Below the pieces are notes generated by a model, which ran no database searches, was not told the origin of the DNA, and was given only the letters and a program-made list of their open reading frames with translations. Position numbers and translations under genes: made by a program. Of a stretch of DNA of 64,000 bases, positions 1 through 64,000 are shown piece by piece (position 1 is the stretch's first letter; each line of letters starts with the position of its first letter). The stretch is from Corynebacterium cystitidis (GTDB lineage: Bacteria > Actinomycetota > Actinomycetes > Mycobacteriales > Mycobacteriaceae). Location: contig NZ_LT906473.1 of NCBI RefSeq assembly GCF_900187295.1, positions 2,790,001-2,854,000 of the forward strand. Reading direction: 5' to 3'.

Positions 1-140
1 GGAATGTGACCTATTTATCTTTACTTTGAAGGGGTACTGTAGCTAACCTCAATTAGTAAGTAATCTTTACTTACCAATAGTACAGGCGGAAACAACCAGT
101 CCGGTACTGGTCAACCGACTCTCCAGGAAGGAGCAGAAAC

Positions 141-1580
141 GTGATTGAATCTGACTACGCGCCGTCTGCGAAGGAATCTTCGCATCGACACGACGGTCGC
201 CTTTCAAAAAATCTCATCGGGATCGTCCTTGTTGCAGCGCTAGGAGGCCTGCTCTTCGGTTTCGATTCCGCAATTATCAACTCCGCTGTGGATGCCATCG
301 CTGGTGACTTTGTGCTGTCACCAGGGCTTACGGGATTCACGGTATCTTGTGCGCTACTCGGCGCTGCCGCCGGCGCGTGGATCGCTGGACCGTTGACTGA
401 CCGTTACGGGCGAGTAAGAGCCATGCTGGTTGCCTCGGCGTTGCTGTCTATCTCCGCAATCGGGAGCGCCTTCGCCATCGGCGTAATCGACCTGATCGTC
501 TGGCGTTTCGTTGGAGGTATGGGCGTCGGCCTTGCGTCAGTGATCGCCCCGGCATATATCGCCGAGGTCTCCCCGGCCGAGCATCGAGGGCGGCTGGGCA
601 GTACTCAGCAACTTGCCATCATGTTCGGCATGTTCGTGGCGCTGCTTACCGGCGCGTCTATCGCCTGGGCTGCAGGCAGCGCGTCATTTGAGATAGCTGG
701 GATGAAAGCATGGCGGTGGATGTTCCTATCCGAGATTGTCTTCTCGGTGATTTACGGCCTGCTGGCACTTAGGCTCCCAGAGTCTCCTCGTTACTTGGTA
801 ATCAAGGGGGACTTGGAGGAAGCTAGCGCCATTCTGCAGCAGTATGTCGGTGTTTCTGCTGAGAGGGTTGATGGCTCCATCGCCGATATCCGGGCAACTG
901 TTGAGAGCGAAAAACGACAATCCTTCAGCGACCTGCTCGGCGGGCGCTTTTTCTTCCGCCCCGTGGTCTGGGTGGGTATCCTACTGTCCATTTTCCAGCA
1001 ATTCTGCGGCATCAACGTAATCTTCTACTACTCCACCACTTTGTGGAACTCCGTGGGATTCGAAGAATCGGACTCCCTGCTCATCTCCGTAGTCACCTCC
1101 ATTATCAACGTGATATTCACCGTAATTGCCTTCCTTCTCGTGGATAAGGTTGGTCGCAAGAAGCTTCTAATTACCGGTTCTGCCATCATGACTATCGGGC
1201 TCAGTGTCATGAGCCTGGCCTTTTCACAGGCAGTAACTACCGCTGACGGTGCAGTTTCGCTTCCAGGGAACTGGGGGGTCGTTGCTCTCGCCGCAGCCAA
1301 CTTCTTTGTTATTGGATTCAATATCAGCTGGGGTCCAGTGGTGTGGGTGCTGCTGGGGGAGATCTTCCCCAACAAGATTCGCGCGGTGGCCATGGGGGTG
1401 GCAGTCGCAGTCCAATGGATTGCCAATTTCATTGTCTCGACAACATTCCCAATCCTGGCGGAAAGCAACTTGGCCTTCGCGTACGGAATCTACGCATTCT
1501 TTTCCGGATTGTCGCTCATCTTCGTGATCACCATGGTCAAGGAAACCAGGGGCCGTACCTTGGAAGAAATGGAAATGTAA
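141..1580 (+). CDS. Sugar porter family MFS transporter (IolT/XylE-like)
   Basis: A 479-residue inner-membrane H+/sugar symporter of the MFS sugar-porter family, likely importing a hexose or inositol. About twelve hydrophobic segments are visible. Family signatures are present: GGLLFGFDSAIINSA in TM1, DRYGR after TM2, RFVGGMGVGLAS, PESPRYL before the central loop, QQFCGINVIFYYS in TM7, DKVGRKKLL after TM8 and the C-terminal KETRGRTLEEME. The length matches the family. The GTG start is preceded by AGGAAGGA about ten bases upstream. No sugar-catabolic genes lie next to it, so the substrate is open; the IolT-type inositol carriers of corynebacteria are the closest match I can recall. Confidence 0.9.
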   Translation: MIESDYAPSAKESSHRHDGRLSKNLIGIVLVAALGGLLFGFDSAIINSAVDAIAGDFVLSPGLTGFTVSCALLGAAAGAWIAGPLTDRYGRVRAMLVASALLSISAIGSAFAIGVIDLIVWRFVGGMGVGLASVIAPAYIAEVSPAEHRGRLGSTQQLAIMFGMFVALLTGASIAWAAGSASFEIAGMKAWRWMFLSEIVFSVIYGLLALRLPESPRYLVIKGDLEEASAILQQYVGVSAERVDGSIADIRATVESEKRQSFSDLLGGRFFFRPVVWVGILLSIFQQFCGINVIFYYSTTLWNSVGFEESDSLLISVVTSIINVIFTVIAFLLVDKVGRKKLLITGSAIMTIGLSVMSLAFSQAVTTADGAVSLPGNWGVVALAAANFFVIGFNISWGPVVWVLLGEIFPNKIRAVAMGVAVAVQWIANFIVSTTFPILAESNLAFAYGIYAFFSGLSLIFVITMVKETRGRTLEEMEM

Positions 1581-1639
1581 GGTTCGGGCCGCTAGCGTTC
1601 GGTCTTCTATCCTTCGGATCTACTCTCGGCTCTACCCGC

Positions 1640-1828
1640 CCGGAAAACCCGGGTCGATGGGCAAACACACGTTCTTGCAGCCCTTGTCGACGATCGGGCG
1701 GTAGCACAGCCGAGGGTGGTGCGTTCGGGCATGGTGACGGTGATTTCGCCGGTTTGGTCGAGATCCGCCAGATCGTAAACATTACCTCGCGGATCAAGGA
1801 AATCAACGAAGTGGCTGGGTAGGGCCGT
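1640..1828 (-). pseudogene. Protein-like remnant downstream of the 1829-2737 gene
   Basis: Immediately after the stop of the preceding minus-strand gene, and in the same frame, the DNA reads TALPSHFVDFLDPRGN, then a stretch containing YDLADLDQTGEI and TVTMPERTTLG. After a +1/-1 shift it continues as YRPIVDKGCKNVCLP and ends PIDPGFPGG-stop. Both pieces look like real protein. Either the upstream gene was once longer, or this is the tail of a separate decayed gene. The family is not recognised. Confidence 0.35.
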
Positions 1829-2737
1829 CTATGCCCAGTCAAAAACGGCGGTTTCTAGGTCGATTTGTGCAACACCACCGCCACCGAACTTCAATCCACC
1901 AAATTCATATAATTCAAGATAGTAGGGGCCTAACCCTTCGGGAACACCTTGCTGATGAAAACTGGTGCCACCAAAGTGACTGCGGCCTTGGTGTTCATTC
2001 AGCCAACGGGCCCACGCTCCGTCTTCGCCAGGCGCATCCTCATCCCATTGGACTACGCGGTAACCATTCGAAGCAAACCGACCACGTTGACCAGCGGGGT
2101 CGTACGCGGCAAATTCCTGGGGTGCAACCCCTACGTTCAGGTCGCCTTCGCGAGGGCTCATCCACACAAAAGTATCCGGCTGCCCAGTGTTGTCCCAGGC
2201 ACTAATATCTCCGTCGACGGGTTCGTGTTCGCCAGCTCGGCGTGGATCAGGTGGAGGGGCTGTGCGCGGGCCCCTAAATTCTTCGTCGGTAAGCCAGATC
2301 AGCCCAAATTCGCCATCAATGATATCTTGCAGGCGCCACAGCATAGGGTGTTCGTGCGCTGCAGAGACGGTGAGTTGTTTTAAAAATGGGTCGGTCACCT
2401 GCTCAGAAGTTAACGGTTGCCCAGCGAATATCTCTCTAATGCCTTTTTTGGGCTCAGAAAACTGGCCTTCGCCTTGAAAGAAGGACACGGCCACGTATTG
2501 GTTTCCTTGTTTGCGATACTCATCTGGTACCCACACGGTGATGGCATGCATCATGGGAAGCCCAGAGTTCTTGCCCCGTGGCCACTGCTCAGGCCTAATA
2601 TTGGGGCCGAAATCCCCAACAAAGCCAGCCTGCATGGGATTGTTCAGGTTCACGCTGGGCCGCAAGGTGGGGTTACGCAGAAGCCGGTCGGGTCTGGGAC
2701 CAAACCCAAGGTCATAGGCACGAATTGGCTTTTCCAT
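1829..2737 (-). CDS. Hypothetical protein, acidic, soluble
   Basis: A 302-residue protein with no signal peptide or membrane segment, rich in Gly, Pro, Asp and Glu, ending in FGGGGVAQIDLETAVFDWA. I do not recognise the family with confidence. The style (YVAVSFFQGEGQFSEP, GLIWLTDEEF, glycine-rich C-terminus) recalls YwqG/DUF1963-like proteins, but this is a guess. The start is the ATG 31 codons upstream of the NNPMQAGFVGDFGP segment. The frame stays open and protein-like for about 46 codons after the stop (see the next entry), so the stop may be a recent truncation. Confidence 0.6.
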   Translation of the reverse strand: MEKPIRAYDLGFGPRPDRLLRNPTLRPSVNLNNPMQAGFVGDFGPNIRPEQWPRGKNSGLPMMHAITVWVPDEYRKQGNQYVAVSFFQGEGQFSEPKKGIREIFAGQPLTSEQVTDPFLKQLTVSAAHEHPMLWRLQDIIDGEFGLIWLTDEEFRGPRTAPPPDPRRAGEHEPVDGDISAWDNTGQPDTFVWMSPREGDLNVGVAPQEFAAYDPAGQRGRFASNGYRVVQWDEDAPGEDGAWARWLNEHQGRSHFGGTSFHQQGVPEGLGPYYLELYEFGGLKFGGGGVAQIDLETAVFDWA

Positions 2738-3175
2738 CGAGGCCTTCTTCCATCAACGTTGGTTTGATGCCTGCTACGAAGACAGATATTACAGATATTA
2801 AGGTATGTAGGCGTTTGGGTGTGCAAGCATTTAGGTCCATATTTTAATCCAGGCTTTTGATGTGAGGCGGAGCCCCTGCCGGGTGTGAGAACATGATCTA
2901 CAAAGCTCCCAAAAATTACGTAGATTCACTTGGCCCATTAACCAGATTGTCAATAAGGTTCCACTAGACGTCCCGGGGATACGGATGAAGTGAATTTACG
3001 CAATCGGTACTACGCATTTAACGATTGACCGCTGAGCCGCCCAACCTTCACAAGGTGCCGAGCTGCCCGCTACAAGCAGAAGAATCTCCCCCGATGACAA
3101 GCGGATGGTTAGCGGTGGGAAGCTCAGCCATGTAAAGTGGGAAATGTCTGGTTTTGCAACATGGAATGAGGGGGC
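2738..3175. other. Intergenic, no gene recognised
   Basis: 438 bases between divergent genes. It should hold the promoters of both neighbours. A short direct repeat (CAGATATTA twice near 2784-2800) is visible; I see no convincing ORF or RNA. Confidence 0.4.
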
Positions 3176-3835
3176 ATGGGCCGTCCAATAGCTGCCAACG
3201 AAGTAACCGTCATCAGCGAGGATCATGCCGCTGAGTCTGTAGCGTCCCTAGGCTTGGATCTTGACCTTATTGTTCAGGCATTGCGGGATGGAGAAGTAGG
3301 ATCACGTGAAGCATACAGCGACCGCTCGTTTCCTCCGACGGCCCCCGGTTACTTTCGGTGGGCCCATACGGTTGCCTCGCTGCGACGCGCACATGTGAAA
3401 GACGGCGAATGGGAGCTGCATAACGATCACAATCGGCCACTACTTAAATCACCTGCGGGTGAGCTTACCGTGACGGCATGCGGCGGGACTGCTGATGTGG
3501 GCGACCCCGAAGGAAAGCCCAACGTTGCGAATAGAAAAGGGCGAGCAACCGAACGCGCATATGACCAGTTGGAACTTATTTCCTTATCGCAAGTGCTGAG
3601 AATCCGGATTGCCGAAGATTCGGTGCCCGTCGATGGGCACTGGATGTTGCTGTACTACCGTAGTAAAGACGAACTAAGGGTTGAGCTTTCGCTTCCCAAA
3701 GGGATCGAAAATGGCCTGGTCAGTGGATGGCACACGCGTATCATGTTGCCATCCCTCCTGTTCGATGAAGAGTTAGAGGAGCTACCCGGGCGAGATGGAG
3801 AAAACGATGTCGATTTCTACCTCGAAGAGGCATAG
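3176..3835 (+). CDS. Hypothetical protein, first gene of an XRE/ImmA module
   Basis: 219 residues, soluble and acidic at the C-terminus (ELEELPGRDGENDVDFYLEEA region). I do not recognise a family. The middle is beta-rich in appearance (ELTVTACGG, HWMLLYYRSKDELRVELSLP), and there is no signal peptide or transmembrane segment. It overlaps the next gene by about 29 bases, so the two are almost certainly co-transcribed and translationally coupled. Pairing of an uncharacterised protein with an HTH-ImmA/IrrE protease resembles toxin-antitoxin or phage-response modules; that role is inferred from context only. Confidence 0.7.
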   Translation: MGRPIAANEVTVISEDHAAESVASLGLDLDLIVQALRDGEVGSREAYSDRSFPPTAPGYFRWAHTVASLRRAHVKDGEWELHNDHNRPLLKSPAGELTVTACGGTADVGDPEGKPNVANRKGRATERAYDQLELISLSQVLRIRIAEDSVPVDGHWMLLYYRSKDELRVELSLPKGIENGLVSGWHTRIMLPSLLFDEELEELPGRDGENDVDFYLEEA

Positions 3836-4949
3836 AGACTGGCTCGTTGAACCGACCAGGATCACGGTGGCACGACGGCGCCGCGGAATGACGAAAACAT
3901 CGTTGGCAAAAGAACTCGATGTCACCACCAGGACGGTTACAAGGTACGAAAACGATGGAGCCCCGTGCGATGCAGCGCAACGGCTCTCGTCAGTTCTTAA
4001 TTTTCCAGAAGACTACTTTTTTCTTGATCCACCAGCCCTGATTGAGCGAGATGATTTGGCCTTTCGATCGGCTGCGCGCACCTCTGCAGCTGTGAAAGAG
4101 GCTGCGGTAGCGTCGGCAAGCCACGGTGTGGACTTCCACCAGTGGCTCAACAAACACATTAAGTCGCCCCCGCCATCGGTTACATTCTTGGGAAACATGA
4201 GCCCGGAAGAAGCGGCAGGACAACTCCGCCATGAATGGGGGTTAGGCACGGACCCGCTTCCAAACCTCGTTCAATTGGCGGAATCCCATGGCGTTCGAGT
4301 CTTCGGAATTCCAGCCCTCGCGGATTCAGTAGACGCATTCTCCATGTACTACGAGGGCCAGCCATACATTTTCCTGACCCGGCGCAGGACACCCGAAGGC
4401 GTCCGGTTCGACATTGCACACGAACTAGGTCACCTAGTGATGCATTCACGTGGAGCCGACTACGCCGCCGGAAAAGAAGAGGAGCGCGAGGCTGACAGGT
4501 TTGCGGCTGAGTTTCTTATGCCCACCGCGTCGATAAGCAACTACATGCCACAAGACCCAACCGAAGAACGTCTTTTCGAGCTGAAACGCTTCTACGGGGT
4601 CTCCGCCATGGCGATGGCGGTGAAAGCGAAGACCACGGGCAAGTTGACGCAGTGGTCCTACCGGTCGGTGAGGCGACGTTTGATAAGCGGCGGATTCGAT
4701 AAAGGCGAACCTGGTGGCTTGAGTAGCTATGAGCAGTCGCGAGTGTTCCAGTTCCTTTTCTCTCCCGCTCGCACACAACGCTGGACACCTGCCACAGTGG
4801 CTAAAGACTTGTGTATACCGGTTGAGGATCTCCAGTCGCTTACCCTCAACACCGTGCTAGGAGCGGTTCCTGCGGCGAAGCAAGAATCTTCCTACACTGT
4901 AGACCCCGAGGAGCATTCTCGGCCTCAACTGCGGATTGTGAAAAGTTAG
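3807..4949 (+). CDS. XRE-type HTH / ImmA-IrrE family metallopeptidase fusion
   Basis: 380 residues. The N-terminus (about residues 18-75) is a Cro/C1-type helix-turn-helix: RITVARRRRGMTKTSLAKEL followed by DVTTRTVTRYENDG. The C-terminal half is an ImmA/IrrE-type zinc peptidase with DIAHELGHLVMH (about residues 200-212; HExxH-type H-E-L-G-H) and the downstream EREADRFAAEFLMP that supplies the third ligand. Such proteins cleave partner repressors or antitoxins in response to DNA damage, phage or stress. I chose the ATG at 3807 because GGAG lies 6 bases upstream; an in-frame ATG at 3795 also exists. The gene overlaps the preceding one. Confidence 0.85.
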   Translation: MSISTSKRHRDWLVEPTRITVARRRRGMTKTSLAKELDVTTRTVTRYENDGAPCDAAQRLSSVLNFPEDYFFLDPPALIERDDLAFRSAARTSAAVKEAAVASASHGVDFHQWLNKHIKSPPPSVTFLGNMSPEEAAGQLRHEWGLGTDPLPNLVQLAESHGVRVFGIPALADSVDAFSMYYEGQPYIFLTRRRTPEGVRFDIAHELGHLVMHSRGADYAAGKEEEREADRFAAEFLMPTASISNYMPQDPTEERLFELKRFYGVSAMAMAVKAKTTGKLTQWSYRSVRRRLISGGFDKGEPGGLSSYEQSRVFQFLFSPARTQRWTPATVAKDLCIPVEDLQSLTLNTVLGAVPAAKQESSYTVDPEEHSRPQLRIVKS

Positions 4950-5234
4950 GCCTTAGCTGCCAGTCCTCAGCTAGTTTTGTCGCCGCGCCAACCGCTTCTG
5001 CAAATCCTTACCAACCACGAAGGGTCGGATACGTTTTTTCTTGTGCCACCAGAGTATATGGGTCATATCAAGCCCTCATGGCGATTATAGTGGCGACTGG
5101 GGTTCCGGGGACTTGTAATCAACACTATCGGCAGTATTGTGACTATGATGACCGGCGCTAGTCTGTCTACTTCTGCGCTAAATCGGTATCGCGTAACAAT
5201 CGACCAGCAAAGCAAATGCTGTTCTATCAGGGAC
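4950..5234. other. Intergenic, nothing recognised
   Basis: About 285 bases after the ImmA-type gene. No RNA, repeat or convincing reading frame is seen. Confidence 0.4.
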
Positions 5235-5492
5235 ATGGAAGAAGAAAAGAAGAACACGGCGAAGAATAAGCGCCAGATCAACCTGGCTGATTGTATTCTG
5301 ACCTGTCTCTTTTTCGTGTGTTTCCTCATCATTCAAGGAAAATACCGTTGGGTCTTGATCGTTGTGATGGTATTTTCGCTGAGTCGTTGGTTGAAGAGGC
5401 GTAGCTGGGCGACGGCATCGTTGATAAATGTCTCGGGTTTAGCTGCCTCGACCTGTAGATCGTTGAAGGTTCCCATCATATGCACGCTGTGA
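5235..5492 (+). CDS. Possible small membrane protein
   Basis: An 85-residue reading frame with a charged N-terminus (MEEEKKNTAKNKR) and two hydrophobic stretches (LADCILTCLFFVCFLII and YRWVLIVVMVFSLSRW) separated by a short loop. The last 30 residues are not membrane-like and lie opposite another plausible minus-strand reading frame, so the true C-terminus may have been lost at a junction near 5390. Family unknown. Confidence 0.35.
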   Translation: MEEEKKNTAKNKRQINLADCILTCLFFVCFLIIQGKYRWVLIVVMVFSLSRWLKRRSWATASLINVSGLAASTCRSLKVPIICTL

Positions 5493-5509
5493 CTAGCAAT
5501 CCGAATCAA
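5333..5509 (-). CDS. Short reading frame with a strong Shine-Dalgarno, possibly a truncated gene
   Basis: A TTG codon follows AAGGAGG by five bases, starting a 58-residue frame (LIRIASHSVHMMGTFNDLQV, then an alpha-helical AAKPETFINDAVAQLRLF). The strong ribosome site and helical sequence suggest a real 5' end of a gene. It then runs antisense into a membrane-type frame, consistent with a rearrangement junction. Family not recognised. Confidence 0.35.
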   Translation of the reverse strand: MIRIASHSVHMMGTFNDLQVEAAKPETFINDAVAQLRLFNQRLSENTITTIKTQRYFP

Positions 5510-5639
5510 AGACACCTCCTTATGTCGTGAAAACCGGACATGGCTGTTTTGTGTATGCACTGAGGGGTTCGAGAGGATGCGGAACCGGAGGGAAAGCGCG
5601 CAGCGCCCCGAGAACTTGAGCAGCGCCCCGGGGAACCCG

Positions 5640-5790
5640 GTAAACCCTGGTAACGGCGACCTCACTAGCGGCAAACAGGCCCGGGATGGCTTCGCCGTTG
5701 GTGCTCAGCACCTTGGTGCCCGGCTCAAACTTGGTATCTTTTGGGATATTCATCTGGTTCGCCACGACATGAACCGAGTGAACCGCCGGA
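5640..5790 (-). pseudogene. Remnant of an FAD-binding fumarate-reductase-like flavoprotein
   Basis: The minus strand reads through a segment containing EPGTKVLSTNGEAIPGLFAA followed by SEVA. This is the C-terminal substrate/FAD-contacting stretch of FAD_binding_2 flavoproteins, where the usual text is V-L-D-x-x-G-x-x-I-P-G-L-Y-A-A-G-E-V. Here the usual AAGE reads AASE, and both the N-terminal Rossmann part and the final GGxHGxNR segment are missing. It is therefore a decayed fragment only. Confidence 0.5.
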
Positions 5791-5921
5791 TGCAGCTCTC
5801 CAGAAAAGCGGTGGTTCCCTCGTCGATAAGCGAGTCCTGCTCGCACTCCCTCATGCACCAATCCCACAACAACTCGTTACCAGGCATGACAAAGGCACCA
5901 ACCAAAAACTGAGCATGAAAA

Positions 5922-5957
5922 AGCCCGCACGAACACTAAAACGTGTCCATGCGGGCT
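5922..5957. terminator. Hairpin terminator downstream of the cold-shock gene
   Basis: Arms AGCCCGCA and TGCGGGCT flank a 20-base loop that itself pairs partly (ACAC/GTGT). It lies about 55 bases beyond the stop of the minus-strand cold-shock gene, and on that strand the 3' arm runs into a TTTTTC stretch. Confidence 0.6.
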
Positions 5958-6010
5958 GATTCTGAAAAGTCAGTGCAGCTCACAGCGCTATAGCCCCACC
6001 TAGGGGCGAA

Positions 6011-6214
6011 CTACAGTGCGCGTACCTGCTGAGCCTGTGGGCCCTTTGCGCCTTCGCCGACTTCGAACTCGACAGCCTGGCCGTCTTCAAGGTTGCGGTA
6101 GCCGCCGCCCTGGATTTCGGAGAAGTGCACGAACAGGTCGTCCGAGCCATCATCTGGAGCGATGAAGCCGTAGCCCTTGTCGCCGTTGAACCATTTCACA
6201 GTTCCCTGTGCCAT
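6011..6214 (-). CDS. cspA: Cold-shock protein, CspA family
   Basis: A 67-residue OB-fold single-stranded nucleic-acid binding protein that melts RNA structure and acts as an antiterminator or RNA chaperone. The whole protein is one CSD. RNP1 (KGYGFI) and RNP2 (DLFVHF) are intact, and the N-terminal GTVKWFN is canonical. The upstream frame is longer, but the family length and the [10 protein letters not shown] start fix the ATG at 6214. It stands alone with a 361-base upstream gap, fitting the long structured leaders of cold-shock genes. Confidence 0.95.
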
Positions 6215-6575
6215 ACAAATACCTATTTCTTGAGGTGGTGTACACCCACCAGCATGCTTCACTGATGAGCGAGTCGAGAGCACTCCACTAAAAATGACTC
6301 AAGCGAATCATCAGTAGGGCCCGCGTACGAATTTCCTGCGAGCGCTAAAAATCTTTAAAACTTTCAAACACCGTGCAATAAACCGCGACTACTTCTCAGT
6401 GTGTCACACATGTGGTGCCCGGTCAATCGGAGACAAGCAAGGACACCTGCGCGAAGCCCGGCTCTCCGGGCCAGGGCCGGACTCCTTCCACTCAGGCTGT
6501 TCCTAGGGCGGTAGAAAGCTCCCGCCCCACACTCAGTGCCTGAAACTGCTGCGCTTTAGCCATCCACCAGGCGAT
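6215..6575. other. Intergenic between pckG 3' end and cspA
   Basis: 361 bases with no gene. It includes a short GC hairpin (GCCCGG-CTCT-CCGGGC, 6456-6471) that may end pckG transcription, and the leader/promoter of the cold-shock gene. No clear T-run follows the hairpin. Confidence 0.4.
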
Positions 6576-8384
6576 TTAATCCTCCGCTAGCGCCTTTTTC
6601 ATCCTTTCGTGAGCGTCCCAGATCTCCTGTGGCAGGTTGTCAAACTGTGCAAGGTGCTCGCCTCGGTGCTCCATTTCCTGGCGCCAGCGGTCTTCGTCGA
6701 TACGCAGTACAGCGTCGAGGTCCTCATCGCTGATGTCCAAACCTTCCAAGTTCAACTCGCTCTTCTTCGGCAGCACGCCAACTGGGGTGTTTACTCCTTC
6801 GGCGCGACCTTCGCGGTAGTCGATCAGCCAGAGCAGGGCGCGCAGATTATCGCGGTAGCCGGGCCACAGGTAGTGGCCATCTTCTGGGTCGCGTTGGAAC
6901 CAGTTCACGTGGGCGAAGATGGGTTTATCTTCGACCTTTTCGAAGACGTTGAGCCAGTGTTGTGCGTAGTCCCCTTCCGGATAGGACATAAACGGGCGCA
7001 TAGACATTGGGTCGTAGCGCAGTTTACCGTCCATGCCCTCAGCGGCGAAGGTGGCCTCGGCGCCCAAGGTAAGGCCGTCGTAAACGCCTTCGGCAACGTC
7101 GGTGATAGCCCGGATTAATGGTTCACGGTCAGAAGCTCGGCCGCCGAAGATCACGGCGTCGATAGGCACGCCCGCTGGTTCGAAAGCGTCCGGGGCCACG
7201 GTGGTCACCTGCTCCAAGTCCACGGTGAAGCGACCATTGGGGTGGGTCCAGGTGCCGTCGAAGTCTGCGGTGATTTCTTCGCCGTTCCAGGCGATCCAGC
7301 CTTCGTCTGTGGGTGGCTCAGGTGTTTTACCTTCCCACCACACCTCGTGGGTGGAGGGATTGTAGGCCACGTTAGTGAAAATGGCGCCAGAGCCCTCCGC
7401 GATCGCGTGCAGTGCGGCGGGGTTGGTTTCTTCGTTCGTGTCCTTTGCCACGCCGAAGACCCCATCTTCAGGGTTCATCCCGTACAGGCGGCCATCCTCG
7501 CCAACCCACAGCCAGGCAATATCGTCGCCGTAGAAGTCCACACGGTAGCGGTCGCCCAGGGCGTCTGGTGGCAGCGTCATTGCCAGGTTGGTTTTGCCGG
7601 AGGCAGAGGGGAATCCGCCACAGATGCGGTAGGTACGCCCTGTTTCTTTATCGTGGATGCCCAGCAGCATGAACTGTTCTGCAAGGAACTTTTCGGAGCG
7701 CCACCCGTCGTAAGCAGCTTGGCGTAGCGCGTGGGCAATCTTGCCTAGCAGGGCATTGCCACCATAGGCGGAGCCGTAGTGCAAAATCATGCGTTGATCC
7801 GCGACGGTGGCAAAAAGCCGCTGGTCATCATCGGTGCCTTGGCCGAGATTGTCAAGGTCGCCGGTCACGTGCACGCCCCGGACAAAGAAGTTCGGATCCT
7901 CCAGGCCGTTGAGGTATTCGATACCAACACGGGCCATGCGCATCATCTGCAGCACCACGTTGCGATCATCGGTCAGTTCCACACCCGCTGCATACGAGGC
8001 CAGCGGGTTCCCGGGCACTGCCATCAGGTAGGGCACCACATACATAGTTTTGCCTGCCGACGCGCCCTTCATGCGTTGACGTAGTGTTTCTACAGTTTCC
8101 TCACCGTCACGCCAGTTGTTGTAAACACCCTTGTCTTCAGGCCTTGAGGTTGCCACGACTGTGCGCTCTTCGGAGCGGGCAGTGTCTTTGGCGTGTGAAC
8201 GGGAGAAGTACCGCCCGCGTCCTGCTGGCTGAAGGCTGCCGTCTTCCAGCGACTCGTCAATGAGGCGCTGGTTGTCTGCGGCTGACACGAGTTCGATATT
8301 GGCGGGTTGGGTAATTGCTGCCCATTCCTCGACAAATTGGGCGATTGCTGGGTTGGGGATATCTACAGCGTAGGGGCTGTCCAT
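6576..8384 (-). CDS. pckG: Phosphoenolpyruvate carboxykinase (GTP) family protein with altered active site
   Basis: A 602-residue cytosolic protein of the GTP-type PEPCK family, which interconverts oxaloacetate and PEP in gluconeogenesis. Family blocks are seen in order: YVVPYLMA, GSAYGGNALLGK (about residue 205), FPSASGKTNLAM P-loop (about 257), GDDIAW (about 285), HPNGRF, FGGRASD, NWFQRDPEDGHYLWPGY. Length and order are normal. Several residues differ from the canonical family as I recall it: GKK reads GKI, AEHM reads AEQF, the P-loop Cys (SACGKT) is Ser, and GGRR reads GGRA. The first two are the usual Mn ligands. AGGAGG sits just upstream of the ATG. It may be a divergent paralogue with changed activity. 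Confidence 0.85.
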   Translation of the reverse strand: MDSPYAVDIPNPAIAQFVEEWAAITQPANIELVSAADNQRLIDESLEDGSLQPAGRGRYFSRSHAKDTARSEERTVVATSRPEDKGVYNNWRDGEETVETLRQRMKGASAGKTMYVVPYLMAVPGNPLASYAAGVELTDDRNVVLQMMRMARVGIEYLNGLEDPNFFVRGVHVTGDLDNLGQGTDDDQRLFATVADQRMILHYGSAYGGNALLGKIAHALRQAAYDGWRSEKFLAEQFMLLGIHDKETGRTYRICGGFPSASGKTNLAMTLPPDALGDRYRVDFYGDDIAWLWVGEDGRLYGMNPEDGVFGVAKDTNEETNPAALHAIAEGSGAIFTNVAYNPSTHEVWWEGKTPEPPTDEGWIAWNGEEITADFDGTWTHPNGRFTVDLEQVTTVAPDAFEPAGVPIDAVIFGGRASDREPLIRAITDVAEGVYDGLTLGAEATFAAEGMDGKLRYDPMSMRPFMSYPEGDYAQHWLNVFEKVEDKPIFAHVNWFQRDPEDGHYLWPGYRDNLRALLWLIDYREGRAEGVNTPVGVLPKKSELNLEGLDISDEDLDAVLRIDEDRWRQEMEHRGEHLAQFDNLPQEIWDAHERMKKALAED

Positions 8385-8505
8385 TGTGTCCTCCTAAAGA
8401 ACAAGCTCTGTAGTGGATTACTTCCAGTTGTCTGACTTGGTAATCCTCACTCAGTAACCCAGCATAGTTCAATAATCTGAACAAAGAACTTCAATTAGCC
8501 ATTTT

Positions 8506-8562
8506 CTTTTCGACGAGGACGGGCGCCACACCGCACAACGGACGAGGGCGCTCGTCGAAAAG
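8506..8562. repeat. Intergenic inverted repeat built from CTTTTCGACGAG arms
   Basis: Perfect 12-base arms, CTTTTCGACGAG (8506-8517) and CTCGTCGAAAAG (8551-8562), with a further GGGCGC pairing region inside. It lies between the pckG promoter and the 3' end of the zinc lipoprotein pseudogene and could terminate the latter. The arm style matches other palindromes in this window (16801-16860, 27319-27378). Confidence 0.7.
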
Positions 8563-8601
8563 CCGCATACAGCAGAGCGGGTAGGCAGCTGGTGTGGCTA
8601 C

Positions 8602-9400
8602 TTAGTCTGTGATTACCACCATTTCTACAGCGGCGAAGTCAAGCTGATGGCGCTGCTCAACCTCGCGGATGCTTTCCTCAGCTGTGTCGATCAGCGCAAC
8701 GGAGGTGGGATGCTCTTTTTCGGCATCCTCATCCTTTTTCAAGTCTGCAAGAACAATCGGTGAAAAGTCCACACCGGCTAGAATGCCACTTCTTTGGTAA
8801 CCGTCTGCGTGGAGTTTTGTGAATTCACCGTCTTTAAACAGTACTGGGCCGTCGGCGCAGCCAAAGGCGAAACCATTCTCGCTGACAGCCTCGCCGTGTA
8901 CCTTCGGGCATTCAGTAGTTTCTGCGTCCGGGTTGGCGATGTCACGAGACTTCACCACGGTGACTTCTCCAGTTGCATCAGAAAAACAGTGCGGTTAGCC
9001 CTTCGTGGGGGACAACGTGGCCAGCCTGAGGAACGTCATAGGTGACATTGGTTAGCTGTGGGTCTGTCTCGTAGAAGTGGGAATGGTCGCCGTGCGGCTT
9101 TTCAATCAATCCGGAATCGTAGGCGTGCAGCGTATTACCTTCAGTTACGAGCGCGTGGCGCCCGTCACCTGCTTGGTTGAGGCGGAGGAAAGCGTTTTTC
9201 TCAATTTCCTCGAGGACCTCCCCCGTTTCTGGGTCAAGCGTGGTGAGGCCTTTGTCGTGGGTGAGGATGACACGAGGACTTAAGCTTGAAACCTCAACGG
9301 CCTCAGTCTCGGCTTGCCTCCGCTCCTCTGTACCATTCGACGAGCATGCTGATATGGATAGTGCGCTAACGACGAGTGCCACAACGATTGTGCGGTTCAT
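8602..9400 (-). pseudogene. AztD-like zinc metallochaperone lipoprotein, frameshifted
   Basis: The 5' part starts at 9400 with a lipoprotein signal (MNRTIVVALVVSALSISAC, lipobox SISAC) and continues through HGDHSHFYETDP, a His-rich motif of AztD-type periplasmic zinc chaperones. It stops at 8978. The next frame (from 8958) continues the same protein with TVVKSRDIANPDAETTECPK and SPIVLADLKKDEDAE. Removing one T from the T5 run at 8982-8986 restores LFSDATGEVTVVKS across the break. The restored protein is about 266 residues, short for the family (about 400 as I recall), so the C-terminus also looks lost. It may be a pseudogene or a sequencing error. Confidence 0.75.
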
Positions 9401-9435
9401 GAAATGGATGTCATGAGCTCGGACCCTAACACAAG

Positions 9436-9449
9436 GGAAAATCGTTTCC
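9436..9449. promoter_or_regulatory. Inverted repeat upstream of the AztD-like gene
   Basis: GGAAA-ATCG-TTTCC is a perfect 5-base inverted repeat 36 bases upstream of the lipoprotein ATG. Position and AT-rich core would suit a metal regulator such as Zur, but I cannot match it to a known consensus. Confidence 0.3.
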
Positions 9450-9535
9450 AATAGTGTTCGGGTATTTTTCGGACTACGAGAAATCAAAGCAATGTATGGC
9501 GAATAGAAAATCGATTTTTTGGTACCCAATCAGTC

Positions 9536-11017
9536 TTAGGCGCGAGTGGTCGTCGTTAAGCGAAGGTCAGCAATCGACACAGCAAGAGCGATAAGCATAA
9601 ACACCACGACTATTCCCCAACCAGTGAGAATCGCAGGAGTCCATCCAGCGTGGAGCTGAACCGAAAACGCAACACCAGTAATCACCGCAATACCCACAGT
9701 GGTACCAATGCGTTGACCGGTTTGTAAGACCCCACCGACGGAACCCGCATATTCTTGCGGAATGCGCGCCAGCGTCAGGGTTTGATTAGGCGTGATCACC
9801 ATGCCTTGGCCGGTGCCAAAAATGGCGAGTGTTCCGATGAGGATGAGTTCACTCCAACCAAAACGATCCACCCCGTACACCACAATCGCGCTGGACACGA
9901 TACCGGTTATAGCAAGCGAGATGCCCAGGATGACTACCGAGCGCCCCATGCGCGAGACCGCCCCGCCCGACCAGAAAGACGACAGCGCGCTAAGAATTGC
10001 CGAGGGAACCCCGATCAGCCCAGTGACCAGTGCCGTGTACCCCAAGCCCAACTGAAAGTAGAGCGCAACCAGTACCCACACTGAGGTGATACCCATAAAC
10101 CAGATAAAGGCGATCAGCGCGCCATTGCGGAAGGCCACTTGGCCGAAAACCCTTAGATCGACCATGGGTTTGATGTTGTTCGAGGGCTTGGCGCAGCGTT
10201 TCTCCCACCAGATCCACACAGCCACCAGGAGAGCGGCGAGTGGAATCAGGAACCGCACCCACGCAGTGCGCTGCGTGCCCACAAAGGGCAGCATCACAGC
10301 AAGAACAGCGCTACCCAGCAATAAGGCGCCGAGTGGATCGAGCTGACGCACCGTGTCGAAAAAAGACGTCGAGCGGCCCGTGGTGGCGTTGGTCAGTCGG
10401 GAGATTAAGGGGCGGGGAAACCACAGCAGGCCCAGCAGAATGCAGGCAATGCCGAAGGGGACGTTGATCAACATGGTCAGCCTCCAGCCGAGGTCCGGCC
10501 CGCCCGCTGAAATTAGAAAACCACCAACAACTGGCCCGATTGCCACGGCAATACCCACCGTGGAGCCGAAAATCCCGTAGGCGCGACCCCGTTCAGCACC
10601 AGTGAAATAGTGCTGAATCATGCCAATAGTCTGCGGATTGAAAAGCCCAGCACCGATGCCCATCACTAGGCGCGCAATGTTAAGCACAGTAGTGCTCGGT
10701 GCGAGGCCAGCCGCAACCGCGCCAAGCGTATAGACGGTCATGCCCAAGAGATAAAGCCCGCCGCGGCCCAGCATGTCCCCGGCGCGCCCGGCGGCAACCA
10801 AGACCACCCCAAAGGTAAGGGCGTAACCAGCCAGGATCCACTGAGACTGCCCAGGCGTGGCCCCCAATGAGTGTTGAATTGAGGGCAACGCCACGTTGAT
10901 GATGGAGACCGCGATTAACGCGACGAAAATTCCCAACAGCAGGACGGCAAGGATACGCCAGCGCCGCGGGTTCGGTTGGGCGTGAGAGGTTGATAAGTTA
11001 TTGGCGGTGGCGTTCAT
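9536..11017 (-). CDS. MFS drug exporter, DHA2 family (14 TMS)
   Basis: 493 residues with about fourteen hydrophobic segments, the layout of DHA2 (QacA/EmrB-type) multidrug/H+ antiporters. Motifs: LLGIFVALIAVSIINVALPSI in TM1, WILAGYALTFGVVLVAAGRA with GDMLGR (motif A) after TM2, RLVMGIGAGLFNPQ (motif B) and GPVVGGFLI (motif C, the antiporter motif). A frame-internal ATG at 11017 is preferred over 11026, because TACAAT ends seven bases before it and would give a leaderless transcript. Function as an exporter follows from motif C; substrate unknown. Confidence 0.85.
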   Translation of the reverse strand: MNATANNLSTSHAQPNPRRWRILAVLLLGIFVALIAVSIINVALPSIQHSLGATPGQSQWILAGYALTFGVVLVAAGRAGDMLGRGGLYLLGMTVYTLGAVAAGLAPSTTVLNIARLVMGIGAGLFNPQTIGMIQHYFTGAERGRAYGIFGSTVGIAVAIGPVVGGFLISAGGPDLGWRLTMLINVPFGIACILLGLLWFPRPLISRLTNATTGRSTSFFDTVRQLDPLGALLLGSAVLAVMLPFVGTQRTAWVRFLIPLAALLVAVWIWWEKRCAKPSNNIKPMVDLRVFGQVAFRNGALIAFIWFMGITSVWVLVALYFQLGLGYTALVTGLIGVPSAILSALSSFWSGGAVSRMGRSVVILGISLAITGIVSSAIVVYGVDRFGWSELILIGTLAIFGTGQGMVITPNQTLTLARIPQEYAGSVGGVLQTGQRIGTTVGIAVITGVAFSVQLHAGWTPAILTGWGIVVVFMLIALAVSIADLRLTTTTRA

Positions 11018-11194
11018 GAGCCACATTGTAGAGCCATGAGCAAATCTTCCCGGAGGCGCAGACTTAACGCCCTATCACCCCAGCCGTAGCCTGTAGCTTT
11101 AGCCTGTAGTCTGACGAATAATAAGCGCTACGTTAACCTGCGGCTTAAGCCCCTCAACCGCGCGTGTCGGGTGGGTCTACTACACTTGTTTTCC

Positions 11195-14167
11195 ATGACG
11201 AACGCGCAAGAAGGACCTGATTTCCGCTATTCGGCGGGGCTTGCTAACACGATTGAGAAGAAGTGGCAGAAGTACTGGGCTGAACAGGGCACTTTCCACG
11301 CTCCGAACCCGGTGGGTGATTTAGCTACCGGCGGCGAGTTGCCGAAGGAGAAGCTCAACGTGCAGGACATGTTCCCGTACCCGTCGGGCGCGGGCCTGCA
11401 TGTGGGCCACCCGCTGGGCTATATCGCCACCGACGTGTTTGCGCGTTACCACCGCATGCAGGGCAAGAATGTGCTGCATACGTTGGGTTATGATGCGTTC
11501 GGTCTGCCTGCGGAGCAGTACGCAATCCAGACGGGCACCCACCCGCGCACGACAACCATGACCAATATTGAGAACATGGAGCGCCAGCTCGGTGCGCTGG
11601 GTCTGGGCCACGATAAGCGTCGCGCGGTGGCCACCACTGACCCGGAGTTTTATAAGTGGACGCAGTGGATTTTCCTGCAGATTTACAACGCGTGGTTTGA
11701 TGAGGAGCAGCAGAAGGCCCGCCCTGTCGCTGAGCTTATCGACGAATTATCCTCCGGTGCTCGTACCACTAAGGATGGCCGGGAATTTGCTTCGCTTTCT
11801 CCGGAGGAGCAGCGCGCTGCTGTTGATGAGTTCCGCCTGGTGTACTTGAGCGAGTCTATGGTGAATTGGTGCCCCGGCTTGGGTACTGTGCTGGCCAACG
11901 AGGAGGTTACGGCCGATGGCAGGTCGGAGCGTGGCAACTTCCCGGTGTTCCGGAAGCGTCTGCGCCAGTGGATGATGCGGATTACTGCCTACTCGGACCG
12001 GTTGTTGGATGATCTTGAGCTGTTGGATTGGCCGGAGAAGGTCAAGGCTATGCAGCGCAATTGGATTGGCCGTTCCCGTGGTGCGGAGGTGGTCTTCCTG
12101 GCGGAAGACCACGGAGCCGGAGGTCACGGGGGGCAAGGCACGGCTGCCGGTGATCGCGAAGATTCACTTTCTGCCGGTGATCGCGAGGATTCACTTTCTG
12201 CCGGTGATCGCGAGGATTCACTTTCTGCCGGTGATCGCGAGGAACGAGCGATCACCGTGTTCACCACCCGCGCCGATACTCTCTTTGGCGCTACCTATGT
12301 TTCTTTGGCGCCGGAACATGAGCTCGTCGATAAGCTTACTGCGGATTCCTTCCCTGCTGGCACGAACCCGAAGTGGACCTACGGCTGCGCCACTCCTGCC
12401 GAGGCGGTGCAGAAGTATTTGCGCGATATCGCGGCTAAGTCGGATCTGGAGCGCCAGGAAAACAAGGACAAGACTGGTGTGTTCCTGGGCACTTTTGCCA
12501 CCAACCCAGTCAGCGGCGAGCAGGTGCCGATTTTCATCGCGGATTATGTGCTTACCGGCTACGGTACGGGTGCGATTATGGCTGTGCCCGCCCATGATGA
12601 GCGTGACTATGAGTTCGCCACTGAGTTTGAGTTGCCGATCATCCCTGTGCTCGACGGAGACATCTCTGAGCAGGCGTTTGTTGGCGATGCCCCACACATT
12701 AACTCCGCTAATGACCGCGGCCTGGACTTAAACGGCATGGGCCTCGACGAGGCGATTTCTACCACAATTGATTGGTTGGTCGCCGAAGGTGCGGGTGAGG
12801 AGAAGATTCAGTACAAGCTGCGTGACTGGCTGTTTGCCCGCCAGCGTTATTGGGGTGAGCCATTCCCCATTGTGTACGACGAAGCCGGTAATGCCCACGC
12901 TCTGCCTGAATCGATGTTGCCTGTGGAGCTGCCGGAGGTGGAAGATTACAAGCCTGTTTCCTTCGACCCAGACGATATTGATTCTGAGCCCTCTCCCCCG
13001 TTGGCCAAGGCCACTGAGTGGGTCAATGTTGAGCTTGACTTGGGTGATGGTCCGAAGCAGTACCGGCGTGATACCAATGTGATGCCTCAGTGGGCGGGTT
13101 CTTCCTGGTACCAGCTGCGCTACATTGATCCGACCAATGACGATGCATTTGTCGACCTAGAGAACGAGCGTTACTGGACAGGCCCGCAGCCTGAGGTCCA
13201 CGGCGAGAATGACCCCGGCGGCGTTGACCTCTATGTTGGTGGTGTTGAGCATGCTGTGCTGCACCTGCTCTATTCGCGTTTTTGGCACAAAGTGCTCTTT
13301 GACCTGGGCCATGTGACCTCGAAGGAGCCGTACCGTCGCCTGTACAACCAGGGCTACATCCAGGCCTACGCCTACACGGATGCCCGAGGCGTGTACGTGC
13401 CAGCCGCCGAAGTGGAGGAAAAAGACGGCAAGTACTATTACGCCGGCAACGAAGTTGCCCAGGAGTACGGCAAGATGGGCAAGTCCCTGAAGAATGCCGT
13501 TGCCCCGGATGAGATCGGCGAAGAGTTTGGTGCGGACACCCTGCGCGTCTATGAGATGTCGATGGGCCCGTTGGATACGTCGCGCCCGTGGGCCACGAAG
13601 GATGTCGTCGGCGCGCACCGCTTCCTGCAGCGTTTGTGGCGTTTGCTTATCGACGAAGAAACCGGCGAACTGCTTGCCTCCGAGGAACCCCTCACCGATG
13701 AGGACAATAAGCACCTGCATCGCACCATCGCCGGTGTCACCGATGATTATGAGAACCTGCGCGATAATACTGTGGTGGCCAAGCTCATTGAGTACGTCAA
13801 TTATCTGACTAAGACCTACCCGGGTCCCGTGCCGCTGGAGGCTGTGGTTCCGCTGGTGCAGATGGTGTCTCCGCTGGCGCCGCATATCGCGGAGGAGTTG
13901 TGGCAGCGCCTCGGCCACACGGACACCATCACGTTTGAGCCTTTCCCTGTCGCAGAAGAGTCGTGGCTTGTCGACGACTCCGTGGAGCTTCCCGTGCAGA
14001 TCAACGGCAAGGTTCGCTCCCGCATAGAGGTGGCTACCGATGCGTCGAAAGACGAGATTGAGGCTACCGCGCGTGCCGACGAGAAAGTGGTTGAGCTGGT
14101 AGGTGACGGCACCATTGTGAAGGTGATTGTGGTGCCGGGCCGCATGGTGAACCTCGTGGTGAAATAG
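11195..14167 (+). CDS. leuS: Leucyl-tRNA synthetase with an internal tandem repeat
   Basis: 990 residues; charges tRNA-Leu. The class I signatures are HVGHPLGY (HIGH-type) and KMGKSLKN (KMSKS-type). The CP1 editing domain includes [16 protein letters not shown] and [19 protein letters not shown], with the conserved editing Asp. The catalytic zinc-type region and C-terminal VNGKVR-like segment ([12 protein letters not shown]) are present. Unusually, the start of CP1 carries the repeated nonapeptide AGDREDSLS three times (12146-12243), which accounts for part of the extra length over typical actinobacterial LeuRS. The ATG at 11195 follows TACACT by eight bases, suggesting a leaderless mRNA; an in-frame GTG lies at 11171. 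Confidence 0.97.
12146..12243 (+). repeat. 27-bp in-frame tandem repeat inside leuS
   Basis: Three full 27-base copies (12146-12172, 12173-12199, 12200-12226) and a 17-base partial copy (12227-12243). Copies 2 and 3 are identical; copy 1 differs by one base (GAA for GAG). Each encodes AGDREDSLS, so copy-number change would keep the reading frame. Confidence 0.95.
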
Positions 14168-14180
14168 CTGGATTGGTACG

Positions 14181-14234
14181 TTCGGTCGCCGGTTTCCGGT
14201 TTTTCTCCGACAAAAATGATAACTGGCGACCGAA
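14181..14234. terminator. Hairpin after leuS
   Basis: Arms TTCGGTCGCCGGTT (14181-14194) and AACTGGCGACCGAA (14221-14234) pair at 13 of 14 positions, 14 bases past the leuS stop. It lies between the convergent leuS and yeiH-type genes and could serve both. Confidence 0.65.
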
Positions 14235-14271
14235 GCGATCACCGCTTGAAGCGTGTTACGAGCGTGTGTGT

Positions 14272-15477
14272 TTAAGCGAGCATCCCCGCGAAAATCACGC
14301 CAAAGAATAACCAGGCTAAAAAGAGTCCCACAATCAGGTTCACGGTTGTGCCAAAGGCAAATACCACGATGGGCTTCCATCCCGCCTGACGCAGGGATTC
14401 GAAACGAAATTCTAAACCGATGGACACAAACGCCAAGGTAAACAGGAAAGTTTGCAGTGATTTCGCGGCGTCTAAACCTGCGTCGAGCCATCCACCGGAA
14501 GCTGCTGCCGGGTAGATCGCGGCTAGGACAGTGACCAGAATTGAGGCAGCGATAAACCCGAGGACGAATTTAGGGAAACGAGTCCATACCTCACCCCAGT
14601 GTGGCTTAACAGTTGCTGCGCTGCGATCCACCTTCATAGTGAAGTAGAGCGATAAGGCAACGGCTACAAATCCGATCAGGGCGTTTTGGGTCATCTTCAC
14701 AATTGCTGCGTACTCGAGTACATCATCACCGGCAACGGCACCTGCTGCGGTGACAGCGGCGGTGGTATCGATATTGCCGCCGATCCAAGCGCCTGCCACC
14801 GGGGCTGATAAGCCCATCAGCTCAGCCAGCCACGGCAGCAAGAATATGGACGGCACTGCGAAAACAATCACTAACCCTGCGGTATAGGCCAACTGTTCCT
14901 TTTTCGCATGAACAGCCCCGGCTGCGGCTACGGCAGCAGAGACACCACAAATGGAAAGCGCGGATGCTAAAAGTGCACGCAGGTGATTATCCACACCGAG
15001 TAATCCGGCAAACCACCAGGTAAGCAGGAATACTGTAGCGATGAGTGCGATGGCCTGGAGTACTGCGGGTGCTGCTGCGGTGACAATCACACCGAGGTTG
15101 ACGGTAGAGCCGAGCAGGACCAAACCAGTCTTAATGAATAGCTCAGTGCGAAAAGCTGCCGACATTTTTTCTGACCAGCCCAACAGACTCAGGATGGCGT
15201 TGGCTGCGAAACCTAAAATGATGGCGTAGATGGGAAATTCGATGCTTTTGGATAATGGCCCAAACCATGTTCCTTCTGCCCAATCTGGTACGCGGGAGAC
15301 CAGAATGGAAACACAGATTGCTAAGCCAAAAACAACAATTACTCCGCCTCCTGTCCATGCCTTGTGGTGAGTAGGTGTTGTCGTAGAGGTGTGGCTTGTG
15401 GGTTCTGTGGGTTCTGTAGGTTCGGGGGCAGCTTGACAATTAGTTGTTGCCGCGCGAGACGTTGAGTATTGAGACAT
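14272..15477 (-). CDS. YeiH/UPF0324-family putative sulfate exporter
   Basis: A 401-residue membrane protein with about ten hydrophobic segments. Family features include FPIYAIILGFAANAIL, KTGLVLLGSTVNLG, ICGVSAAVAAAGAV, GAWIGGNIDTTAAVTAAGAV and KMTQNALIGFVAVALS. The N-terminal 40 residues are a Pro/Thr-rich cytoplasmic tail. The family is described as putative sulfate or organosulfonate exporters; direct evidence is thin. Its ATG directly follows the stop of the small gene upstream (TAA-ATG), so the two are translationally coupled. Confidence 0.85.
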   Translation of the reverse strand: MSQYSTSRAATTNCQAAPEPTEPTEPTSHTSTTTPTHHKAWTGGGVIVVFGLAICVSILVSRVPDWAEGTWFGPLSKSIEFPIYAIILGFAANAILSLLGWSEKMSAAFRTELFIKTGLVLLGSTVNLGVIVTAAAPAVLQAIALIATVFLLTWWFAGLLGVDNHLRALLASALSICGVSAAVAAAGAVHAKKEQLAYTAGLVIVFAVPSIFLLPWLAELMGLSAPVAGAWIGGNIDTTAAVTAAGAVAGDDVLEYAAIVKMTQNALIGFVAVALSLYFTMKVDRSAATVKPHWGEVWTRFPKFVLGFIAASILVTVLAAIYPAAASGGWLDAGLDAAKSLQTFLFTLAFVSIGLEFRFESLRQAGWKPIVVFAFGTTVNLIVGLFLAWLFFGVIFAGMLA

Positions 15478-15648
15478 TTAGAACCACTGTCCAATATTTG
15501 GAAAAATCCCTGAAAGGCAGAGCAACAAAAGTACTATCCCGGCAACTGTTGCTATCCAATCTTCACTGAGGGAGAACTTGCCGTGGGAATCCGGTTGCGT
15601 TTGCGCCGGAGAAGATGGTGGTGTCTCGGTTGGGTAGGCGGTAGACAT
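15478..15648 (-). CDS. Small membrane protein coupled to the YeiH-type exporter
   Basis: 56 residues: a Pro/Thr/Ser-rich hydrophilic N-terminus, then SEDWIATVAGIVLLLLCLSG and IFPNIGQWF. One transmembrane helix is predicted. The SEDW-plus-TM text resembles the extra N-terminal helix that some UPF0324 exporters carry in the same polypeptide, so this could be a split-off subunit. It ends in TAA directly abutting the ATG of the exporter and is preceded by two TetR-like operators. Confidence 0.75.
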   Translation of the reverse strand: MSTAYPTETPPSSPAQTQPDSHGKFSLSEDWIATVAGIVLLLLCLSGIFPNIGQWF

Positions 15649-15678
15649 GGATAACCTTTCCGAACATGAGTTTTCTCG

Positions 15679-15700
15679 CTATAGACCGATTGGTCTATAG
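15679..15700. promoter_or_regulatory. TetR-type operator, site 1
   Basis: Half-sites CTATAGACC and GGTCTATAG face each other around GATT, giving 10 of 11 paired positions. TAGACC...GGTCTA is a form used by NemR-type TetR regulators. It lies 31 bases upstream of the small membrane protein start. Confidence 0.65.
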
Positions 15701-15712
15701 GGTAACTTGAAA

Positions 15713-15732
15713 AATAGACATTTCAGTCTATT
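15713..15732. promoter_or_regulatory. TetR-type operator, site 2
   Basis: AATAGACATTTCAGTCTATT is a perfect 7-base inverted repeat sharing TAGAC/GTCTA with site 1, about one to three helical turns away. Two sites with the same half-site core support one dimeric repressor for the yeiH-type operon. No TetR gene is in the immediate vicinity. Confidence 0.6.
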
Positions 15733-15818
15733 GGGTAGCTAACTACAAAGTCCCAGTTGCCGCCAAGTTTATTATTCAATAGCGCACGCAATGCCTGACC
15801 ACTGGAAGCACCATCCTG

Positions 15819-16775
15819 TCATTCCACCTGCACTACCACGCGGCCCCGCCCGGTACCGGCCAGCAAGTTGGCCCCCACCTCAATGGCACCAGCTACATCA
15901 ACGGTTGCGGTAGAGCTTGTGAGCTTATCGACGTCCAGATGTGCAGCCAGTAAGTTCCACGCCTGATCACGCAGCTCAACCGGGGCATCAACGGAGTTCA
16001 CCCCAGCCAAATTCACACCTCGCAAGATAAATGGCAGCACGCTAGCTGGCAGGTCTGCACCCGCCGCCAAACCACACGCTGCCACCGTGCCACCCCAGGT
16101 GATCTGCGATAACACATTGGCCAGCGGTGTAGAACCAAGGGTGTCCACAGCACCGGCAAAGCGTGCTTTCTGTAAGGGCTTGCCAGCTTCTTCGAAATCA
16201 GCACGGTCAATCACATCGCTCGCCCCTAACTCTTTGAGCCAGTCTTTGTGGTCGTCGATACGCCCGCTAGCAGCGACCACCTCAATGCCTTGGGCTGCCA
16301 GAAGCTGCACCGCGATCGAACCAACCCCGCCGGTGGCACCAGTGACAAGCACCGGGCCAGCTTTGCCAACATCATGAAGCGCTAGTATGCACAGCGCTGC
16401 GGTATAACCAGCTGTTCCTATCGCTGCGGCTGTCCATTCATCAAAGCGCTCTGGCACGCAGGTGACGTACTCGGCGTCGATCTTCATCTGCGGCGTATAT
16501 CCACCATTGCGGCGCTCCCCGATCCCGTGGCCGTTGACTGTGACGAGGGTTCCGGGTTCAAACTTTGGAGATGTAACCACACGGCCTACGGCATCAATGC
16601 CTGGCACAAGAGGTAGGGTGCGTACCACGCCTTTGCTGCCGGCCAGGGCCATGCCGTCTTTGTAGTTGACGGAGGAATGGGTGATATTGATCAGGGTGTC
16701 GCCCTCACCGGCGTGCTCTGCGGCGGTGTCAACAAGTTGTGGGCCATTGTTAGTTATCAGCAGTGTGCGAGTCAT
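15819..16775 (-). CDS. YhdH/AcuI-type zinc-independent medium-chain reductase
   Basis: 318 residues of the MDR superfamily, quinone-oxidoreductase/acrylyl-CoA-reductase branch. Diagnostic blocks are NYKDGMALAGSKGVVR, LVPGIDAVGRV, GTAGYTAALCI, VLVTGATGGVGSIAVQLLAA (NADPH-binding), LGASDVIDR and a C-terminal GRGRVVVQV. Catalytic zinc ligands are absent, as in this branch. It probably reduces acryloyl-CoA or related enones with NADPH. The start at MTRTLLI matches the family; an ATG seven codons earlier (16796) is possible and would be nearly leaderless. Confidence 0.88.
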   Translation of the reverse strand: MTRTLLITNNGPQLVDTAAEHAGEGDTLINITHSSVNYKDGMALAGSKGVVRTLPLVPGIDAVGRVVTSPKFEPGTLVTVNGHGIGERRNGGYTPQMKIDAEYVTCVPERFDEWTAAAIGTAGYTAALCILALHDVGKAGPVLVTGATGGVGSIAVQLLAAQGIEVVAASGRIDDHKDWLKELGASDVIDRADFEEAGKPLQKARFAGAVDTLGSTPLANVLSQITWGGTVAACGLAAGADLPASVLPFILRGVNLAGVNSVDAPVELRDQAWNLLAAHLDVDKLTSSTATVDVAGAIEVGANLLAGTGRGRVVVQVE

Positions 16776-16800
16776 ACCTCCACGATAGGCAGGCATGTCA

Positions 16801-16860
16801 CTTTATGGTCGACAAATCCGACGATTTCCTGGGCGATGGCCGTGTTTGTCGACCAAAAAG
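16801..16860. repeat. 60-nt intergenic palindrome, copy A
   Basis: CTTTATGGTCGACAAA at the left and TTTGTCGACCAAAAAG at the right form a long stem with one mismatch. It has the same 60-base length, and shares a 14-base block (GGTCGACAAATCCG) and the right arm, with copy B at 27319-27378, while the loops differ. It sits between two minus-strand genes and can act as a terminator. Confidence 0.8.
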
Positions 16861-16890
16861 AGCAGTGGCACGCACCCCGACAACCACACC

Positions 16891-17838
16891 CTAAAGTTGG
16901 TTGAGCAACCAACCAATCAGGTGTTTGCCCACCTCTGTGGGCTGCAGCGCACCAGAAAGCGCGTTTTGCTTCTCTAACCCCAACAACCCGCGGAGATCCT
17001 TATTCAAAGAGCTGGTTGGGGTGACATGCCCACCAGTCATATCGTGGATCACCTGGGAATAAGCATTATCAAAATCCGCAGCGGCCACACCCAGATACCC
17101 AGCCACCTGGGACTGCCCAACCAGCGCAAAAAGTGCACTCACCACCGCCTCAATCTGGTGGGTGGAGTTAAAAGCATAAGGAAAATTACGGTCCACCCAG
17201 CGCAAATACTCGGAGGAGTTTTCAAGACAATCCTCACCGCGCTCAGTTAAATACAGCGCATCAGTATCAAAACGGGCCAGCCGCATATCTGTAATCAGCT
17301 TCACCAACGAGGACGCCGCCCGTTCCGGCTCACCGTCTGCTACAAAGCCCCGCTCCAACGGCACTGTCTGCAGCGCAGAACCAATGGGAACCTTGGGGTA
17401 GTCCAGTGGCCCGGCCGCAAGCTCGGTTAGTACAGGATCGCAGGTGGCGGCGAGTTCTTCGTCGATAAGCGCGCGCATCTCGTCGGAAAGCTCTGTATAG
17501 CGCCCCAGGTCAGCGGCCTGGATGATCGGTGCCAGGCGGGGATAGCCCTGCGCAAGCACATCGAAAAACCCCATCTCGCCCTGCACAGCTACCGAAATCC
17601 GGACCTCACCCTGCTCTAGGTAAAATGTCGCGCCGGGGCTACTTAAGGCCTCGCCGATATCCTCGACGGTGGTGCCGCCGGGCTCGACGGTGAATTGCCA
17701 CGTGGCCTCGACGAGCTCAAACAGTGGGCTAAGTACGCGCTGCAGCTGGTTTGCGCTGAGGTCAGTGGGAACTGTCATTGTGTGTTGGACGGGAGGCTCG
17801 GCGCCTGCAAGATCGAGGAACAATGTGGTGTCGGTCAT
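16891..17838 (-). CDS. Hypothetical protein related to pRiA4b ORF-3-like proteins
   Basis: 315 residues, soluble. The N-terminal 55 residues (LFLDLAGAEPPVQHTMTVP, then a beta-alpha pattern to FELVEATWQFTVEP) look like the start of a pRiA4b ORF-3-like domain and like the second gene of this kind at 19206-20483. The remainder is helical with no recognisable catalytic motif. The longer upstream frame is ignored because MTDTTLFLDL matches the domain start. Confidence 0.6.
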   Translation of the reverse strand: MTDTTLFLDLAGAEPPVQHTMTVPTDLSANQLQRVLSPLFELVEATWQFTVEPGGTTVEDIGEALSSPGATFYLEQGEVRISVAVQGEMGFFDVLAQGYPRLAPIIQAADLGRYTELSDEMRALIDEELAATCDPVLTELAAGPLDYPKVPIGSALQTVPLERGFVADGEPERAASSLVKLITDMRLARFDTDALYLTERGEDCLENSSEYLRWVDRNFPYAFNSTHQIEAVVSALFALVGQSQVAGYLGVAAADFDNAYSQVIHDMTGGHVTPTSSLNKDLRGLLGLEKQNALSGALQPTEVGKHLIGWLLNQL

Positions 17839-17887
17839 TGTTCCGAGCCTAGTGAACCTAGGCGTAAAACACGTAAGCTGGAGGACC

Positions 17888-18415
17888 ATGTCTCGTTTTC
17901 ATCGAACCTTAGCCATTCTAGCTGGGGTGTTGTGGGTGGTTGTGGTGTTCAGCTACACCATGCTCAAAACGAACGTGGCGCTGCCCGGGGTGTGGGATTC
18001 GGAGGTGCACCAACGCCGCGAGCTGCGCCTGATTCCCCTCCAAGGATTTTTTGAATCGCAAGTGTGGTGGGGACCGCTGCAAAACATGGTGGGAAATATT
18101 GGTTTGTTCGTTCCGGTTGGGTTTCTTCTGGTCATCGTGTTCGCGCCGCGTCGGCCAGTGCGTGTGGCAACGATTACAGGGTGTGTGATCAGCCTGACTA
18201 TTGAGGTTTCCCAGTTTGTTTTCGCGCGCGGCTATAGCGACGTAGATGACCTCATCTTTAATACCCTAGGTGCAGCGCTTGGGGCATGGATTGCCACGCG
18301 CGTGCCGACGAAGGCTGTCACCACGAGCATCGGCCTGATTGTGGCGGTGGGGCTTGTTGCCATTATCCCGTTTGCACTTGATGGGGCGCGCTGGCTGCGC
18401 GACGCGATGCAGTAG
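17888..18415 (+). CDS. VanZ-like membrane protein
   Basis: 175 residues. The TM1-loop block (VVVFSYTMLKTN), LRLIPLQGFF, the family's N-xxGN-xxxFVPxGF pattern (QNMVGNIGLFVPVGFLL), IEVSQFVFARGYSDVDDL and FNTLGAALGAWI are all VanZ-domain signatures. It has about four to five helices. VanZ homologues are linked to envelope antibiotic tolerance, but the biochemical role is unclear. GGAGG precedes the ATG; the longer upstream frame is antisense to the neighbour and was rejected. Confidence 0.88.
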   Translation: MSRFHRTLAILAGVLWVVVVFSYTMLKTNVALPGVWDSEVHQRRELRLIPLQGFFESQVWWGPLQNMVGNIGLFVPVGFLLVIVFAPRRPVRVATITGCVISLTIEVSQFVFARGYSDVDDLIFNTLGAALGAWIATRVPTKAVTTSIGLIVAVGLVAIIPFALDGARWLRDAMQ

Positions 18416-18450
18416 AACGCAGCGCAGTAGAAGGCAGCGCAGTAGAAGGC
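18409..18450 (+). repeat. 15-bp tandem repeat spanning the VanZ stop codon
   Basis: Unit GCAGTAGAASGCAGC in 2.8 copies (18409-18423, 18424-18438, 18439-18450). Every copy carries a TAG that coincides with, or copies, the VanZ stop. Confidence 0.85.
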
Positions 18451-18468
18451 GGTCCTACAATGGGTGCC

Positions 18469-18873
18469 ATGACAGAGCCTGACGAGCAAGAACAGCGCAC
18501 GGGACAGCGCACGGAGCAGCGTGGCGCTTTTTCACGCGCCGTTTTCCCTGACGGTGAGGAGCCAGACCCGCGGTTCACCCTGGCAAATGAGCGTACTTTT
18601 TTGGCGTGGACGCGTACCTCCCTAGCGTTTCTAGCAGGCGGTATTGCACTTGAGGCCTTCGAGATGCCCACCATCAATGATGATGTGCGGCGTATCGCAG
18701 CGCTGGTGATCATCGTGATCGGCATGCTCATAGCCTTAGGTGCTGCGATCCGCTGGGTGCGTGTAGAACGCGCAATGCGCCACGCGAAACCGCTCCCGGC
18801 ACCAGCGATCGCCCCAGTACTTGGTGTGGGCATTTTCGTGGCAGCATTGATTGTTCTGGTGGCCTTGTTATGA
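18469..18873 (+). CDS. DUF202 membrane protein (first of a pair)
   Basis: 134 residues. DUF202 signature: DPRFTLANERTFLAWTRTSL followed by AFLAGGIALEAF, with three transmembrane helices. The first 30 residues are charged and Gln/Arg-rich. It overlaps the next DUF202 gene by four bases (ATGA), so the two are coupled and probably form one complex. Function is unknown; similar proteins are called YidH-like. Confidence 0.9.
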   Translation: MTEPDEQEQRTGQRTEQRGAFSRAVFPDGEEPDPRFTLANERTFLAWTRTSLAFLAGGIALEAFEMPTINDDVRRIAALVIIVIGMLIALGAAIRWVRVERAMRHAKPLPAPAIAPVLGVGIFVAALIVLVALL

Positions 18874-19232
18874 GGTTTGCCAAAGAGTTTCCCACCCGGG
18901 TGAAAGATTCCCAGATCCCTATCACCGATCTGGGCCTCCAGCCAGAACGCACCAGCCTGTCATGGTCGCGCACATCCTTAGCCATGTTGGTGTGTTCGGC
19001 GACACTGCTGCGCTGGGCCTGGCACTATACCGCCGTTGTGTACCTGGCCATTGGCCTGCTGATGGCGCTGGCATTGCTGATTGTGCTCACCCAGCGCCGC
19101 CGCTACTCCGTGGAGGCCCAAGGCATCCAGCGCGAGTTCACCGAACCCAATGTTTTCGCAGTATTCACCATGACTATAGCCATGGTGTTCCTTGGTGCCA
19201 TCGGGCTATATCTCATCGGCGTGACGTTCTAA
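18870..19232 (+). CDS. DUF202 membrane protein (second of a pair)
   Basis: 120 residues, three predicted helices. The signature is LGLQPERTSLSWSRTSLAML, which is the DUF202 core with ERT-x-L-x-W-xRTSLA. It is paralogous to the preceding gene, from which it starts by a four-base overlap. Its 3' end overlaps the convergent 19206-20483 gene by 27 bases. Confidence 0.88.
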   Translation: MRFAKEFPTRVKDSQIPITDLGLQPERTSLSWSRTSLAMLVCSATLLRWAWHYTAVVYLAIGLLMALALLIVLTQRRRYSVEAQGIQREFTEPNVFAVFTMTIAMVFLGAIGLYLIGVTF

Positions 19233-20483
19233 CAGTTGGGCTAAAAACCGCTGGCCGGCACCTGTCATGGTTAAACCGTTGGACGGTTCCAGCACACCAA
19301 GGCCCACAAAAACATTGGCGGCGCGCTCCATATCAGCTGGCACCGGGGTCGTACGCCCCAGCAATGACTGCGCCCCAGAACTAGCGGTGAGCCACATCAA
19401 CACCTGCGGCCACTCGGAGCGGGCAAAAGCCTGCGGCAGCTCCTCGGCCAAGTGATCCACCAGGGCGGGTGTGTCGTCGATAAGCGCCTGCCCCAGCGGA
19501 GATAAGCGCACCTCATGGGCTTTTTCTTGGATCACCCCGGCAATAGTGAGCACCTGGCGTAGGGCACGCACCGGCCCGGCGTGCTCCTCGCACCGGGTGC
19601 CACCAAAGCCGATGCTGCTGGCAATCGCGCACACATCGTCCATGCTCAGCTGACCATTGTCATCCAGGCGCACCCCGTCGGCCACATACTCAAGGATCAC
19701 GGAGAGATTGTGCTCCATGGGGTCCTCGCCCTCGTCTTCAATCAGCGCCTCGGAGAAGAACTCGGCGATGGCCTGCACCAAGGTCGGGTTATGCTCCGGG
19801 TGCGGGTCCAGTGCCATGATTTGCTGCAAATCCGGCCGGCCCGCCAGGAAGTGGTCGAACTCGTCGGCAAGCATCGGGGCGCGCGGATCCTCCGGTGCCC
19901 GCGATACCGAATCAATCTGTAGCTCCTCTGCCACATAGGCAATCCGCTCCGAGATGGTCACATGATCAGCGTTGGTCAGCCGCTGCAAAATCCGCTCGGG
20001 GCTCATCACCGGCAGGAAACTTAGCAGCAAAGGGGCGATCTCCATATCCGGCACCAGCCCGGCAGTCAGCCGACGTGCTTCGTGGTGGAAGCGCGTCATC
20101 ATGGCAGGACCGCCGCAGGCCTCTACAACATCGGGGCCCATGGCGTCGACAAGTAGCGGGGTGGGCCCATCGATCTCCGAATCCCCCAGCGGTTCGATGG
20201 CCATATTCCAGTTCGCGCCCGAGTCATACACGTAGGTAGTAGGGCCCAGGTCAGCGACGGTCACTGTGTGTTCTGCCACCTCGCCTTCGGTTGGCGCGGT
20301 GACATAAACATTGCGCGTTGGCCCGGTTGAGTCCATGTACATGTGCGTGGCCATGCCCGAAAAACCGAAGGCAGCTTCTATCACGTTGGCTAATTCCCCC
20401 AGGTGAATCGAGTCATCCACGTTAATCAGCCGTGACATTTCGGGCTTTGAGCCTTCCACGGTAATAAGCAGTGAGACGATCAT
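19206..20483 (-). CDS. pRiA4b ORF-3-like domain protein
   Basis: 425 residues. The N-terminal 180 residues (IVSLLITVEGSKPEMSRLIN, VDDSIHLGELANVIEAAFGF, MATHMYMD, TTYVYDSGANWNMAIEP, GPDVVEACGGPAM) follow the pRiA4b ORF-3-like fold, known from plasmid and transposon passenger proteins. The C-terminus is a winged-helix-like helical region (VRLSPLGQALIDD, LTMTGAGQRFLAQLL). Probably a nucleic-acid-binding protein, but no activity can be assigned. The start MIVSLLIT is preferred over the 22-codon longer frame. It is related to the 16891-17838 gene. Confidence 0.75.
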   Translation of the reverse strand: MIVSLLITVEGSKPEMSRLINVDDSIHLGELANVIEAAFGFSGMATHMYMDSTGPTRNVYVTAPTEGEVAEHTVTVADLGPTTYVYDSGANWNMAIEPLGDSEIDGPTPLLVDAMGPDVVEACGGPAMMTRFHHEARRLTAGLVPDMEIAPLLLSFLPVMSPERILQRLTNADHVTISERIAYVAEELQIDSVSRAPEDPRAPMLADEFDHFLAGRPDLQQIMALDPHPEHNPTLVQAIAEFFSEALIEDEGEDPMEHNLSVILEYVADGVRLDDNGQLSMDDVCAIASSIGFGGTRCEEHAGPVRALRQVLTIAGVIQEKAHEVRLSPLGQALIDDTPALVDHLAEELPQAFARSEWPQVLMWLTASSGAQSLLGRTTPVPADMERAANVFVGLGVLEPSNGLTMTGAGQRFLAQLLERHADEI

Positions 20484-20613
20484 GCCCCATAGCGTACGAC
20501 GGATTGTCGTTCCGCGCGCGCCGAACGGCAACGAACTGGCCCCATACATGCTTGGAACCGTTTAAGGTGTAGGTTAACCGAAAGTTTCCTTTTGCCCCGG
20601 GAGCGTTATTACC

Positions 20614-22116
20614 ATGAAGGCACCTAAGACACGCAAGATCCCCACCATGTCCGTCCCTTTGGACGAATCTCGTGGCCCGTACGTCCTCGCTATGGACGTC
20701 GGCTCTACGGCCTCCCGCGGCGGGCTTTACGACGCTTCCGGCCGCCCCGTGAAACGCTCTAAGCAGCGCATATCGCACGAATTTGAATCAGGCAATGACG
20801 GCAACTCCACCATTGATGCGGACCAGATCGCCGCGGAGTGCCGCGAGATTGTTGACGGGTTGGTCGCTTTCGCCCAGGACAATGGCCTGCAAATCAAAGG
20901 CGTGGCGTTCGACTCCTTCGCCTCTTCCTTTTTGCTTGTCGACGACGACGGCAACGCCTTGACGCAGTGCGCCACCTACGCCGACTCACGCAGTGCGAAG
21001 TATGTGTCGAAGCTACGCGAGCTTGTCGACGAGCAGGCGTACCACCAGCGCACCGGCGTGCGCATCCACGGCTCCTATCACCCGGCGAAGCTCCTGTGGG
21101 CGCAGGAAGAATGGCCGGACCGCTGGGAGAAGGCCCGGTGGGTGATGACCATCGGCGAGTACGTCTACCTGAAACTGGCCGGCGTGATGGGCCTGGCGGT
21201 GTCTACTGGTGCGTGGTGTGGCATTGTGAACGCGCGCACCGGAGAGCTTGACACCGAGATCCTTGAGGCGTGCAACGTGGACCCAGAGATGATCGCACCC
21301 CTGCATTTTCCTGATGAGCCCGCCTACCCCACCGGCACCGACTGGTCGGCGCTGGACGGCGTGCCATGGTTCCATGGGATCCCGGACGGCTGGCCGTCGA
21401 ATGTGGGCCCTGGTGCGGTGGATGAGCACACGATTGCTGTGGCGGCTGCTACCTCTGGTGCGATGCGCGTGCTGTTGCCCGAGGTACCGGATGTGATTCC
21501 AAGTGGTTTGTGGTGCTACCGCGTCACCCGTGACCAGGCAATTCTTGGTGGTGCGTTGAATGATGTGGGCCGTGCGGTGACCTGGATGGAGAAGGTGCTC
21601 ACCCCTATTGATGCGGAGGACCTCGACGATGTGTTACGTGGCGATACCAGCGAGTATGCCCCCGTGGTGCTGCCGTTTTTCTCCGGGGAGCGCGCAACCG
21701 GGTGGGCTGCGGATGCCTCGGCAAGTTTCGTGGGCATTTCCGACGACACTTCGGCGATGGACCTGTGGCGTGGCCTGATTGAGGGCTTGGCTATCTCCTA
21801 TGAACGCGTCTACGAGCAGCTTGATATCGCCGGCGCCCAGCCGGAGCGCATCATTGCTTCAGGGCGCGTGACCACCGAGCACCAGGGCTGGTTGGCGGTG
21901 CTTGCCGACGCCTTAGAGTGCGACGTGATCCCCCTTGCGATGAAGCGTGCGACCTTGCGCGGTACTGCGATTATTGCCCTGGATGTGATTAACCCTGGTG
22001 GTGAGCGCGCCGTGCCACCTTTCGGCGAGCCACTGAAACCCGTGGCCGAGCACCTCGAGTACTTCACCCGCCTGCGCGAGCGTTTCGACAAGCTCTACGG
22101 CTACCTTGTTGAATAA
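20614..22116 (+). CDS. FGGY-family carbohydrate kinase (gluconokinase-like)
   Basis: 500 residues. The ATP-dependent sugar-kinase fold is evident: N-terminal LAMDVGSTASRGGLYD (phosphate loop 1), IKGVAFDSFASSFLLVDDDG, TYADSRS, a second-domain FFSGERATGWAADASASFVG and a C-terminal PERIIASGRVTTEHQGWLAV with DALECDV. This order matches gluconokinase/xylulokinase-type FGGY enzymes; gluconate is the likeliest substrate because of the AFDSF and TYADSRS text, but that is inference. GGAG lies about ten bases upstream of the ATG. The gene ends in a tandem repeat that copies its stop codon. Confidence 0.85.
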   Translation: MKAPKTRKIPTMSVPLDESRGPYVLAMDVGSTASRGGLYDASGRPVKRSKQRISHEFESGNDGNSTIDADQIAAECREIVDGLVAFAQDNGLQIKGVAFDSFASSFLLVDDDGNALTQCATYADSRSAKYVSKLRELVDEQAYHQRTGVRIHGSYHPAKLLWAQEEWPDRWEKARWVMTIGEYVYLKLAGVMGLAVSTGAWCGIVNARTGELDTEILEACNVDPEMIAPLHFPDEPAYPTGTDWSALDGVPWFHGIPDGWPSNVGPGAVDEHTIAVAAATSGAMRVLLPEVPDVIPSGLWCYRVTRDQAILGGALNDVGRAVTWMEKVLTPIDAEDLDDVLRGDTSEYAPVVLPFFSGERATGWAADASASFVGISDDTSAMDLWRGLIEGLAISYERVYEQLDIAGAQPERIIASGRVTTEHQGWLAVLADALECDVIPLAMKRATLRGTAIIALDVINPGGERAVPPFGEPLKPVAEHLEYFTRLRERFDKLYGYLVE

Positions 22117-22151
22117 GCGTTGAATAAACGTTGAATAAACGTTGAATAATC
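22108..22151 (+). repeat. 11-bp tandem repeat at the kinase stop codon
   Basis: Four copies of GTTGAATAARC (last copy TC). The first copy encodes the final Val-Glu-stop of the FGGY kinase, and the next three repeat it. Confidence 0.9.
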
Positions 22152-22164
22152 TTGCCGAGGCTAC

Positions 22165-22197
22165 GGCGTAGGTCAGGCGTAGGTCAGGCGTAGGTCA
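22165..22197 (+). repeat. 11-bp tandem repeat, three copies
   Basis: GGCGTAGGTCA in three exact copies, between the convergent FGGY kinase and flavin monooxygenase. GGCGTAGG also occurs twice in the gap at 29970-30001. Confidence 0.9.
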
Positions 22198-22205
22198 GCC
22201 GGACT

Positions 22206-23279
22206 TCAGCAGCGCTGCGCAATCGCCGCCGCCGTCTGCTTTGCAAAGGGGCCAACGCCCATGATGGTGTCCGCGCCGGGCCCATTCGCCTCCGAGTACC
22301 CCACCAGGAACAGGCCTTCTACGGTGGGTGCGGCACCGTCAAGCAGGTGGCGCACTGGACCCCACGATGGGCGAAAGCCGGTACACCAAATGAGGTGGTT
22401 CACCCCGTCAAGCTCGTCGAGTGAATCCACCATGGGCCGGGCGTTAAGGCGGCCGCTATCACGCGCGCGCTTTACTTCGGGCACCATGACGATATCGCCG
22501 AGGTTCTCCACCCCACCAGGGTCTTGTTCCCCTTTGGCGATGGCCAGGTAGCGTTGGCGGTTGCGTTTGAACAGGTCCGCGCCGTCGATGTTGTCGGGCA
22601 TCCAGCGCGGCTTATGCCGGGTGAGCCACACTACCTCGGCGACCTCGGACAGTTCGGCGGCGATCTGCGCGCCCGAGTTACCGCCACCCACCACGGCGAC
22701 TTTCGTGCCGCGGAATGTGTCTTTGCCTGGGTAGTTCGCCGAGTGCCAGAACTGGCCTTCTAAAGTACCTGGCACCGACGGCACAAATGGTGAGGTCCAC
22801 GTCCCAGTAGCAACTACCACGTTGTTGGTGGTCAGCTCTAGTGGTGTCAGCTCGGAGAAGTCGTCGGCAGGTGCGGCATGCACCGTGAAGTGGCTGGCCC
22901 CTCCCCCGTGGTCGACGTGGTCGCCGAAGTCGACCACGGAGGAAAAACCAGCTACTTCTCCGTGGTCGACGAAGTCGACCACGTCGACCACGTAGGGTCT
23001 GCGGATATCAAACTCGTAGCGGTCCTCCCACGCCGCGAAGTACTCCACCACGTGGTCGCGTGGCGGGTAGCCGTCGTAGGCGGGCATCGGCATGCCGGGT
23101 AGATTAGAAAACCCCGCGTTGGAGAACAGGGTGAGCGAATCCCAATACTGCTGCCATGCCCCGCCGGGGCCGGTTTGGGCGTCGATAAGCACCGGCTCTA
23201 TCCCTTGCCGGCGCAGGTAGTAAGCGGTGGCCAGCCCAGCTTGGCCGGCACCAATAATGATGGCGGGAAAATGCTGCAT
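22206..23279 (-). CDS. FAD/NADPH-dependent flavin monooxygenase
   Basis: 357 residues. The FAD motif IIIGAGQAGLATAYYLRRQG (GxGxxG) is at the N-terminus, the NADPH motif KVAVVGGGNSGAQIAAEL lies near residue 200, and the C-terminal ATG/ GYSEANGPGADTIMG region contacts FAD. This is the trimethylamine-monooxygenase/FMO-like group that oxidises soft nucleophiles, substrate unknown. Around residues 97-130 there is an insertion of repeated Val-Asp/Asp-His units (VVDVVDFVDHGE, VVDFGDHVDHGGG) encoded by reiterated GTCGACCAC/GTGGTCGAC blocks, not expected in the family. Confidence 0.85.
   Translation of the reverse strand: MQHFPAIIIGAGQAGLATAYYLRRQGIEPVLIDAQTGPGGAWQQYWDSLTLFSNAGFSNLPGMPMPAYDGYPPRDHVVEYFAAWEDRYEFDIRRPYVVDVVDFVDHGEVAGFSSVVDFGDHVDHGGGASHFTVHAAPADDFSELTPLELTTNNVVVATGTWTSPFVPSVPGTLEGQFWHSANYPGKDTFRGTKVAVVGGGNSGAQIAAELSEVAEVVWLTRHKPRWMPDNIDGADLFKRNRQRYLAIAKGEQDPGGVENLGDIVMVPEVKRARDSGRLNARPMVDSLDELDGVNHLIWCTGFRPSWGPVRHLLDGAAPTVEGLFLVGYSEANGPGADTIMGVGPFAKQTAAAIAQRC
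22900..22995 (-). repeat. GTCGAC-rich reiterated segment inside the monooxygenase gene
   Basis: The blocks GTGGTCGAC, AAGTCGACCACG and GTCGACCACGTCGACCACG recur within about 95 bases, in frame, and encode Val-Val-Asp / Asp-His runs. The segment sits between the flavin-binding and NADPH-binding parts. Confidence 0.75.
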
Positions 23280-23290
23280 AACCTCAGCCT

Positions 23291-23325
23291 AAAGCACCCG
23301 CGCAAAGCACCCGCGCAAAGCACCC
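23291..23325. repeat. 13-bp tandem repeat between Nnr and the monooxygenase
   Basis: Unit AAAGCACCCGCGC in 2.7 copies, directly upstream of the monooxygenase start and just past the stop of nnr. Confidence 0.85.
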
Positions 23326-23329
23326 ATCG

Positions 23330-24913
23330 TTAGCTAGGGGCTGCAAGCTGGGCGGATGCGGCCGGAACGGCGTCGGCGATCTTGGTGGCACTCGTCGGGC
23401 CTTGTCCGAACTTAGTGGTGGCGCTAAGCTTCGCGGCCACGGCGTGGATGGCTACCACTTGGTCGAGGGCATACTGTGCCAACTGCGGTGACTGCGCTGC
23501 CACCCGCGCCAAGTGTGCTCCAGCGATGCCTGCCAGTACGTCGCCGGAGCCTGGGGTTGCGGACCACGAATGGCCTGCATCGATGATGTGGGTGTGGGGG
23601 CCACCTGCGATGATTGTGGCGCGGCCCTTGCGCACCACTGTTGCCTGCAGGTGCGCGGCCAGCGCCTCAGTCTCGGCCAGCCGATGAGTCTGGTCTAGCC
23701 CACACGCCTGGCGCAGTCGCGCGAACTCGCCATCGTGTGGCGTGAGCACAGTTGTCGCTTCGCGCTTCACGACGAGCGCCCGAAGCTCCTCATGCTCCGT
23801 GAGCAGGGTGAGCCCATCGGCGTCGATCAGTACCGGTAGCTCTGTGTTCAAGAGCTGTTCGAGCTCTGCGGCGGCGTTATTGTCGGTACCTGCGCCGGGG
23901 CCGAACACCCACGCCTGGACACGCGCAGGCTTGTCGATGGACTTTGTCACCACCACCTCTGGGTGGGCTCGTACCACCTCTAGGGCTTGGGGGCCGGCGT
24001 AGCGCACCATGGCCGGGGTGGCATTCACCGCGCCGCGCACAGTCAGTAGTGCCGCGCCAGGATAGGTGCCGCTACCTGCGCGGATTCCCACTACTCCCCC
24101 GGTGTATTTGTCGTCGTCAGCACCAGGCTCCAGCCTGGACACCCCAGGGGGACGCATGGTGCGCAGGTGCTCAGGCCACGTACCGTCGGGCCAGATATGC
24201 ACCGGTTGGGTGGCGCGCCATACCAGGTAGTGGGAGCCCTGCTCGCGTAAAAGATTGGATAAGGCAGGGTTGCCGATTTCCGCCAGAAGCTGCTGCCCAC
24301 ACTGGGGTGCCAACCCGTGGGCCAGGCGGAACTCGCCGAAGGTCACGGTCACATCAGCAGTGACGTGCTGCGGGTGGGCCACCCCCGTGTCTGCTTCCAC
24401 CCCACTAGGCACATCCACCGCGAGCACCGGTACGTACCAACCACGGATGCTGGTGACGATGCCGAAGGTATCGTCATCAAGCCCGCCACGCCCGCCGATG
24501 CCGGTGATGGCGTCAATGGCGATGCGGTAGCGCGCACACTCCTGGTGGGTGGGCGGCTGCTCGAGCACAACTCCGCCAGCCTGGCGGAAAGCGGTGAGCG
24601 CCGGCTCGTGCGCCTGGCCGCCGGTCAGGAACGCCTCAACCTTTAGCCCCTGCATCGCAAGCTGCGCGCCGGCATACAGCCCATCTCCCCCATTGCCACC
24701 CTTTCCTGCAAGAATGAGCACTACATCACGCGCATTCCCCGTTGCTTCTTGGACCGCGGCGGCCAAGGGGTGGTCGTCGGCACGCACCATCGCCTGGGTC
24801 ACGTCGCACACGGCGGAGGCGGCCTGCTGCATCAACTGATCCGGGAAATCCTGGGCCTCAAGCAGCGGCTTTTCGGCCGCGCGGATCTGGGCTGCGGTGT
24901 AGGCGTAACTCAT
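23330..24913 (-). CDS. nnr: Bifunctional NAD(P)H-hydrate repair enzyme
   Basis: 527 residues. The N-terminal half is the NAD(P)H-hydrate epimerase domain (YjeF_N: LILAGKGGNGGDGLYAGAQL, AIDAITGIGGRGGLDDDTFG, VLAVDVPSGVEADTG, TVTFGEFRLAH). The C-terminal half is the ADP-dependent hydrate dehydratase (VVGIRAGSGTYPGAALL, WVFGPGAGTDNN, VLIDADGLTLL, TVLTPHDGEFARL, WSATPGSGDVLAGIAGAHLA). Together they repair damaged NADHX/NADPHX. The ATG at 24913 matches the family start; a longer frame runs into the nei gene. It lies 14 bases downstream of nei on the same strand. Confidence 0.95.
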   Translation of the reverse strand: MSYAYTAAQIRAAEKPLLEAQDFPDQLMQQAASAVCDVTQAMVRADDHPLAAAVQEATGNARDVVLILAGKGGNGGDGLYAGAQLAMQGLKVEAFLTGGQAHEPALTAFRQAGGVVLEQPPTHQECARYRIAIDAITGIGGRGGLDDDTFGIVTSIRGWYVPVLAVDVPSGVEADTGVAHPQHVTADVTVTFGEFRLAHGLAPQCGQQLLAEIGNPALSNLLREQGSHYLVWRATQPVHIWPDGTWPEHLRTMRPPGVSRLEPGADDDKYTGGVVGIRAGSGTYPGAALLTVRGAVNATPAMVRYAGPQALEVVRAHPEVVVTKSIDKPARVQAWVFGPGAGTDNNAAAELEQLLNTELPVLIDADGLTLLTEHEELRALVVKREATTVLTPHDGEFARLRQACGLDQTHRLAETEALAAHLQATVVRKGRATIIAGGPHTHIIDAGHSWSATPGSGDVLAGIAGAHLARVAAQSPQLAQYALDQVVAIHAVAAKLSATTKFGQGPTSATKIADAVPAASAQLAAPS

Positions 24914-24927
24914 AGCGCCCAGGGTAG

Positions 24928-25737
24928 TTATTTTTGGCAGGTGGGGCACCAAAACAGGTTGCGTCCCTGCATCACCTGAAAAGACACTGGGGTGGCGCAC
25001 ACATAACACGGTTCACCCGCACGGCGATAGACATACACTTCGCCGCCGTGGTCGTCGTCACGCGCGGCTCTACCCATCGTTTCCGGCATGTGCTCACCAC
25101 GCACGGTATTAATCTCACCCTGCATAACGCCCAGGCGCATCAAGAACACCAAATCAGCCCAGATCGCGTCGAACTCGGCGCGGTCCAGCTGGGTACCCAG
25201 CATAAACGGGGAGATTTTCTGGCGGAAGAGCACCTCAGCGCGGTAAATATTGCCCACCCCGGCAAACATGGACTGGTCCATCAACATCGCACCGATCGTG
25301 CGACGGGACCTGTGCACCCGCTGCCACAGTGCATCCGGGTTCGCATCATCACGGATCGGGTCCTCACCCACACGCGCCACAATAGTGTCACGCTCTACCT
25401 CAGTAATCAGGCGACAAAACTGGGGGCCACGCAGGTTAGCGGCCTGCTTGCCTGCCTCGATCCGCAGTCGCATTTGGCCCCAGCGGTCGTCGATAGGCTC
25501 GAAACGCACCTGCCCAATCAGGCCCAAGTGGATGTACACGATGTGGGCGGGTGCATCAACATCAAAGTCGATGAACAAGTGCTTGCCAAAAGCCTCCGCC
25601 TGGGCGATCTGGGACCCATCGAGCACCGCCGCCTCCCGCGAAAAACGGCCCTGGGGGCTGGTAACAGACAGGGGCTGACCGCGGAAATCGTCGTTCAGCC
25701 TTCGCGCAAGACGATGGATGACGTGACCTTCAGGCAT
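24928..25737 (-). CDS. nei: Fpg/Nei-family DNA glycosylase/AP lyase
   Basis: 269 residues. It starts MPEGHVIHRLA, the P-E-G-H form typical of actinobacterial Nei, where Pro2/Glu3 are catalytic after Met removal. The helix-two-turn-helix block is QSMFAGVGNIYRAEVLFRQ. A C-terminal zinc finger is intact (CYVCATPV and FWCPTC). It excises oxidised bases in base-excision repair. Same strand as nnr downstream, so probably one transcript. Confidence 0.93.
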   Translation of the reverse strand: MPEGHVIHRLARRLNDDFRGQPLSVTSPQGRFSREAAVLDGSQIAQAEAFGKHLFIDFDVDAPAHIVYIHLGLIGQVRFEPIDDRWGQMRLRIEAGKQAANLRGPQFCRLITEVERDTIVARVGEDPIRDDANPDALWQRVHRSRRTIGAMLMDQSMFAGVGNIYRAEVLFRQKISPFMLGTQLDRAEFDAIWADLVFLMRLGVMQGEINTVRGEHMPETMGRAARDDDHGGEVYVYRRAGEPCYVCATPVSFQVMQGRNLFWCPTCQK

Positions 25738-25809
25738 GCGTCACAGTATAAGGCGCGCCATGCTGTAGCATAATTTCGTACATCGCTGAGACGATTCGGA
25801 GGACTCACT

Positions 25810-27303
25810 GTGCCCCACACACTTGGTTTTGACCGCGAAAAATACATTCAACTGCAGTCAGAGCACATCAACAAACGGCGTGCAGAAATCGGCGGAAAAC
25901 TCTACCTCGAAATGGGTGGCAAGCTTTTCGACGACATGCACGCCTCACGCGTTCTCCCCGGCTTCACACCCGATAACAAAATCGCGATGCTCGAACGCAT
26001 CAAGGATGACGTGGAGATCATGGTGTGCCTCAACGCCAAGGACCTCACCCGCCAGAAGAAGCGCGCCGACCTAGACATCACCTACGAAGATGACGTGCTG
26101 CGCCTGATCGACGAGTTCCGCGGCGCCGGGTTCCTCGTCGACAACGTGGTGATGACCCAACTAGACGGCAACCACCCTCAAGCCGAGGCCTTCATAGCCC
26201 GCCTAGACCGCCTAGGCCTAAAAACAGCGCGCCACCGGGTGATCCCCGGATACCCCAACAACACTGAACTGATCGTGTCCGAAGACGGCTTCGGCCTCAA
26301 CGACTACGTGGAAACCAGCCGGGACGTCATCGTCATGACCGCCCCGGGGCCCGGTTCCGGCAAGTTGGCCACCTGCCTCTCGCAGGTTTACCACGAGCAC
26401 AAACGCGGCATCAACGCAGGTTACGCCAAGTTTGAAACGTTTCCCATCTGGAATTTGTCGCTCGAACACCCCGTAAACCTGGCCTATGAGGCCGCCACCG
26501 CGGACCTCGACGACATTAACCTGATCGACCCGTATCACATGAGCGCCTACGGGCAGCAGGTCACCAGCTACAACCGCGATGTCGAGGTATTTCCACTGCT
26601 CCAAGCATTATTAAAGCAAGTACTGGGAAAGTCGCCGTACCAATCACCCACCGACATGGGTGTGAACATGGCCGGCTACTGCATCTCCGACGACGAGGTC
26701 TGCCGTACCGCCTCCCGGCAAGAAATCATCCGCCGCTACTTCAAGGCGCTGGTGGACGAACGCCGCGACGATCGCGACAACGAGGAATCCACCCGCATCT
26801 CCATGATCATGCGCAAGGCGGAAATTACTATCGACGAGCGCACGGTGGTTGCCGCAGCACAGCAGGTTGCCGCAGAAACGGGTAATCCGGGGGCCGCCCT
26901 CGAGCTTCCCGACGGCACTATCGTAACCGGCAAGACTTCCGCCCTGCTCGGCCCATCCGCAGCCGTGCTACTCAACGCCCTGAAACATTTAGCCGGCATC
27001 CCTGATGAGGCATTACTGTTGTCGCCCGAGTCCATCGAACCAATCCAAACGCTGAAAACGGAGCACCTCGGCTCGTCGAATCCGCGCCTGCATACCGACG
27101 AAGTACTCATCGCTTTGAGTGTTTCCGCAGCTGACAATGGGGAATCGCGCCGGGCACTCGCGGAGCTGAAAAACCTCGCCGGCTGCGATGCCCACACCAC
27201 CACCATCCTGGGTAGCGTTGACGAGGGTATCTTCCGTAACTTAGGGGTGCTGGTCACCTGTGACCCGCAGTACTGGAAGAAGCGCCTTTACTATAAGCGT
27301 TAG
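25810..27303 (+). CDS. DUF1846 family protein
   Basis: 497 residues. The text [74 protein letters not shown] and [27 protein letters not shown] is the DUF1846 signature. [14 protein letters not shown] stretch resembles a phosphate-binding loop. Length is as expected. The GTG start is preceded by GGAGG. Biochemical role unknown to me; it is cytoplasmic and probably nucleotide-binding. Confidence 0.92.
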
Positions 27304-27318
27304 GGAATCTAGCCTGCA

Positions 27319-27378
27319 CTTTTCGGTCGACAAATCCGGATTTCGCCGGGGGCAACAGCGGATTTGTCGACCGAAAAG
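27319..27378. repeat. 60-nt intergenic palindrome, copy B (terminator-like)
   Basis: Perfect 20-base arms: CTTTTCGGTCGACAAATCCG (27319-27338) and its reverse complement (27359-27378). It starts 15 bases after the DUF1846 stop. See copy A at 16801-16860. Confidence 0.9.
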
Positions 27379-27427
27379 AGCACGAGCATCGCAACGCCAG
27401 AAAGAAGAAGCGTCTAGGCTGGTCGCC

Positions 27428-27760
27428 ATGGCTGTTGACTTCAAACACGTAGAGTACATCGGTGGATACTCACTGATTTTCGAAGCATTCACCACCGCTG
27501 TCGACGAGACAATTGCCGATCGCGGTTTCTCACCCATGGGCTACTTTTGGGAACGCGTTGTGGTCTATCTCTGGGAGAAGGATGAGCTAGAGGGCCCATT
27601 TTCCTTCGATTGCTCGGCTGACTTTTTCTCCGCCTCGTCGGCAAGCGAGCACGCCATCGCCCAGCTGAAGTCCCACCTGGAGGAGTTGACCTCCCAGCCT
27701 GCTAAGGTTTCTTCGCTTATCGACGACGCCCTTGCCGACGATTTCGAGCTCGAGTTCTAG
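27428..27760 (+). CDS. Hypothetical acidic protein
   Basis: 110 residues, strongly acidic (ending DDALADDFELEF), soluble, with no recognised motif. The ATG at 27428 was chosen because the longer frame would run through palindrome B. The pattern (VEYIGGYSLIFEAFTTAVDE, GYFWERVVVYLWEKDE) suggests a small alpha/beta fold. Stands alone. Confidence 0.6.
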   Translation: MAVDFKHVEYIGGYSLIFEAFTTAVDETIADRGFSPMGYFWERVVVYLWEKDELEGPFSFDCSADFFSASSASEHAIAQLKSHLEELTSQPAKVSSLIDDALADDFELEF

Positions 27761-28037
27761 GGGACAGTCGTTTTCTGTTTCGGTTGAGGGCTCTTCTACT
27801 TCGCGGGTCCTTGAAAATTGCAGCCCACAAAAAGGTCGTGGCGTCGAGATTACCTTAGGCTCAGCCAACTTTAGACTTCTAAGCTCGATCGCAGATAGTG
27901 ACTCCTGCGATACACCGGTTCGGCGGCGACCTCTAGGAGTAGTCGCCTGTGACGCGGACGGTGATGCGACACGGCCGGGCCAGACACACATTCTGTTTAA
28001 CCCACTTAACCGCGCCTTATGGCAGCCAAGGAAAAGG
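27761..28037. other. Intergenic, nothing recognised
   Basis: About 280 bases between the acidic protein and a strong terminator. A long open frame (27732-28166) is low-complexity and off-frame to everything around it. A small RNA ending at the terminator is possible, but I do not recognise tmRNA, RNase P RNA or SRP RNA. Confidence 0.3.
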
Positions 28038-28065
28038 ACAGGCCCTCACGTCAGTGAGGGCCTGT
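28038..28065 (+). terminator. Strong hairpin terminator
   Basis: Perfect 12-base arms ACAGGCCCTCAC and GTGAGGGCCTGT with a GTCA loop, followed within ten bases by TATTTTTG. It lies about 280 bases past the acidic protein gene. Confidence 0.8.
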
Positions 28066-28172
28066 TACCTGTATTTTTGCGGGCGCTTTCCCGCTTAATG
28101 AACTCTATCCTACAGGTTATCTGGAAGTTGTCAAAGGCTGGTCCCTACGGGGCTCCTGTAGCGTGACTTAGT

Positions 28173-28881
28173 ATGACCCAATTTACACATAAGACGCTTA
28201 GCACATTTCGAATGGCAATTCCTCAGGCCCGTTTCCAGACGTACGTTGATGCTGGAGAGACTTGATCATGCTGTGTCTCTCTACTTGTGGAATATGAATG
28301 CCGCATCGGCGGTCACCCAGATGTCAGGCCTTGTAGAAGTTCTCTTTCGTGACTCAATTGATCAGTGCCTACAACAATGGAATCTTGCGCAAGGTCATAG
28401 CTCGGAGTGGATTACGCAACCAGCTGGCCCTCTCCAACACATAGTCCGTAAAACACCGTCCCAAAATTGGCGTGCCACGCGGAGGGAACCGCTTCCTAGT
28501 TCGTGGTGGGAAGCCCGTGCAGAGTGTTCAACCTCTTCTCCCAATCATGACGACCTGGTGGCTGGATTGTCGTTTGGTACGTGGACAAGCATTCTCCCAA
28601 AACCATTTGTCACGAGTCCCAATAACGCCAGACTGACGATGTGGAATAATGCGTTAAAATACGGTTTTGGGGGTGAATCAAAAGAAGCAATCTATCGTTG
28701 GGCGCACGAAATCCGATACATGAGGAATCGTGCGAGTCATTTGCGTCCGATGCTTAATACAGATCGGCTTCGTAGATTTCACAGATATTCCATTCGATTA
28801 CTACGAAGCATGGATGAAGATTTCGGCCAGGTTATTGCGGGGCTCGCGCTCATTCCGAATGTCATCAAGGACAAACCCTAG
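28173..28881 (+). pseudogene. Abi-like HEPN protein, frameshifted near its 5' end
   Basis: An ATG at 28173 opens a frame reading MTQFTHKTLSTFRMAIPQAR and FQTYVDAGE, which stops at once. The adjacent frame continues LDHAVSLYLWN and then the Abi-like body: a region with DDLVAGLSFGTWTSILP and EIRYMRNRASHLRP. Dropping one base near 28260 joins them as AGE-LDHAVSLYLWN, which is where Abi_2 proteins normally run on. The RNRASH text is the R-x4-H motif of HEPN ribonucleases, so the domain itself is intact. Abi-like proteins abort phage infection. A functional shortened protein from an internal start (28246) cannot be excluded. Confidence 0.7.
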
Positions 28882-29049
28882 AATCATCTACTGATGAAAG
28901 TAGTCGCATATCCGTATGGCTATATGGGTATGTGTTGTTTTGTGGCTTCCGCAAATATTGTTGCCGTCATCCAAACAAAGGGTGGCACGGGGGTTGCGAG
29001 ACAAGAACCGGTGTTAGGACGCTGGCAGGGCGGCGATTATCCTGAGATT

Positions 29050-29958
29050 ATGTCGCAGAGCAAAATCCTTCTTTATTACCAGTTCCGCCCTATCGCCGAC
29101 CCTGAGGCGATCCGGCTGTGGCAGCGTGACCTGTGCGAATCCCTCGACCTGCACGGACGGATCCTCATCTCGGAGCATGGCATCAACGGCACCGTCGGCG
29201 GTGATATGGACAACTGCAAGAGATACGTGAAGAAAACCAAAGAGTACTTCAGGGGTATGGAGTTTAAATGGTCTGAAGGCGGCAAGGATGACTTCCCGAA
29301 GTTGTCGGTGAAGGTCCGCGATGAGATCGTTGCTTTTGGTGCTCCGGGCGAGCTCAAGGTTGACGAACACGGTGTGATCGGTGGGGGCAAGCACCTGAAA
29401 CCGCACGAGGTGAATGAACTCGTCGAAAAGCACGGCGATGATGTGGTCTTCTTTGACGGCCGTAACGCTCGGGAAGCGGAGATCGGCAAGTTTAAAGGCG
29501 CCGTTGTTCCCGATGTGGAGACCACCCACGACTTTATCGAAGAGCTGGAATCCGGCAAGTATGACTGGATGAAGGACAAGAAGGTGATCAGCTACTGCAC
29601 GGGCGGGATTCGCTGCGAGGTCCTGTCGTCGCTGATGAAGAACCGCGGCTTCGAGGATGTGTACCAAATCGACGGCGGCATTGTCCGCTACGGCGAGAAA
29701 TATGGAAACTCGGGACTGTGGGAAGGGTCGCTGTTCGTGTTCGATGCGCGCCAGCACACCCAGTTCGGTGACCCGGATGATCCGAACTACATTCAGTTAG
29801 GCCACTGTGTGCACTGTGGTGCGGCCACAAACCAGTTTGAAAACTGCTCCAATGAGCCGCACCACCGCCAGCAGTACTTGACCTGCGCAGATTGCTGGGA
29901 AAAGAACCCTTACTGCGCGCAGTGCACCGAGAACAAGATCACTGAGCCAGCGAGCTAG
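29050..29958 (+). CDS. trhO: tRNA uridine(34) hydroxylase (rhodanese-fold TrhO/YceA)
   Basis: 302 residues. The N-terminal acylphosphatase-like part ([36 protein letters not shown]) is followed by the rhodanese domain with the catalytic loop YCTGGIRCE and a C-terminal Cys-rich zinc-like tail ([29 protein letters not shown]). TrhO performs O2-dependent hydroxylation of U34 in tRNA on the way to (c)mo5U. The start [12 protein letters not shown] fits the family; the 52 codons before it in the open frame were dropped. Confidence 0.95.
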
Positions 29959-30001
29959 CCAGCGAGCAGGCGTAGGCAGCTAACGCAGCTCGCAGGCGTA
30001 G
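29946..30001. repeat. Short direct repeats at the trhO 3' end
   Basis: GCCAGCGAGC occurs twice in tandem (29946 and 29958), the first copy containing the trhO stop region, and GCAGGCGTAGG occurs at 29966 and 29991. The interval separates the convergent trhO and AbgT-type genes. Confidence 0.7.
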
Positions 30002-30005
30002 GTAC

Positions 30006-31655
30006 TTACACCGCCGGGTACTCCATCGGTGAGCCAGGGCCAAGCGGAATGCCCAGGTAGTACCACGCGAGGAAGAAGATGAACCAGCCACCCATCATCG
30101 CCATGGAGTAGGGCAGTGCCAGCGACATCAGGGTGCCCACGCCTGCCTTGGAGTAGTAGCGCTGCAGGAAGGTCAGGGCCAAGGCGAAGTAGGGCGACAT
30201 CGGCGTAATGATATTTGTTGGGGAGTCACCGATACGGAACAGCATCTGGCTGACCTCCGGCGATACTCCCAGATACATCATGATCGGCACCACCACCGGC
30301 GCCATCAGCGCCCACTGGGCGGAACCGGATGTGATAAACAAGTTGAGCAAGCCAACCAGCAGCACAAACACGGCGAACAGCGCCCAGTTTGGCAGGTCAA
30401 GAACCTGCAGCAGCTCGGCGCCCCTGATGGAAGTCCATTGGCCTAGGTTGGACCACTGGAACCAGGCCAGGAACTGGGAAACTGCGAAGAACAGCACGAT
30501 CATTGGCAGCATGGTCTTTAGGCCTTCAGCCATCATCTCTGGCACGTCCGCGGCCTTGGTGATGGAACGGGAAACCAGGCCGTAGGTGATGCCGCTGAGC
30601 AGGAAGAACGCTGTGATCGGAACTGCAATGGAACGGATCAGGGGCGATTCCATTACCTGGCCGTCATTCACAAACGGGGAACCCGGCACGAACAGCAGCG
30701 CGAAGTACACTGCCAGCAGCCCCAGCAGCACTAGGCCCGTTACTTTCAGGGCCTTCTTCTCGTGGTCATCCAACTTCAGCTGCTCGAGGCGTTCCTCTTC
30801 GTTTGTGGGCACTTCGTCGCCGAAGGAGACTTCCTTTTCGTTGATCTCATCGTGGTTGATCAACTGTCGGGCTTTCTTTTCGACGAAGAACTCTGTTACT
30901 GCTGTGATGATTAAAGCCAGCACGATCGCCGAGGGAATCACGAAGAAAATATTGGCTAGGCCGGAGACCTCGTAGTTTTCGTCGACAAGCTGTGCCGCTG
31001 AAGTGGAAATACCGGCCAGCAGCAGGTCAGTAATATTCAGAACCAGCGAGGCGTTGAAGCCTGCCGACGAGGCTGCGAACGCCACCATGGCACCCACAAT
31101 CGGGGAGCGGCCGAGCGCGTAAAAAGCCATGGCACCTAGCGGGATCACGATCACATACACGGCGTCGGAGGCGACGGAACCGGTTACGCCGGCCAGCGCC
31201 ACCACAAACGTCAATGTCCGCGGGCCTGTTTTGGAGACCATTCCGCGCACCGCTGCCGACAGCAGGCCCGAGTGTTCCGCGACGGCGACACCGAGCATCG
31301 CTACCAGGATCACGCCCAGCGGCGGGAAGGTCACAAAATTATTGACCGCATCGGAGACCATCTGCTGCAGGCCGTCGCGGGTGAGCAGATTGACCACCTC
31401 GACGGTGTCGCCGGTATCTGGTTGGGTGGCGCTCATCCCAATGCGCGAACCGATCCAGGAGGCCACCAGCGTGATTCCGCCAAGGATCACGAACAGCCAG
31501 AAAGGGTGGGGGAGTTTATTGCCCACTCGTTCGACAAAGCCCAGGAAGCCTTTGGACTTTCCTTTCTCATTGCTTGTCGACGACGGCGTGTGTTCAGAAG
31601 ATGCGTGTTCAACAGTCGTACTACCCGAGTTGCGGGCGCCCGGCTTTTCAGTCAT
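30006..31655 (-). CDS. AbgT-family transporter
   Basis: 549 residues with about eleven to thirteen transmembrane helices. The family blocks are LPHPFWLFVILGGITLVASWI, a region with FPPLGVILVAMLGVAVAEHS, KTGPRTLTFVVALAGVTGSV with ASDAVYVIVIPL, and near the C-terminus FITSGSAQWALMAPVVVPIM and RIGDSPTNIITPMSPYF. AbgT proteins import p-aminobenzoyl-glutamate or export sulphonamides. The N-terminal 40 residues are a Ser/Thr-rich tail. Stands alone between two hairpins. Confidence 0.92.
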   Translation of the reverse strand: MTEKPGARNSGSTTVEHASSEHTPSSTSNEKGKSKGFLGFVERVGNKLPHPFWLFVILGGITLVASWIGSRIGMSATQPDTGDTVEVVNLLTRDGLQQMVSDAVNNFVTFPPLGVILVAMLGVAVAEHSGLLSAAVRGMVSKTGPRTLTFVVALAGVTGSVASDAVYVIVIPLGAMAFYALGRSPIVGAMVAFAASSAGFNASLVLNITDLLLAGISTSAAQLVDENYEVSGLANIFFVIPSAIVLALIITAVTEFFVEKKARQLINHDEINEKEVSFGDEVPTNEEERLEQLKLDDHEKKALKVTGLVLLGLLAVYFALLFVPGSPFVNDGQVMESPLIRSIAVPITAFFLLSGITYGLVSRSITKAADVPEMMAEGLKTMLPMIVLFFAVSQFLAWFQWSNLGQWTSIRGAELLQVLDLPNWALFAVFVLLVGLLNLFITSGSAQWALMAPVVVPIMMYLGVSPEVSQMLFRIGDSPTNIITPMSPYFALALTFLQRYYSKAGVGTLMSLALPYSMAMMGGWFIFFLAWYYLGIPLGPGSPMEYPAV

Positions 31656-31724
31656 GGGTGTCCAATCGTAGGCTGTGATGTAGGCGACAGATTATTGCGG
31701 TTTTACTGTCAACGCACACAAGCA

Positions 31725-31741
31725 CCCCCATCAGGTGGGGG
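31725..31741. terminator. Short GC hairpin between two minus-strand genes
   Basis: CCCCCA-TCAGG-TGGGGG, in the leader region of the AbgT-type gene. It has no obvious T-run and could be a leader structure rather than a terminator. Confidence 0.3.
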
Positions 31742-31765
31742 CGTAGGGAGTTCACCGGAGAGAAA

Positions 31766-31789
31766 AAGGGGCGCGGAGCTGCGCCACTC
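31766..31789 (-). terminator. Hairpin terminator after the 155-aa membrane protein
   Basis: On the minus strand GGCGC-AGCTCC-GCGCC is followed by CCTTTTTC, directly after the stop of the 31793-32260 gene. Confidence 0.65.
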
Positions 31790-31792
31790 GAT

Positions 31793-32260
31793 CTATAAGT
31801 AGTCGGTGGCAAGCATGCTAATAGTGATGGTGAGCCACCACATTGTAAATGGCAGAATCGGCAGCCAGAGAACGCCCATCCAGGGCATCCAGCGTTCATA
31901 CCGGTTGAGTTTGCGCACCATGATCACAGCGCAACCAATCAGCGCCGCTACCGGCGGGAGCGACGAAAGAATCGCCCACCAAGTGCGCTGCGATTGGGAG
32001 CACAGCCACGTGGCCTCGCCGGCCTCGCACAGTGGCCCGCCGACGAGGCGGAAGATCAGCGCCAGCAGCCCAGCAAACACGAGCGTGCCGACGATCGACC
32101 CCACCATGTACAGGATCGCCTGCCTCGTCGACGCCTTATTTCGGGCAGCAACCTCAACTGGGTCAGGCTGGTCGGCAAGATCATCGAAAGACTCTGCCTC
32201 TGGCCGTGCCCGGTTCGAGTAGTCATACGCGGAGGTCAGATCATTTTCGGGGTGAGTCAT
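31793..32260 (-). CDS. Hypothetical integral membrane protein
   Basis: 155 residues: a 45-residue charged cytoplasmic N-terminus, then three to four helices (ILYMVGSIVGTLVFAGLLAL, AILSSLPPVAALIGCAVIMV, WMPWMGVLWLPILPFTMWW). No family assigned. It is nine bases downstream of the uspA-type gene on the same strand and likely in its operon; the same neighbourhood occurs in other corynebacteria as far as I recall. Confidence 0.75.
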   Translation of the reverse strand: MTHPENDLTSAYDYSNRARPEAESFDDLADQPDPVEVAARNKASTRQAILYMVGSIVGTLVFAGLLALIFRLVGGPLCEAGEATWLCSQSQRTWWAILSSLPPVAALIGCAVIMVRKLNRYERWMPWMGVLWLPILPFTMWWLTITISMLATDYL

Positions 32261-32269
32261 ACCCCCAGC

Positions 32270-33247
32270 TTAGGTGCTCATATACGGGTGGATCACGACG
32301 GGGACGGGAACGTGTCTTAAGAACTCATTCGCGGTGGAACCTACAAACACGCGCTCCAGCGTTCCCATGGGATGCGAATCCATGCACAGAATGTCGCCCT
32401 TCTTCCACTTCAACGAGTCCACGGCGTTGCCCCAGCCCTTGCCGGAACCAACCTCAGTTTCTACCTCTAAGAAGTCGCGGTGTTCAATGACGCGGTCGCG
32501 GGCAAGATCCAGCATGGCTAAGGATTGCTCGTTCCACTCGTCGATAAGCTCACTGCCGATGCCCTTCGGTTTATTCAAAGCCGCGTCGGTCAACCCAGTA
32601 GGGGAAAACGTAATAATGCGCAGTGTCACTTCAAGGGTGGCGGCGAGCTCTGCGGCGAATAGGAGCCCGGAGCTGTTTTCGTCGGCACGCTTATCGATAT
32701 ACGCAAAATTGACCCGCGTGATGCCCTTCTTTGACAACTTCACAGCGCGCGGCGCTAAACCCAAGGCGGTGGGGGAGGAGTGCATCAACGCATCGGCGGT
32801 AGATCCGGCGAGGAAACGCCCCTTGGAGGCGGCAGCGTTGGAGCCCACCAGGATGAGATCGGCATCAAATCGCTGGGCTTCATCGGTGAGAAGTTGGGCC
32901 TCGTTTTGCCCATCAGAAAAAGTGGAAAACTGCTTATCCCACTGAGAACGTGGCAGGTCCACGCTCTTAAGAGCCTTTTCGACAGCCTCAGCGCACGCTT
33001 CTGCCTCATGTTTGCGCCACTTCTTGTATTTTTTGCCCATCATGTTCAACGATGCAGGCCACGGCCTCAAAAGGGTGGATGCTACCCGGACGGACACCGG
33101 CGTGCTACGGCCCAGCCAGGCGGCGAATTCGAGGGCTTCGGTCCCGCCAGACTCGTCGTTGCCGGGGTCCCAAGCCACGAGGATGCGAAGCGTGCCGTCG
33201 CTCAAGCGATCTGCGATGGCAGCTGAAGATGACTGATCAGTGGGCAT
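32270..33247 (-). CDS. Tandem universal stress protein (UspA family)
   Basis: 325 residues, two Usp domains. Domain 1 (about 20-165) starts LRILVAWDPGNDESGGTEAL and ends with the ATP-binding text LILVGSNAAASKGRFLAGST-ADALMHSS. Domain 2 (about 175-320) ends LCMDSHPMGTLERVFVGSTA-NEFLRHVPVPV. Both keep the G-x2-G-x9-G-(S/T) nucleotide loop in adapted form. Cytoplasmic stress protein. It faces a putative MarR operator in the gap to the regulator gene. Confidence 0.9.
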   Translation of the reverse strand: MPTDQSSSAAIADRLSDGTLRILVAWDPGNDESGGTEALEFAAWLGRSTPVSVRVASTLLRPWPASLNMMGKKYKKWRKHEAEACAEAVEKALKSVDLPRSQWDKQFSTFSDGQNEAQLLTDEAQRFDADLILVGSNAAASKGRFLAGSTADALMHSSPTALGLAPRAVKLSKKGITRVNFAYIDKRADENSSGLLFAAELAATLEVTLRIITFSPTGLTDAALNKPKGIGSELIDEWNEQSLAMLDLARDRVIEHRDFLEVETEVGSGKGWGNAVDSLKWKKGDILCMDSHPMGTLERVFVGSTANEFLRHVPVPVVIHPYMST

Positions 33248-33265
33248 AGAAAAATCACGAACAAC

Positions 33266-33300
33266 GATTAGATAGTAGTAACGGTTTCGATACTATTATC
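33266..33300. promoter_or_regulatory. Putative MarR-type operator between uspA and marR
   Basis: An imperfect inverted repeat with half-sites GATAGTA and TACTATTATC spaced by AACGGTTTCG. It overlaps the probable promoter of the usp operon, 50 bases from the MarR gene. The assignment to the adjacent regulator is inference. Confidence 0.4.
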
Positions 33301-33305
33301 GCAGG

Positions 33306-33776
33306 TTACTCAGACTTATTGGAAATCTGCTCTGTGCTATAGCTGTTTGCCAGCGCATTAATCACATCGACGAGGTCCGCCGCCTTAGCCAAGTGCTCGT
33401 CGTCAAGCGTGGCAAGCATGTCCGCAAGATAACGGGTACGCTCCTCACCAACGCGCTCCAATTCGCGCTCACCGACCGCAGTCAGCTCAACGCGAACGCC
33501 ACGGCGGTCAGTCTCCTCCCGGATTCGCCGCACCAGACCGCGTTGCTCAAGTTGGTGAAGAGCATTCGACGCCGTTGGCATACGAATGCCCTCATCGTGT
33601 GCGACCTGGCTGATGCGTGACGCACCGTTGTCCTTGAGTCGCGTCATGATTGACAGCTGCGGGCCAGTGAGGTCCGACTGGTCTGCAATGCGAAAGTAGG
33701 TCACATAAAGCTTAGTCATCGACGGCCGGATACGCGCGGCGATGTCCATTGGGTCAAGGGAATCAGATGAAGCCAT
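33306..33776 (-). CDS. MarR-family transcriptional regulator (MalR-like)
   Basis: 156 residues. Winged helix: LTGPQLSIMTRLKDNG, SRISQVAHDEGIRMPTASNA, LHQLEQRGLVRRIREETDRR and the DRRGVRVELTAVG wing. Helices at both ends give the dimer. The position beside uspA and ino1 matches the corynebacterial MalR, which controls stress and cell-envelope genes. Naming it MalR rests on context, not alignment. The start MASSDSLDP was chosen over an 18-codon longer frame. Confidence 0.85.
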   Translation of the reverse strand: MASSDSLDPMDIAARIRPSMTKLYVTYFRIADQSDLTGPQLSIMTRLKDNGASRISQVAHDEGIRMPTASNALHQLEQRGLVRRIREETDRRGVRVELTAVGERELERVGEERTRYLADMLATLDDEHLAKAADLVDVINALANSYSTEQISNKSE

Positions 33777-33835
33777 AACCCCATTGTAGACATAGTTGCG
33801 GACGCGAAACCATCGACTTCTCGCCCACACACCTC

Positions 33836-34924
33836 TTAACTTGCGCCGGAAATGTAGGTTTCTAGTTCTGCACGCGCTTCTTCATCACCCTTTTGTACTG
33901 GTGGCGACTTCATGAGGTAGGCGCTGGCCGGCAGGATTGGGCCGGTGTCCCCACGGTCAAGTGCGATCTTCGCGGCGCGCACCGCATCAATAATGATGCC
34001 CGCAGAGTTAGGCGAATCCCACACCTCCAGCTTGTATTCCAGATTCAGCGGAACTTCACCGAACGCGGTGCCCTCGAGTCGGACATACGCCCACTTGCGG
34101 TCATCCAGCCACGCCACATAGTCGGACGGGCCGATATGGACGTTGCGGTCCTCCTTCTTGCCCGCAATCGGAGACTCCTTCAGATTGGAGGTGACAGCCT
34201 GGGTCTTGGAGATCTTCTTGGACTCTAACCGGTTGCGGTCCAACATGTTCATAAAGTCCATGTTGCCGCCCACGTTCAGCTGCATAGTTCGCTCCAGGCG
34301 CACACCCCGGTCCTCGAACAACTTGGCCATCACACGGTGAGTGATGGTGGCGCCGACCTGGCTTTTGATGTCATCGCCGACGATGGGAACGCCCGCATCT
34401 TCGAACTTTTTCGCCCACGCTGGATCTGATGCGATAAACACTGGCAAAGCGTTGACAAAGGCCACACCCGCATCGATGGCGGATTGAGCGTAAAACTTAT
34501 CCGCCTCTTCAGCACCCACGGGCAGGTAGGACACCAGTACATCTACCTCGCGTTCGCGCAGTACAGCGGCAACATCCACGGGCTGTTCGGTCGACTCCTT
34601 GATGGTCTCTAGATAGTGGATTCCCAAGCCATCAAGAGTGGGGCCACGCTGCACGGTCACGCCCGTTGCGGGAATGTCAGTGATCTTGATGGTGTTGTTC
34701 TGGCTAGACCGGGTGGCCTCTGCCAAGTCCTTGCCCACCTTGTCAGCATCCACGTCGAAGGCGGCGACGAACTCGATGTCGCCAACGTGGTAGTCGCCGA
34801 ACTGCACATGCATCAGGCCCGGCACCTTGTCTGCTGGGTCCGCATTGCGGTAAAACTCGACGCCCTCGATCAGTGAGGTTGCGCAGTTGCCCACACCTGC
34901 GATTGCTACTCGGATTGTGCTCAT
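33836..34924 (-). CDS. ino1: Inositol-3-phosphate synthase
   Basis: 362 residues. Converts glucose-6-phosphate to 1L-myo-inositol-1-phosphate with NAD, feeding phosphatidylinositol, PIMs and mycothiol. NAD-binding [19 protein letters not shown] at the N-terminus, [52 protein letters not shown] and [22 protein letters not shown] are all in the actinobacterial short-type enzyme. Length is normal. The ATG at 34924 matches the family start [10 protein letters not shown]; a 44-codon extension is antisense to the divergent DUF5318 promoter. Confidence 0.97.
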
Positions 34925-35061
34925 GTGACGTCTTGGTCCCTTCACTCGTGACAGAAATACCAATTGTTGAAATTTCAGGTATATCTCCAACAGACTAGAA
35001 AGGTCGAGCCGAAAATGCCTCATCGAAAGTGCCGAAATTGCAGGTTGATCGATCAAGTAGG

Positions 35062-35472
35062 ATGGCTGACGTGATCGTTTACAGTCAGCAGATCTCGCAC
35101 GAATGGGAGCGCAGAAACCTACTGCGTCACGTTCATGCCGGACGAGTGCCTCGCGCCAACGTGTGCGACGCTGACTTCCTCCTGGTTACAGCCGCGAAGT
35201 TCCACGGGTGGGCGTCGGCACGCCCCTGCCCCTTATGCGAGGCGGAGATGCGGAATGTGAAATGGATCTATAGCGAGAAGTTAGGCAGGCGCTCCGGCAC
35301 CGCGCGTAACGACGACGAGATCGCCGACATCACTGCTGAAGTCGGTGAACTCACCGTACATACCGTGGAGGTATGTCCGTCGTGTCGCTGGAACCACCTG
35401 CTCGTGGAAGAGCAGGCACGTGTCCAGGTTCCTGGCCAGAAAACTGGTGATCGTGAAGTCATGGATGATTAA
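35062..35472 (+). CDS. DUF5318 family protein
   Basis: 136 residues. Contains two C-x2-C pairs ([15 protein letters not shown] and [10 protein letters not shown]) and the text [20 protein letters not shown], typical of the DUF5318 family found upstream of ponA in Actinobacteria. A zinc-ribbon fold is likely. Function unknown; the conserved place next to a class A PBP suggests a role in the cell-wall pathway. The spacing of the ATG to the upstream AGG is short; GTG at 35071 is an alternative start. Confidence 0.85.
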
Positions 35473-35552
35473 TTCACGAAACTGTCTGAAACGAAGTAAC
35501 CTGCACTAAGAGCAGTAATGGCAAATTGATAAGTACCGGTAGGACAAGCGAC

Positions 35553-37874
35553 GTGGCTAATAACGCTGAAAACGGTGGTTACACCAGCAACTCTGGGGGC
35601 CAACAGCCCTCACGCGCGAAGAACTCAACCCGCGCAGGATCGTCGCCTGCAAAGGGCAGTTCCGTACGCTCAAAATCGAAGGGCAAGAAGGGCCGCAAGA
35701 ACAACACACGCAACGCGGTGCTAGCGATCCTGGCTGTGATTATGGCCCTGATGATCGCTCTCCCCCTCGGCGCGTTCGCCGTTGCCTACGTCAAAGTTGA
35801 TGTGCCTGAGCCACAGGAACTCCAGGCTGCCCAGATCTCTTCGATCTACGCCTCCGACTCAACAACCGAGTTGGCGCGTATCGTGCCTCCTGAGGGAAAC
35901 CGGGAACAGATTCCCCTGGAAGAAATTCCAGAGCACGTCCAAAATGCTGTGCTGGCCGCCGAAGACCGCGAATTCTGGACTAACCAGGGTTTTTCCATTA
36001 CAGGTTTCGCCCGCGCTGTCATGGGCCAGCTAACCGGTGATGATTCTGCCGGCGGCGGCTCCACCATCACGCAGCAGTACGTGAAGAATGCGCTGGTAGG
36101 CAATGAGCACTCGTATGTGCGTAAGGCCCGTGAGTTGGTCTATTCGGTGAAGATGACCAACCAGTGGGAAAAGGAAGACATCCTTGCCGCATATTTGAAC
36201 ACCGTGTACTTCGGACGCAACGCCTACGGTGTCGAGGCCGCAGCTCACGCGTACTTTGCCAAGCCAGCCTCTGAGCTGACTGTGGAAGAAGGAGCGCTGC
36301 TGGCCGGGGTGATCCAGCTGCCCAGCCAACTTGACCCGTGGACCAACCGCGAAGGGGCTGAGGCTCGCTGGAACTATGTCATGGATGGCCTAGTAGAGAT
36401 GGAGGTGGTGGATCCAGCAGCACGCCAGGCAGCCCAATTCCCAGAAACCCGCAACCCCGCCGAGTACTCCGCCTACACAGAGGCGACTGGCGCTAATGGC
36501 ATGATCAAAAACCAGGTGATCAAGGAACTCGAACTGATCGGAATCTCTGAGCAGGACGTGACCAACCGTGGCCTACAGATCACCACCACCATTGACACGA
36601 AGGTGCAGCAGGCAGCACTGGACGCGGCGCACCAAAACCTTGCGCCCCTGCAAGACGATGCGCGCGCTGCTGTGGTTGTCGTTGAGCCGGGAACCGGTGC
36701 GGTACGGGGCTACTACGGTGGCGACGACGCGGCAGGCTGGGACTATGCAGATGCGGCGCTGCAGACGGGTTCTACCTTTAAGATTTTCGGTCTGGCCGCT
36801 GCGTTGCAGCAAGGTATCCCGCTGTCTGCCACCTACGATTCTTCGGCGGTGAAGCTTCCCGGCAGCAATATCGTTGTGGAGAATTGGGACGGTGGTTCTG
36901 CGGGCTATACGACGATCGCGGAAGCCTTGAAGCACTCGCACAACACCTCATTTATCCGCCTTCAGAATGACCTTGCGAATACCACGCAAGACACCGCCGA
37001 CATGGCCCACGCGCTGGGCATGGCGCGTTCTCTTCCGGGTATCCCGAAGACGTTGACTGAGAACGGCAAACAGCCGTATGAGGGAATCATTTTGGGCCAG
37101 TACCAGTCGCGCGCCCTCGATATGGCCACCGCTGTTGCCACTTTGGCTAACCATGGCGTGTGGCACCCGACCCACTTCGTGGAGCGTGTGGAAACCATCG
37201 ATGGCGAAGTGCTCTACCAGTTCGATTCCGAATACTCTGAGCGTCGCGTGTCCGCCCAGGTGGCAGACGCCACCATTAACGCGATGGAACCTGTGGCTGC
37301 GTATTCCTACGGTTCTCTGGCAGGCGGCCGCCCGTCCGCGTCGAAGACAGGTACCTCCCAGCTGGGCGATACCGGCACCAACAAAGACACCTGGATGGTC
37401 GGCACAACGCCGCAGCTGACCGCTGCGGTGTGGGTGGGTACCGCCGACAACACCTCGGCCATCTTCAACCAGTGGGGTGGCAATATGTACGGCTCCGGCG
37501 CCGCCACCGATATTTGGAAGCAGGTGCTCGATACCTCCCTACAAGGCCAGGAAGTCGTCCAATTCCCGCGGGCTGACCCGATTTTCTGGGGAGTTAATGG
37601 TGCTGGTTACACCGGTGGCGGATATGCCTCGGGTTATAGTTCCGGCTATGGCTCCGGTTCAGGCACCTCCTCGGGCACCGGAACCGCTGACGGTGGGGCT
37701 GGCTCCAGCGTAGAGCTGGCTCCAGCACCCGAGCCTGCCCCTGATCCCGCACAGGCACCGGCTCCAGAACCTGCACCGGCCCCAGAATCCGCGCCTGCTC
37801 CGGCTCCAGATCCCGCTCCCATACCGGTTCCGGACATCGCGGAGATTCTAGATGGCATTGACATCGGATTGTGA
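35553..37874 (+). CDS. Class A penicillin-binding protein (transglycosylase/transpeptidase)
   Basis: 773 residues; PonA/Pon1-type peptidoglycan polymerase. The N-terminus is Lys/Arg-rich and cytoplasmic, then one TM anchor (NAVLAILAVIMALMIALPLG). The GT51 domain shows AVLAAEDREFWTNQGFSITG, GGGSTITQQYVKNALVG and a KARELVYSVKM-type block. The transpeptidase has S-x-x-K in QTGSTFKIFG, SHN and KTGTSQLGDT. The C-terminus ends in a Gly/Ser-rich linker and a Pro-Ala-Glu-Asp repeat tail (PAPEPAPDPA type). GTG 35553 follows AGGACA; the upstream TTG is unlikely. It overlaps the next gene by GTGA. Confidence 0.93.
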   Translation: MANNAENGGYTSNSGGQQPSRAKNSTRAGSSPAKGSSVRSKSKGKKGRKNNTRNAVLAILAVIMALMIALPLGAFAVAYVKVDVPEPQELQAAQISSIYASDSTTELARIVPPEGNREQIPLEEIPEHVQNAVLAAEDREFWTNQGFSITGFARAVMGQLTGDDSAGGGSTITQQYVKNALVGNEHSYVRKARELVYSVKMTNQWEKEDILAAYLNTVYFGRNAYGVEAAAHAYFAKPASELTVEEGALLAGVIQLPSQLDPWTNREGAEARWNYVMDGLVEMEVVDPAARQAAQFPETRNPAEYSAYTEATGANGMIKNQVIKELELIGISEQDVTNRGLQITTTIDTKVQQAALDAAHQNLAPLQDDARAAVVVVEPGTGAVRGYYGGDDAAGWDYADAALQTGSTFKIFGLAAALQQGIPLSATYDSSAVKLPGSNIVVENWDGGSAGYTTIAEALKHSHNTSFIRLQNDLANTTQDTADMAHALGMARSLPGIPKTLTENGKQPYEGIILGQYQSRALDMATAVATLANHGVWHPTHFVERVETIDGEVLYQFDSEYSERRVSAQVADATINAMEPVAAYSYGSLAGGRPSASKTGTSQLGDTGTNKDTWMVGTTPQLTAAVWVGTADNTSAIFNQWGGNMYGSGAATDIWKQVLDTSLQGQEVVQFPRADPIFWGVNGAGYTGGGYASGYSSGYGSGSGTSSGTGTADGGAGSSVELAPAPEPAPDPAQAPAPEPAPAPESAPAPAPDPAPIPVPDIAEILDGIDIGL

Positions 37875-39436
37875 TCGTCGTGACCACCACAACTGCGCAG
37901 TCCGGTGCCTCCACACAGACGAAGCCCCACCCAAGCCAGCGCGTCCAGCCCGCTCACACCGAGCCTCTGGCCGCAGGGGTAGTGGAAAGGCTCGGCGGGC
38001 CGATGGGCAGGTTCGCCACAATTGGGCGCGCCCGCTGGTGGACTCCCCTGCGCGTGTTGATCGCAGTCGCGTGGGTGTTCCTGTCGTTCGGCCTGTTGTC
38101 AAAGGCGAATTGTGCCGGAGGCGCGCGTTCCGACGACGGCACCGTGGTTCTCAACTGGGCAGGCAATCGCCAATACACCTCGTTTTGTTATAACGACATC
38201 ACACCGCTGTACGTGGGCCGTGGCCTTAACCAGCCCGGGTTCGTCTACGACTATTCCTGGGTGGAGGGCGAGACCACCCGCTACATGGAGTACCCGGTTC
38301 TCGCTGGGCTCTTCCAAGGTTTAATGGGCTGGATTGCCCGGTCTACCTATGGGCTTGTCGACGGGTTCTTGCCGGATGCTGGCTGGTATTTTTACCTCAC
38401 CGCGTTCGTGCTGTCGATTATGTGGGTGTGTACTATCCGCATCGTTGTGGAGCTGGCGGGTAACCGGATCTGGGACACCATCTTGGTGGCTGCATCCCCG
38501 CTGGTGATAGTGCACGCGTTTACAAACTGGGATATTCCCTCGATCATGTTTGTTGCAGCAGCGTTGCTGTTGGCTCGCAACAAGCGCTTCATCTGGGCGG
38601 GTGTCATGATCGGCGCTGGAACCGCTTTCAAACTGTGGCCGCTGTTCCTCTTGGGGGCCTACTTGGTGGTGGCGATCCGGAAGCGGTCCTTTCTCCAATT
38701 TGGCACGATGCTGTTGTCTGCGGTGGCTACGTGGATGGTGATCAACATCCCTGTGATGCTGGCCTACCCGCAGGCGTGGGCGGAATTTACCCGCTTAAAT
38801 TCTGAGCGCTCGTGGGAGTGGACCACCATCTACGCCGTGGTTTCCCGCGCAACGGGGTGGAGCGGATTCGACAACGGTGACGGCACCCCAGAAATACTTA
38901 ATGCTGTGACGCTGATGCTCTTCGTTGTCGCCTGTGTAGCAATTTTGGTGTTGGGGCTGAAGGCGTCACGGACTCCCAGAATTGCTGAACTGCTTTTCCT
39001 CATTGTGGCGTGCTTTCTTCTGGTGAATAAGGTGTGGAGCCCCCAGTACTCGCTGTGGCTCGTCGTTCCTGCAGTGCTAGCAATCCCGCACTGGCGTTTG
39101 CTGCTGAGCTGGATGACTGTCGATATGCTCGTCTGGCCGATCTTGATGTGGCACATGTTAGGCGTGGATAATAAGGGCTTGCCAGGAGAGGTTCTCAATA
39201 TCGTGGTGGTGGTGCGCGACGGTTTTATCGTGGCGATGATCGTTGTTGTCATCCTCCAAATGTTTAACCGTTGTACTGATAAAGTCGCAGTCGCGCATGG
39301 TGGCCACGACCCGCTGCTAACCACACCTAATGTGTGGGGAAAAGAGGAACTGGAATGCTCAACCTCACCACAATCCTCGGAATCATCTCAATCTTCATCT
39401 CCTTCGCACTCTTCGGTGCCACCTTCTACTCAGTAA
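37871..39436 (+). CDS. GT87-type integral membrane mannosyltransferase (DUF2029)
   Basis: 521 residues with about ten to twelve helices. The text YMEYPVLAGLFQGLMGWIA, NWDIPSIMFVAAALLLARNK, GAGTAFKLWPLFLLGAYLVV and NKVWSPQYSLWLVVPAVLAI marks the DUF2029/GT87 polyprenyl-phosphate-mannose transferases used for LM/LAM in corynebacteria. The start overlaps the PBP stop (GTGA), so both are coupled. The last 27 residues (Ser/Pro-rich) overlap the next gene by 82 bases in another frame and look non-native. Confidence 0.85.
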   Translation: MIVVTTTTAQSGASTQTKPHPSQRVQPAHTEPLAAGVVERLGGPMGRFATIGRARWWTPLRVLIAVAWVFLSFGLLSKANCAGGARSDDGTVVLNWAGNRQYTSFCYNDITPLYVGRGLNQPGFVYDYSWVEGETTRYMEYPVLAGLFQGLMGWIARSTYGLVDGFLPDAGWYFYLTAFVLSIMWVCTIRIVVELAGNRIWDTILVAASPLVIVHAFTNWDIPSIMFVAAALLLARNKRFIWAGVMIGAGTAFKLWPLFLLGAYLVVAIRKRSFLQFGTMLLSAVATWMVINIPVMLAYPQAWAEFTRLNSERSWEWTTIYAVVSRATGWSGFDNGDGTPEILNAVTLMLFVVACVAILVLGLKASRTPRIAELLFLIVACFLLVNKVWSPQYSLWLVVPAVLAIPHWRLLLSWMTVDMLVWPILMWHMLGVDNKGLPGEVLNIVVVVRDGFIVAMIVVVILQMFNRCTDKVAVAHGGHDPLLTTPNVWGKEELECSTSPQSSESSQSSSPSHSSVPPSTQ

Positions 39437-39555
39437 TGAAGAAAAAGCCGTGGCAAGTCCCGGTGATCCTTGGCATCTTAGCTTTCCTCTTCATGACAGT
39501 GATTCCGGTCGGTCTGGCCGTACTCGTTGCCGTTCCAGAAGGGGCCACCGGATAG
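39355..39555 (+). CDS. Small two-helix membrane protein
   Basis: 66 residues, two transmembrane helices (TTILGIISIFISFALFGATF and VPVILGILAFLFMTVIPVGL) joined by a MKKKPW loop. GAGGAA lies just upstream of the ATG. It begins inside the 3' end of the GT87 gene (82-base overlap) and ends about 160 bases before rpsF. Family not recognised. Confidence 0.7.
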   Translation: MLNLTTILGIISIFISFALFGATFYSVMKKKPWQVPVILGILAFLFMTVIPVGLAVLVAVPEGATG

Positions 39556-39714
39556 TGTGAGCACACCGAAGCCAAAACCAAGCTCGGGGCAATTTTTTCG
39601 TGCTTGACCCATGGGGTACGCTGGGGAGGTTGCTTGACGCAACGAACCCTCCTGCTATCGCCACAAGAGGTGATGGCCGAAACCAATACAAGACCATAGG
39701 AGGTGATGAGGTCC

Positions 39715-40002
39715 GTGCGTCACTATGAAGTCATGATCATTCTTGATCCGCAACAAGATGAGCGCACTGTCGCCCCGTCCCTAGATAAGTATCTAGAGCG
39801 CGTCCGCAAGGATAATGGCACAGTGGAAAACGTTGATGTGTGGGGTAAGCGTCGTCTTGCCTACCCGATCAACAAGAAGGAAGAAGGAATCTACGTTGTT
39901 GTTAACCTCGAGTGCGAGGCCGACACCGTTTCCGAGTTTGACCGCGTTGTTAACCTAAGCGACAACGTCATGCGTACCAAGGTTCTGCGAACCGACAAGT
40001 AA
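39715..40002 (+). CDS. rpsF: 30S ribosomal protein S6
   Basis: 95 residues: MRHYEVMIILDPQQDERTVA, GTVENVDVWGKRRLAYPI, KKEEGIYVVVNLECEAD and NVMRTKVLRTDK. Near-perfect AGGAGGTGAT (39698-39707) precedes the GTG at 39715 by seven bases, which settles the start against the upstream GTG. First gene of the conserved rpsF-ssb-rplI block. Confidence 0.97.
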   Translation: MRHYEVMIILDPQQDERTVAPSLDKYLERVRKDNGTVENVDVWGKRRLAYPINKKEEGIYVVVNLECEADTVSEFDRVVNLSDNVMRTKVLRTDK

Positions 40003-40075
40003 GAGCGAAATCTGGTACACAAGCCAGTAAGAAAGCTCATCTGAACACGGAACACTTGTAAGGAAGGCAAAGAAC

Positions 40076-40714
40076 ATGGCACAGGGAGATACCCCCATCA
40101 CACTTGTCGGCAACCTAACCGCCGACCCGGAGCTGCGCTTCACCCCATCGGGTGCAGCCGTAGCAAACTTCACCGTCGCATCCACCCCGCGTCAGTACAA
40201 TCGCGACTCGGGCCAGTGGGAAGACGGCGAAGCCATGTTCCTGGACTGCAGCGTGTGGCGCCAAGCCGCGGAAAATGTCGCTGAATCCATGTCCAAGGGC
40301 ATGCGCGTGATTGTCACCGGGCGTCTCCGCCAGCGTTCTTTTACCAACCGCGATGGCGAAAAGCGCACCGTCTTTGAAGTCGATGTCGATGAAGTTGGCC
40401 CATCCCTTCGTTGGGCTTCCGCAACCGTAAACCGCAACCCACGTGAGGGTGGCTCTGGCGGGAACTGGGGCGGAGGCAACCGTGGAGGTGGCCAGCAGCA
40501 GTCGCAGGGTGGTTTTGGTGGGCAGCAGCCCGGCCAGAACAACCAGGGTGGCTTCGGCCAGCAGGCACCGCAGCATGGCTCTCAGCAGTCCCAGCAGTCT
40601 GGTGGACAGCAGTCTGGTGGCCAGCAGGTGCAGCAGCCCGCAAATGATCCGTGGAATTCCGCACCTCCAGCCGGTGGATTCGGCGGTGGTATGGATGATG
40701 AGCCTCCGTTCTAA
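40076..40714 (+). CDS. ssb: Single-stranded DNA-binding protein
   Basis: 212 residues. The OB-fold (about 1-115) carries [38 protein letters not shown] and [21 protein letters not shown] long Gly/Gln/Ser-rich disordered tail follows, ending in the conserved acidic tip DDEPPF, which recruits replication and repair partners. The tail has several Gln-Gln-Ser repeats. Confidence 0.97.
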
Positions 40715-40751
40715 ACGATCACAATATTCAACTGAAGGAAGGTAACGGATC

Positions 40752-41204
40752 ATGAAGCTGATCCTCACCGCTGCCGTTGAAAACCTTGGCGCACCCGGCG
40801 ACATTGTCGAGGTCAAGGACGGCTACGGACGTAACTACCTGCTTCCACGCGGCCTGGCTATCGTTGCCACCCGCGGTGCAGAGAAGCAGATCGAAGGCAT
40901 CAAACGTGCCCAGGAAGAGCGCGCAGTGCGCGACCTGGACCACGCTAAGGAGCTGCGCACTCAGCTCGACGAGCTCACTGGTGTGACCGTCAAGGTGCGT
41001 ACCTCGGAGTCTGGCAAGCTGTTCGGCTCCGTCAAAGCTGGCGACATCGCAGACGCGATTAAGGCGGCTGGCGGCCCAGCTCTTGACAAGCGCATCATCG
41101 ACCTGCCAAAGGGTCACGTGCGCAAGACCGGTAATCACCAGGTCATTGTCAAACTCCACGACGACGTGGAGGCCAAGGTGAACTTCGCGGTCGAAAGCGC
41201 ATAA
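40752..41204 (+). CDS. rplI: 50S ribosomal protein L9
   Basis: 150 residues. The N-terminal [20 protein letters not shown] and [18 protein letters not shown] domain is followed by the long connecting helix and a C-terminal domain with [24 protein letters not shown] lies upstream of the ATG. Last gene of the operon. Confidence 0.97.
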
Positions 41205-41309
41205 GTTTCGGCTTTTCGCTTATCGACGATCCACAGGTCCCAGCTGCCACCGGGTGAGGCCGGCGTGCAGCCTCCGGGCTTGAACGGATCACATGACAAC
41301 AGCATTATT

Positions 41310-41350
41310 AGGCGTGGCCCCGCACTTGTGAGGAGTGCGGGGCCACGCCT
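41310..41350 (+). terminator. Rho-independent terminator after rplI
   Basis: Perfect 17-base arms AGGCGTGGCCCCGCACT and AGTGCGGGGCCACGCCT with a seven-base loop, followed by TTTTC. It ends the rpsF-ssb-rplI transcript. Confidence 0.93.
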
Positions 41351-41480
41351 TTTCGTCGTGTGGGTTTTAGGCTGGGCTGTTGCCCTTCCACCCTCAGTGA
41401 AACTGCCAGGGGTCACCGAAAAATCTATCGACTTTCTCGTGTTCTATCCAGTCACTATGCTGAGCGCGGCCGGGGGCTGC

Positions 41481-41645
41481 CTACTTTCTGGTATTCCGCA
41501 ATACTTCCCGGATCCTTTCGATCACCATGTGCCGTTGCGTCCGAATCTCATGCGGAGTGAACCGAAGCGCCCAGTACCCTAGGTTGCGGATATATTTTTC
41601 GCGGTCCATCTCTTTACGTCTCACCTCTGCGAAAGCTCCTAACAT
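41481..41645 (-). pseudogene. C-terminal remnant of a DUF559 (very-short-patch-repair-like) nuclease
   Basis: A 54-codon minus-strand frame containing EVRRKEMDREKYIRNLGYWA and LRFTPHEIRTQRHMVIERI. R-D/E-x-Y-L/I-R-x-L-G-Y-x-x-L-R-F-T is the end of the DUF559/Vsr-like nuclease fold; the catalytic N-terminal part is absent. Too short to work alone. Confidence 0.6.
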
Positions 41646-41946
41646 CCCACCCCACACCAACCACCACCAAAAGCACGACGATAAATTCGGGCCGTAGGCA
41701 GGTATGACGTTGTTATGTTAAGTTAGTCTGCGAAGCCCCGGTGGAGTGCTGCCTGGCGGAAAAGTCCGGCCAGATATTCTCGCTGGGGTCCTGACATTGC
41801 AGGCTATTTTAAGGCGACCATACTCAGTGTCTGATAGTGACTGGATAGCATTGTGGCTATCGGAACCACGATGGGAACGATACCTGCGGGTATGTAAATC
41901 AGACGATCATAACTTCGTAGTTCAGCAACAGAGGACGTAGTAAATC
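41646..41946. other. Intergenic, no gene recognised
   Basis: About 300 bases upstream of the CPBP gene. A small frame at 41746-41940 has no protein-like features. The region should contain the CPBP promoter. Confidence 0.3.
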
Positions 41947-42717
41947 ATGACTAAGGAAACCCACGAAACCTCTACTCCCGGTCGGCACACAGTGGCTGGT
42001 AATTTAAGACCACTCACGCTTAGCGACGCCCTCTTCATCTTTAGTGTAGCCATCCTCGGTGGTCTCCTCGTTTTTATTATTGCCCTCGGCGCAGTACGGG
42101 CGGGTGCAGATAAACACACCGCGCTTTCCTTGGTGATACTTCTGCTTACTGTCCACGGCCTGATGGTATTGGGGGTGCAGGCTTGGTGGTTGAGACGACG
42201 CAGGATAAGTTGGCAGCAGCTTGGACTGCGCCGACCCACCCCACGGCTACTGCACCTGCTGTGGCAAATACCAGTATTGCTAGTGTCTATAGCACTAATC
42301 AACATGGGTTTCTTTGTGCTAACCGGCAGGGCGGAATCACCCGACGATGCCCCAAATTCTGATGGGTGGCTAGCCAATATTGGCCCCGACTTCTTTCACC
42401 CCGCCATGTGGGCGATGGTTTTACTGCTGATCACACTCTTGGTCCCTTTGTGGGAGGAAGTTCTGCTGCGAGGCGTGCTTTATCAATCCTTGCGCAATCG
42501 CGGGTGGCACCTGTCCCTGGTAATCCTTGTGAGCTCTCTAGTGTTCGCTATCATGCACCTCGCGCCACCACTTTTGCCTTACTATCTCGCCTTAGGAATA
42601 GGCCTGGGGTTGTTACGGGCCTTCCACGACAACCTCTGGGCCCCATTTATCGCTCACGCCACCTTGAACTTTCTTGTTAGTGGCACCGTAATTCTCGCCC
42701 TAGTCGGTAGCGTTTAA
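41947..42717 (+). CDS. CPBP-family intramembrane glutamic protease
   Basis: 256 residues, about seven to eight helices. The catalytic motif EEVLLRGVL (E-E-x3-R; family motif 1), the second-motif FAIMHL histidine and the third-motif HATLNF are present in order near residues 165-240. CPBP (Abi/CAAX-type) proteases act in the membrane on bacteriocins or lipidated peptides, or in self-immunity. The ATG has no strong Shine-Dalgarno. It stands in the accessory segment between rplI and dnaB. Confidence 0.88.
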   Translation: MTKETHETSTPGRHTVAGNLRPLTLSDALFIFSVAILGGLLVFIIALGAVRAGADKHTALSLVILLLTVHGLMVLGVQAWWLRRRRISWQQLGLRRPTPRLLHLLWQIPVLLVSIALINMGFFVLTGRAESPDDAPNSDGWLANIGPDFFHPAMWAMVLLLITLLVPLWEEVLLRGVLYQSLRNRGWHLSLVILVSSLVFAIMHLAPPLLPYYLALGIGLGLLRAFHDNLWAPFIAHATLNFLVSGTVILALVGSV

Positions 42718-43138
42718 GGCGTCTTGGATACTTGACAGCATCAACCGGTAGCTGTGGTGCTGTGACACAGCAGCCCATGTGCTTGCGGGTGAAACTCCTT
42801 GCGTCATGGAGTGATCGAAAAAGCCGAGTGCCAAACACTGGAATGCTCTGCAGCTTCCAGCGTTTGCCAATAGACCAACCGAGCATGAATACCTACGCCC
42901 AGACGGAGTGAATGCCAATCCCGTCATCATCTTGGGGCCTAGCCCTGATTCTTCATGTGATTTTGTGTGGGGTGTGGGTACGCTCGTGCTGCGTGGGCTT
43001 TGCGTTTGTCTAGTTCGGCGAGGCGGAAGGTTAGCGTATCGACGACCGCTGCTGCTAATTGTTCTCTTGTAAAACTTTCTCAGCGATTGTGAGCTGGTTC
43101 GGGTGTGGTTTCGGGTGTGGTTCGGTGACAGGTTGCCT
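42718..43138 (-). pseudogene. Degraded minus-strand coding material
   Basis: The minus strand carries two helix-like fragments. One reads FTREQLAAAVVDTLTFRLAE then LDKRKAHAARAYPHP, ending just before 42950. It is joined upstream, in another frame, to HPNQLTIAEKVLQ. Another piece ends HSYRLMLSSIQDALNATD near 42700. Each is interrupted by a frame change. I see no family match; this looks like a decayed gene or two. Confidence 0.3.
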
Positions 43139-43906
43139 CTACTCGTGGCTGGTGACCTCGCACATATAGCGGGCGATCTCGGTGGGATCGGCGAGGAAGT
43201 CATCCATGGCCCGGAATGCGATAGTGTCCTCGAGTTCGAGCCCAGTATTAAACTGTCCGTCGGCGGTGATTTCTACGATCCGAGCCCCTGGAACCGCTGT
43301 GGCCAGCGATAACATGATTGCTGAGTGGGTGACCATGACAATCTGGGCACCAGCGCCAGTGCCAGCGTCAAGACCGGCGCCAGCGCTGGAGCCCCCGAGC
43401 AGTAGACGGCCTAGCATCCCCACGGCGGCCATCTGGCGGACGGGGGAGAGGCCGGACTCCGGTTCGTCGAGCAGGTACAAACCGTCGGCGGGGAATGTTG
43501 ATAGCAGGTCAATGACGGATTCGCCGTGTGATTTCCGGTGCATGTGTTCGAATCCGGGTCCGTCCGCACCGAACTTCTTGCCTAGTGCGAAGTGAGTTTC
43601 GGCGCGCAGGAAGTAACCCACTTTGCGGCGCTCCCCCAGCACCAGTGAGATATAAGGAAGTAAGGAGTGACTGCCACCGCCTAGGCCACCAGCACTTACC
43701 CCTACCGGCCCACCTGCGCGCGGAAAGCCGTAGCCTGCGGCGATCGCCTCTAACAACGTTGATTTTCCCACGCCGTTGTCGCCGGTCAGCACGGTCAGCG
43801 GTGCGGATAGTCCTAAGGAGCCGGTGGCCTGTAATGCCTGCACCCCGGGCACATCCGAAAGCCAGCCCTCTGCGCGGCCAACAGACAATAATTCGCGGAT
43901 AAACAC
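43139..43906 (-). CDS. AAA/ABC-type ATPase, second of an overlapping pair
   Basis: 255 residues, soluble. Walker A is LTVLTGDNGVGKSTLLEAIA; Walker B is GLYLLDEPESGLSPVRQM with the catalytic Glu. A downstream IVMVTHSAIMLSLA supplies the switch His. It resembles the single-domain AAA ATPases of the YhaN/AAA_23-type, with no nuclease or transporter part. It starts at GTG 43906, sharing one base with the upstream stop (TAGTG). Linker residues 190-205 are Gly/Ala-rich. Confidence 0.8.
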   Translation of the reverse strand: MFIRELLSVGRAEGWLSDVPGVQALQATGSLGLSAPLTVLTGDNGVGKSTLLEAIAAGYGFPRAGGPVGVSAGGLGGGSHSLLPYISLVLGERRKVGYFLRAETHFALGKKFGADGPGFEHMHRKSHGESVIDLLSTFPADGLYLLDEPESGLSPVRQMAAVGMLGRLLLGGSSAGAGLDAGTGAGAQIVMVTHSAIMLSLATAVPGARIVEITADGQFNTGLELEDTIAFRAMDDFLADPTEIARYMCEVTSHE

Positions 43907-44598
43907 TAGTCCGCCAGCAGGTATCTGGTGGTGCCGCGCGGGTCGGCGATAAATTCTTGCCACGCGCGTACGGCTTCTACCTCATCGAAGTCCACAGGTA
44001 CTACGCCGTGCGCACCTACCTCCAGCAGTGTTGCCCCTGGTATGGACATCAGCACGGGGGAGTGCGTTGCCATCACAACTTGCCCGCCGCGCCGTACCAC
44101 ATGCCACAGCAGTCCCAGTAGTTCCAGTTGTCGGAAGACGGACAGCCCGTCTTCGGGTTCGTCGAGAAGTACGAGGCCGTCGTCGAGACGCTCGCGGTAC
44201 ACCTCCATTAGGCCTTGGCCGTGGCTGAGATCGGGCAGTTCCGCGAACGGCCCACCCAGCGAAGCGTAGTAAAGGCCCAGGTGAAGGAAGGTTTCGCCGC
44301 GGACGAAGAAGACGTCTTTGGGGTTCCGTTCTCGCGTGACGACGAGCGCCCGCCCCAACTCGTGTTTCTCGTGGGCAAGGGAGAAGCGGGCGTGGCGTGA
44401 TCCACCTTCTACGTTGACGCGCATGGCGACGGCAAGTGCCTCCATGAGAGTGGATTTTCCTGCACCGTTGTCGCCGGTCACGATGGTAACCGCGCTCAGT
44501 GGCAAGGGTTCGTGGTAAAGCGAGCGCACTGCGGGTAGCGCCTGTACCCACGCGGGCAGCCCGTCGAGGGAGTCGAGGCGCACTCTGGTGATGAACAT
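43906..44598 (-). CDS. AAA/ABC-type ATPase, first of an overlapping pair
   Basis: 230 residues. Walker A: VTIVTGDNGAGKSTLMEALA; Walker B: GLVLLDEPEDGLSVFRQLEL; H-loop: VVMATHSPVLMSIPG. Clearly paralogous to the following gene, and the two share the order of all motifs, so they arose by duplication and probably form a heterodimer. The ATG at 44598 begins MFITRVRLDSLDG. Function unknown; similar small ATPases occur as stand-alone proteins. Confidence 0.8.
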   Translation of the reverse strand: MFITRVRLDSLDGLPAWVQALPAVRSLYHEPLPLSAVTIVTGDNGAGKSTLMEALAVAMRVNVEGGSRHARFSLAHEKHELGRALVVTRERNPKDVFFVRGETFLHLGLYYASLGGPFAELPDLSHGQGLMEVYRERLDDGLVLLDEPEDGLSVFRQLELLGLLWHVVRRGGQVVMATHSPVLMSIPGATLLEVGAHGVVPVDFDEVEAVRAWQEFIADPRGTTRYLLAD

Positions 44599-44668
44599 GT
44601 GGCTGAGTGTAGCGCTGCCCAAATTGCTGGAGGCGGTAATTGGGCCATCACACCATCTGGTAGCGGAG

Positions 44669-44703
44669 TTATCCACAAGTTATCCACAGAGGCCTGTGGA
44701 TAA
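44669..44703. promoter_or_regulatory. Cluster of three consensus DnaA boxes upstream of dnaB
   Basis: TTATCCACA at 44669-44677 and 44680-44688, and the inverted copy TGTGGATAA at 44695-44703. All three match the E. coli consensus exactly. The cluster lies 116 bases upstream of the dnaB start, and its spacing (11 and 15 bases) would allow cooperative DnaA binding. Confidence 0.85.
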
Positions 44704-44818
44704 GTGAGGATGCGGTACGTTTCAGGGGTGCGGATACAGCGGCGACGTGTCGTGGCCGCCGGGTAAGATGCAGTGCGAGACATCGGCGAGAATTGGGCGA
44801 CAGGAGGAAGGGGACACC

Positions 44819-46276
44819 ATGGCTTCCAGTGAGGGCGTAGCAAGCTTCGACGACGAAGGCTTTGTGCCACAGCCGGACACCCAGGACAACCGCGGTGAGA
44901 GTCGCAGTTATCGTCGAAAAGCGAACTTCAACCGCCAAGACGAAGGCATGCACGAATACCGTCAACCGCCGCATGACCGGCAGGCGGAGATGGGCGTGCT
45001 GGGCTCAATGCTGCTCAGCCCCAACACTGTGTTGGATGTCATCGAGGAACTGAGTGCTGAGGACTTCTACTTTCCGGCGCACCAGCTGATCTACCAGGCA
45101 ATCATGGACCTGTACGCTTCGGGCAGCGAGATCGATCCGGTGATTGTGGCGGGGCGGTTAGATCGGTTAAATGAGCTGGAGCGTGTTGGTGGAGCCCCCT
45201 ACCTGCACACTCTGATTTCGGAGGTGCCTACAGCGGCGAACGCACGCTACTACGCGGAGATTGTGGCGGAGAAGTCAGTGCTGCGCCAGCTTGTTAATGC
45301 TGGTACACGCGTGGTGCAAATGGGCTATGACGGCACTGAGGGGATGGAGGTTGAGGCCGTGGTGGACATGGCCCAACAGGAAGTGTTTAAAGTGGCTCAG
45401 AATCGGACCACGGAGGACTACCAATCCTTATCGGAGCTGCTTAAGCCCACTGTTGATGAGTTGGCAAAGATTGAGCGTGGCGGTGGTTTGGAGCAGGGCG
45501 TGCCGACGGGTTTCGTGGACCTTGACCGCCTCACCAACGGGCTGCATGCCGGGCAGATGGTGATTATCGCGGCGCGTCCAGGTGTAGGCAAGTCCACACT
45601 CGCGTTGGATTTCATGCGCTCGTGTTCGATCCACAGCGGGAAAACCTCGGCGATTTTCTCGCTGGAAATGTCTGCCACCGAGATTGTCATGCGCTTGCTG
45701 AGTGCTGAGACAGAGATCAAGCTGTCAAGTATGCGCGCCGGCACCATGGAGGAAAGCGACTGGGTAAAGTTGACCAACCGCCTGGAAGAAATCCAGGAGG
45801 CCCCGATCTTCATCGACGATTCCCCGAACTTGACCATGATGGAAATCCGCTCCAAGGCGCGTCGCTTGAAGCAGCAACATGGCCTTGACCTAGTGGTGCT
45901 GGACTACCTGCAGCTGATGAGTTCCGGTAGGAAGGTGGAGTCGCGCCAGCAAGAGGTCTCCGAGTTCTCCCGCCAGATGAAACTTCTGGCCAAAGAACTT
46001 GAGGTTCCCGTGATCGCGATCTCCCAGCTGAACCGTGGCCCCGAAGCTCGCACCGATAAGAAACCGCAGTTGGCTGACTTACGAGAGTCTGGCTCACTCG
46101 AGCAAGACGCCGATATGGTGTTCCTTCTCTACCGCCCAGACTCCCAAGACCGTGACGATGAGCGTGCCGGCGAAGCAGACATTATCGTCGCTAAGCACCG
46201 TGGGGGCCCGATCGACACGATCTCAGTCGCCCACCAGCTGCACTACTCCCGCTTTGTGAATATGGCGCACGGGTGA
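44819..46276 (+). CDS. dnaB: Replicative DNA helicase
   Basis: 485 residues. N-terminal domain: RQAEMGVLGSMLLSPNTVLD and EDFYFPAHQLIYQAIMDLY. RecA-like C-domain: Walker A IIAARPGVGKSTLALDFM, Walker B DLVVLDYLQLMSSGRK, motif H4 and the tail QLNRGPEARTDKKPQLADLR, EQDADMVFLLYRPD. No intein. The ATG at 44819 follows AGGAGG by ten bases. The first 45 residues are charged and variable. It is preceded by three DnaA boxes, and its stop lies inside a hairpin. Confidence 0.97.
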   Translation: MASSEGVASFDDEGFVPQPDTQDNRGESRSYRRKANFNRQDEGMHEYRQPPHDRQAEMGVLGSMLLSPNTVLDVIEELSAEDFYFPAHQLIYQAIMDLYASGSEIDPVIVAGRLDRLNELERVGGAPYLHTLISEVPTAANARYYAEIVAEKSVLRQLVNAGTRVVQMGYDGTEGMEVEAVVDMAQQEVFKVAQNRTTEDYQSLSELLKPTVDELAKIERGGGLEQGVPTGFVDLDRLTNGLHAGQMVIIAARPGVGKSTLALDFMRSCSIHSGKTSAIFSLEMSATEIVMRLLSAETEIKLSSMRAGTMEESDWVKLTNRLEEIQEAPIFIDDSPNLTMMEIRSKARRLKQQHGLDLVVLDYLQLMSSGRKVESRQQEVSEFSRQMKLLAKELEVPVIAISQLNRGPEARTDKKPQLADLRESGSLEQDADMVFLLYRPDSQDRDDERAGEADIIVAKHRGGPIDTISVAHQLHYSRFVNMAHG

Positions 46277-46322
46277 CGGCTGCGCCGTCACGGCGGAGGA
46301 GAAACCGGCTGCGCCGTCACGG
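46273..46322 (+). terminator. Hairpin and direct repeat at the dnaB stop
   Basis: GTGACGGC-TGC-GCCGTCAC (46273-46291) contains the stop codon TGA. The 17-base block CGGCTGCGCCGTCACGG occurs twice (46277-46293 and 46306-46322), giving two alternative hairpins. Confidence 0.6.
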
Positions 46323-46499
46323 GGGTAGTGTCGCACATCACAAGCGTACCCCCTTGTGTGATCGGTGCACGTATGAAAGCCCTGAAAAGACCAGACCAGA
46401 GGGACCTATCAATTTCGCGATTGAGTTAGGTTTGGCTTACCAACGGTGACAAGCTGCGGAAATCACCCTAAAGTGAGGGCAAACAGAAAGGAGCCAGTC

Positions 46500-46703
46500 G
46501 TGACCAGCCGATCCATTGACAATGCATACCCAGCCTGCGCGGCGACTGTGGCACGTCTTGATAACTCCATCATGGTTGCCCGCACCGACGCGTCCACCAT
46601 GTTGCTCAACATGCCACGTTCGATCGACGAGCTTTCCCAAGCCACGCAGGACCAGGGATTTTTCTCGAAGTTGAAGAGTCTTTTCACGCAATTTATGCGC
46701 TGA
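46500..46703 (+). CDS. Small hypothetical protein
   Basis: 67 residues, starting GTG with AAAGGAG seven bases upstream. Sequence MTSRSIDNAYPACAATVARL and NMPRSIDELSQATQDQGFFS, ending KLKSLFTQFMR: amphipathic helices, no TM segment and no motif I recognise. A strong terminator follows. Confidence 0.6.
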   Translation: MTSRSIDNAYPACAATVARLDNSIMVARTDASTMLLNMPRSIDELSQATQDQGFFSKLKSLFTQFMR

Positions 46704-46716
46704 AAACTTACACACA

Positions 46717-46758
46717 ATTAGTCGCGGGGCGGGAACAATCATCCGCCCCGCGACTAAT
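46717..46758. terminator. Bidirectional terminator
   Basis: Perfect 16-base arms ATTAGTCGCGGGGCGG and CCGCCCCGCGACTAAT with a ten-base loop, between the small gene (+) and the NiaP-like gene (-), whose stop lies inside the right arm. Confidence 0.9.
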
Positions 46759-48094
46759 CTAGCATCTTGCCGCGCTGTTCTGGCAGGGTAAAGGCGGCTA
46801 CCGCTGCGATCATAAAAGCGGAGGCGAACACCGCAAACACAGCCGCTTGATTACCAAAAGCCAAAAGCGGCGGAACGATCAACGGTGCCAAGATCGAGCC
46901 GATGCGGCCAAAAGCTGCTGCTGCCCCTGTACCGGTGGCGCGGATGGCGGTGGGGTAGAGCTCCGGGCCAATCGCGTAAAGCGCTCCCCACGCACCCAAA
47001 TTGAAAAAGGAGAGCAGACAACCGGCCGCGATGATCTGCCATTCCGCGGTGGCCAACCCGTACAGCCCTGCGCTGACAGCGGAACCTACGAGGAACACGG
47101 ACAGTGTCACGCGCCGGCCCCACACCTCAATCAACCAACCTGCCATCGCATATCCCGGGAGCTGCGCCAGGGTAATTATCAAGGTGAATGTAAAGGAGCG
47201 CACCAGGGTGAAACCCTGGTCTACCAGCAAGGAGGGAATCCAGGTGAAGGCTCCGTAGTAGGCGAGCGATACCCCGAACCACACGATCCACAAAGCCAGC
47301 GTGCGTTTCCTCATGTCGCGGCCCCACATGCCGCCGGTGAGGTGTTCTTCTGTTTGGGCAGTGGTGAGCGGGTCATAGTAGGCCGGATCCACGTCCTTTT
47401 CAAAGGAGCGCACCACTTCCTCGGCCTCGTCGTAACGCCCCTTCTGCTCCAAAAAGCGCACGGATTCTGGCATCTTCATGCGCACATAAAGCGCATACAG
47501 GGCGGGGACGGCGCCCAGGGCAAGGCCCCAGCGCCACCCATTTTCGCCTTCTGCGACTACGAAAGTGCCGATCACCGCCGCCAGAATCCAGCCAACCGCC
47601 CAGAATGCTTCAAGCCACACCACCATGCGGCCGCGCACTTTGCGCGGGGCAAACTCGCTAACCAACGTAGAGGCCACGGGAAGTTCAGCTCCCAAACCTA
47701 AGCCGGTAAGAAAGCGGAACACCAGCAGCACCGCCACAGAGACGGCCAAGGCCGAGGCGCCAGTGGCCAGGCCGTAGACCAGCAGTGTTAGGGCAAAAAC
47801 TTGGCGGCGCCCGATCTTGTCTGCAAGTAATCCGCCCAGACTTGCACCAATCGCCATGCCAATAAAACCAACTGAGGCAATCCAGCTCGTGGTGGTTTTA
47901 TCAAGGTCCCAATGGATGGCAAGGGCTGCGATCACGAAAGAGACCAGCCCCACGTCCATCGCGTCGAGTGCCCAGCCAATTCCGGAGCCGACCAGCAGCT
48001 TCCGGTGCTTAGGGGTGACGGGCAGGCGGTCAAGCCGTTCAGCGCGCGTCAGGCCCTGTTCGTTGGCCAGGCCCTGTTCTTTTGTGGTAGTCAC
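46754..48094 (-). CDS. MFS transporter, NiaP-like (nicotinate/aromatic acid type)
   Basis: 446 residues, about twelve helices. Features are GSGIGWALDAMDVGLVSFVI in TM1, LLADKIGRRQVFAL (motif A), RFLTGLGLGAELPVASTLVS, EFAPRKVRGRMVVWLEAFWA, MPESVRFLEQKGRY, and TM7-8 text SLAYYGAFTWIPSLLVDQGF that resembles NiaP niacin carriers. The substrate could also be another small aromatic acid. The N-terminus repeats Glu-Gln-Gly-Leu from a duplicated 12-base block. Confidence 0.85.
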   Translation of the reverse strand: MTTTKEQGLANEQGLTRAERLDRLPVTPKHRKLLVGSGIGWALDAMDVGLVSFVIAALAIHWDLDKTTTSWIASVGFIGMAIGASLGGLLADKIGRRQVFALTLLVYGLATGASALAVSVAVLLVFRFLTGLGLGAELPVASTLVSEFAPRKVRGRMVVWLEAFWAVGWILAAVIGTFVVAEGENGWRWGLALGAVPALYALYVRMKMPESVRFLEQKGRYDEAEEVVRSFEKDVDPAYYDPLTTAQTEEHLTGGMWGRDMRKRTLALWIVWFGVSLAYYGAFTWIPSLLVDQGFTLVRSFTFTLIITLAQLPGYAMAGWLIEVWGRRVTLSVFLVGSAVSAGLYGLATAEWQIIAAGCLLSFFNLGAWGALYAIGPELYPTAIRATGTGAAAAFGRIGSILAPLIVPPLLAFGNQAAVFAVFASAFMIAAVAAFTLPEQRGKMLD

Positions 48095-48230
48095 GCCTCA
48101 CACTATAGGGCCCGGCACTCATAAAACGTGCTTCAAAGCAACAAGTTTCCACATCCACACAGTTCCCTGATCGACGGCATCCTGGCCGAACCCAAGGCCG
48201 TGAGGTCCAGGACGTGTCTAAGACAGGCGT

Positions 48231-50585
48231 TCAGTATGAGGACCTGAATCTGCGCAGGCGCAGCGAATTGCTCACCACAAATACGGAGCTAAACGCCATC
48301 GCGATACCGGCGAGCATCGGGTTGAGCAAGCCCAACGCTGCTACCGGGATAAGCACCACATTGTAGGCGAATGCCCAGAACAAGTTGCCTTTGATTGTGC
48401 CGAGGGTTTTCCGGGAAAGGCGGATGGCATCAACGGCGCTGCGCAGGTCATTGTTCATCAGGGTGATGTCTGAAGCTTCGATGGCTACGTCGGTTCCGGC
48501 ACCCATCGCAAGGCCAAGATCGGCGGTGGCCAAGGCAGCTGCATCATTGACCCCATCACCGACCATGGCCACGTGTTTGCCTTCGCCCTGGAGACGGCGC
48601 ACAACGTTGACCTTATCTTCCGGTATGACCTCAGCGATCACATTCTGGGCCGCCACACCGACCTCCGCCGCGACGGCTTCGGCAGCGCCCCGGTTATCGC
48701 CGGTCAGAAGGTAGGGGGTCAGCCCTAGCTCCTGAAAGTGGTGGACTGCCTCTGCGGAGGTGTCTTTGATGGTGTCACGTACGGTGATGGTGCCGATCGC
48801 CTCGTCGTTACGCGTCACGACGACTGGCGTGCCACCCGCCTGTTGTGCCTGATCAAAGGCCTGCTGCAGTTTACCGAGTGGCGCAGCGGGGCGGCCAACC
48901 ACGATGCGGTCCTCGCCGACCATGCCGGATACTCCAACACCTGGCTCGTTCTGGAAACTGGTCGCCGTCAGTTCCTCCGCCGGTTCCATCGAGGAACGAG
49001 TTGACTGAGACGCACGCACGATCGCCTGTGCTATCGGGTGTTCGGAGCCTGCCTCGATGGTGGCAGCAAGAGCCAATACTTCTTCGTTTGTGCAGCCTTC
49101 TGCGGCGGCGATGTGGGTTACGTTCATCTCACCGGAGGTGACGGTGCCGGTCTTGTCCAGCACGATGGTGTCTGCCTGACGGGTAGATTCAAGGATTTCG
49201 GGTCCTTTAATCAATAGGCCCATTTGGGCGCCGCGGCCGGTGCCCACCAGAATAGCGGTCGGCGTTGCCAAGCCGAGAGCACATGGGCAGGCGATGATCA
49301 GCACTGCGACAGCGGCGGTGAACGCGTGGGCCAGTTCGTGGCCCACCAGCAAGTGGCCGATCAGCGTGAGGATCGCGATGATAATCACGACTGGGACGAA
49401 GATCGCTGAGATGCGGTCTACGAGTCGCTCCACCGGGGCCTTACCGGCCTGCGCGTCTGACACCAGCTTGGCCATCTGGCTCAACGTAGTCTCGGCGCCA
49501 ACACGCGTAGCCTCCACGATGAGCCGGCCCGAGGTATTCAAGGTGGCACCGGTGACGGTGTCATCGGCCGTGACCTCCACGGGTACGGACTCGCCGGTGA
49601 GCATGGACTCGTCGACAGCAGAGCTGCCGTCGACCACGTGCCCATCGGTGGCGATCTTCTCACCCGGGCGCACGATAAACCGATCGCCTACCTGCAGCTG
49701 CGCAATCGGGACGCGTACCTCAGCGCCATCGCGGATCACTGCAGCGTCCTTGGCACCCATGTTCAACAAGTCACGCAGGGCTTCCGACGAATGCCCCTTC
49801 GCTTTCGTCTCAAACCAACGTCCCAGCAACAGGAAAGTAATCACCACTGCGGTGGTTTCCAAGTAGATCTCATCCATGCTGGTATCCGACGGCAGCAAGC
49901 TCATCTCCATGGTCATGCCCGTTACACCCGCGTTACCGAAGAACAACGCGTAAATACTCCACCAATACGCCGCCGAAGTACCCAGCGTGATCAAAGTATC
50001 CATGGTTGTTGCACCGTGCTTCAGGTTTGCCCAGGTTGCGCGGTGAAACGGCTCGCCGCCGTTGACATACACCAGCGTGGTCATCACAAGCACCGCCCAC
50101 TGCCAGTAGGTGAACTGCAGTGCCGGAATCATGGAGATCAGCATGATCGGCACAGTAAGAATCGCCGAGGAGATCAGCTTCGATTTTAGGCGGTCGGCTT
50201 CGTCGTTACGTGCGCTGTCAATCCGGTCCTGTGCACTTAACGACGATGGGCTGCCGCTCACTGTGCTTCCGGCACCAGTACTTCCGCCCTCGTCGTTCCC
50301 GGCCACTGCTGCGTCGGAGTTATCGTCGGCAAGCGTAAATGCGTCGTAACCAGCACCTTTCACCACATCAATGAGGTGGGTTTTGTCAACCTTAGCGGGA
50401 TCGTACTTAATGGTAGCCGTTTCGGTGGAGAAGTTCACCGAGGCATCCACTCCGTCAACCTTGTTCAACTTGCGTTGCACACGGTTCGAGCACGAGGTGC
50501 ACGTCATGCCAGTAACGCCGAGATCGATCTGCGCCAGGGTGACTGGTGCTGTTATCGGCGCGTCGGTGGTTTCGGGGTTGTTCAT
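48231..50585 (-). CDS. Copper-translocating P1B-type ATPase
   Basis: 784 residues. An N-terminal HMA domain with GMTCTSC (about residues 26-32), eight helices, the metal-path motif [16 protein letters not shown], phosphorylation motif [21 protein letters not shown], and C-terminal [20 protein letters not shown]. The CPC and the NMLA/GAFNA-type end ([12 protein letters not shown]) indicate Cu(I) export. It is the second gene after a CopZ-type chaperone (28-base gap), under a CsoR-like operator. Confidence 0.95.
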
Positions 50586-50613
50586 CGGGTTTCTTCCTTC
50601 CCGTTTCCGCGCG

Positions 50614-50814
50614 CTACTTCAGGGCGTAGCCTGCTTCCTCAACGGCAGCTGCGACCTGATCGTCGGTGAAGTTCTCGCCGGTGACGGAAACAGCGCCGGT
50701 GGTGTGATCAGCAGTAACAGCAGTAACTCCGCTGATTTCGCCGACCTCTTCCTTCACGCTAGCTTCGCAGTGTCCGCAGGTCATGCCTTCGACGGTGTAG
50801 TTCTTCACAGCCAT
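50614..50814 (-). CDS. copZ: CopZ-type copper chaperone (HMA domain)
   Basis: 66 residues, one HMA domain with [17 protein letters not shown] (CxxC). It passes Cu(I) to the ATPase encoded just downstream. AAAGGA lies upstream of the ATG. First gene of the copper operon. Confidence 0.93.
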
Positions 50815-50848
50815 GATAAATCCTTTCGTCAGAGTAGATGAACCTGAC

Positions 50849-50875
50849 TTTATACCCCTAGGGGGTAAGCGTCAA
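50849..50875 (-). promoter_or_regulatory. CsoR-like operator within the copper operon promoter
   Basis: On the minus strand TTGACG (50875-50870) and TATAAA (50854-50849) flank TACCCCCTAGGGGTA, the inverted repeat typical of CsoR-type copper repressors. Placing the operator between -35 and -10 would give copper-inducible expression. The csoR gene is not in this window. Confidence 0.75.
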
Positions 50876-50946
50876 TGGCGGGATGACGACGAAAACGGCC
50901 GGACCGACACAAATGGCCGGACCGGGGCGACGGCCACGCCGAGGCG

Positions 50947-51408
50947 CTACCCTTGCTGATGTCCTGACATGATCGAGATGCGGTTGTAGGTATTTATCAG
51001 GATGATCGCCCACTCCAGCGCAGCAAGTTGCTCTTCAGTGAAGACCTCCCTAGCCTTGCGCGCGGCGTCCAAATGGCGGTTACCGTGAGGTAAAAGAGTA
51101 ATTTCTTCTGCCAGCTCAAGGGCTGCGCATTCCTCCTTAGCAAAGTATCCGGGTTGCTCACGCCACGCCGCCAAAACGTCAAGTTTGGCCTGCTCAACAC
51201 CAGCGTCACGCGCGCCGGAGGCGTGTGTGACCAAGCAGAGGGCACAGCCGTTTAACTGGCTAACGCGGACGTTCACTAATTCGACGAGTCCTCCTGGCAG
51301 TTCCACCTCTTCAAAAGTGCGGAGCAATTGTCCGATCACCTTGCCCTGGGCTTTGAAGATTTCAGGGAAGACCTCGACTAGATCGGGGACATTTTTTGAC
51401 TCATTCAT
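50947..51408 (-). CDS. AhpD/carboxymuconolactone-decarboxylase-like protein
   Basis: 153 residues. The signature is QLNGCALCLVTHASGARDAG, with C-x2-C followed by His, i.e. the redox-active alkylhydroperoxidase D-type pair. It lies in a helical bundle with WAIILINTYNRISI at the C-terminus. Probably a peroxidase or thiol-redox protein. Its ATG overlaps the stop of the upstream pirin remnant (ATGA). Confidence 0.88.
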   Translation of the reverse strand: MNESKNVPDLVEVFPEIFKAQGKVIGQLLRTFEEVELPGGLVELVNVRVSQLNGCALCLVTHASGARDAGVEQAKLDVLAAWREQPGYFAKEECAALELAEEITLLPHGNRHLDAARKAREVFTEEQLAALEWAIILINTYNRISIMSGHQQG

Positions 51409-52276
51409 GATTCAATCCTCATTTCTGGGCGGGCGACGGGTTCAGGATTCACACGTGGCCTAAGCCGCGAGTTCGGGAAAGTTGGCGCAGGTAGGCGGGC
51501 CAATCCGTCGGGATCGTGGGAGATATAGCCATGTGTTTCGCCGAAGCGCTCACTGTGCTCCTCCCACTCACGACGGTACTGGGCCACCTCGTCATGGGTG
51601 CGGCCGATGAAGTTCCACCACATCACAATATCTTCGGCAAACGGTTCGCCGCCGATGAAAATTACGCGTGCCGACGCGTCACCTGGATTGTGCAGCGTCA
51701 GCTGTGTTTCACCAACACCTGTGTAAGCAAGCTCACGACGATTGACTGTCACACCTTCCAGCTCTACGGGGCCCTCGTCGACAAGCAACCCGTGTTCAAA
51801 GGTTGGATCCACATCGATGTGTACCGTCGCGCCGGGCTGAAGCCTGATTTCTGCGCCGACCAGCGGAGTAAAGGTAGGGATCGGCGAGGTCTGCCCAAAT
51901 AGTGAACCCATGAAAACTAGCGCGCGGGCGCCGTCGAGTTCGACAAACTCGGGGGCGTAGTGGTCGAAGTGGCGCTGGCCGTGGCGGGCCGAGTCCGGCA
52001 GAACGGTCCACAGCTGCACGCCATGCAGCACGGTGGTGGACTGAGTGGACACCTCAGAGTGGCAAATGCCGGCACCGGCTGTCATGAGATTGACCTCGCC
52101 GGGCAGAACAACTGCGTGATTGTCACCGGAATCGTGGTGTGTGATGTTGCCCGCGAAAAGCCAGGACACGGTCTGAAGCCCGGTGTGCGGGTGCGGTACA
52201 CGGTCATGGCGCGTGGCCCGCCGAGAGGAACCTCACGGGCGGTGATGATTTCTACTCCCGCTACGGTAGTGGACAT
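51405..52276 (-). pseudogene. Pirin family protein with an internal deletion
   Basis: The normal N-terminus is present from 52276 (STTVAGVEIITAREVPLGGP, then RAMTVY). The frame then jumps directly to PHPHTGLQTVSWLFAG in another frame. About 35 residues that pirins carry between them (RTLP...WCFxDHYGP...) are missing. The remainder to 51405 is intact (AGAGICHSEVS, the HxxxxxxE metal site, and the C-terminal cupin). The metal-binding PHPH lies right after the deletion. A shorter protein from an internal GTG is conceivable, but the N-terminal cupin is damaged. Confidence 0.75.
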
Positions 52277-52305
52277 GTCACATAGTGTACGTGAGGTTCA
52301 CGGCG

Positions 52306-52509
52306 TTATTCCTCGAGAAGTGAAAACCCTGCGGCTTCAACGGCGTCGCGGACGTGTTCGTCGGAGATCGCATGCCCGTCCACTGTTATATGGCCGGTTT
52401 CCACCTCGATGTCCACTCCTTGAAATCCGGGGATCTGGGCGATCTCGGCCTCAAGCTTTTCTGCATCTGCGGATGTTTCAAGCCCTTCCACACTGTAATT
52501 TTTGGTCAC
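52306..52509 (-). CDS. HMA-fold protein without metal-binding cysteines
   Basis: 67 residues, GTG start with AAGGAG eight bases upstream. The ferredoxin-like HMA pattern is complete (YSVEGLETSADAEKLEAEIA, then VDIEVETGHITVDGHA and DAVEAAGFSLLEE), but the metal loop, M-T-C-G-H-C in the CopZ protein 1.8 kb away, reads L-E-T-S-A-D. It cannot bind Cu(I) in the usual way. It is divergent from thioredoxin, with a 95-base gap between starts. Role unknown. Confidence 0.8.
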   Translation of the reverse strand: MTKNYSVEGLETSADAEKLEAEIAQIPGFQGVDIEVETGHITVDGHAISDEHVRDAVEAAGFSLLEE

Positions 52510-52604
52510 TGCGATCACTCCTTGAAAATTAACGGTGCGGGAATATCTTGGCTCCAGGTATCGTTGGGGCCTATAAGTAAAGACTACAAAATTAGGGAGA
52601 CAAA

Positions 52605-52973
52605 ATGGCAACGATTGATTTAAACGAAGAAAACTTCGAGCAGACCGTGACTCAGGACGGCATAGTCTTCGTCGACCCGTGGGCTGACTGGTGCGGGCCA
52701 TGCAAGCAGTTCGCGCCAACTTTTGAGAAGGCCTCGGAGGCGCATCCCGACGTCACCTTCGCGAAAGTGGATACAGAGGAAAACCAGCAGCTTGCCGCAG
52801 CTCTTCAGGTTCAGGCCATCCCAACTTTGATGGCGTTTCGCGACGGCATCCTCGTTTATCGCGAGGCCGGCGCGCTGCCGCCAAAGGCGTTCGATGATCT
52901 CATCGGCCAGGTTAAGGCCCTTGACATGGATGACGTCCGCCGCCAAGTGGAGGAGCAGAATCGGCAGCAGTAA
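52605..52973 (+). CDS. Thioredoxin
   Basis: 122 residues. Active site DPWADWCGPCKQFAPTFEKA (W-C-G-P-C), cis-Pro in VQAIPTLMAFRDG, and a 12-residue Gln/Glu-rich C-terminal extension. Cytoplasmic disulfide reductase. Divergent from the HMA-fold protein; no thioredoxin reductase adjacent. Confidence 0.93.
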   Translation: MATIDLNEENFEQTVTQDGIVFVDPWADWCGPCKQFAPTFEKASEAHPDVTFAKVDTEENQQLAAALQVQAIPTLMAFRDGILVYREAGALPPKAFDDLIGQVKALDMDDVRRQVEEQNRQQ

Positions 52974-52992
52974 TGCCCGCATCTTTCTGCAT

Positions 52993-53019
52993 AATCCACC
53001 CCCGCTTAGGGGGTGGATT
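52993..53019 (+). terminator. Terminator after thioredoxin
   Basis: Arms AATCCACCCCC and GGGGGTGGATT with a GCTTA loop, followed by TTTG. Confidence 0.85.
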
Positions 53020-53162
53020 TTGGCATGTCCGGTGTCTTCATCGGGTGTGGTTGCTTAGCGACGATCATGTGGGGGCTGCGGTTTACGGCGAGAATGGGTG
53101 GAAAACCGTAAACTGAATGCCATTAACTGTGAACCTTAAATTAGTAGGAGTGATGAACGCTC

Positions 53163-53948
53163 ATGGCTAAGAACCCGTTGAGCAAGGGCTGGAAGTACTT
53201 GATGGCATCTTTCGATCAGAAGATCGACGAGAACGCTGATCCAAAGGTGCAGATTCAGCAGGCTGTCAACGCCGCGAAAGAGCAGCATCAACAGATTGCC
53301 CAGCAGGCAGCGAGTGTCATCGGAAATAAAAAGCAGCTGGAAATGCAGCTGGATCGCCTCCAGAAGTCTCAGGCGGACCACCAACAAAAGACTCGCACTG
53401 CTTTGCAGGCTGCGGATGAGGCTGCAGCCGCAGGCGACACTGAAAAGGCTGCGCAGTTCAATAACTCCGCTGAAGTTTTTGCTTCACAGCTAGTGTCTAT
53501 AGAGCAGGAGCTGGAAAACACTAAGCAGCTATATGCGGCGGCAGAACAGGCAGCGGCGCAGGCGGAGCAGCAGCAGAAGGAGTCTGAGGCACGGCTGCAG
53601 GGGCAGTTGGCCGAGGTGGATAAGCTGATGGCGCAGGCTGATCAGGCCGAAATGCAGGAGAAAACTGTTGAGGCGATGGATACGATTGGCCAGTTCAACT
53701 CTGATGATTCAGTTCCTACCCTTGATGGTGTGCGCGACAAGATTGAGCGTCGTTACGCGGATGCGTTGGGGCAGCAAGAGCTGATGGGTAATACGGTGAA
53801 TGACCGGATAGCGGAGATCACTGCGACCGGAACCGACATGAAGGCAGCCGCGAAGCTTGATGAGATTCGTGCGTCAATGAAAAGCGCTGGAGAGCTGACT
53901 TCTGGTACCACAACGGATCCTGCAACGGATACTGACGGCACCAAGTAA
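53163..53948 (+). CDS. PspA/IM30 family envelope-stress protein
   Basis: 261 residues, almost wholly coiled-coil. KGWKYLMASFDQKIDENADP, VQIQQAVNAAKEQHQQIAQQ and later KQLEMQLDRLQKSQADHQQK are family features. PspA oligomers protect the inner membrane. The C-terminus (SGTTTDPATDTDG) is a short Thr/Asp-rich tail. AGGAG lies 13 bases upstream. Confidence 0.9.
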   Translation: MAKNPLSKGWKYLMASFDQKIDENADPKVQIQQAVNAAKEQHQQIAQQAASVIGNKKQLEMQLDRLQKSQADHQQKTRTALQAADEAAAAGDTEKAAQFNNSAEVFASQLVSIEQELENTKQLYAAAEQAAAQAEQQQKESEARLQGQLAEVDKLMAQADQAEMQEKTVEAMDTIGQFNSDDSVPTLDGVRDKIERRYADALGQQELMGNTVNDRIAEITATGTDMKAAAKLDEIRASMKSAGELTSGTTTDPATDTDGTK

Positions 53949-53978
53949 TCTGGTTTTCCGTCACCCCACGATAAAACA

Positions 53979-54003
53979 GCCTCCTTGCCCAGGGCAGGGA
54001 GGC
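53979..54003. terminator. Hairpin between pspA-like and NYN genes
   Basis: GCCTCCTTGCCC and GGGCAGGGAGGC pair at 11 of 12 positions. It sits between convergent genes and probably serves both. Confidence 0.65.
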
Positions 54004-54026
54004 CGTTGTGTGCTGTCGAGAAAAAC

Positions 54027-55268
54027 TTATTCCCCGCGTCGCATGTTGATCAGCACGCCACGAATACCGGAGTGGAAACCGTCGCGCAGGTTCACGCGCT
54101 GGGATTCACTGAGGGTATATTCGTGCAATGTTTCGCAGGCGAATTGCAAGAGTGGCCTGTCGATCTCTGGCGGAAGGCCACCACCGGAAAGGGTGTGGGC
54201 TTTGTCGCGTTGTTCGCCGGAGGCTGCGTTGTCATACCACCACGTCGCATACTGTTGCCCCACGTCAAATGGGGTTTGGAACCCGGCGGACGTCCACACC
54301 TCTTCGGGTAGTGGCACGTAGCGGGATCGGAGTTTGCGGCGCGGCGCCATCATCGACGGCTTCGGTGTAGGTTTCCTTCCTTCCGATAGGTCGCCCGGAG
54401 TTGGGCCGGGCGTTGGCTGCTTCGCCAGCTCAGCTTCAACCTCAGACGGTTCATCGTCCTCGCTGGTCACCGCTGGTTCCGTCGCGGGTATGTCGCCGGC
54501 TTCAACAGGTGGCTTCGCTTCAATCCCTGCAGCTGTTGTCCCTTCAGTTGGGCTGCTCCTGGTCTCAGAAGAAACAGATTCAGAAGGAGTAGATTCTGAA
54601 GAAGCAGGCGCTGGGGCAACCGAGTTGTCTGCTGGTGCCGGGATCTCGGTCATGCCCTGGACTTGGCCGATAGGCTCGGCATCGTCGATGGGGCGTTCAC
54701 GGATGGTTGGTGGCAGAGGTCCCTCGAGGACCTGCAGCTGCATAGCGTCGGCGAAGTCCTCGCGCGGATCCAGAATGGTCACCGAGTCGCACACGTGACG
54801 TAGTGCCGAGCTCATGGAATCCCACCCAAATCCGTACAGATGGACGCGGACCCCATTGTTGGTGGCTTCTTCTACGCCTGGGATCATGTCGGCATCACCG
54901 GAGACTAAGACGAAGTCGGTGAACTGCCTGCGCATCGCGTTGACCACGATATCGGTGACTAGACGGGTATCCACACCCTTCTGGGTGCGTCGCTCGCCCC
55001 ATTCAATCAGCTGGCCGGTGCGCAGTTGTACACCGTCGCAGGTGCGCAGGGCGCGCTGGTAGCGGTGGGGACCGGATTCGGGGATGCCGTCGTACCAGTA
55101 TTGGCGGTGGATGGGTTGGTGTAGTTGGTGGGTGATCATTTGGTCCAGGTTGTTGACCACCTCGGGTAAATCAAGTTCTAGTTGTGATCGCGCTCCTGTT
55201 TCCCATGAGTTGTAAAAGCTTGCGAGCAGGTAAGACGTGTCCACAAAGACAATTGTGCGTTCAAGCAT
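54027..55268 (-). CDS. NYN domain (PIN-like) RNase protein
   Basis: 413 residues. The N-terminal 175 residues are a NYN domain: TIVFVDTSYLLASF (first Asp), DTRLVTDIVVNAMRRQFTDF, VLVSGDADMIPGVEEATNNG, all with the acidic metal site. A Pro/Ser/Glu/Thr-rich disordered linker (about 205-310) leads to a C-terminal domain (PEEVWTSAGFQTPFDVGQQY) of unknown fold that resembles OST-HTH/LOTUS-like C-terminal parts only loosely. Likely an RNA-processing nuclease. Confidence 0.85.
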   Translation of the reverse strand: MLERTIVFVDTSYLLASFYNSWETGARSQLELDLPEVVNNLDQMITHQLHQPIHRQYWYDGIPESGPHRYQRALRTCDGVQLRTGQLIEWGERRTQKGVDTRLVTDIVVNAMRRQFTDFVLVSGDADMIPGVEEATNNGVRVHLYGFGWDSMSSALRHVCDSVTILDPREDFADAMQLQVLEGPLPPTIRERPIDDAEPIGQVQGMTEIPAPADNSVAPAPASSESTPSESVSSETRSSPTEGTTAAGIEAKPPVEAGDIPATEPAVTSEDDEPSEVEAELAKQPTPGPTPGDLSEGRKPTPKPSMMAPRRKLRSRYVPLPEEVWTSAGFQTPFDVGQQYATWWYDNAASGEQRDKAHTLSGGGLPPEIDRPLLQFACETLHEYTLSESQRVNLRDGFHSGIRGVLINMRRGE

Positions 55269-55434
55269 GGCTCCTAAATTCCGTATCTTTTCGTTCTAAA
55301 TATTCGTTTACGCCCTCCAGTCTGCCTGACACAGGGTGTCTGCGTCGACAAAGTGAGGCCAAATGCAGCCAGATTGGAAGAAATCTTTACTCTACTCAAC
55401 GGTTAACCTTGATCTTTAGTTCCACGGCTTATAT

Positions 55435-55466
55435 AGTTAGTTACACCACTAACTAACCAACTAACT
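55435..55466. promoter_or_regulatory. Operator-like repeats upstream of the GntR-ABC operon
   Basis: AGTTAGT (55435-55441) faces ACTAACT (55448-55454) around TACACC, and a third ACTAACT lies at 55460-55466. They lie 18-49 bases upstream of the GntR start, as expected for autoregulation by a YtrA-type regulator. Confidence 0.6.
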
Positions 55467-55483
55467 GAGTGGAGGTGTTGAAA

Positions 55484-55858
55484 GTGGACAACACCGCCGA
55501 GCCGCTGTTCCGGCAGATTGCCACGCTGATCGAGGATTCGATTGTCGATGGAAACCTGCATCCCGGCCAGCAAGCCCCATCGACCAATGCGTTGGCCGCT
55601 TTTCATGACATTAATCCGGCCACCGCGCGCAAGGGACTGAATTTGCTTGTCGACGAAGGCGTGCTGGAAAAACGGCGTGGCCTTGGAATGTTTGTCACAG
55701 AGCATGCCCGAGAGGTGATCGTCGATAAGCGAAAACTGGACTTTGCAGCCCAATATTTAGCACCGCTTGTCGACGAAGCCGTCCGGCTGGGATACACCCG
55801 CGAGACCCTCTATGACCTGATCGATCGAGTTGCAGAAAGTCGAGGAATGTACCGATGA
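55484..55858 (+). CDS. GntR-family regulator, YtrA subfamily
   Basis: 124 residues. Winged HTH: PLFRQIATLIEDSIVDGNLH, PGQQAPSTNALAAFHDINPA, TARKGLNLLVDEGVLEKRRG, LGMFVTEHAREV. The C-terminal domain is only about 45 residues, the YtrA-type length. Starts GTG after GGAGGTG; its end overlaps the next gene by ATGA, so it controls the ABC genes it precedes. Confidence 0.9.
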   Translation: MDNTAEPLFRQIATLIEDSIVDGNLHPGQQAPSTNALAAFHDINPATARKGLNLLVDEGVLEKRRGLGMFVTEHAREVIVDKRKLDFAAQYLAPLVDEAVRLGYTRETLYDLIDRVAESRGMYR

Positions 55859-56688
55859 TCACCACGACCGACCTGACGAAAAGCTATAAGAACAAAGATG
55901 TTTTGACCGGTGTGACGTTCCACCTGGAACAAGGTGGGATCCACGGTCTGCTGGGGCGCAACGGTGTGGGCAAATCCACACTGTTGGGCATCCTGGCCGG
56001 CCAGATCAAGGCCGACGGTGGCACAGCCGAGGTTATGGGGTACGCCCCTTTCGATAATGCCGACCTGATGGATGAGGTGGTGCTGGCAGGCGTCGATACG
56101 CCTTATCCGGCAGCCTGGAGCGGCCAAGCAATTCTGCAGGCAGCCGCCCTACGCTACCCGCGGTGGGATGAGCAGGGCGCCAACCGCCTCGTGGGCGATT
56201 TCGCGCTAGAAGGCATGCTGGATACTAAGTATTCGGCGCTGTCGCGCGGGCAGAAAGCCATGATGGGAATCATCGTCGGCTTGGCCTCGGGCGCACCTTT
56301 GACGCTTCTCGACGAACCCTATGTGGGCCTGGACACTCACAATAGGCGCGTGTTCTACCAGCACTTACTCGAGATGAGCAACTCTGGCCGCACCTTCATG
56401 ATGGCCACGCATCACATCCACGAGTCGGCGAAGGTACTCGATTCTTTCATCATCCTGGGCCGTGACGGGAAGGTCGCCCGGCATGTGCACGTAGCTGACA
56501 TCGCCGATGAATACGTCTTGGCGTCCGCGCCCGACTTGGACGAGGTCCCTGGGGCGCTTGCTTTACGACGATCCCCTGAGCTAGACCGCGCCCTGATTCC
56601 CCGGGCGGAAGCCGCCAACCTCCCTGGTGCCCGCCTGGAAAACGCCGACCTTGACCAGATCATTGATGCCATGCTGGAGGCGAGTTAA
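55855..56688 (+). CDS. ABC transporter ATP-binding protein 1
   Basis: 277 residues. Walker A IHGLLGRNGVGKSTLLGILA, signature ALSRGQKAMMGI (LSRGQ, near LSGGQ), Walker B and D-loop TLLDEPYVGLDTHNRRV, H-loop MMATHHIHE. Single NBD, partner of the permease next to it. Clear paralogue of the 57791-58633 gene. Overlaps the GntR stop by four bases. Confidence 0.93.
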   Translation: MITTTDLTKSYKNKDVLTGVTFHLEQGGIHGLLGRNGVGKSTLLGILAGQIKADGGTAEVMGYAPFDNADLMDEVVLAGVDTPYPAAWSGQAILQAAALRYPRWDEQGANRLVGDFALEGMLDTKYSALSRGQKAMMGIIVGLASGAPLTLLDEPYVGLDTHNRRVFYQHLLEMSNSGRTFMMATHHIHESAKVLDSFIILGRDGKVARHVHVADIADEYVLASAPDLDEVPGALALRRSPELDRALIPRAEAANLPGARLENADLDQIIDAMLEAS

Positions 56689-57777
56689 ATGACGTACTTA
56701 GCATCGTCGTGGCAGCTGTGGAAGCTGCAGTTCAGGCAAGGAAGTGTCGGATCCTTGAGCCTGCGTTTTCTCCAGTGTTTTTCGATCTTTTTCTTGCTCA
56801 GCGCCTCTTTTGTCCAATCGTTGCTGTTGGCGATATTCGCGCCATTTCTAGTGGTGTTTTCTGTTTCGAATTCCTTGCTGCCGGACACTGGGATGTATCG
56901 AGCCTTCGGAATGGGCCGCAAGCGTGCGTACGCCCATGCGGCGTTAAGCGTTGTTCCTGTAGTAGCGCTGGTCAGTGTGCTCGTCCTGTGGTGGTTTCCG
57001 CCCAACTCGGCACTGATCGGTGTGGCGTCCGCGGTGGTTACCGGTGTCTTCGCAGTGTTGGTGGTGGATCCGCAGGCTGAGCGGAGTTTTCCCGGAGCTG
57101 ATGCAGCTGGCGTGACGCTTGCAAGATCCGGTGGTTTCGGGTGGGTCACGCTGTGGCGCAGGGTGCTTACCGGTTCAGTGGTTTTCGGCCTGTTCAACGT
57201 GGCCGCCCAACTGGTTTCCGGGATTGCTCCATGGGAGTGGCTGAGCACAACGTTGAACTCCGTCGTCGTGTTTGTTTTCTGGTTTTGGTTTGCATACATG
57301 CTGGCTCAGGCGGCGGGGGCTTGGAAAGCCTTTGGGCGCAGTCGCAGAGATTGGGTGTGCAACATTGTTGTGGCATCCCTGGTGGGCGCGATGCTCTTCG
57401 CCGCCACAGCGGTGGTGGTGCTGGGCATACTCTCCTTGGCGGGAGCCGTCCCAGCGGGTGTTGATTTCGCGCGGATCAGCGGGTTTACCTGGGCGACCAT
57501 TCCCGTGACAGTCGCTATCGCGCTGGCCAGCGTGGCGAGTGGGGCGTCGTCAAGCGCTATTGTCTTCTTCACGTCCATTGTGGCGTGGACTTTGCTGCGC
57601 GGAATGATCGCCGATGGGAACTCACCGCGCACCTTCTTCTGGTTTGCCCTGATCTTCGCCGCAGTGTTGTTTGTGGTAGCCGCGTTCCAGTTCTGGCGCA
57701 CGCTGACGGAACGTACCTCTTTGCAAACGTCCGCAGGTGACTATCGAGGAATAAACCAAACAAACCAAACAAACTAG
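56689..57777 (+). CDS. ABC transporter permease 1
   Basis: 362 residues with about eight to ten hydrophobic segments. No family name can be given; it is directly after the ATPase (zero-base gap, TAA-ATG), so it is the membrane partner. The C-terminus ends in a repeated Asn-Gln-Thr motif encoded by CAAACCAAA repeats at 57758-57776. Confidence 0.8.
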   Translation: MTYLASSWQLWKLQFRQGSVGSLSLRFLQCFSIFFLLSASFVQSLLLAIFAPFLVVFSVSNSLLPDTGMYRAFGMGRKRAYAHAALSVVPVVALVSVLVLWWFPPNSALIGVASAVVTGVFAVLVVDPQAERSFPGADAAGVTLARSGGFGWVTLWRRVLTGSVVFGLFNVAAQLVSGIAPWEWLSTTLNSVVVFVFWFWFAYMLAQAAGAWKAFGRSRRDWVCNIVVASLVGAMLFAATAVVVLGILSLAGAVPAGVDFARISGFTWATIPVTVAIALASVASGASSSAIVFFTSIVAWTLLRGMIADGNSPRTFFWFALIFAAVLFVVAAFQFWRTLTERTSLQTSAGDYRGINQTNQTN

Positions 57778-57790
57778 GAGTTAACGCACC

Positions 57791-58633
57791 ATGATCATTC
57801 ACGCGCATAACCTGGCAAAACACTTTGGCGACAACAGCGTGCTGCGTGGGCTGGACCTGAAAATCCCCCACGGTGGGATCCACGGTCTGCTCGGACGCAA
57901 CGGTGTGGGCAAGTCCACACTCCTTGGGCTGATTGCTGGCCAGATCAAACCCTCAAGTGGCGAGCTCACCGTCTTTGGTGAGACACCGTTTGACCGCGCC
58001 AGCGTGATGGACCGTGTTGTCTACGCTGGTATTGACGTGCCCTACCCCGGCTTTTGGACCATCAGCGATCTGCTTTCTGCCGCCGGGTCGCGCTACCCGC
58101 GGTGGGGCCGCGCCTACGCCAACACTCTGCTGACAGAGTTCGGCTTTAGCAACCGCCTGAGCACCCAGTATAAAGATCTCTCGCGCGGCGAGCGCTCCAT
58201 GATCGGCATCGTGATCGGCCTGGCCGCGGGGTCAGAACTGACGCTTCTCGACGAACCCTACGTGGGCCTTGATGTGCATAACCGTCAGGTGTTCTACCAC
58301 CACCTGCTGGAGGCCGCAGCTACTGGAGACCGCACATTCTTGCTAGCCACCCACCACATTGAGGAATCATCGAAGGTGCTGGATAGTTTCGCCATCCTGG
58401 GCCGTACTGGCGCGATCGACCAGCACTACCAGGTAGATAACCTTGCAGACGGGTACGTGATCGCCACCGCCCCCAACCTCCCTGAACTGCCGGGAATGTT
58501 AGCCCGGCGCAAAGAATCGGGTACTACTCGTGCCCTTGTGCCCCGCGAAATCGCTTTCGGCTTGGCACCATCGGTTCGCACACAGATTGCGGAGCTCGAC
58601 GACGTGATCGTTGCCCTCCTGGAGGAGTCATGA
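57791..58633 (+). CDS. ABC transporter ATP-binding protein 2
   Basis: 280 residues. Walker A IHGLLGRNGVGKSTLLGLIA, signature DLSRGERSMIGIV, Walker B TLLDEPYVGLDVHNRQV, H-loop LLATHHIEESSKVLDSF. The two NBDs share long identical stretches (LLGRNGVGKSTLLG, LTLLDEPYVGLD), showing that the ATPase/permease pair was duplicated. Overlaps the next gene by ATGA. Confidence 0.93.
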   Translation: MIIHAHNLAKHFGDNSVLRGLDLKIPHGGIHGLLGRNGVGKSTLLGLIAGQIKPSSGELTVFGETPFDRASVMDRVVYAGIDVPYPGFWTISDLLSAAGSRYPRWGRAYANTLLTEFGFSNRLSTQYKDLSRGERSMIGIVIGLAAGSELTLLDEPYVGLDVHNRQVFYHHLLEAAATGDRTFLLATHHIEESSKVLDSFAILGRTGAIDQHYQVDNLADGYVIATAPNLPELPGMLARRKESGTTRALVPREIAFGLAPSVRTQIAELDDVIVALLEES

Positions 58634-59685
58634 TGAATAAGCTCGTGATGAATAAGCCCACGTATCAGGACGATCATTGGTGGACGCCATCGAATTCGTT
58701 CCTGCCAACAGTGGCCGTCGTGGTCATTGGACTGCTTCTAGTGATCCAGTGGATAGCCAACCGGGCCGATAGTTCGACGGTAACGCTGGTCAGTGCAGTG
58801 GTGTTGTATCTGTCCATGGCCAGGAGTTTTGATAATAAGTCCCACGCTCATCGCGCGTTTGGTGTGAATAGCGCACGTGCTCGTCGTAACGCGCTGCGAT
58901 CGCACTCCTGGGCCCTGATCCTGCCGGCGATCATCATCCTGTTGGGGCATCGGAACTGGCTCGGCGCGGCAACATTTGCTCTGATCCTGGCCCTCTTTGT
59001 CAACGATGTGCGCCGGGCCAACCCGACCCGTGAACGCGTGTCTACGTCCTGGCGGATTCGGTGGACTGTTCCGTTCGGCCCGCCAGCCTCGCGCATGATC
59101 TGGGTTCCGATGCTCAGTGCCGCCATCCCCATGGGACTTGTGCTTGGGGCCTCCCTGCGATTCCTGCCCCTACACACAGAGGCTGTGTGGGCCGAACCAC
59201 TTCTAATTGGTGTGCTTGGCGCGTGCATCATTGGGTGTGCGGCGCTGGGTGGCACTGGCTCACCGGCGCTGCACAATTGGTTGGCATTGGGTTTGCCGCG
59301 CAAGCGTTGGTCGACGCATATTCTTACTGCCACGTTGTCAACCTTTGTGCTCGTAGTGGTGCTGGCCGGTTTGATCAGCCCCGCATCTTGGGAGTTTTTG
59401 CTGGTGTTCCTGCTGCTCGCCGGGACTGGAACGATGATCCCCGTGACAATCCACAGTGTGGGCTGGGCCACCGCCGCAAACTTTCTGAGCTACGTGATGG
59501 TGATTCCTTTTGCACTTGAAATCACCCCGCACCCAATCGAACAGACCGTTGGGCTGTCGTGGCCTTCATACTTCGTGCTTGCAGCGTTGGGGTTGATCAT
59601 CGTGTGTGGTTTGCACGTAGCTATCGTTAGCGACAGCCTTCGGCCTAAGCGTAGGGGAGCATCGCTTGACGACGATTGGTTGTGA
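58630..59685 (+). CDS. ABC transporter permease 2
   Basis: 351 residues, about eight to ten helices (VAVVVIGLLLVIQWIANRA, ILPAIIILLGHRNWLGAATF, LVFLLLAGTGTMIPVTIHSV). The N-terminus duplicates Met-Asn-Lys (MMNKLVMNKP) from a repeated ATGAATAAGC. Last gene of the operon; a substrate cannot be assigned, but YtrA-type operons respond to cell-wall antibiotics. Confidence 0.8.
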   Translation: MMNKLVMNKPTYQDDHWWTPSNSFLPTVAVVVIGLLLVIQWIANRADSSTVTLVSAVVLYLSMARSFDNKSHAHRAFGVNSARARRNALRSHSWALILPAIIILLGHRNWLGAATFALILALFVNDVRRANPTRERVSTSWRIRWTVPFGPPASRMIWVPMLSAAIPMGLVLGASLRFLPLHTEAVWAEPLLIGVLGACIIGCAALGGTGSPALHNWLALGLPRKRWSTHILTATLSTFVLVVVLAGLISPASWEFLLVFLLLAGTGTMIPVTIHSVGWATAANFLSYVMVIPFALEITPHPIEQTVGLSWPSYFVLAALGLIIVCGLHVAIVSDSLRPKRRGASLDDDWL

Positions 59686-59858
59686 GATTGTTGGTTGTGG
59701 TTTTGTGGTGTGGCCTGGTGGTTTGGTGTTTGTGGTGGGGTGTGTGTAGGTTTGTTGGTGTCAGCGTGACCGACAGCGCCCTGCTTCGTGTGAAGTGTGT
59801 TGGTGGTGAGGGAAATTATCGTTGATGTTAATTTTTTGTTTCATGTTGTGTGGCTGAT

Positions 59859-59887
59859 TTGACTTGTGTTGGGTTGGTTACTAGTGT
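59859..59887 (+). promoter_or_regulatory. Putative rRNA promoter
   Basis: TTGACT, 17-base spacer, TAGTGT, about 500 bases upstream of 16S. Other promoters may lie further upstream; start sites are not visible from sequence alone. Confidence 0.5.
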
Positions 59888-59948
59888 GGGACGGGCTGCC
59901 TGATGCTGGGTTAACGTGTGGTTAACGTGGTTGTTGGGTGTGCGTGTG

Positions 59949-59967
59949 TTGTGTGAGAACTCGATAG
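59949..59967 (+). promoter_or_regulatory. boxA-like antitermination/processing element, leader copy
   Basis: TTGTGTGAGAACTCGATAGT lies at 59949-59968. The same TTGTGTGAGAACT core and a following ATAGTG appear at 62184-62204, ahead of 23S. Paired elements before 16S and 23S are typical of actinobacterial rrn antitermination or RNase III processing. Confidence 0.55.
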
Positions 59968-60380
59968 TGTGCCAATGTACTTTTTGTTTGTGTGTTGGTG
60001 TGTGCCTTGTGGTGCTTGCGTGGTTTGTTGTTTGTTGTGGCGTGTGGGTTTGTTCTTGTGTGTCGTGATGAGCGTAGCGAATTGCGTGGGTGTGTGCCGG
60101 TCGCCATGGATTGTCCGTAGGTTTGTGGTGGTTTGTTTTTTCGGTGCAGGAAGCAAGTGTGCATGTTGATGTGCATTCGATTGGTAGATGAACCGTTTTG
60201 TGGTTTGTTTATTTTTTGTGCTGACCCCCTTTTTTGTGCCCTTTGTTGGGTTGGGGGTTGGTGTGTTTTTTGTAATTCTTTTTTTGTGGACAACGAGTGG
60301 TTTTTTGCTGGTTGTTTGTTTTTGGTTGGGTTGGGCTTTTCACGGCCTGAATGATTTCGATGATTTCTTTTGGAATTGTT

Positions 60381-64000
<3,620 letters not shown>

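Follow-up and report, generated by a model that had tools for sequence, protein, structure and literature searches.

A directional word repeated about once per kilobase in many Corynebacterium genomes, a candidate DNA uptake sequence

The 64-kb window, which is the whole stretch of Corynebacterium cystitidis DNA analyzed here, contains 24 exact copies of the 12-mer GCTTNTCGACGA, 13 on the plus strand and 11 on the minus strand, against a mean of 0.08 and a maximum of 2 in 100 dinucleotide shuffles. On the basis of simple gene calls made in this analysis, 16 of the copies are sense, five are antisense, and three lie outside called genes. The sense copies are at 11734..11745, 13645..13656, 13966..13977, 20934..20945, 21021..21032, 25923..25934, 27715..27726, 55645..55656, 55765..55776, 56304..56315, and 58243..58254 on the plus strand, the last with a flank similar to that of the 56304 site, and at 17459..17470, 19474..19485, 30979..30990, 32538..32549, and 51775..51786 on the minus strand. 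The antisense copies occupy 31572..31583 (plus) and 12324..12335, 29420..29431, 44911..44922, and 55719..55730 (minus), while those outside called genes are found at 41218..41229 (plus), 5820..5831, and 8552..8563 (both minus). The initial annotation of this DNA had reported at least 23 copies, mostly sense, with at least four antisense and some in intergenic DNA or gene debris. All 23 of its positions are exact matches and the mix agrees with the present tally; the list was incomplete, the minus-strand copy at 44911 having been overlooked.

The 12-mer is, however, too narrow to be the full motif, as it had been taken to be. Position 3 also tolerates G, position 6 also tolerates A or C, and 286 of 410 degenerate sites from 464 kb of chromosome carry A at position 12. 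The broader motif is GCKTNHCGACG, usually followed by A, with 65 sites in the window. Besides the strict copies, these sites are located on the plus strand at 14071..14081, 15923..15933, 18300..18310, 20724..20734, 21900..21910, 23764..23774, 26904..26914, 32083..32093, 35304..35314, 38125..38135, 38353..38363, 43034..43044, 44334..44344, 45498..45508, 48812..48822, 51666..51676, 56560..56570, and 59664..59674, and on the minus strand at 2284..2294, 4111..4121, 4528..4538, 6695..6705, 9551..9561, 16253..16263, 17481..17491, 19862..19872, 23180..23190, 24775..24785, 25053..25063, 27636..27646, 32680..32690, 33398..33408, 35213..35223, 44181..44191, 47428..47438, 48803..48813, 50324..50334, 53748..53758, 56091..56101, 57545..57555, and 58882..58892.

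Counted over the 3.01-Mb genome, as the initial annotation had proposed, GCTTNTCGACGA is in strong excess, with 537 copies (281 forward and 256 reverse) against 0 and 1 matches for the same word read backward (537 versus 1). The degenerate motif reaches 2455 sites (1244 + 1211) against 88 (50 + 38) for its reversed control, a genome/control ratio of 27.9 and a density of about 1 per kb. The 410 sites in 464 kb compare with 13 for the reversed pattern and with just 14 to 30 for each altered spacer length; one-base variants lie mostly near control, a few showing a modest excess. Density is 0.55 to 1.30 per kb in each of the 21 stretches sampled, and the spacing of sites along the chromosome is near-exponential. 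The motif is a short, fixed, directional (non-palindromic) word whose copies number in the hundreds to thousands, well beyond chance expectation.

A survey of related corynebacteria, also suggested at the outset, finds the motif enriched at least 3 times over control in 177 of 242 Corynebacterium genomes, with 65 below that level and 42 at or under the control count. Genomes without the motif fall at several separate points on the tree. C. lubricantis, the nearest named species by LepA, has just 2 sites in 14.6 kb. In 199 genomes of the order from outside the genus, the motif/control ratio peaks at 4.5 (G308), followed by 3.1 (G330) and 3.0 (G401), versus 27.9 in the window's genome; the excess in G308 is of the GCGT type (22 versus 3 GCTT in 80 kb), and G401 gives an ambiguous 11 versus 5 in 60 kb. 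Loci from other genera (n = 70, 1.375 Mb) give 76 versus 70.

Related species carry dialects of a common core. In one clade, a second dialect, GCTTNNCGATG, takes the place of the motif, the core changing from CGACG to CGATG. The swap occurs at the same gene positions in 97 of 656 pairs, against 3 of 3936 at shifted control places, these counts coming from 7 distinct places in related genomes. At a protein identity of 0.6 to 0.7, 30.5% of 656 sites are common to pairs in which both genomes carry the first dialect, while pairs of a first-dialect and a motif-free genome share 0 of 118. A search with nine templates in 114 kb each of the motif-free genomes G042, G131, G029, and G018 yields no further dialect as strong as in G000/G001. 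G042 has weaker words (e.g., 30 versus 0 or 1, where G001 gives 70 versus 4) and may harbor a weak further dialect; in 80 kb of G127, counts of the known cores and of a few variants are all near control.

Integrase-bearing DNA is poor in the motif. In 542 kb of chromosome, the longest and second-longest stretches lacking the motif, 17.4 and 9.2 kb, both contain integrases, and these are the genome's two tyrosine integrases unlike XerC/D. The surroundings of 8 integrases in 5 other species hold 34 sites versus 64.6 expected, for a total of 10 surroundings in 6 genomes. The same scarcity would also be expected of any slowly acquired chromosomal motif.

The genes for a competence apparatus are widespread: ComEC is present in 80 of 80 genomes, a T2SSE/Tad-type ATPase above cut-off in 79 of 80, DprA in 69 of 69, and prepilin peptidase in 68 of 69 (66 above cut-off). 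ComEA/ComEC, DprA, and the Tad/Flp pilus locus occur in motif-bearing and motif-free species alike. ComEC, T2SSE, DprA, and prepilin peptidase fail to separate the two groups, and no motif-linked gene emerges among them because competence and tad genes are equally frequent in motif-free genomes. Among draft assemblies, motif-rich G094 (1509 sites) has only a weak T2SSE match, and G128, rich in the second dialect, lacks a prepilin-peptidase match. Inspection by eye of the TadE, TadF, and Flp alignments reveals no dialect-linked feature among the rows listed.

Several explanations compete for such a word. Frequent Leu-x-Asp-Glu/Asp peptides combined with codon use could generate it as a by-product, and one sense frame does take 194 of the 410 degenerate sites. 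In 464 kb, however, there are 47 sense and 33 antisense strict sites versus means of 1.1 and 1.6 in synonymous shuffles. For GCKTNHCGACG, 222 sense and 121 antisense sites compare with 10.2 and 7.45 in shuffles that preserve protein and codon use. The motif is not a coding artifact because these shuffles give far fewer sites; antisense and intergenic copies extend it beyond sense coding contexts, and the reversed pattern stays at chance. This origin is refuted by the synonymous shuffles and is scarcely credible, and selection acting on DNA independently of protein, as the initial annotation had argued, is supported. The flanks of intergenic sites show nothing beyond a weak C at every third base, which probably reflects genes missed by the gene caller. 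Biased mutation or repair, or a link to a methylase, might otherwise have built the motif, as in HIP1 of cyanobacteria, a very abundant, dispersed, and lineage-specific palindrome. The present word resembles HIP1 in abundance, dispersal, and variation by lineage, but it is directional and has dialects, and a HIP1-type repeat requires a palindrome. Most one-base variants are not raised along with it, and phages and islands should gain such a motif too, whereas integrase surroundings have few sites and four phages (172 kb) have 10 (reversed, 2; their hosts may be motif-bearing or motif-free). We consider an origin of this kind quite improbable.

Explanations that rest on chromosome orientation meet a lack of strand skew. 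The leading:lagging ratio among the 410 sites is 216:194 (binomial P 0.30), with no replichore skew in the oriC/ter comparison that the initial annotation had raised, and forward-strand sites make up 0.42 to 0.53 of the total in the 174 genomes that have at least 200 sites. Segregation polarity is disfavored by this absence, as is a KOPS/FtsK-orienting or AIMS motif, which needs strong replichore polarity. A parS or Noc site is also rejected, in agreement with the earlier reading, since parS/Noc sites are palindromic while the motif is not, and it is spread evenly over all 21 sampled stretches. An oriented word scattered over the chromosome about once per kb would suit a Chi-like hot spot recognized by a recombination nuclease. 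E. coli Chi, on the other hand, is skewed toward the leading strand, a bias absent here, and is read by RecC within RecBCD; a RecBCD/Chi system is disfavored because RecC, searched in 69 genomes, is missing from all 69. We judge the Chi-like explanation very improbable. The motif could also be bound on the chromosome by a protein that has a different role (nucleoid structure, recombination/repair, or chromosome marking) and be kept by chromosomal selection and not by biased uptake. Conservation at homologous sites, the near-exponential spacing, the few sites around integrases, and the failure of any competence gene to discriminate motif-bearing genomes would all fit. Repeated absence across the tree and a clade-wide dialect change are odd for a core function, and the lack of strand skew also speaks against it; we regard it as unlikely. 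Among the nucleoid, repair, segregation, and uptake factors initially offered as readers of the word, uptake fits best and segregation is disfavored, with a small share of probability left to a nucleoid or repair factor.

Judged from the genomes, GCKTNHCGACG(A) is quite probably a DNA uptake sequence of Corynebacterium. Its reading as a self-recognition tag is preferred because its density, its presence on both strands, its two dialects, and its scarcity in mobile DNA fit expectation. The explanation that we infer has four parts, namely uptake, a receptor, a biased drive, and an order of events. A surface receptor that reads the sequence, probably tied to the Tad/Flp pilus, would bind motif-bearing DNA, which would pass via ComEA to ComEC, with recombination helped by DprA. 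Motif-bearing fragments would be taken up more often, so that motif-gaining alleles would spread by biased transformation until about 1 motif per kb is reached, in either orientation and in any tolerant coding frame. A change in receptor specificity would convert the genome to another dialect, CGACG giving way to CGATG, and loss of specificity or uptake would let the motif decay. It is also likely, to a slightly lesser degree, that the word serves self-recognition across the genus, forms dialects, and is read by competence machinery of the Tad/Flp-pilus kind, as the first Gram-positive uptake-sequence system, independent of those of Neisseria and Haemophilus, with many Corynebacterium transforming naturally in the wild.

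Uptake sequences are not known outside the Gram-negative Neisseriaceae and Pasteurellaceae, and the motif is the favored candidate for the first known in Gram-positives. Like the Neisseriaceae DUS, it is a short non-palindromic word with thousands of copies, phylogeny-following dialects, and genomes that lack it (PMC3630211); among the Neisseriaceae dialects listed, copies number 1543 to 3770 per genome, and five genomes of that family have no obvious one (PMC3630211). It differs in sequence, in its Actinomycetota host, in a Tad/Flp-type pilus locus where the Neisseriaceae have a type IVa pilus, and in being a candidate so far. The DUS receptor is the minor pilin ComP (PMC6370729). The Pasteurellaceae USS (AAGTGCGGT and a variant) is likewise an abundant, dispersed uptake word with subtypes but has no sequence in common with the motif, and its receptor is likewise still only predicted (PMC12616744). 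Micrococcus luteus, an actinobacterium, uses Tad/Flp pili and ComEC to take up DNA, and tad, comEA, and comEC are gene kinds in common with Corynebacterium (PMC4322843); the term “uptake sequence” is absent from the available text of PMC4322843 and PMC6667448. Among the matches listed in the literature searched, there is no report of natural transformation in Corynebacterium, and none of the titles and abstract openings listed concerns an uptake word of this genus, preprints and most subscription journals being outside the scope. For Corynebacterium, the available text of PMC5217627 gives CRISPR repeats only, and that of PMC12715929 only defense and cinA genes.

If true, this system would be an Actinomycetota case of independent origin, built on another kind of pilus, in which a dialect switch is mapped to the tree and several losses have occurred; how self-recognition in bacterial sex arises, is driven, and decays could then be tested. 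It would also offer a practical handle for transforming Corynebacterium and would predict which species exchange genes.

The window contains 24 copies of the 12-mer GCTTNTCGACGA, 13 on the plus strand and 11 on the minus strand, where dinucleotide shuffles predict 0.08. An exact-match recount confirms all 23 positions listed in the initial annotation but adds a minus-strand copy at 44911 that had been overlooked. Over the single 3,011,567-base contig of the genome, the whole-genome count proposed there gives 281 forward and 256 reverse copies versus 0 and 1 for the same pattern read backwards, which serves as the control throughout. Within 55469-59685, a short gene is followed by two pairs of genes that resemble each other; the sites at 56304 and 58243 have similar flanks, and gene duplication may be the source of the second.

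The one-base variants of the 12-mer, also proposed for counting, were surveyed over 464 kb (the window plus twenty evenly spaced 20-kb stretches). Changes are tolerated at position 3 (T or G), position 5 (any base), and position 6 (T, A, or C), and A occupies position 12 in 286 of 410 sites. The resulting motif, GCKTNHCGACG (dialect 1), is found 410 times versus 13 reversed in the 464 kb, 65 times in the window, and 2455 times in the genome versus 88 for the control, with a density of about 1 per 1.1 kb. Most of the remaining single substitutions lie near the reversed-control level in the 464 kb, the largest residual counts being 33 for A at position 1 and 25 and 24 for C and G at position 4. 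Spacers of 0, 2, and 3 bases likewise remain at control level (14, 18, and 16 versus 16, 18, and 15 reversed), while lengthening the spacer from 1 base to 4 yields 30 versus 9 in these 464 kb.

Both a simple and a permissive gene caller place 47 of the strict sites of the 464 kb in sense orientation, 33 in antisense orientation, and 14 between genes; the corresponding numbers for degenerate sites are 222, 121, and 67 with the simple caller and 227, 124, and 59 with the permissive one. The intergenic fraction should be taken as a maximum because called genes account for just 81 to 84% of the sequence and a three-base rhythm runs alongside intergenic sites, which suggests that part of them lie inside overlooked genes. 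When synonymous codons are shuffled inside genes, preserving protein and codon use, strict sites average 1.1 sense and 1.6 antisense (maximum 5 and 6; 200 shuffles) and degenerate sites 10.2 and 7.45 (maximum 18 and 15; 100 shuffles). Since the observed sense and antisense sites far exceed these shuffles, the counts depart from those that the initial annotation had named as contrary to its view, and selection on DNA, not only on protein, is upheld.

Extending the survey to related corynebacteria, as had been suggested, gives 12 to 2554 dialect 1 sites per genome across 242 Corynebacterium genomes, with at least threefold the control in 177, at least tenfold in 128, less than threefold in 65, and no more than the control in 42. 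The strict word follows a similar pattern (0 to 707). In samples of 12.6 to 21.9 kb from named members of the genus, dialect 1 sites number 16 in C. kefirresidentii (control 3), 14 in C. yonathiae (control 1), 3 in C. mastitidis (control 0), and 0 in Ca. C. avicola, while Corynebacterium sp. ACRPS has 1 together with 13 sites of a CGATG-core word (dialect 2). The ten nearest LepA neighbors among the 80 named loci kept, from which own-genome records may be excluded, are all Corynebacterium, led by C. lubricantis at 92% identity; despite this similarity, C. lubricantis (locus L155) is motif-poor, with 2 sites in 14.6 kb (control 0). The signal fades outside the genus: 70 loci of other genera hold 76 sites versus 70 for the control, and the top ratio to control in 199 further genomes from the order is 4.5 (G308, where the excess is of the GCGT rather than the GCTT type), versus 27.9 in C. 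cystitidis. Three genomes of other genera (G308, G330, and G401) show the degenerate pattern at 3- to 4.5-fold over control.

Dialect 2 was found in 4 of the 10 low genomes first examined (G001, G004, G096, and G027) as a second word, GCTTNNCGATG, which keeps the register of dialect 1 and frequently has CC directly after it. The pattern GC.T..CGATG occurs there 21, 18, 11, and 14 times versus 2, 1, 0, and 0 reversed (34 kb each). Genus-wide, 14 genomes carry GCTTNNCGATGNC 398 to 1090 times and three others 167 to 179 times; most of the rest have about 10 to 40 copies, and a further group has roughly 45 to 140. Thirteen of the 14 rich genomes are low in dialect 1, and the other (G024) retains a residue of it (355 versus 116 for the control). 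On a midpoint-rooted tree of four tad-region proteins from 59 genomes, whose topology was read without branch supports, dialect 1 is scattered over the genus and 11 dialect 2 genomes form one clade, within which two motif-free genomes are nested; the remaining 16 motif-free genomes are placed at several points of the tree, 7 of them in one deep clade. We infer that dialect 1 is ancestral. Nine templates over 114 kb each revealed no comparably strong word in the motif-free genomes G042, G131, G029, and G018, with weaker words in G042.

The dialects replace each other in place. Across com- and tad-region genes in 20 genomes, the dialect 2 word occupies the identical aligned place and strand in 97 of 656 pairs of a dialect 1 site and a dialect 2 genome sharing the gene, versus 3 of 3936 when places are shifted by 3, 6, or 9 bases; these pairs are not independent, as the coincidences involve 20 of 44 dialect 2 sites and only 7 distinct places, two of them in lepA. 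The swap in the main sense frame is a silent Asp change, GAC to GAT. At dialect 1 places, motif-free genomes carry dialect 1 in 15 of 922 cases and dialect 2 in 0 of 922. Dialect 1 genomes share sites with one another at 30.5% of 656, 18.7% of 418, and 12.4% of 178 places for protein identities of 0.6 to 0.7, 0.55 to 0.6, and 0.5 to 0.55, versus 0 of 118, 0.6% of 159, and 2.8% of 326 for motif-free genomes. Genomes using the dialect thus retain its sites, whereas most are lost in those not using it.

The C. cystitidis genome encodes four tyrosine recombinases; the two high-scoring ones are taken for XerC/D and the two lower-scoring ones for island integrases. In 542 kb (the 464 kb plus 80 kb around the two integrases, 2 kb shared), the two longest gaps devoid of the motif, 17.4 and 9.2 kb, harbor the two integrases, a directed test in that the 80 kb were chosen for these genes. 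With sites at the genome-wide density, gaps of these lengths would be empty with probabilities of 7e-7 and 6e-4, respectively; the third-longest gap, 8.0 kb, is truncated where a sampled stretch ends. Visual inspection of the 17.4-kb island (G000:C1:674970-692397; loci L237 and L238) shows a DNA methylase and transposase-like genes beside its integrase, and the island adjoins a gene resembling glutamine synthetase. In the 12 kb around each of 8 integrases (8 of 20 places initially selected) in five other dialect 1 genomes, 34 sites were found in total versus 64.6 expected, with 1 to 7 per integrase; the com and tad loci of these genomes, by contrast, hold 147 versus 102.3 expected. Four phages, whose hosts may or may not use the motif, carry 10 dialect 1 sites in 172 kb (2 reversed).

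These traits make the word a likely DNA uptake sequence. A dense, sharp, non-palindromic, and strand-neutral word under DNA-level selection, whose dialects substitute for one another at the same places, which some lineages lack and which is scarce near integrases, agrees with the known DNA uptake sequences of Neisseriaceae (PMC3630211). Membership in the DUS/USS class is left as putative because the class is defined by a functional test, and both the uptake role and a receptor for the word are presumptive.

A chromosomal binding site serving a protein with another job is a less likely rival. KOPS, AIMS, and Chi are strand-biased, and similar roles are disfavored by the lack of polarity seen in the skew test that the initial annotation had advised: with strands assigned from the sign of GC skew in individual stretches, several of which are only weakly skewed, the G-rich strand carries 216 sites and the opposite strand 194 (binomial P 0.30; 464 kb), and inter-site gaps are approximately exponential. 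In the 174 genomes having at least 200 sites, a proportion of 0.42 to 0.53 is in forward orientation. A search of 69 genomes (28 dialect 1, 11 dialect 2, and 30 motif-free) detected no RecC.

As to machinery, the genome has comEA adjoining comEC and a tad-like locus. Pfam matches include ComEA (HHH and SLBB), ComEC, the T2SSE ATPase, DUF4244 for the Flp gene, and, below cut-off, PF13400 for a TadF-like gene; the TadE- and TadZ-like genes have no Pfam match. The names TadF, TadE, TadZ, TadB, and TadC follow gene order and appearance, the last two lying outside the Pfam scan. According to PMC4322843, the same kinds of tad and com genes serve transformation in Micrococcus luteus and often occur together in actinobacteria. 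All 80 genomes searched (40 high and 40 low in dialect 1) have ComEC; T2SSE over cut-off occurs in 79 of 80, DprA in 69 of 69, and prepilin peptidase in 68 of 69 (66 over cut-off); none of the four separates motif-bearing from motif-free genomes in these sets. DprA is divergent in the motif-free sister genomes G029 and G112, with much weaker matches than in the other 67. The motif-rich G090 has ComEC matched in two pieces, perhaps through a frameshift or sequencing error. In a deep motif-free clade (G018, G007, G048, G080, G119, G142, and G241; loci L089, L090, and L110 to L114), just one longer TadB/TadC-like frame was detected, and TadA is divergent. Because competence and tad genes are present in motif-free genomes too, loss of the motif would represent lost specificity or regulation rather than lost genes.
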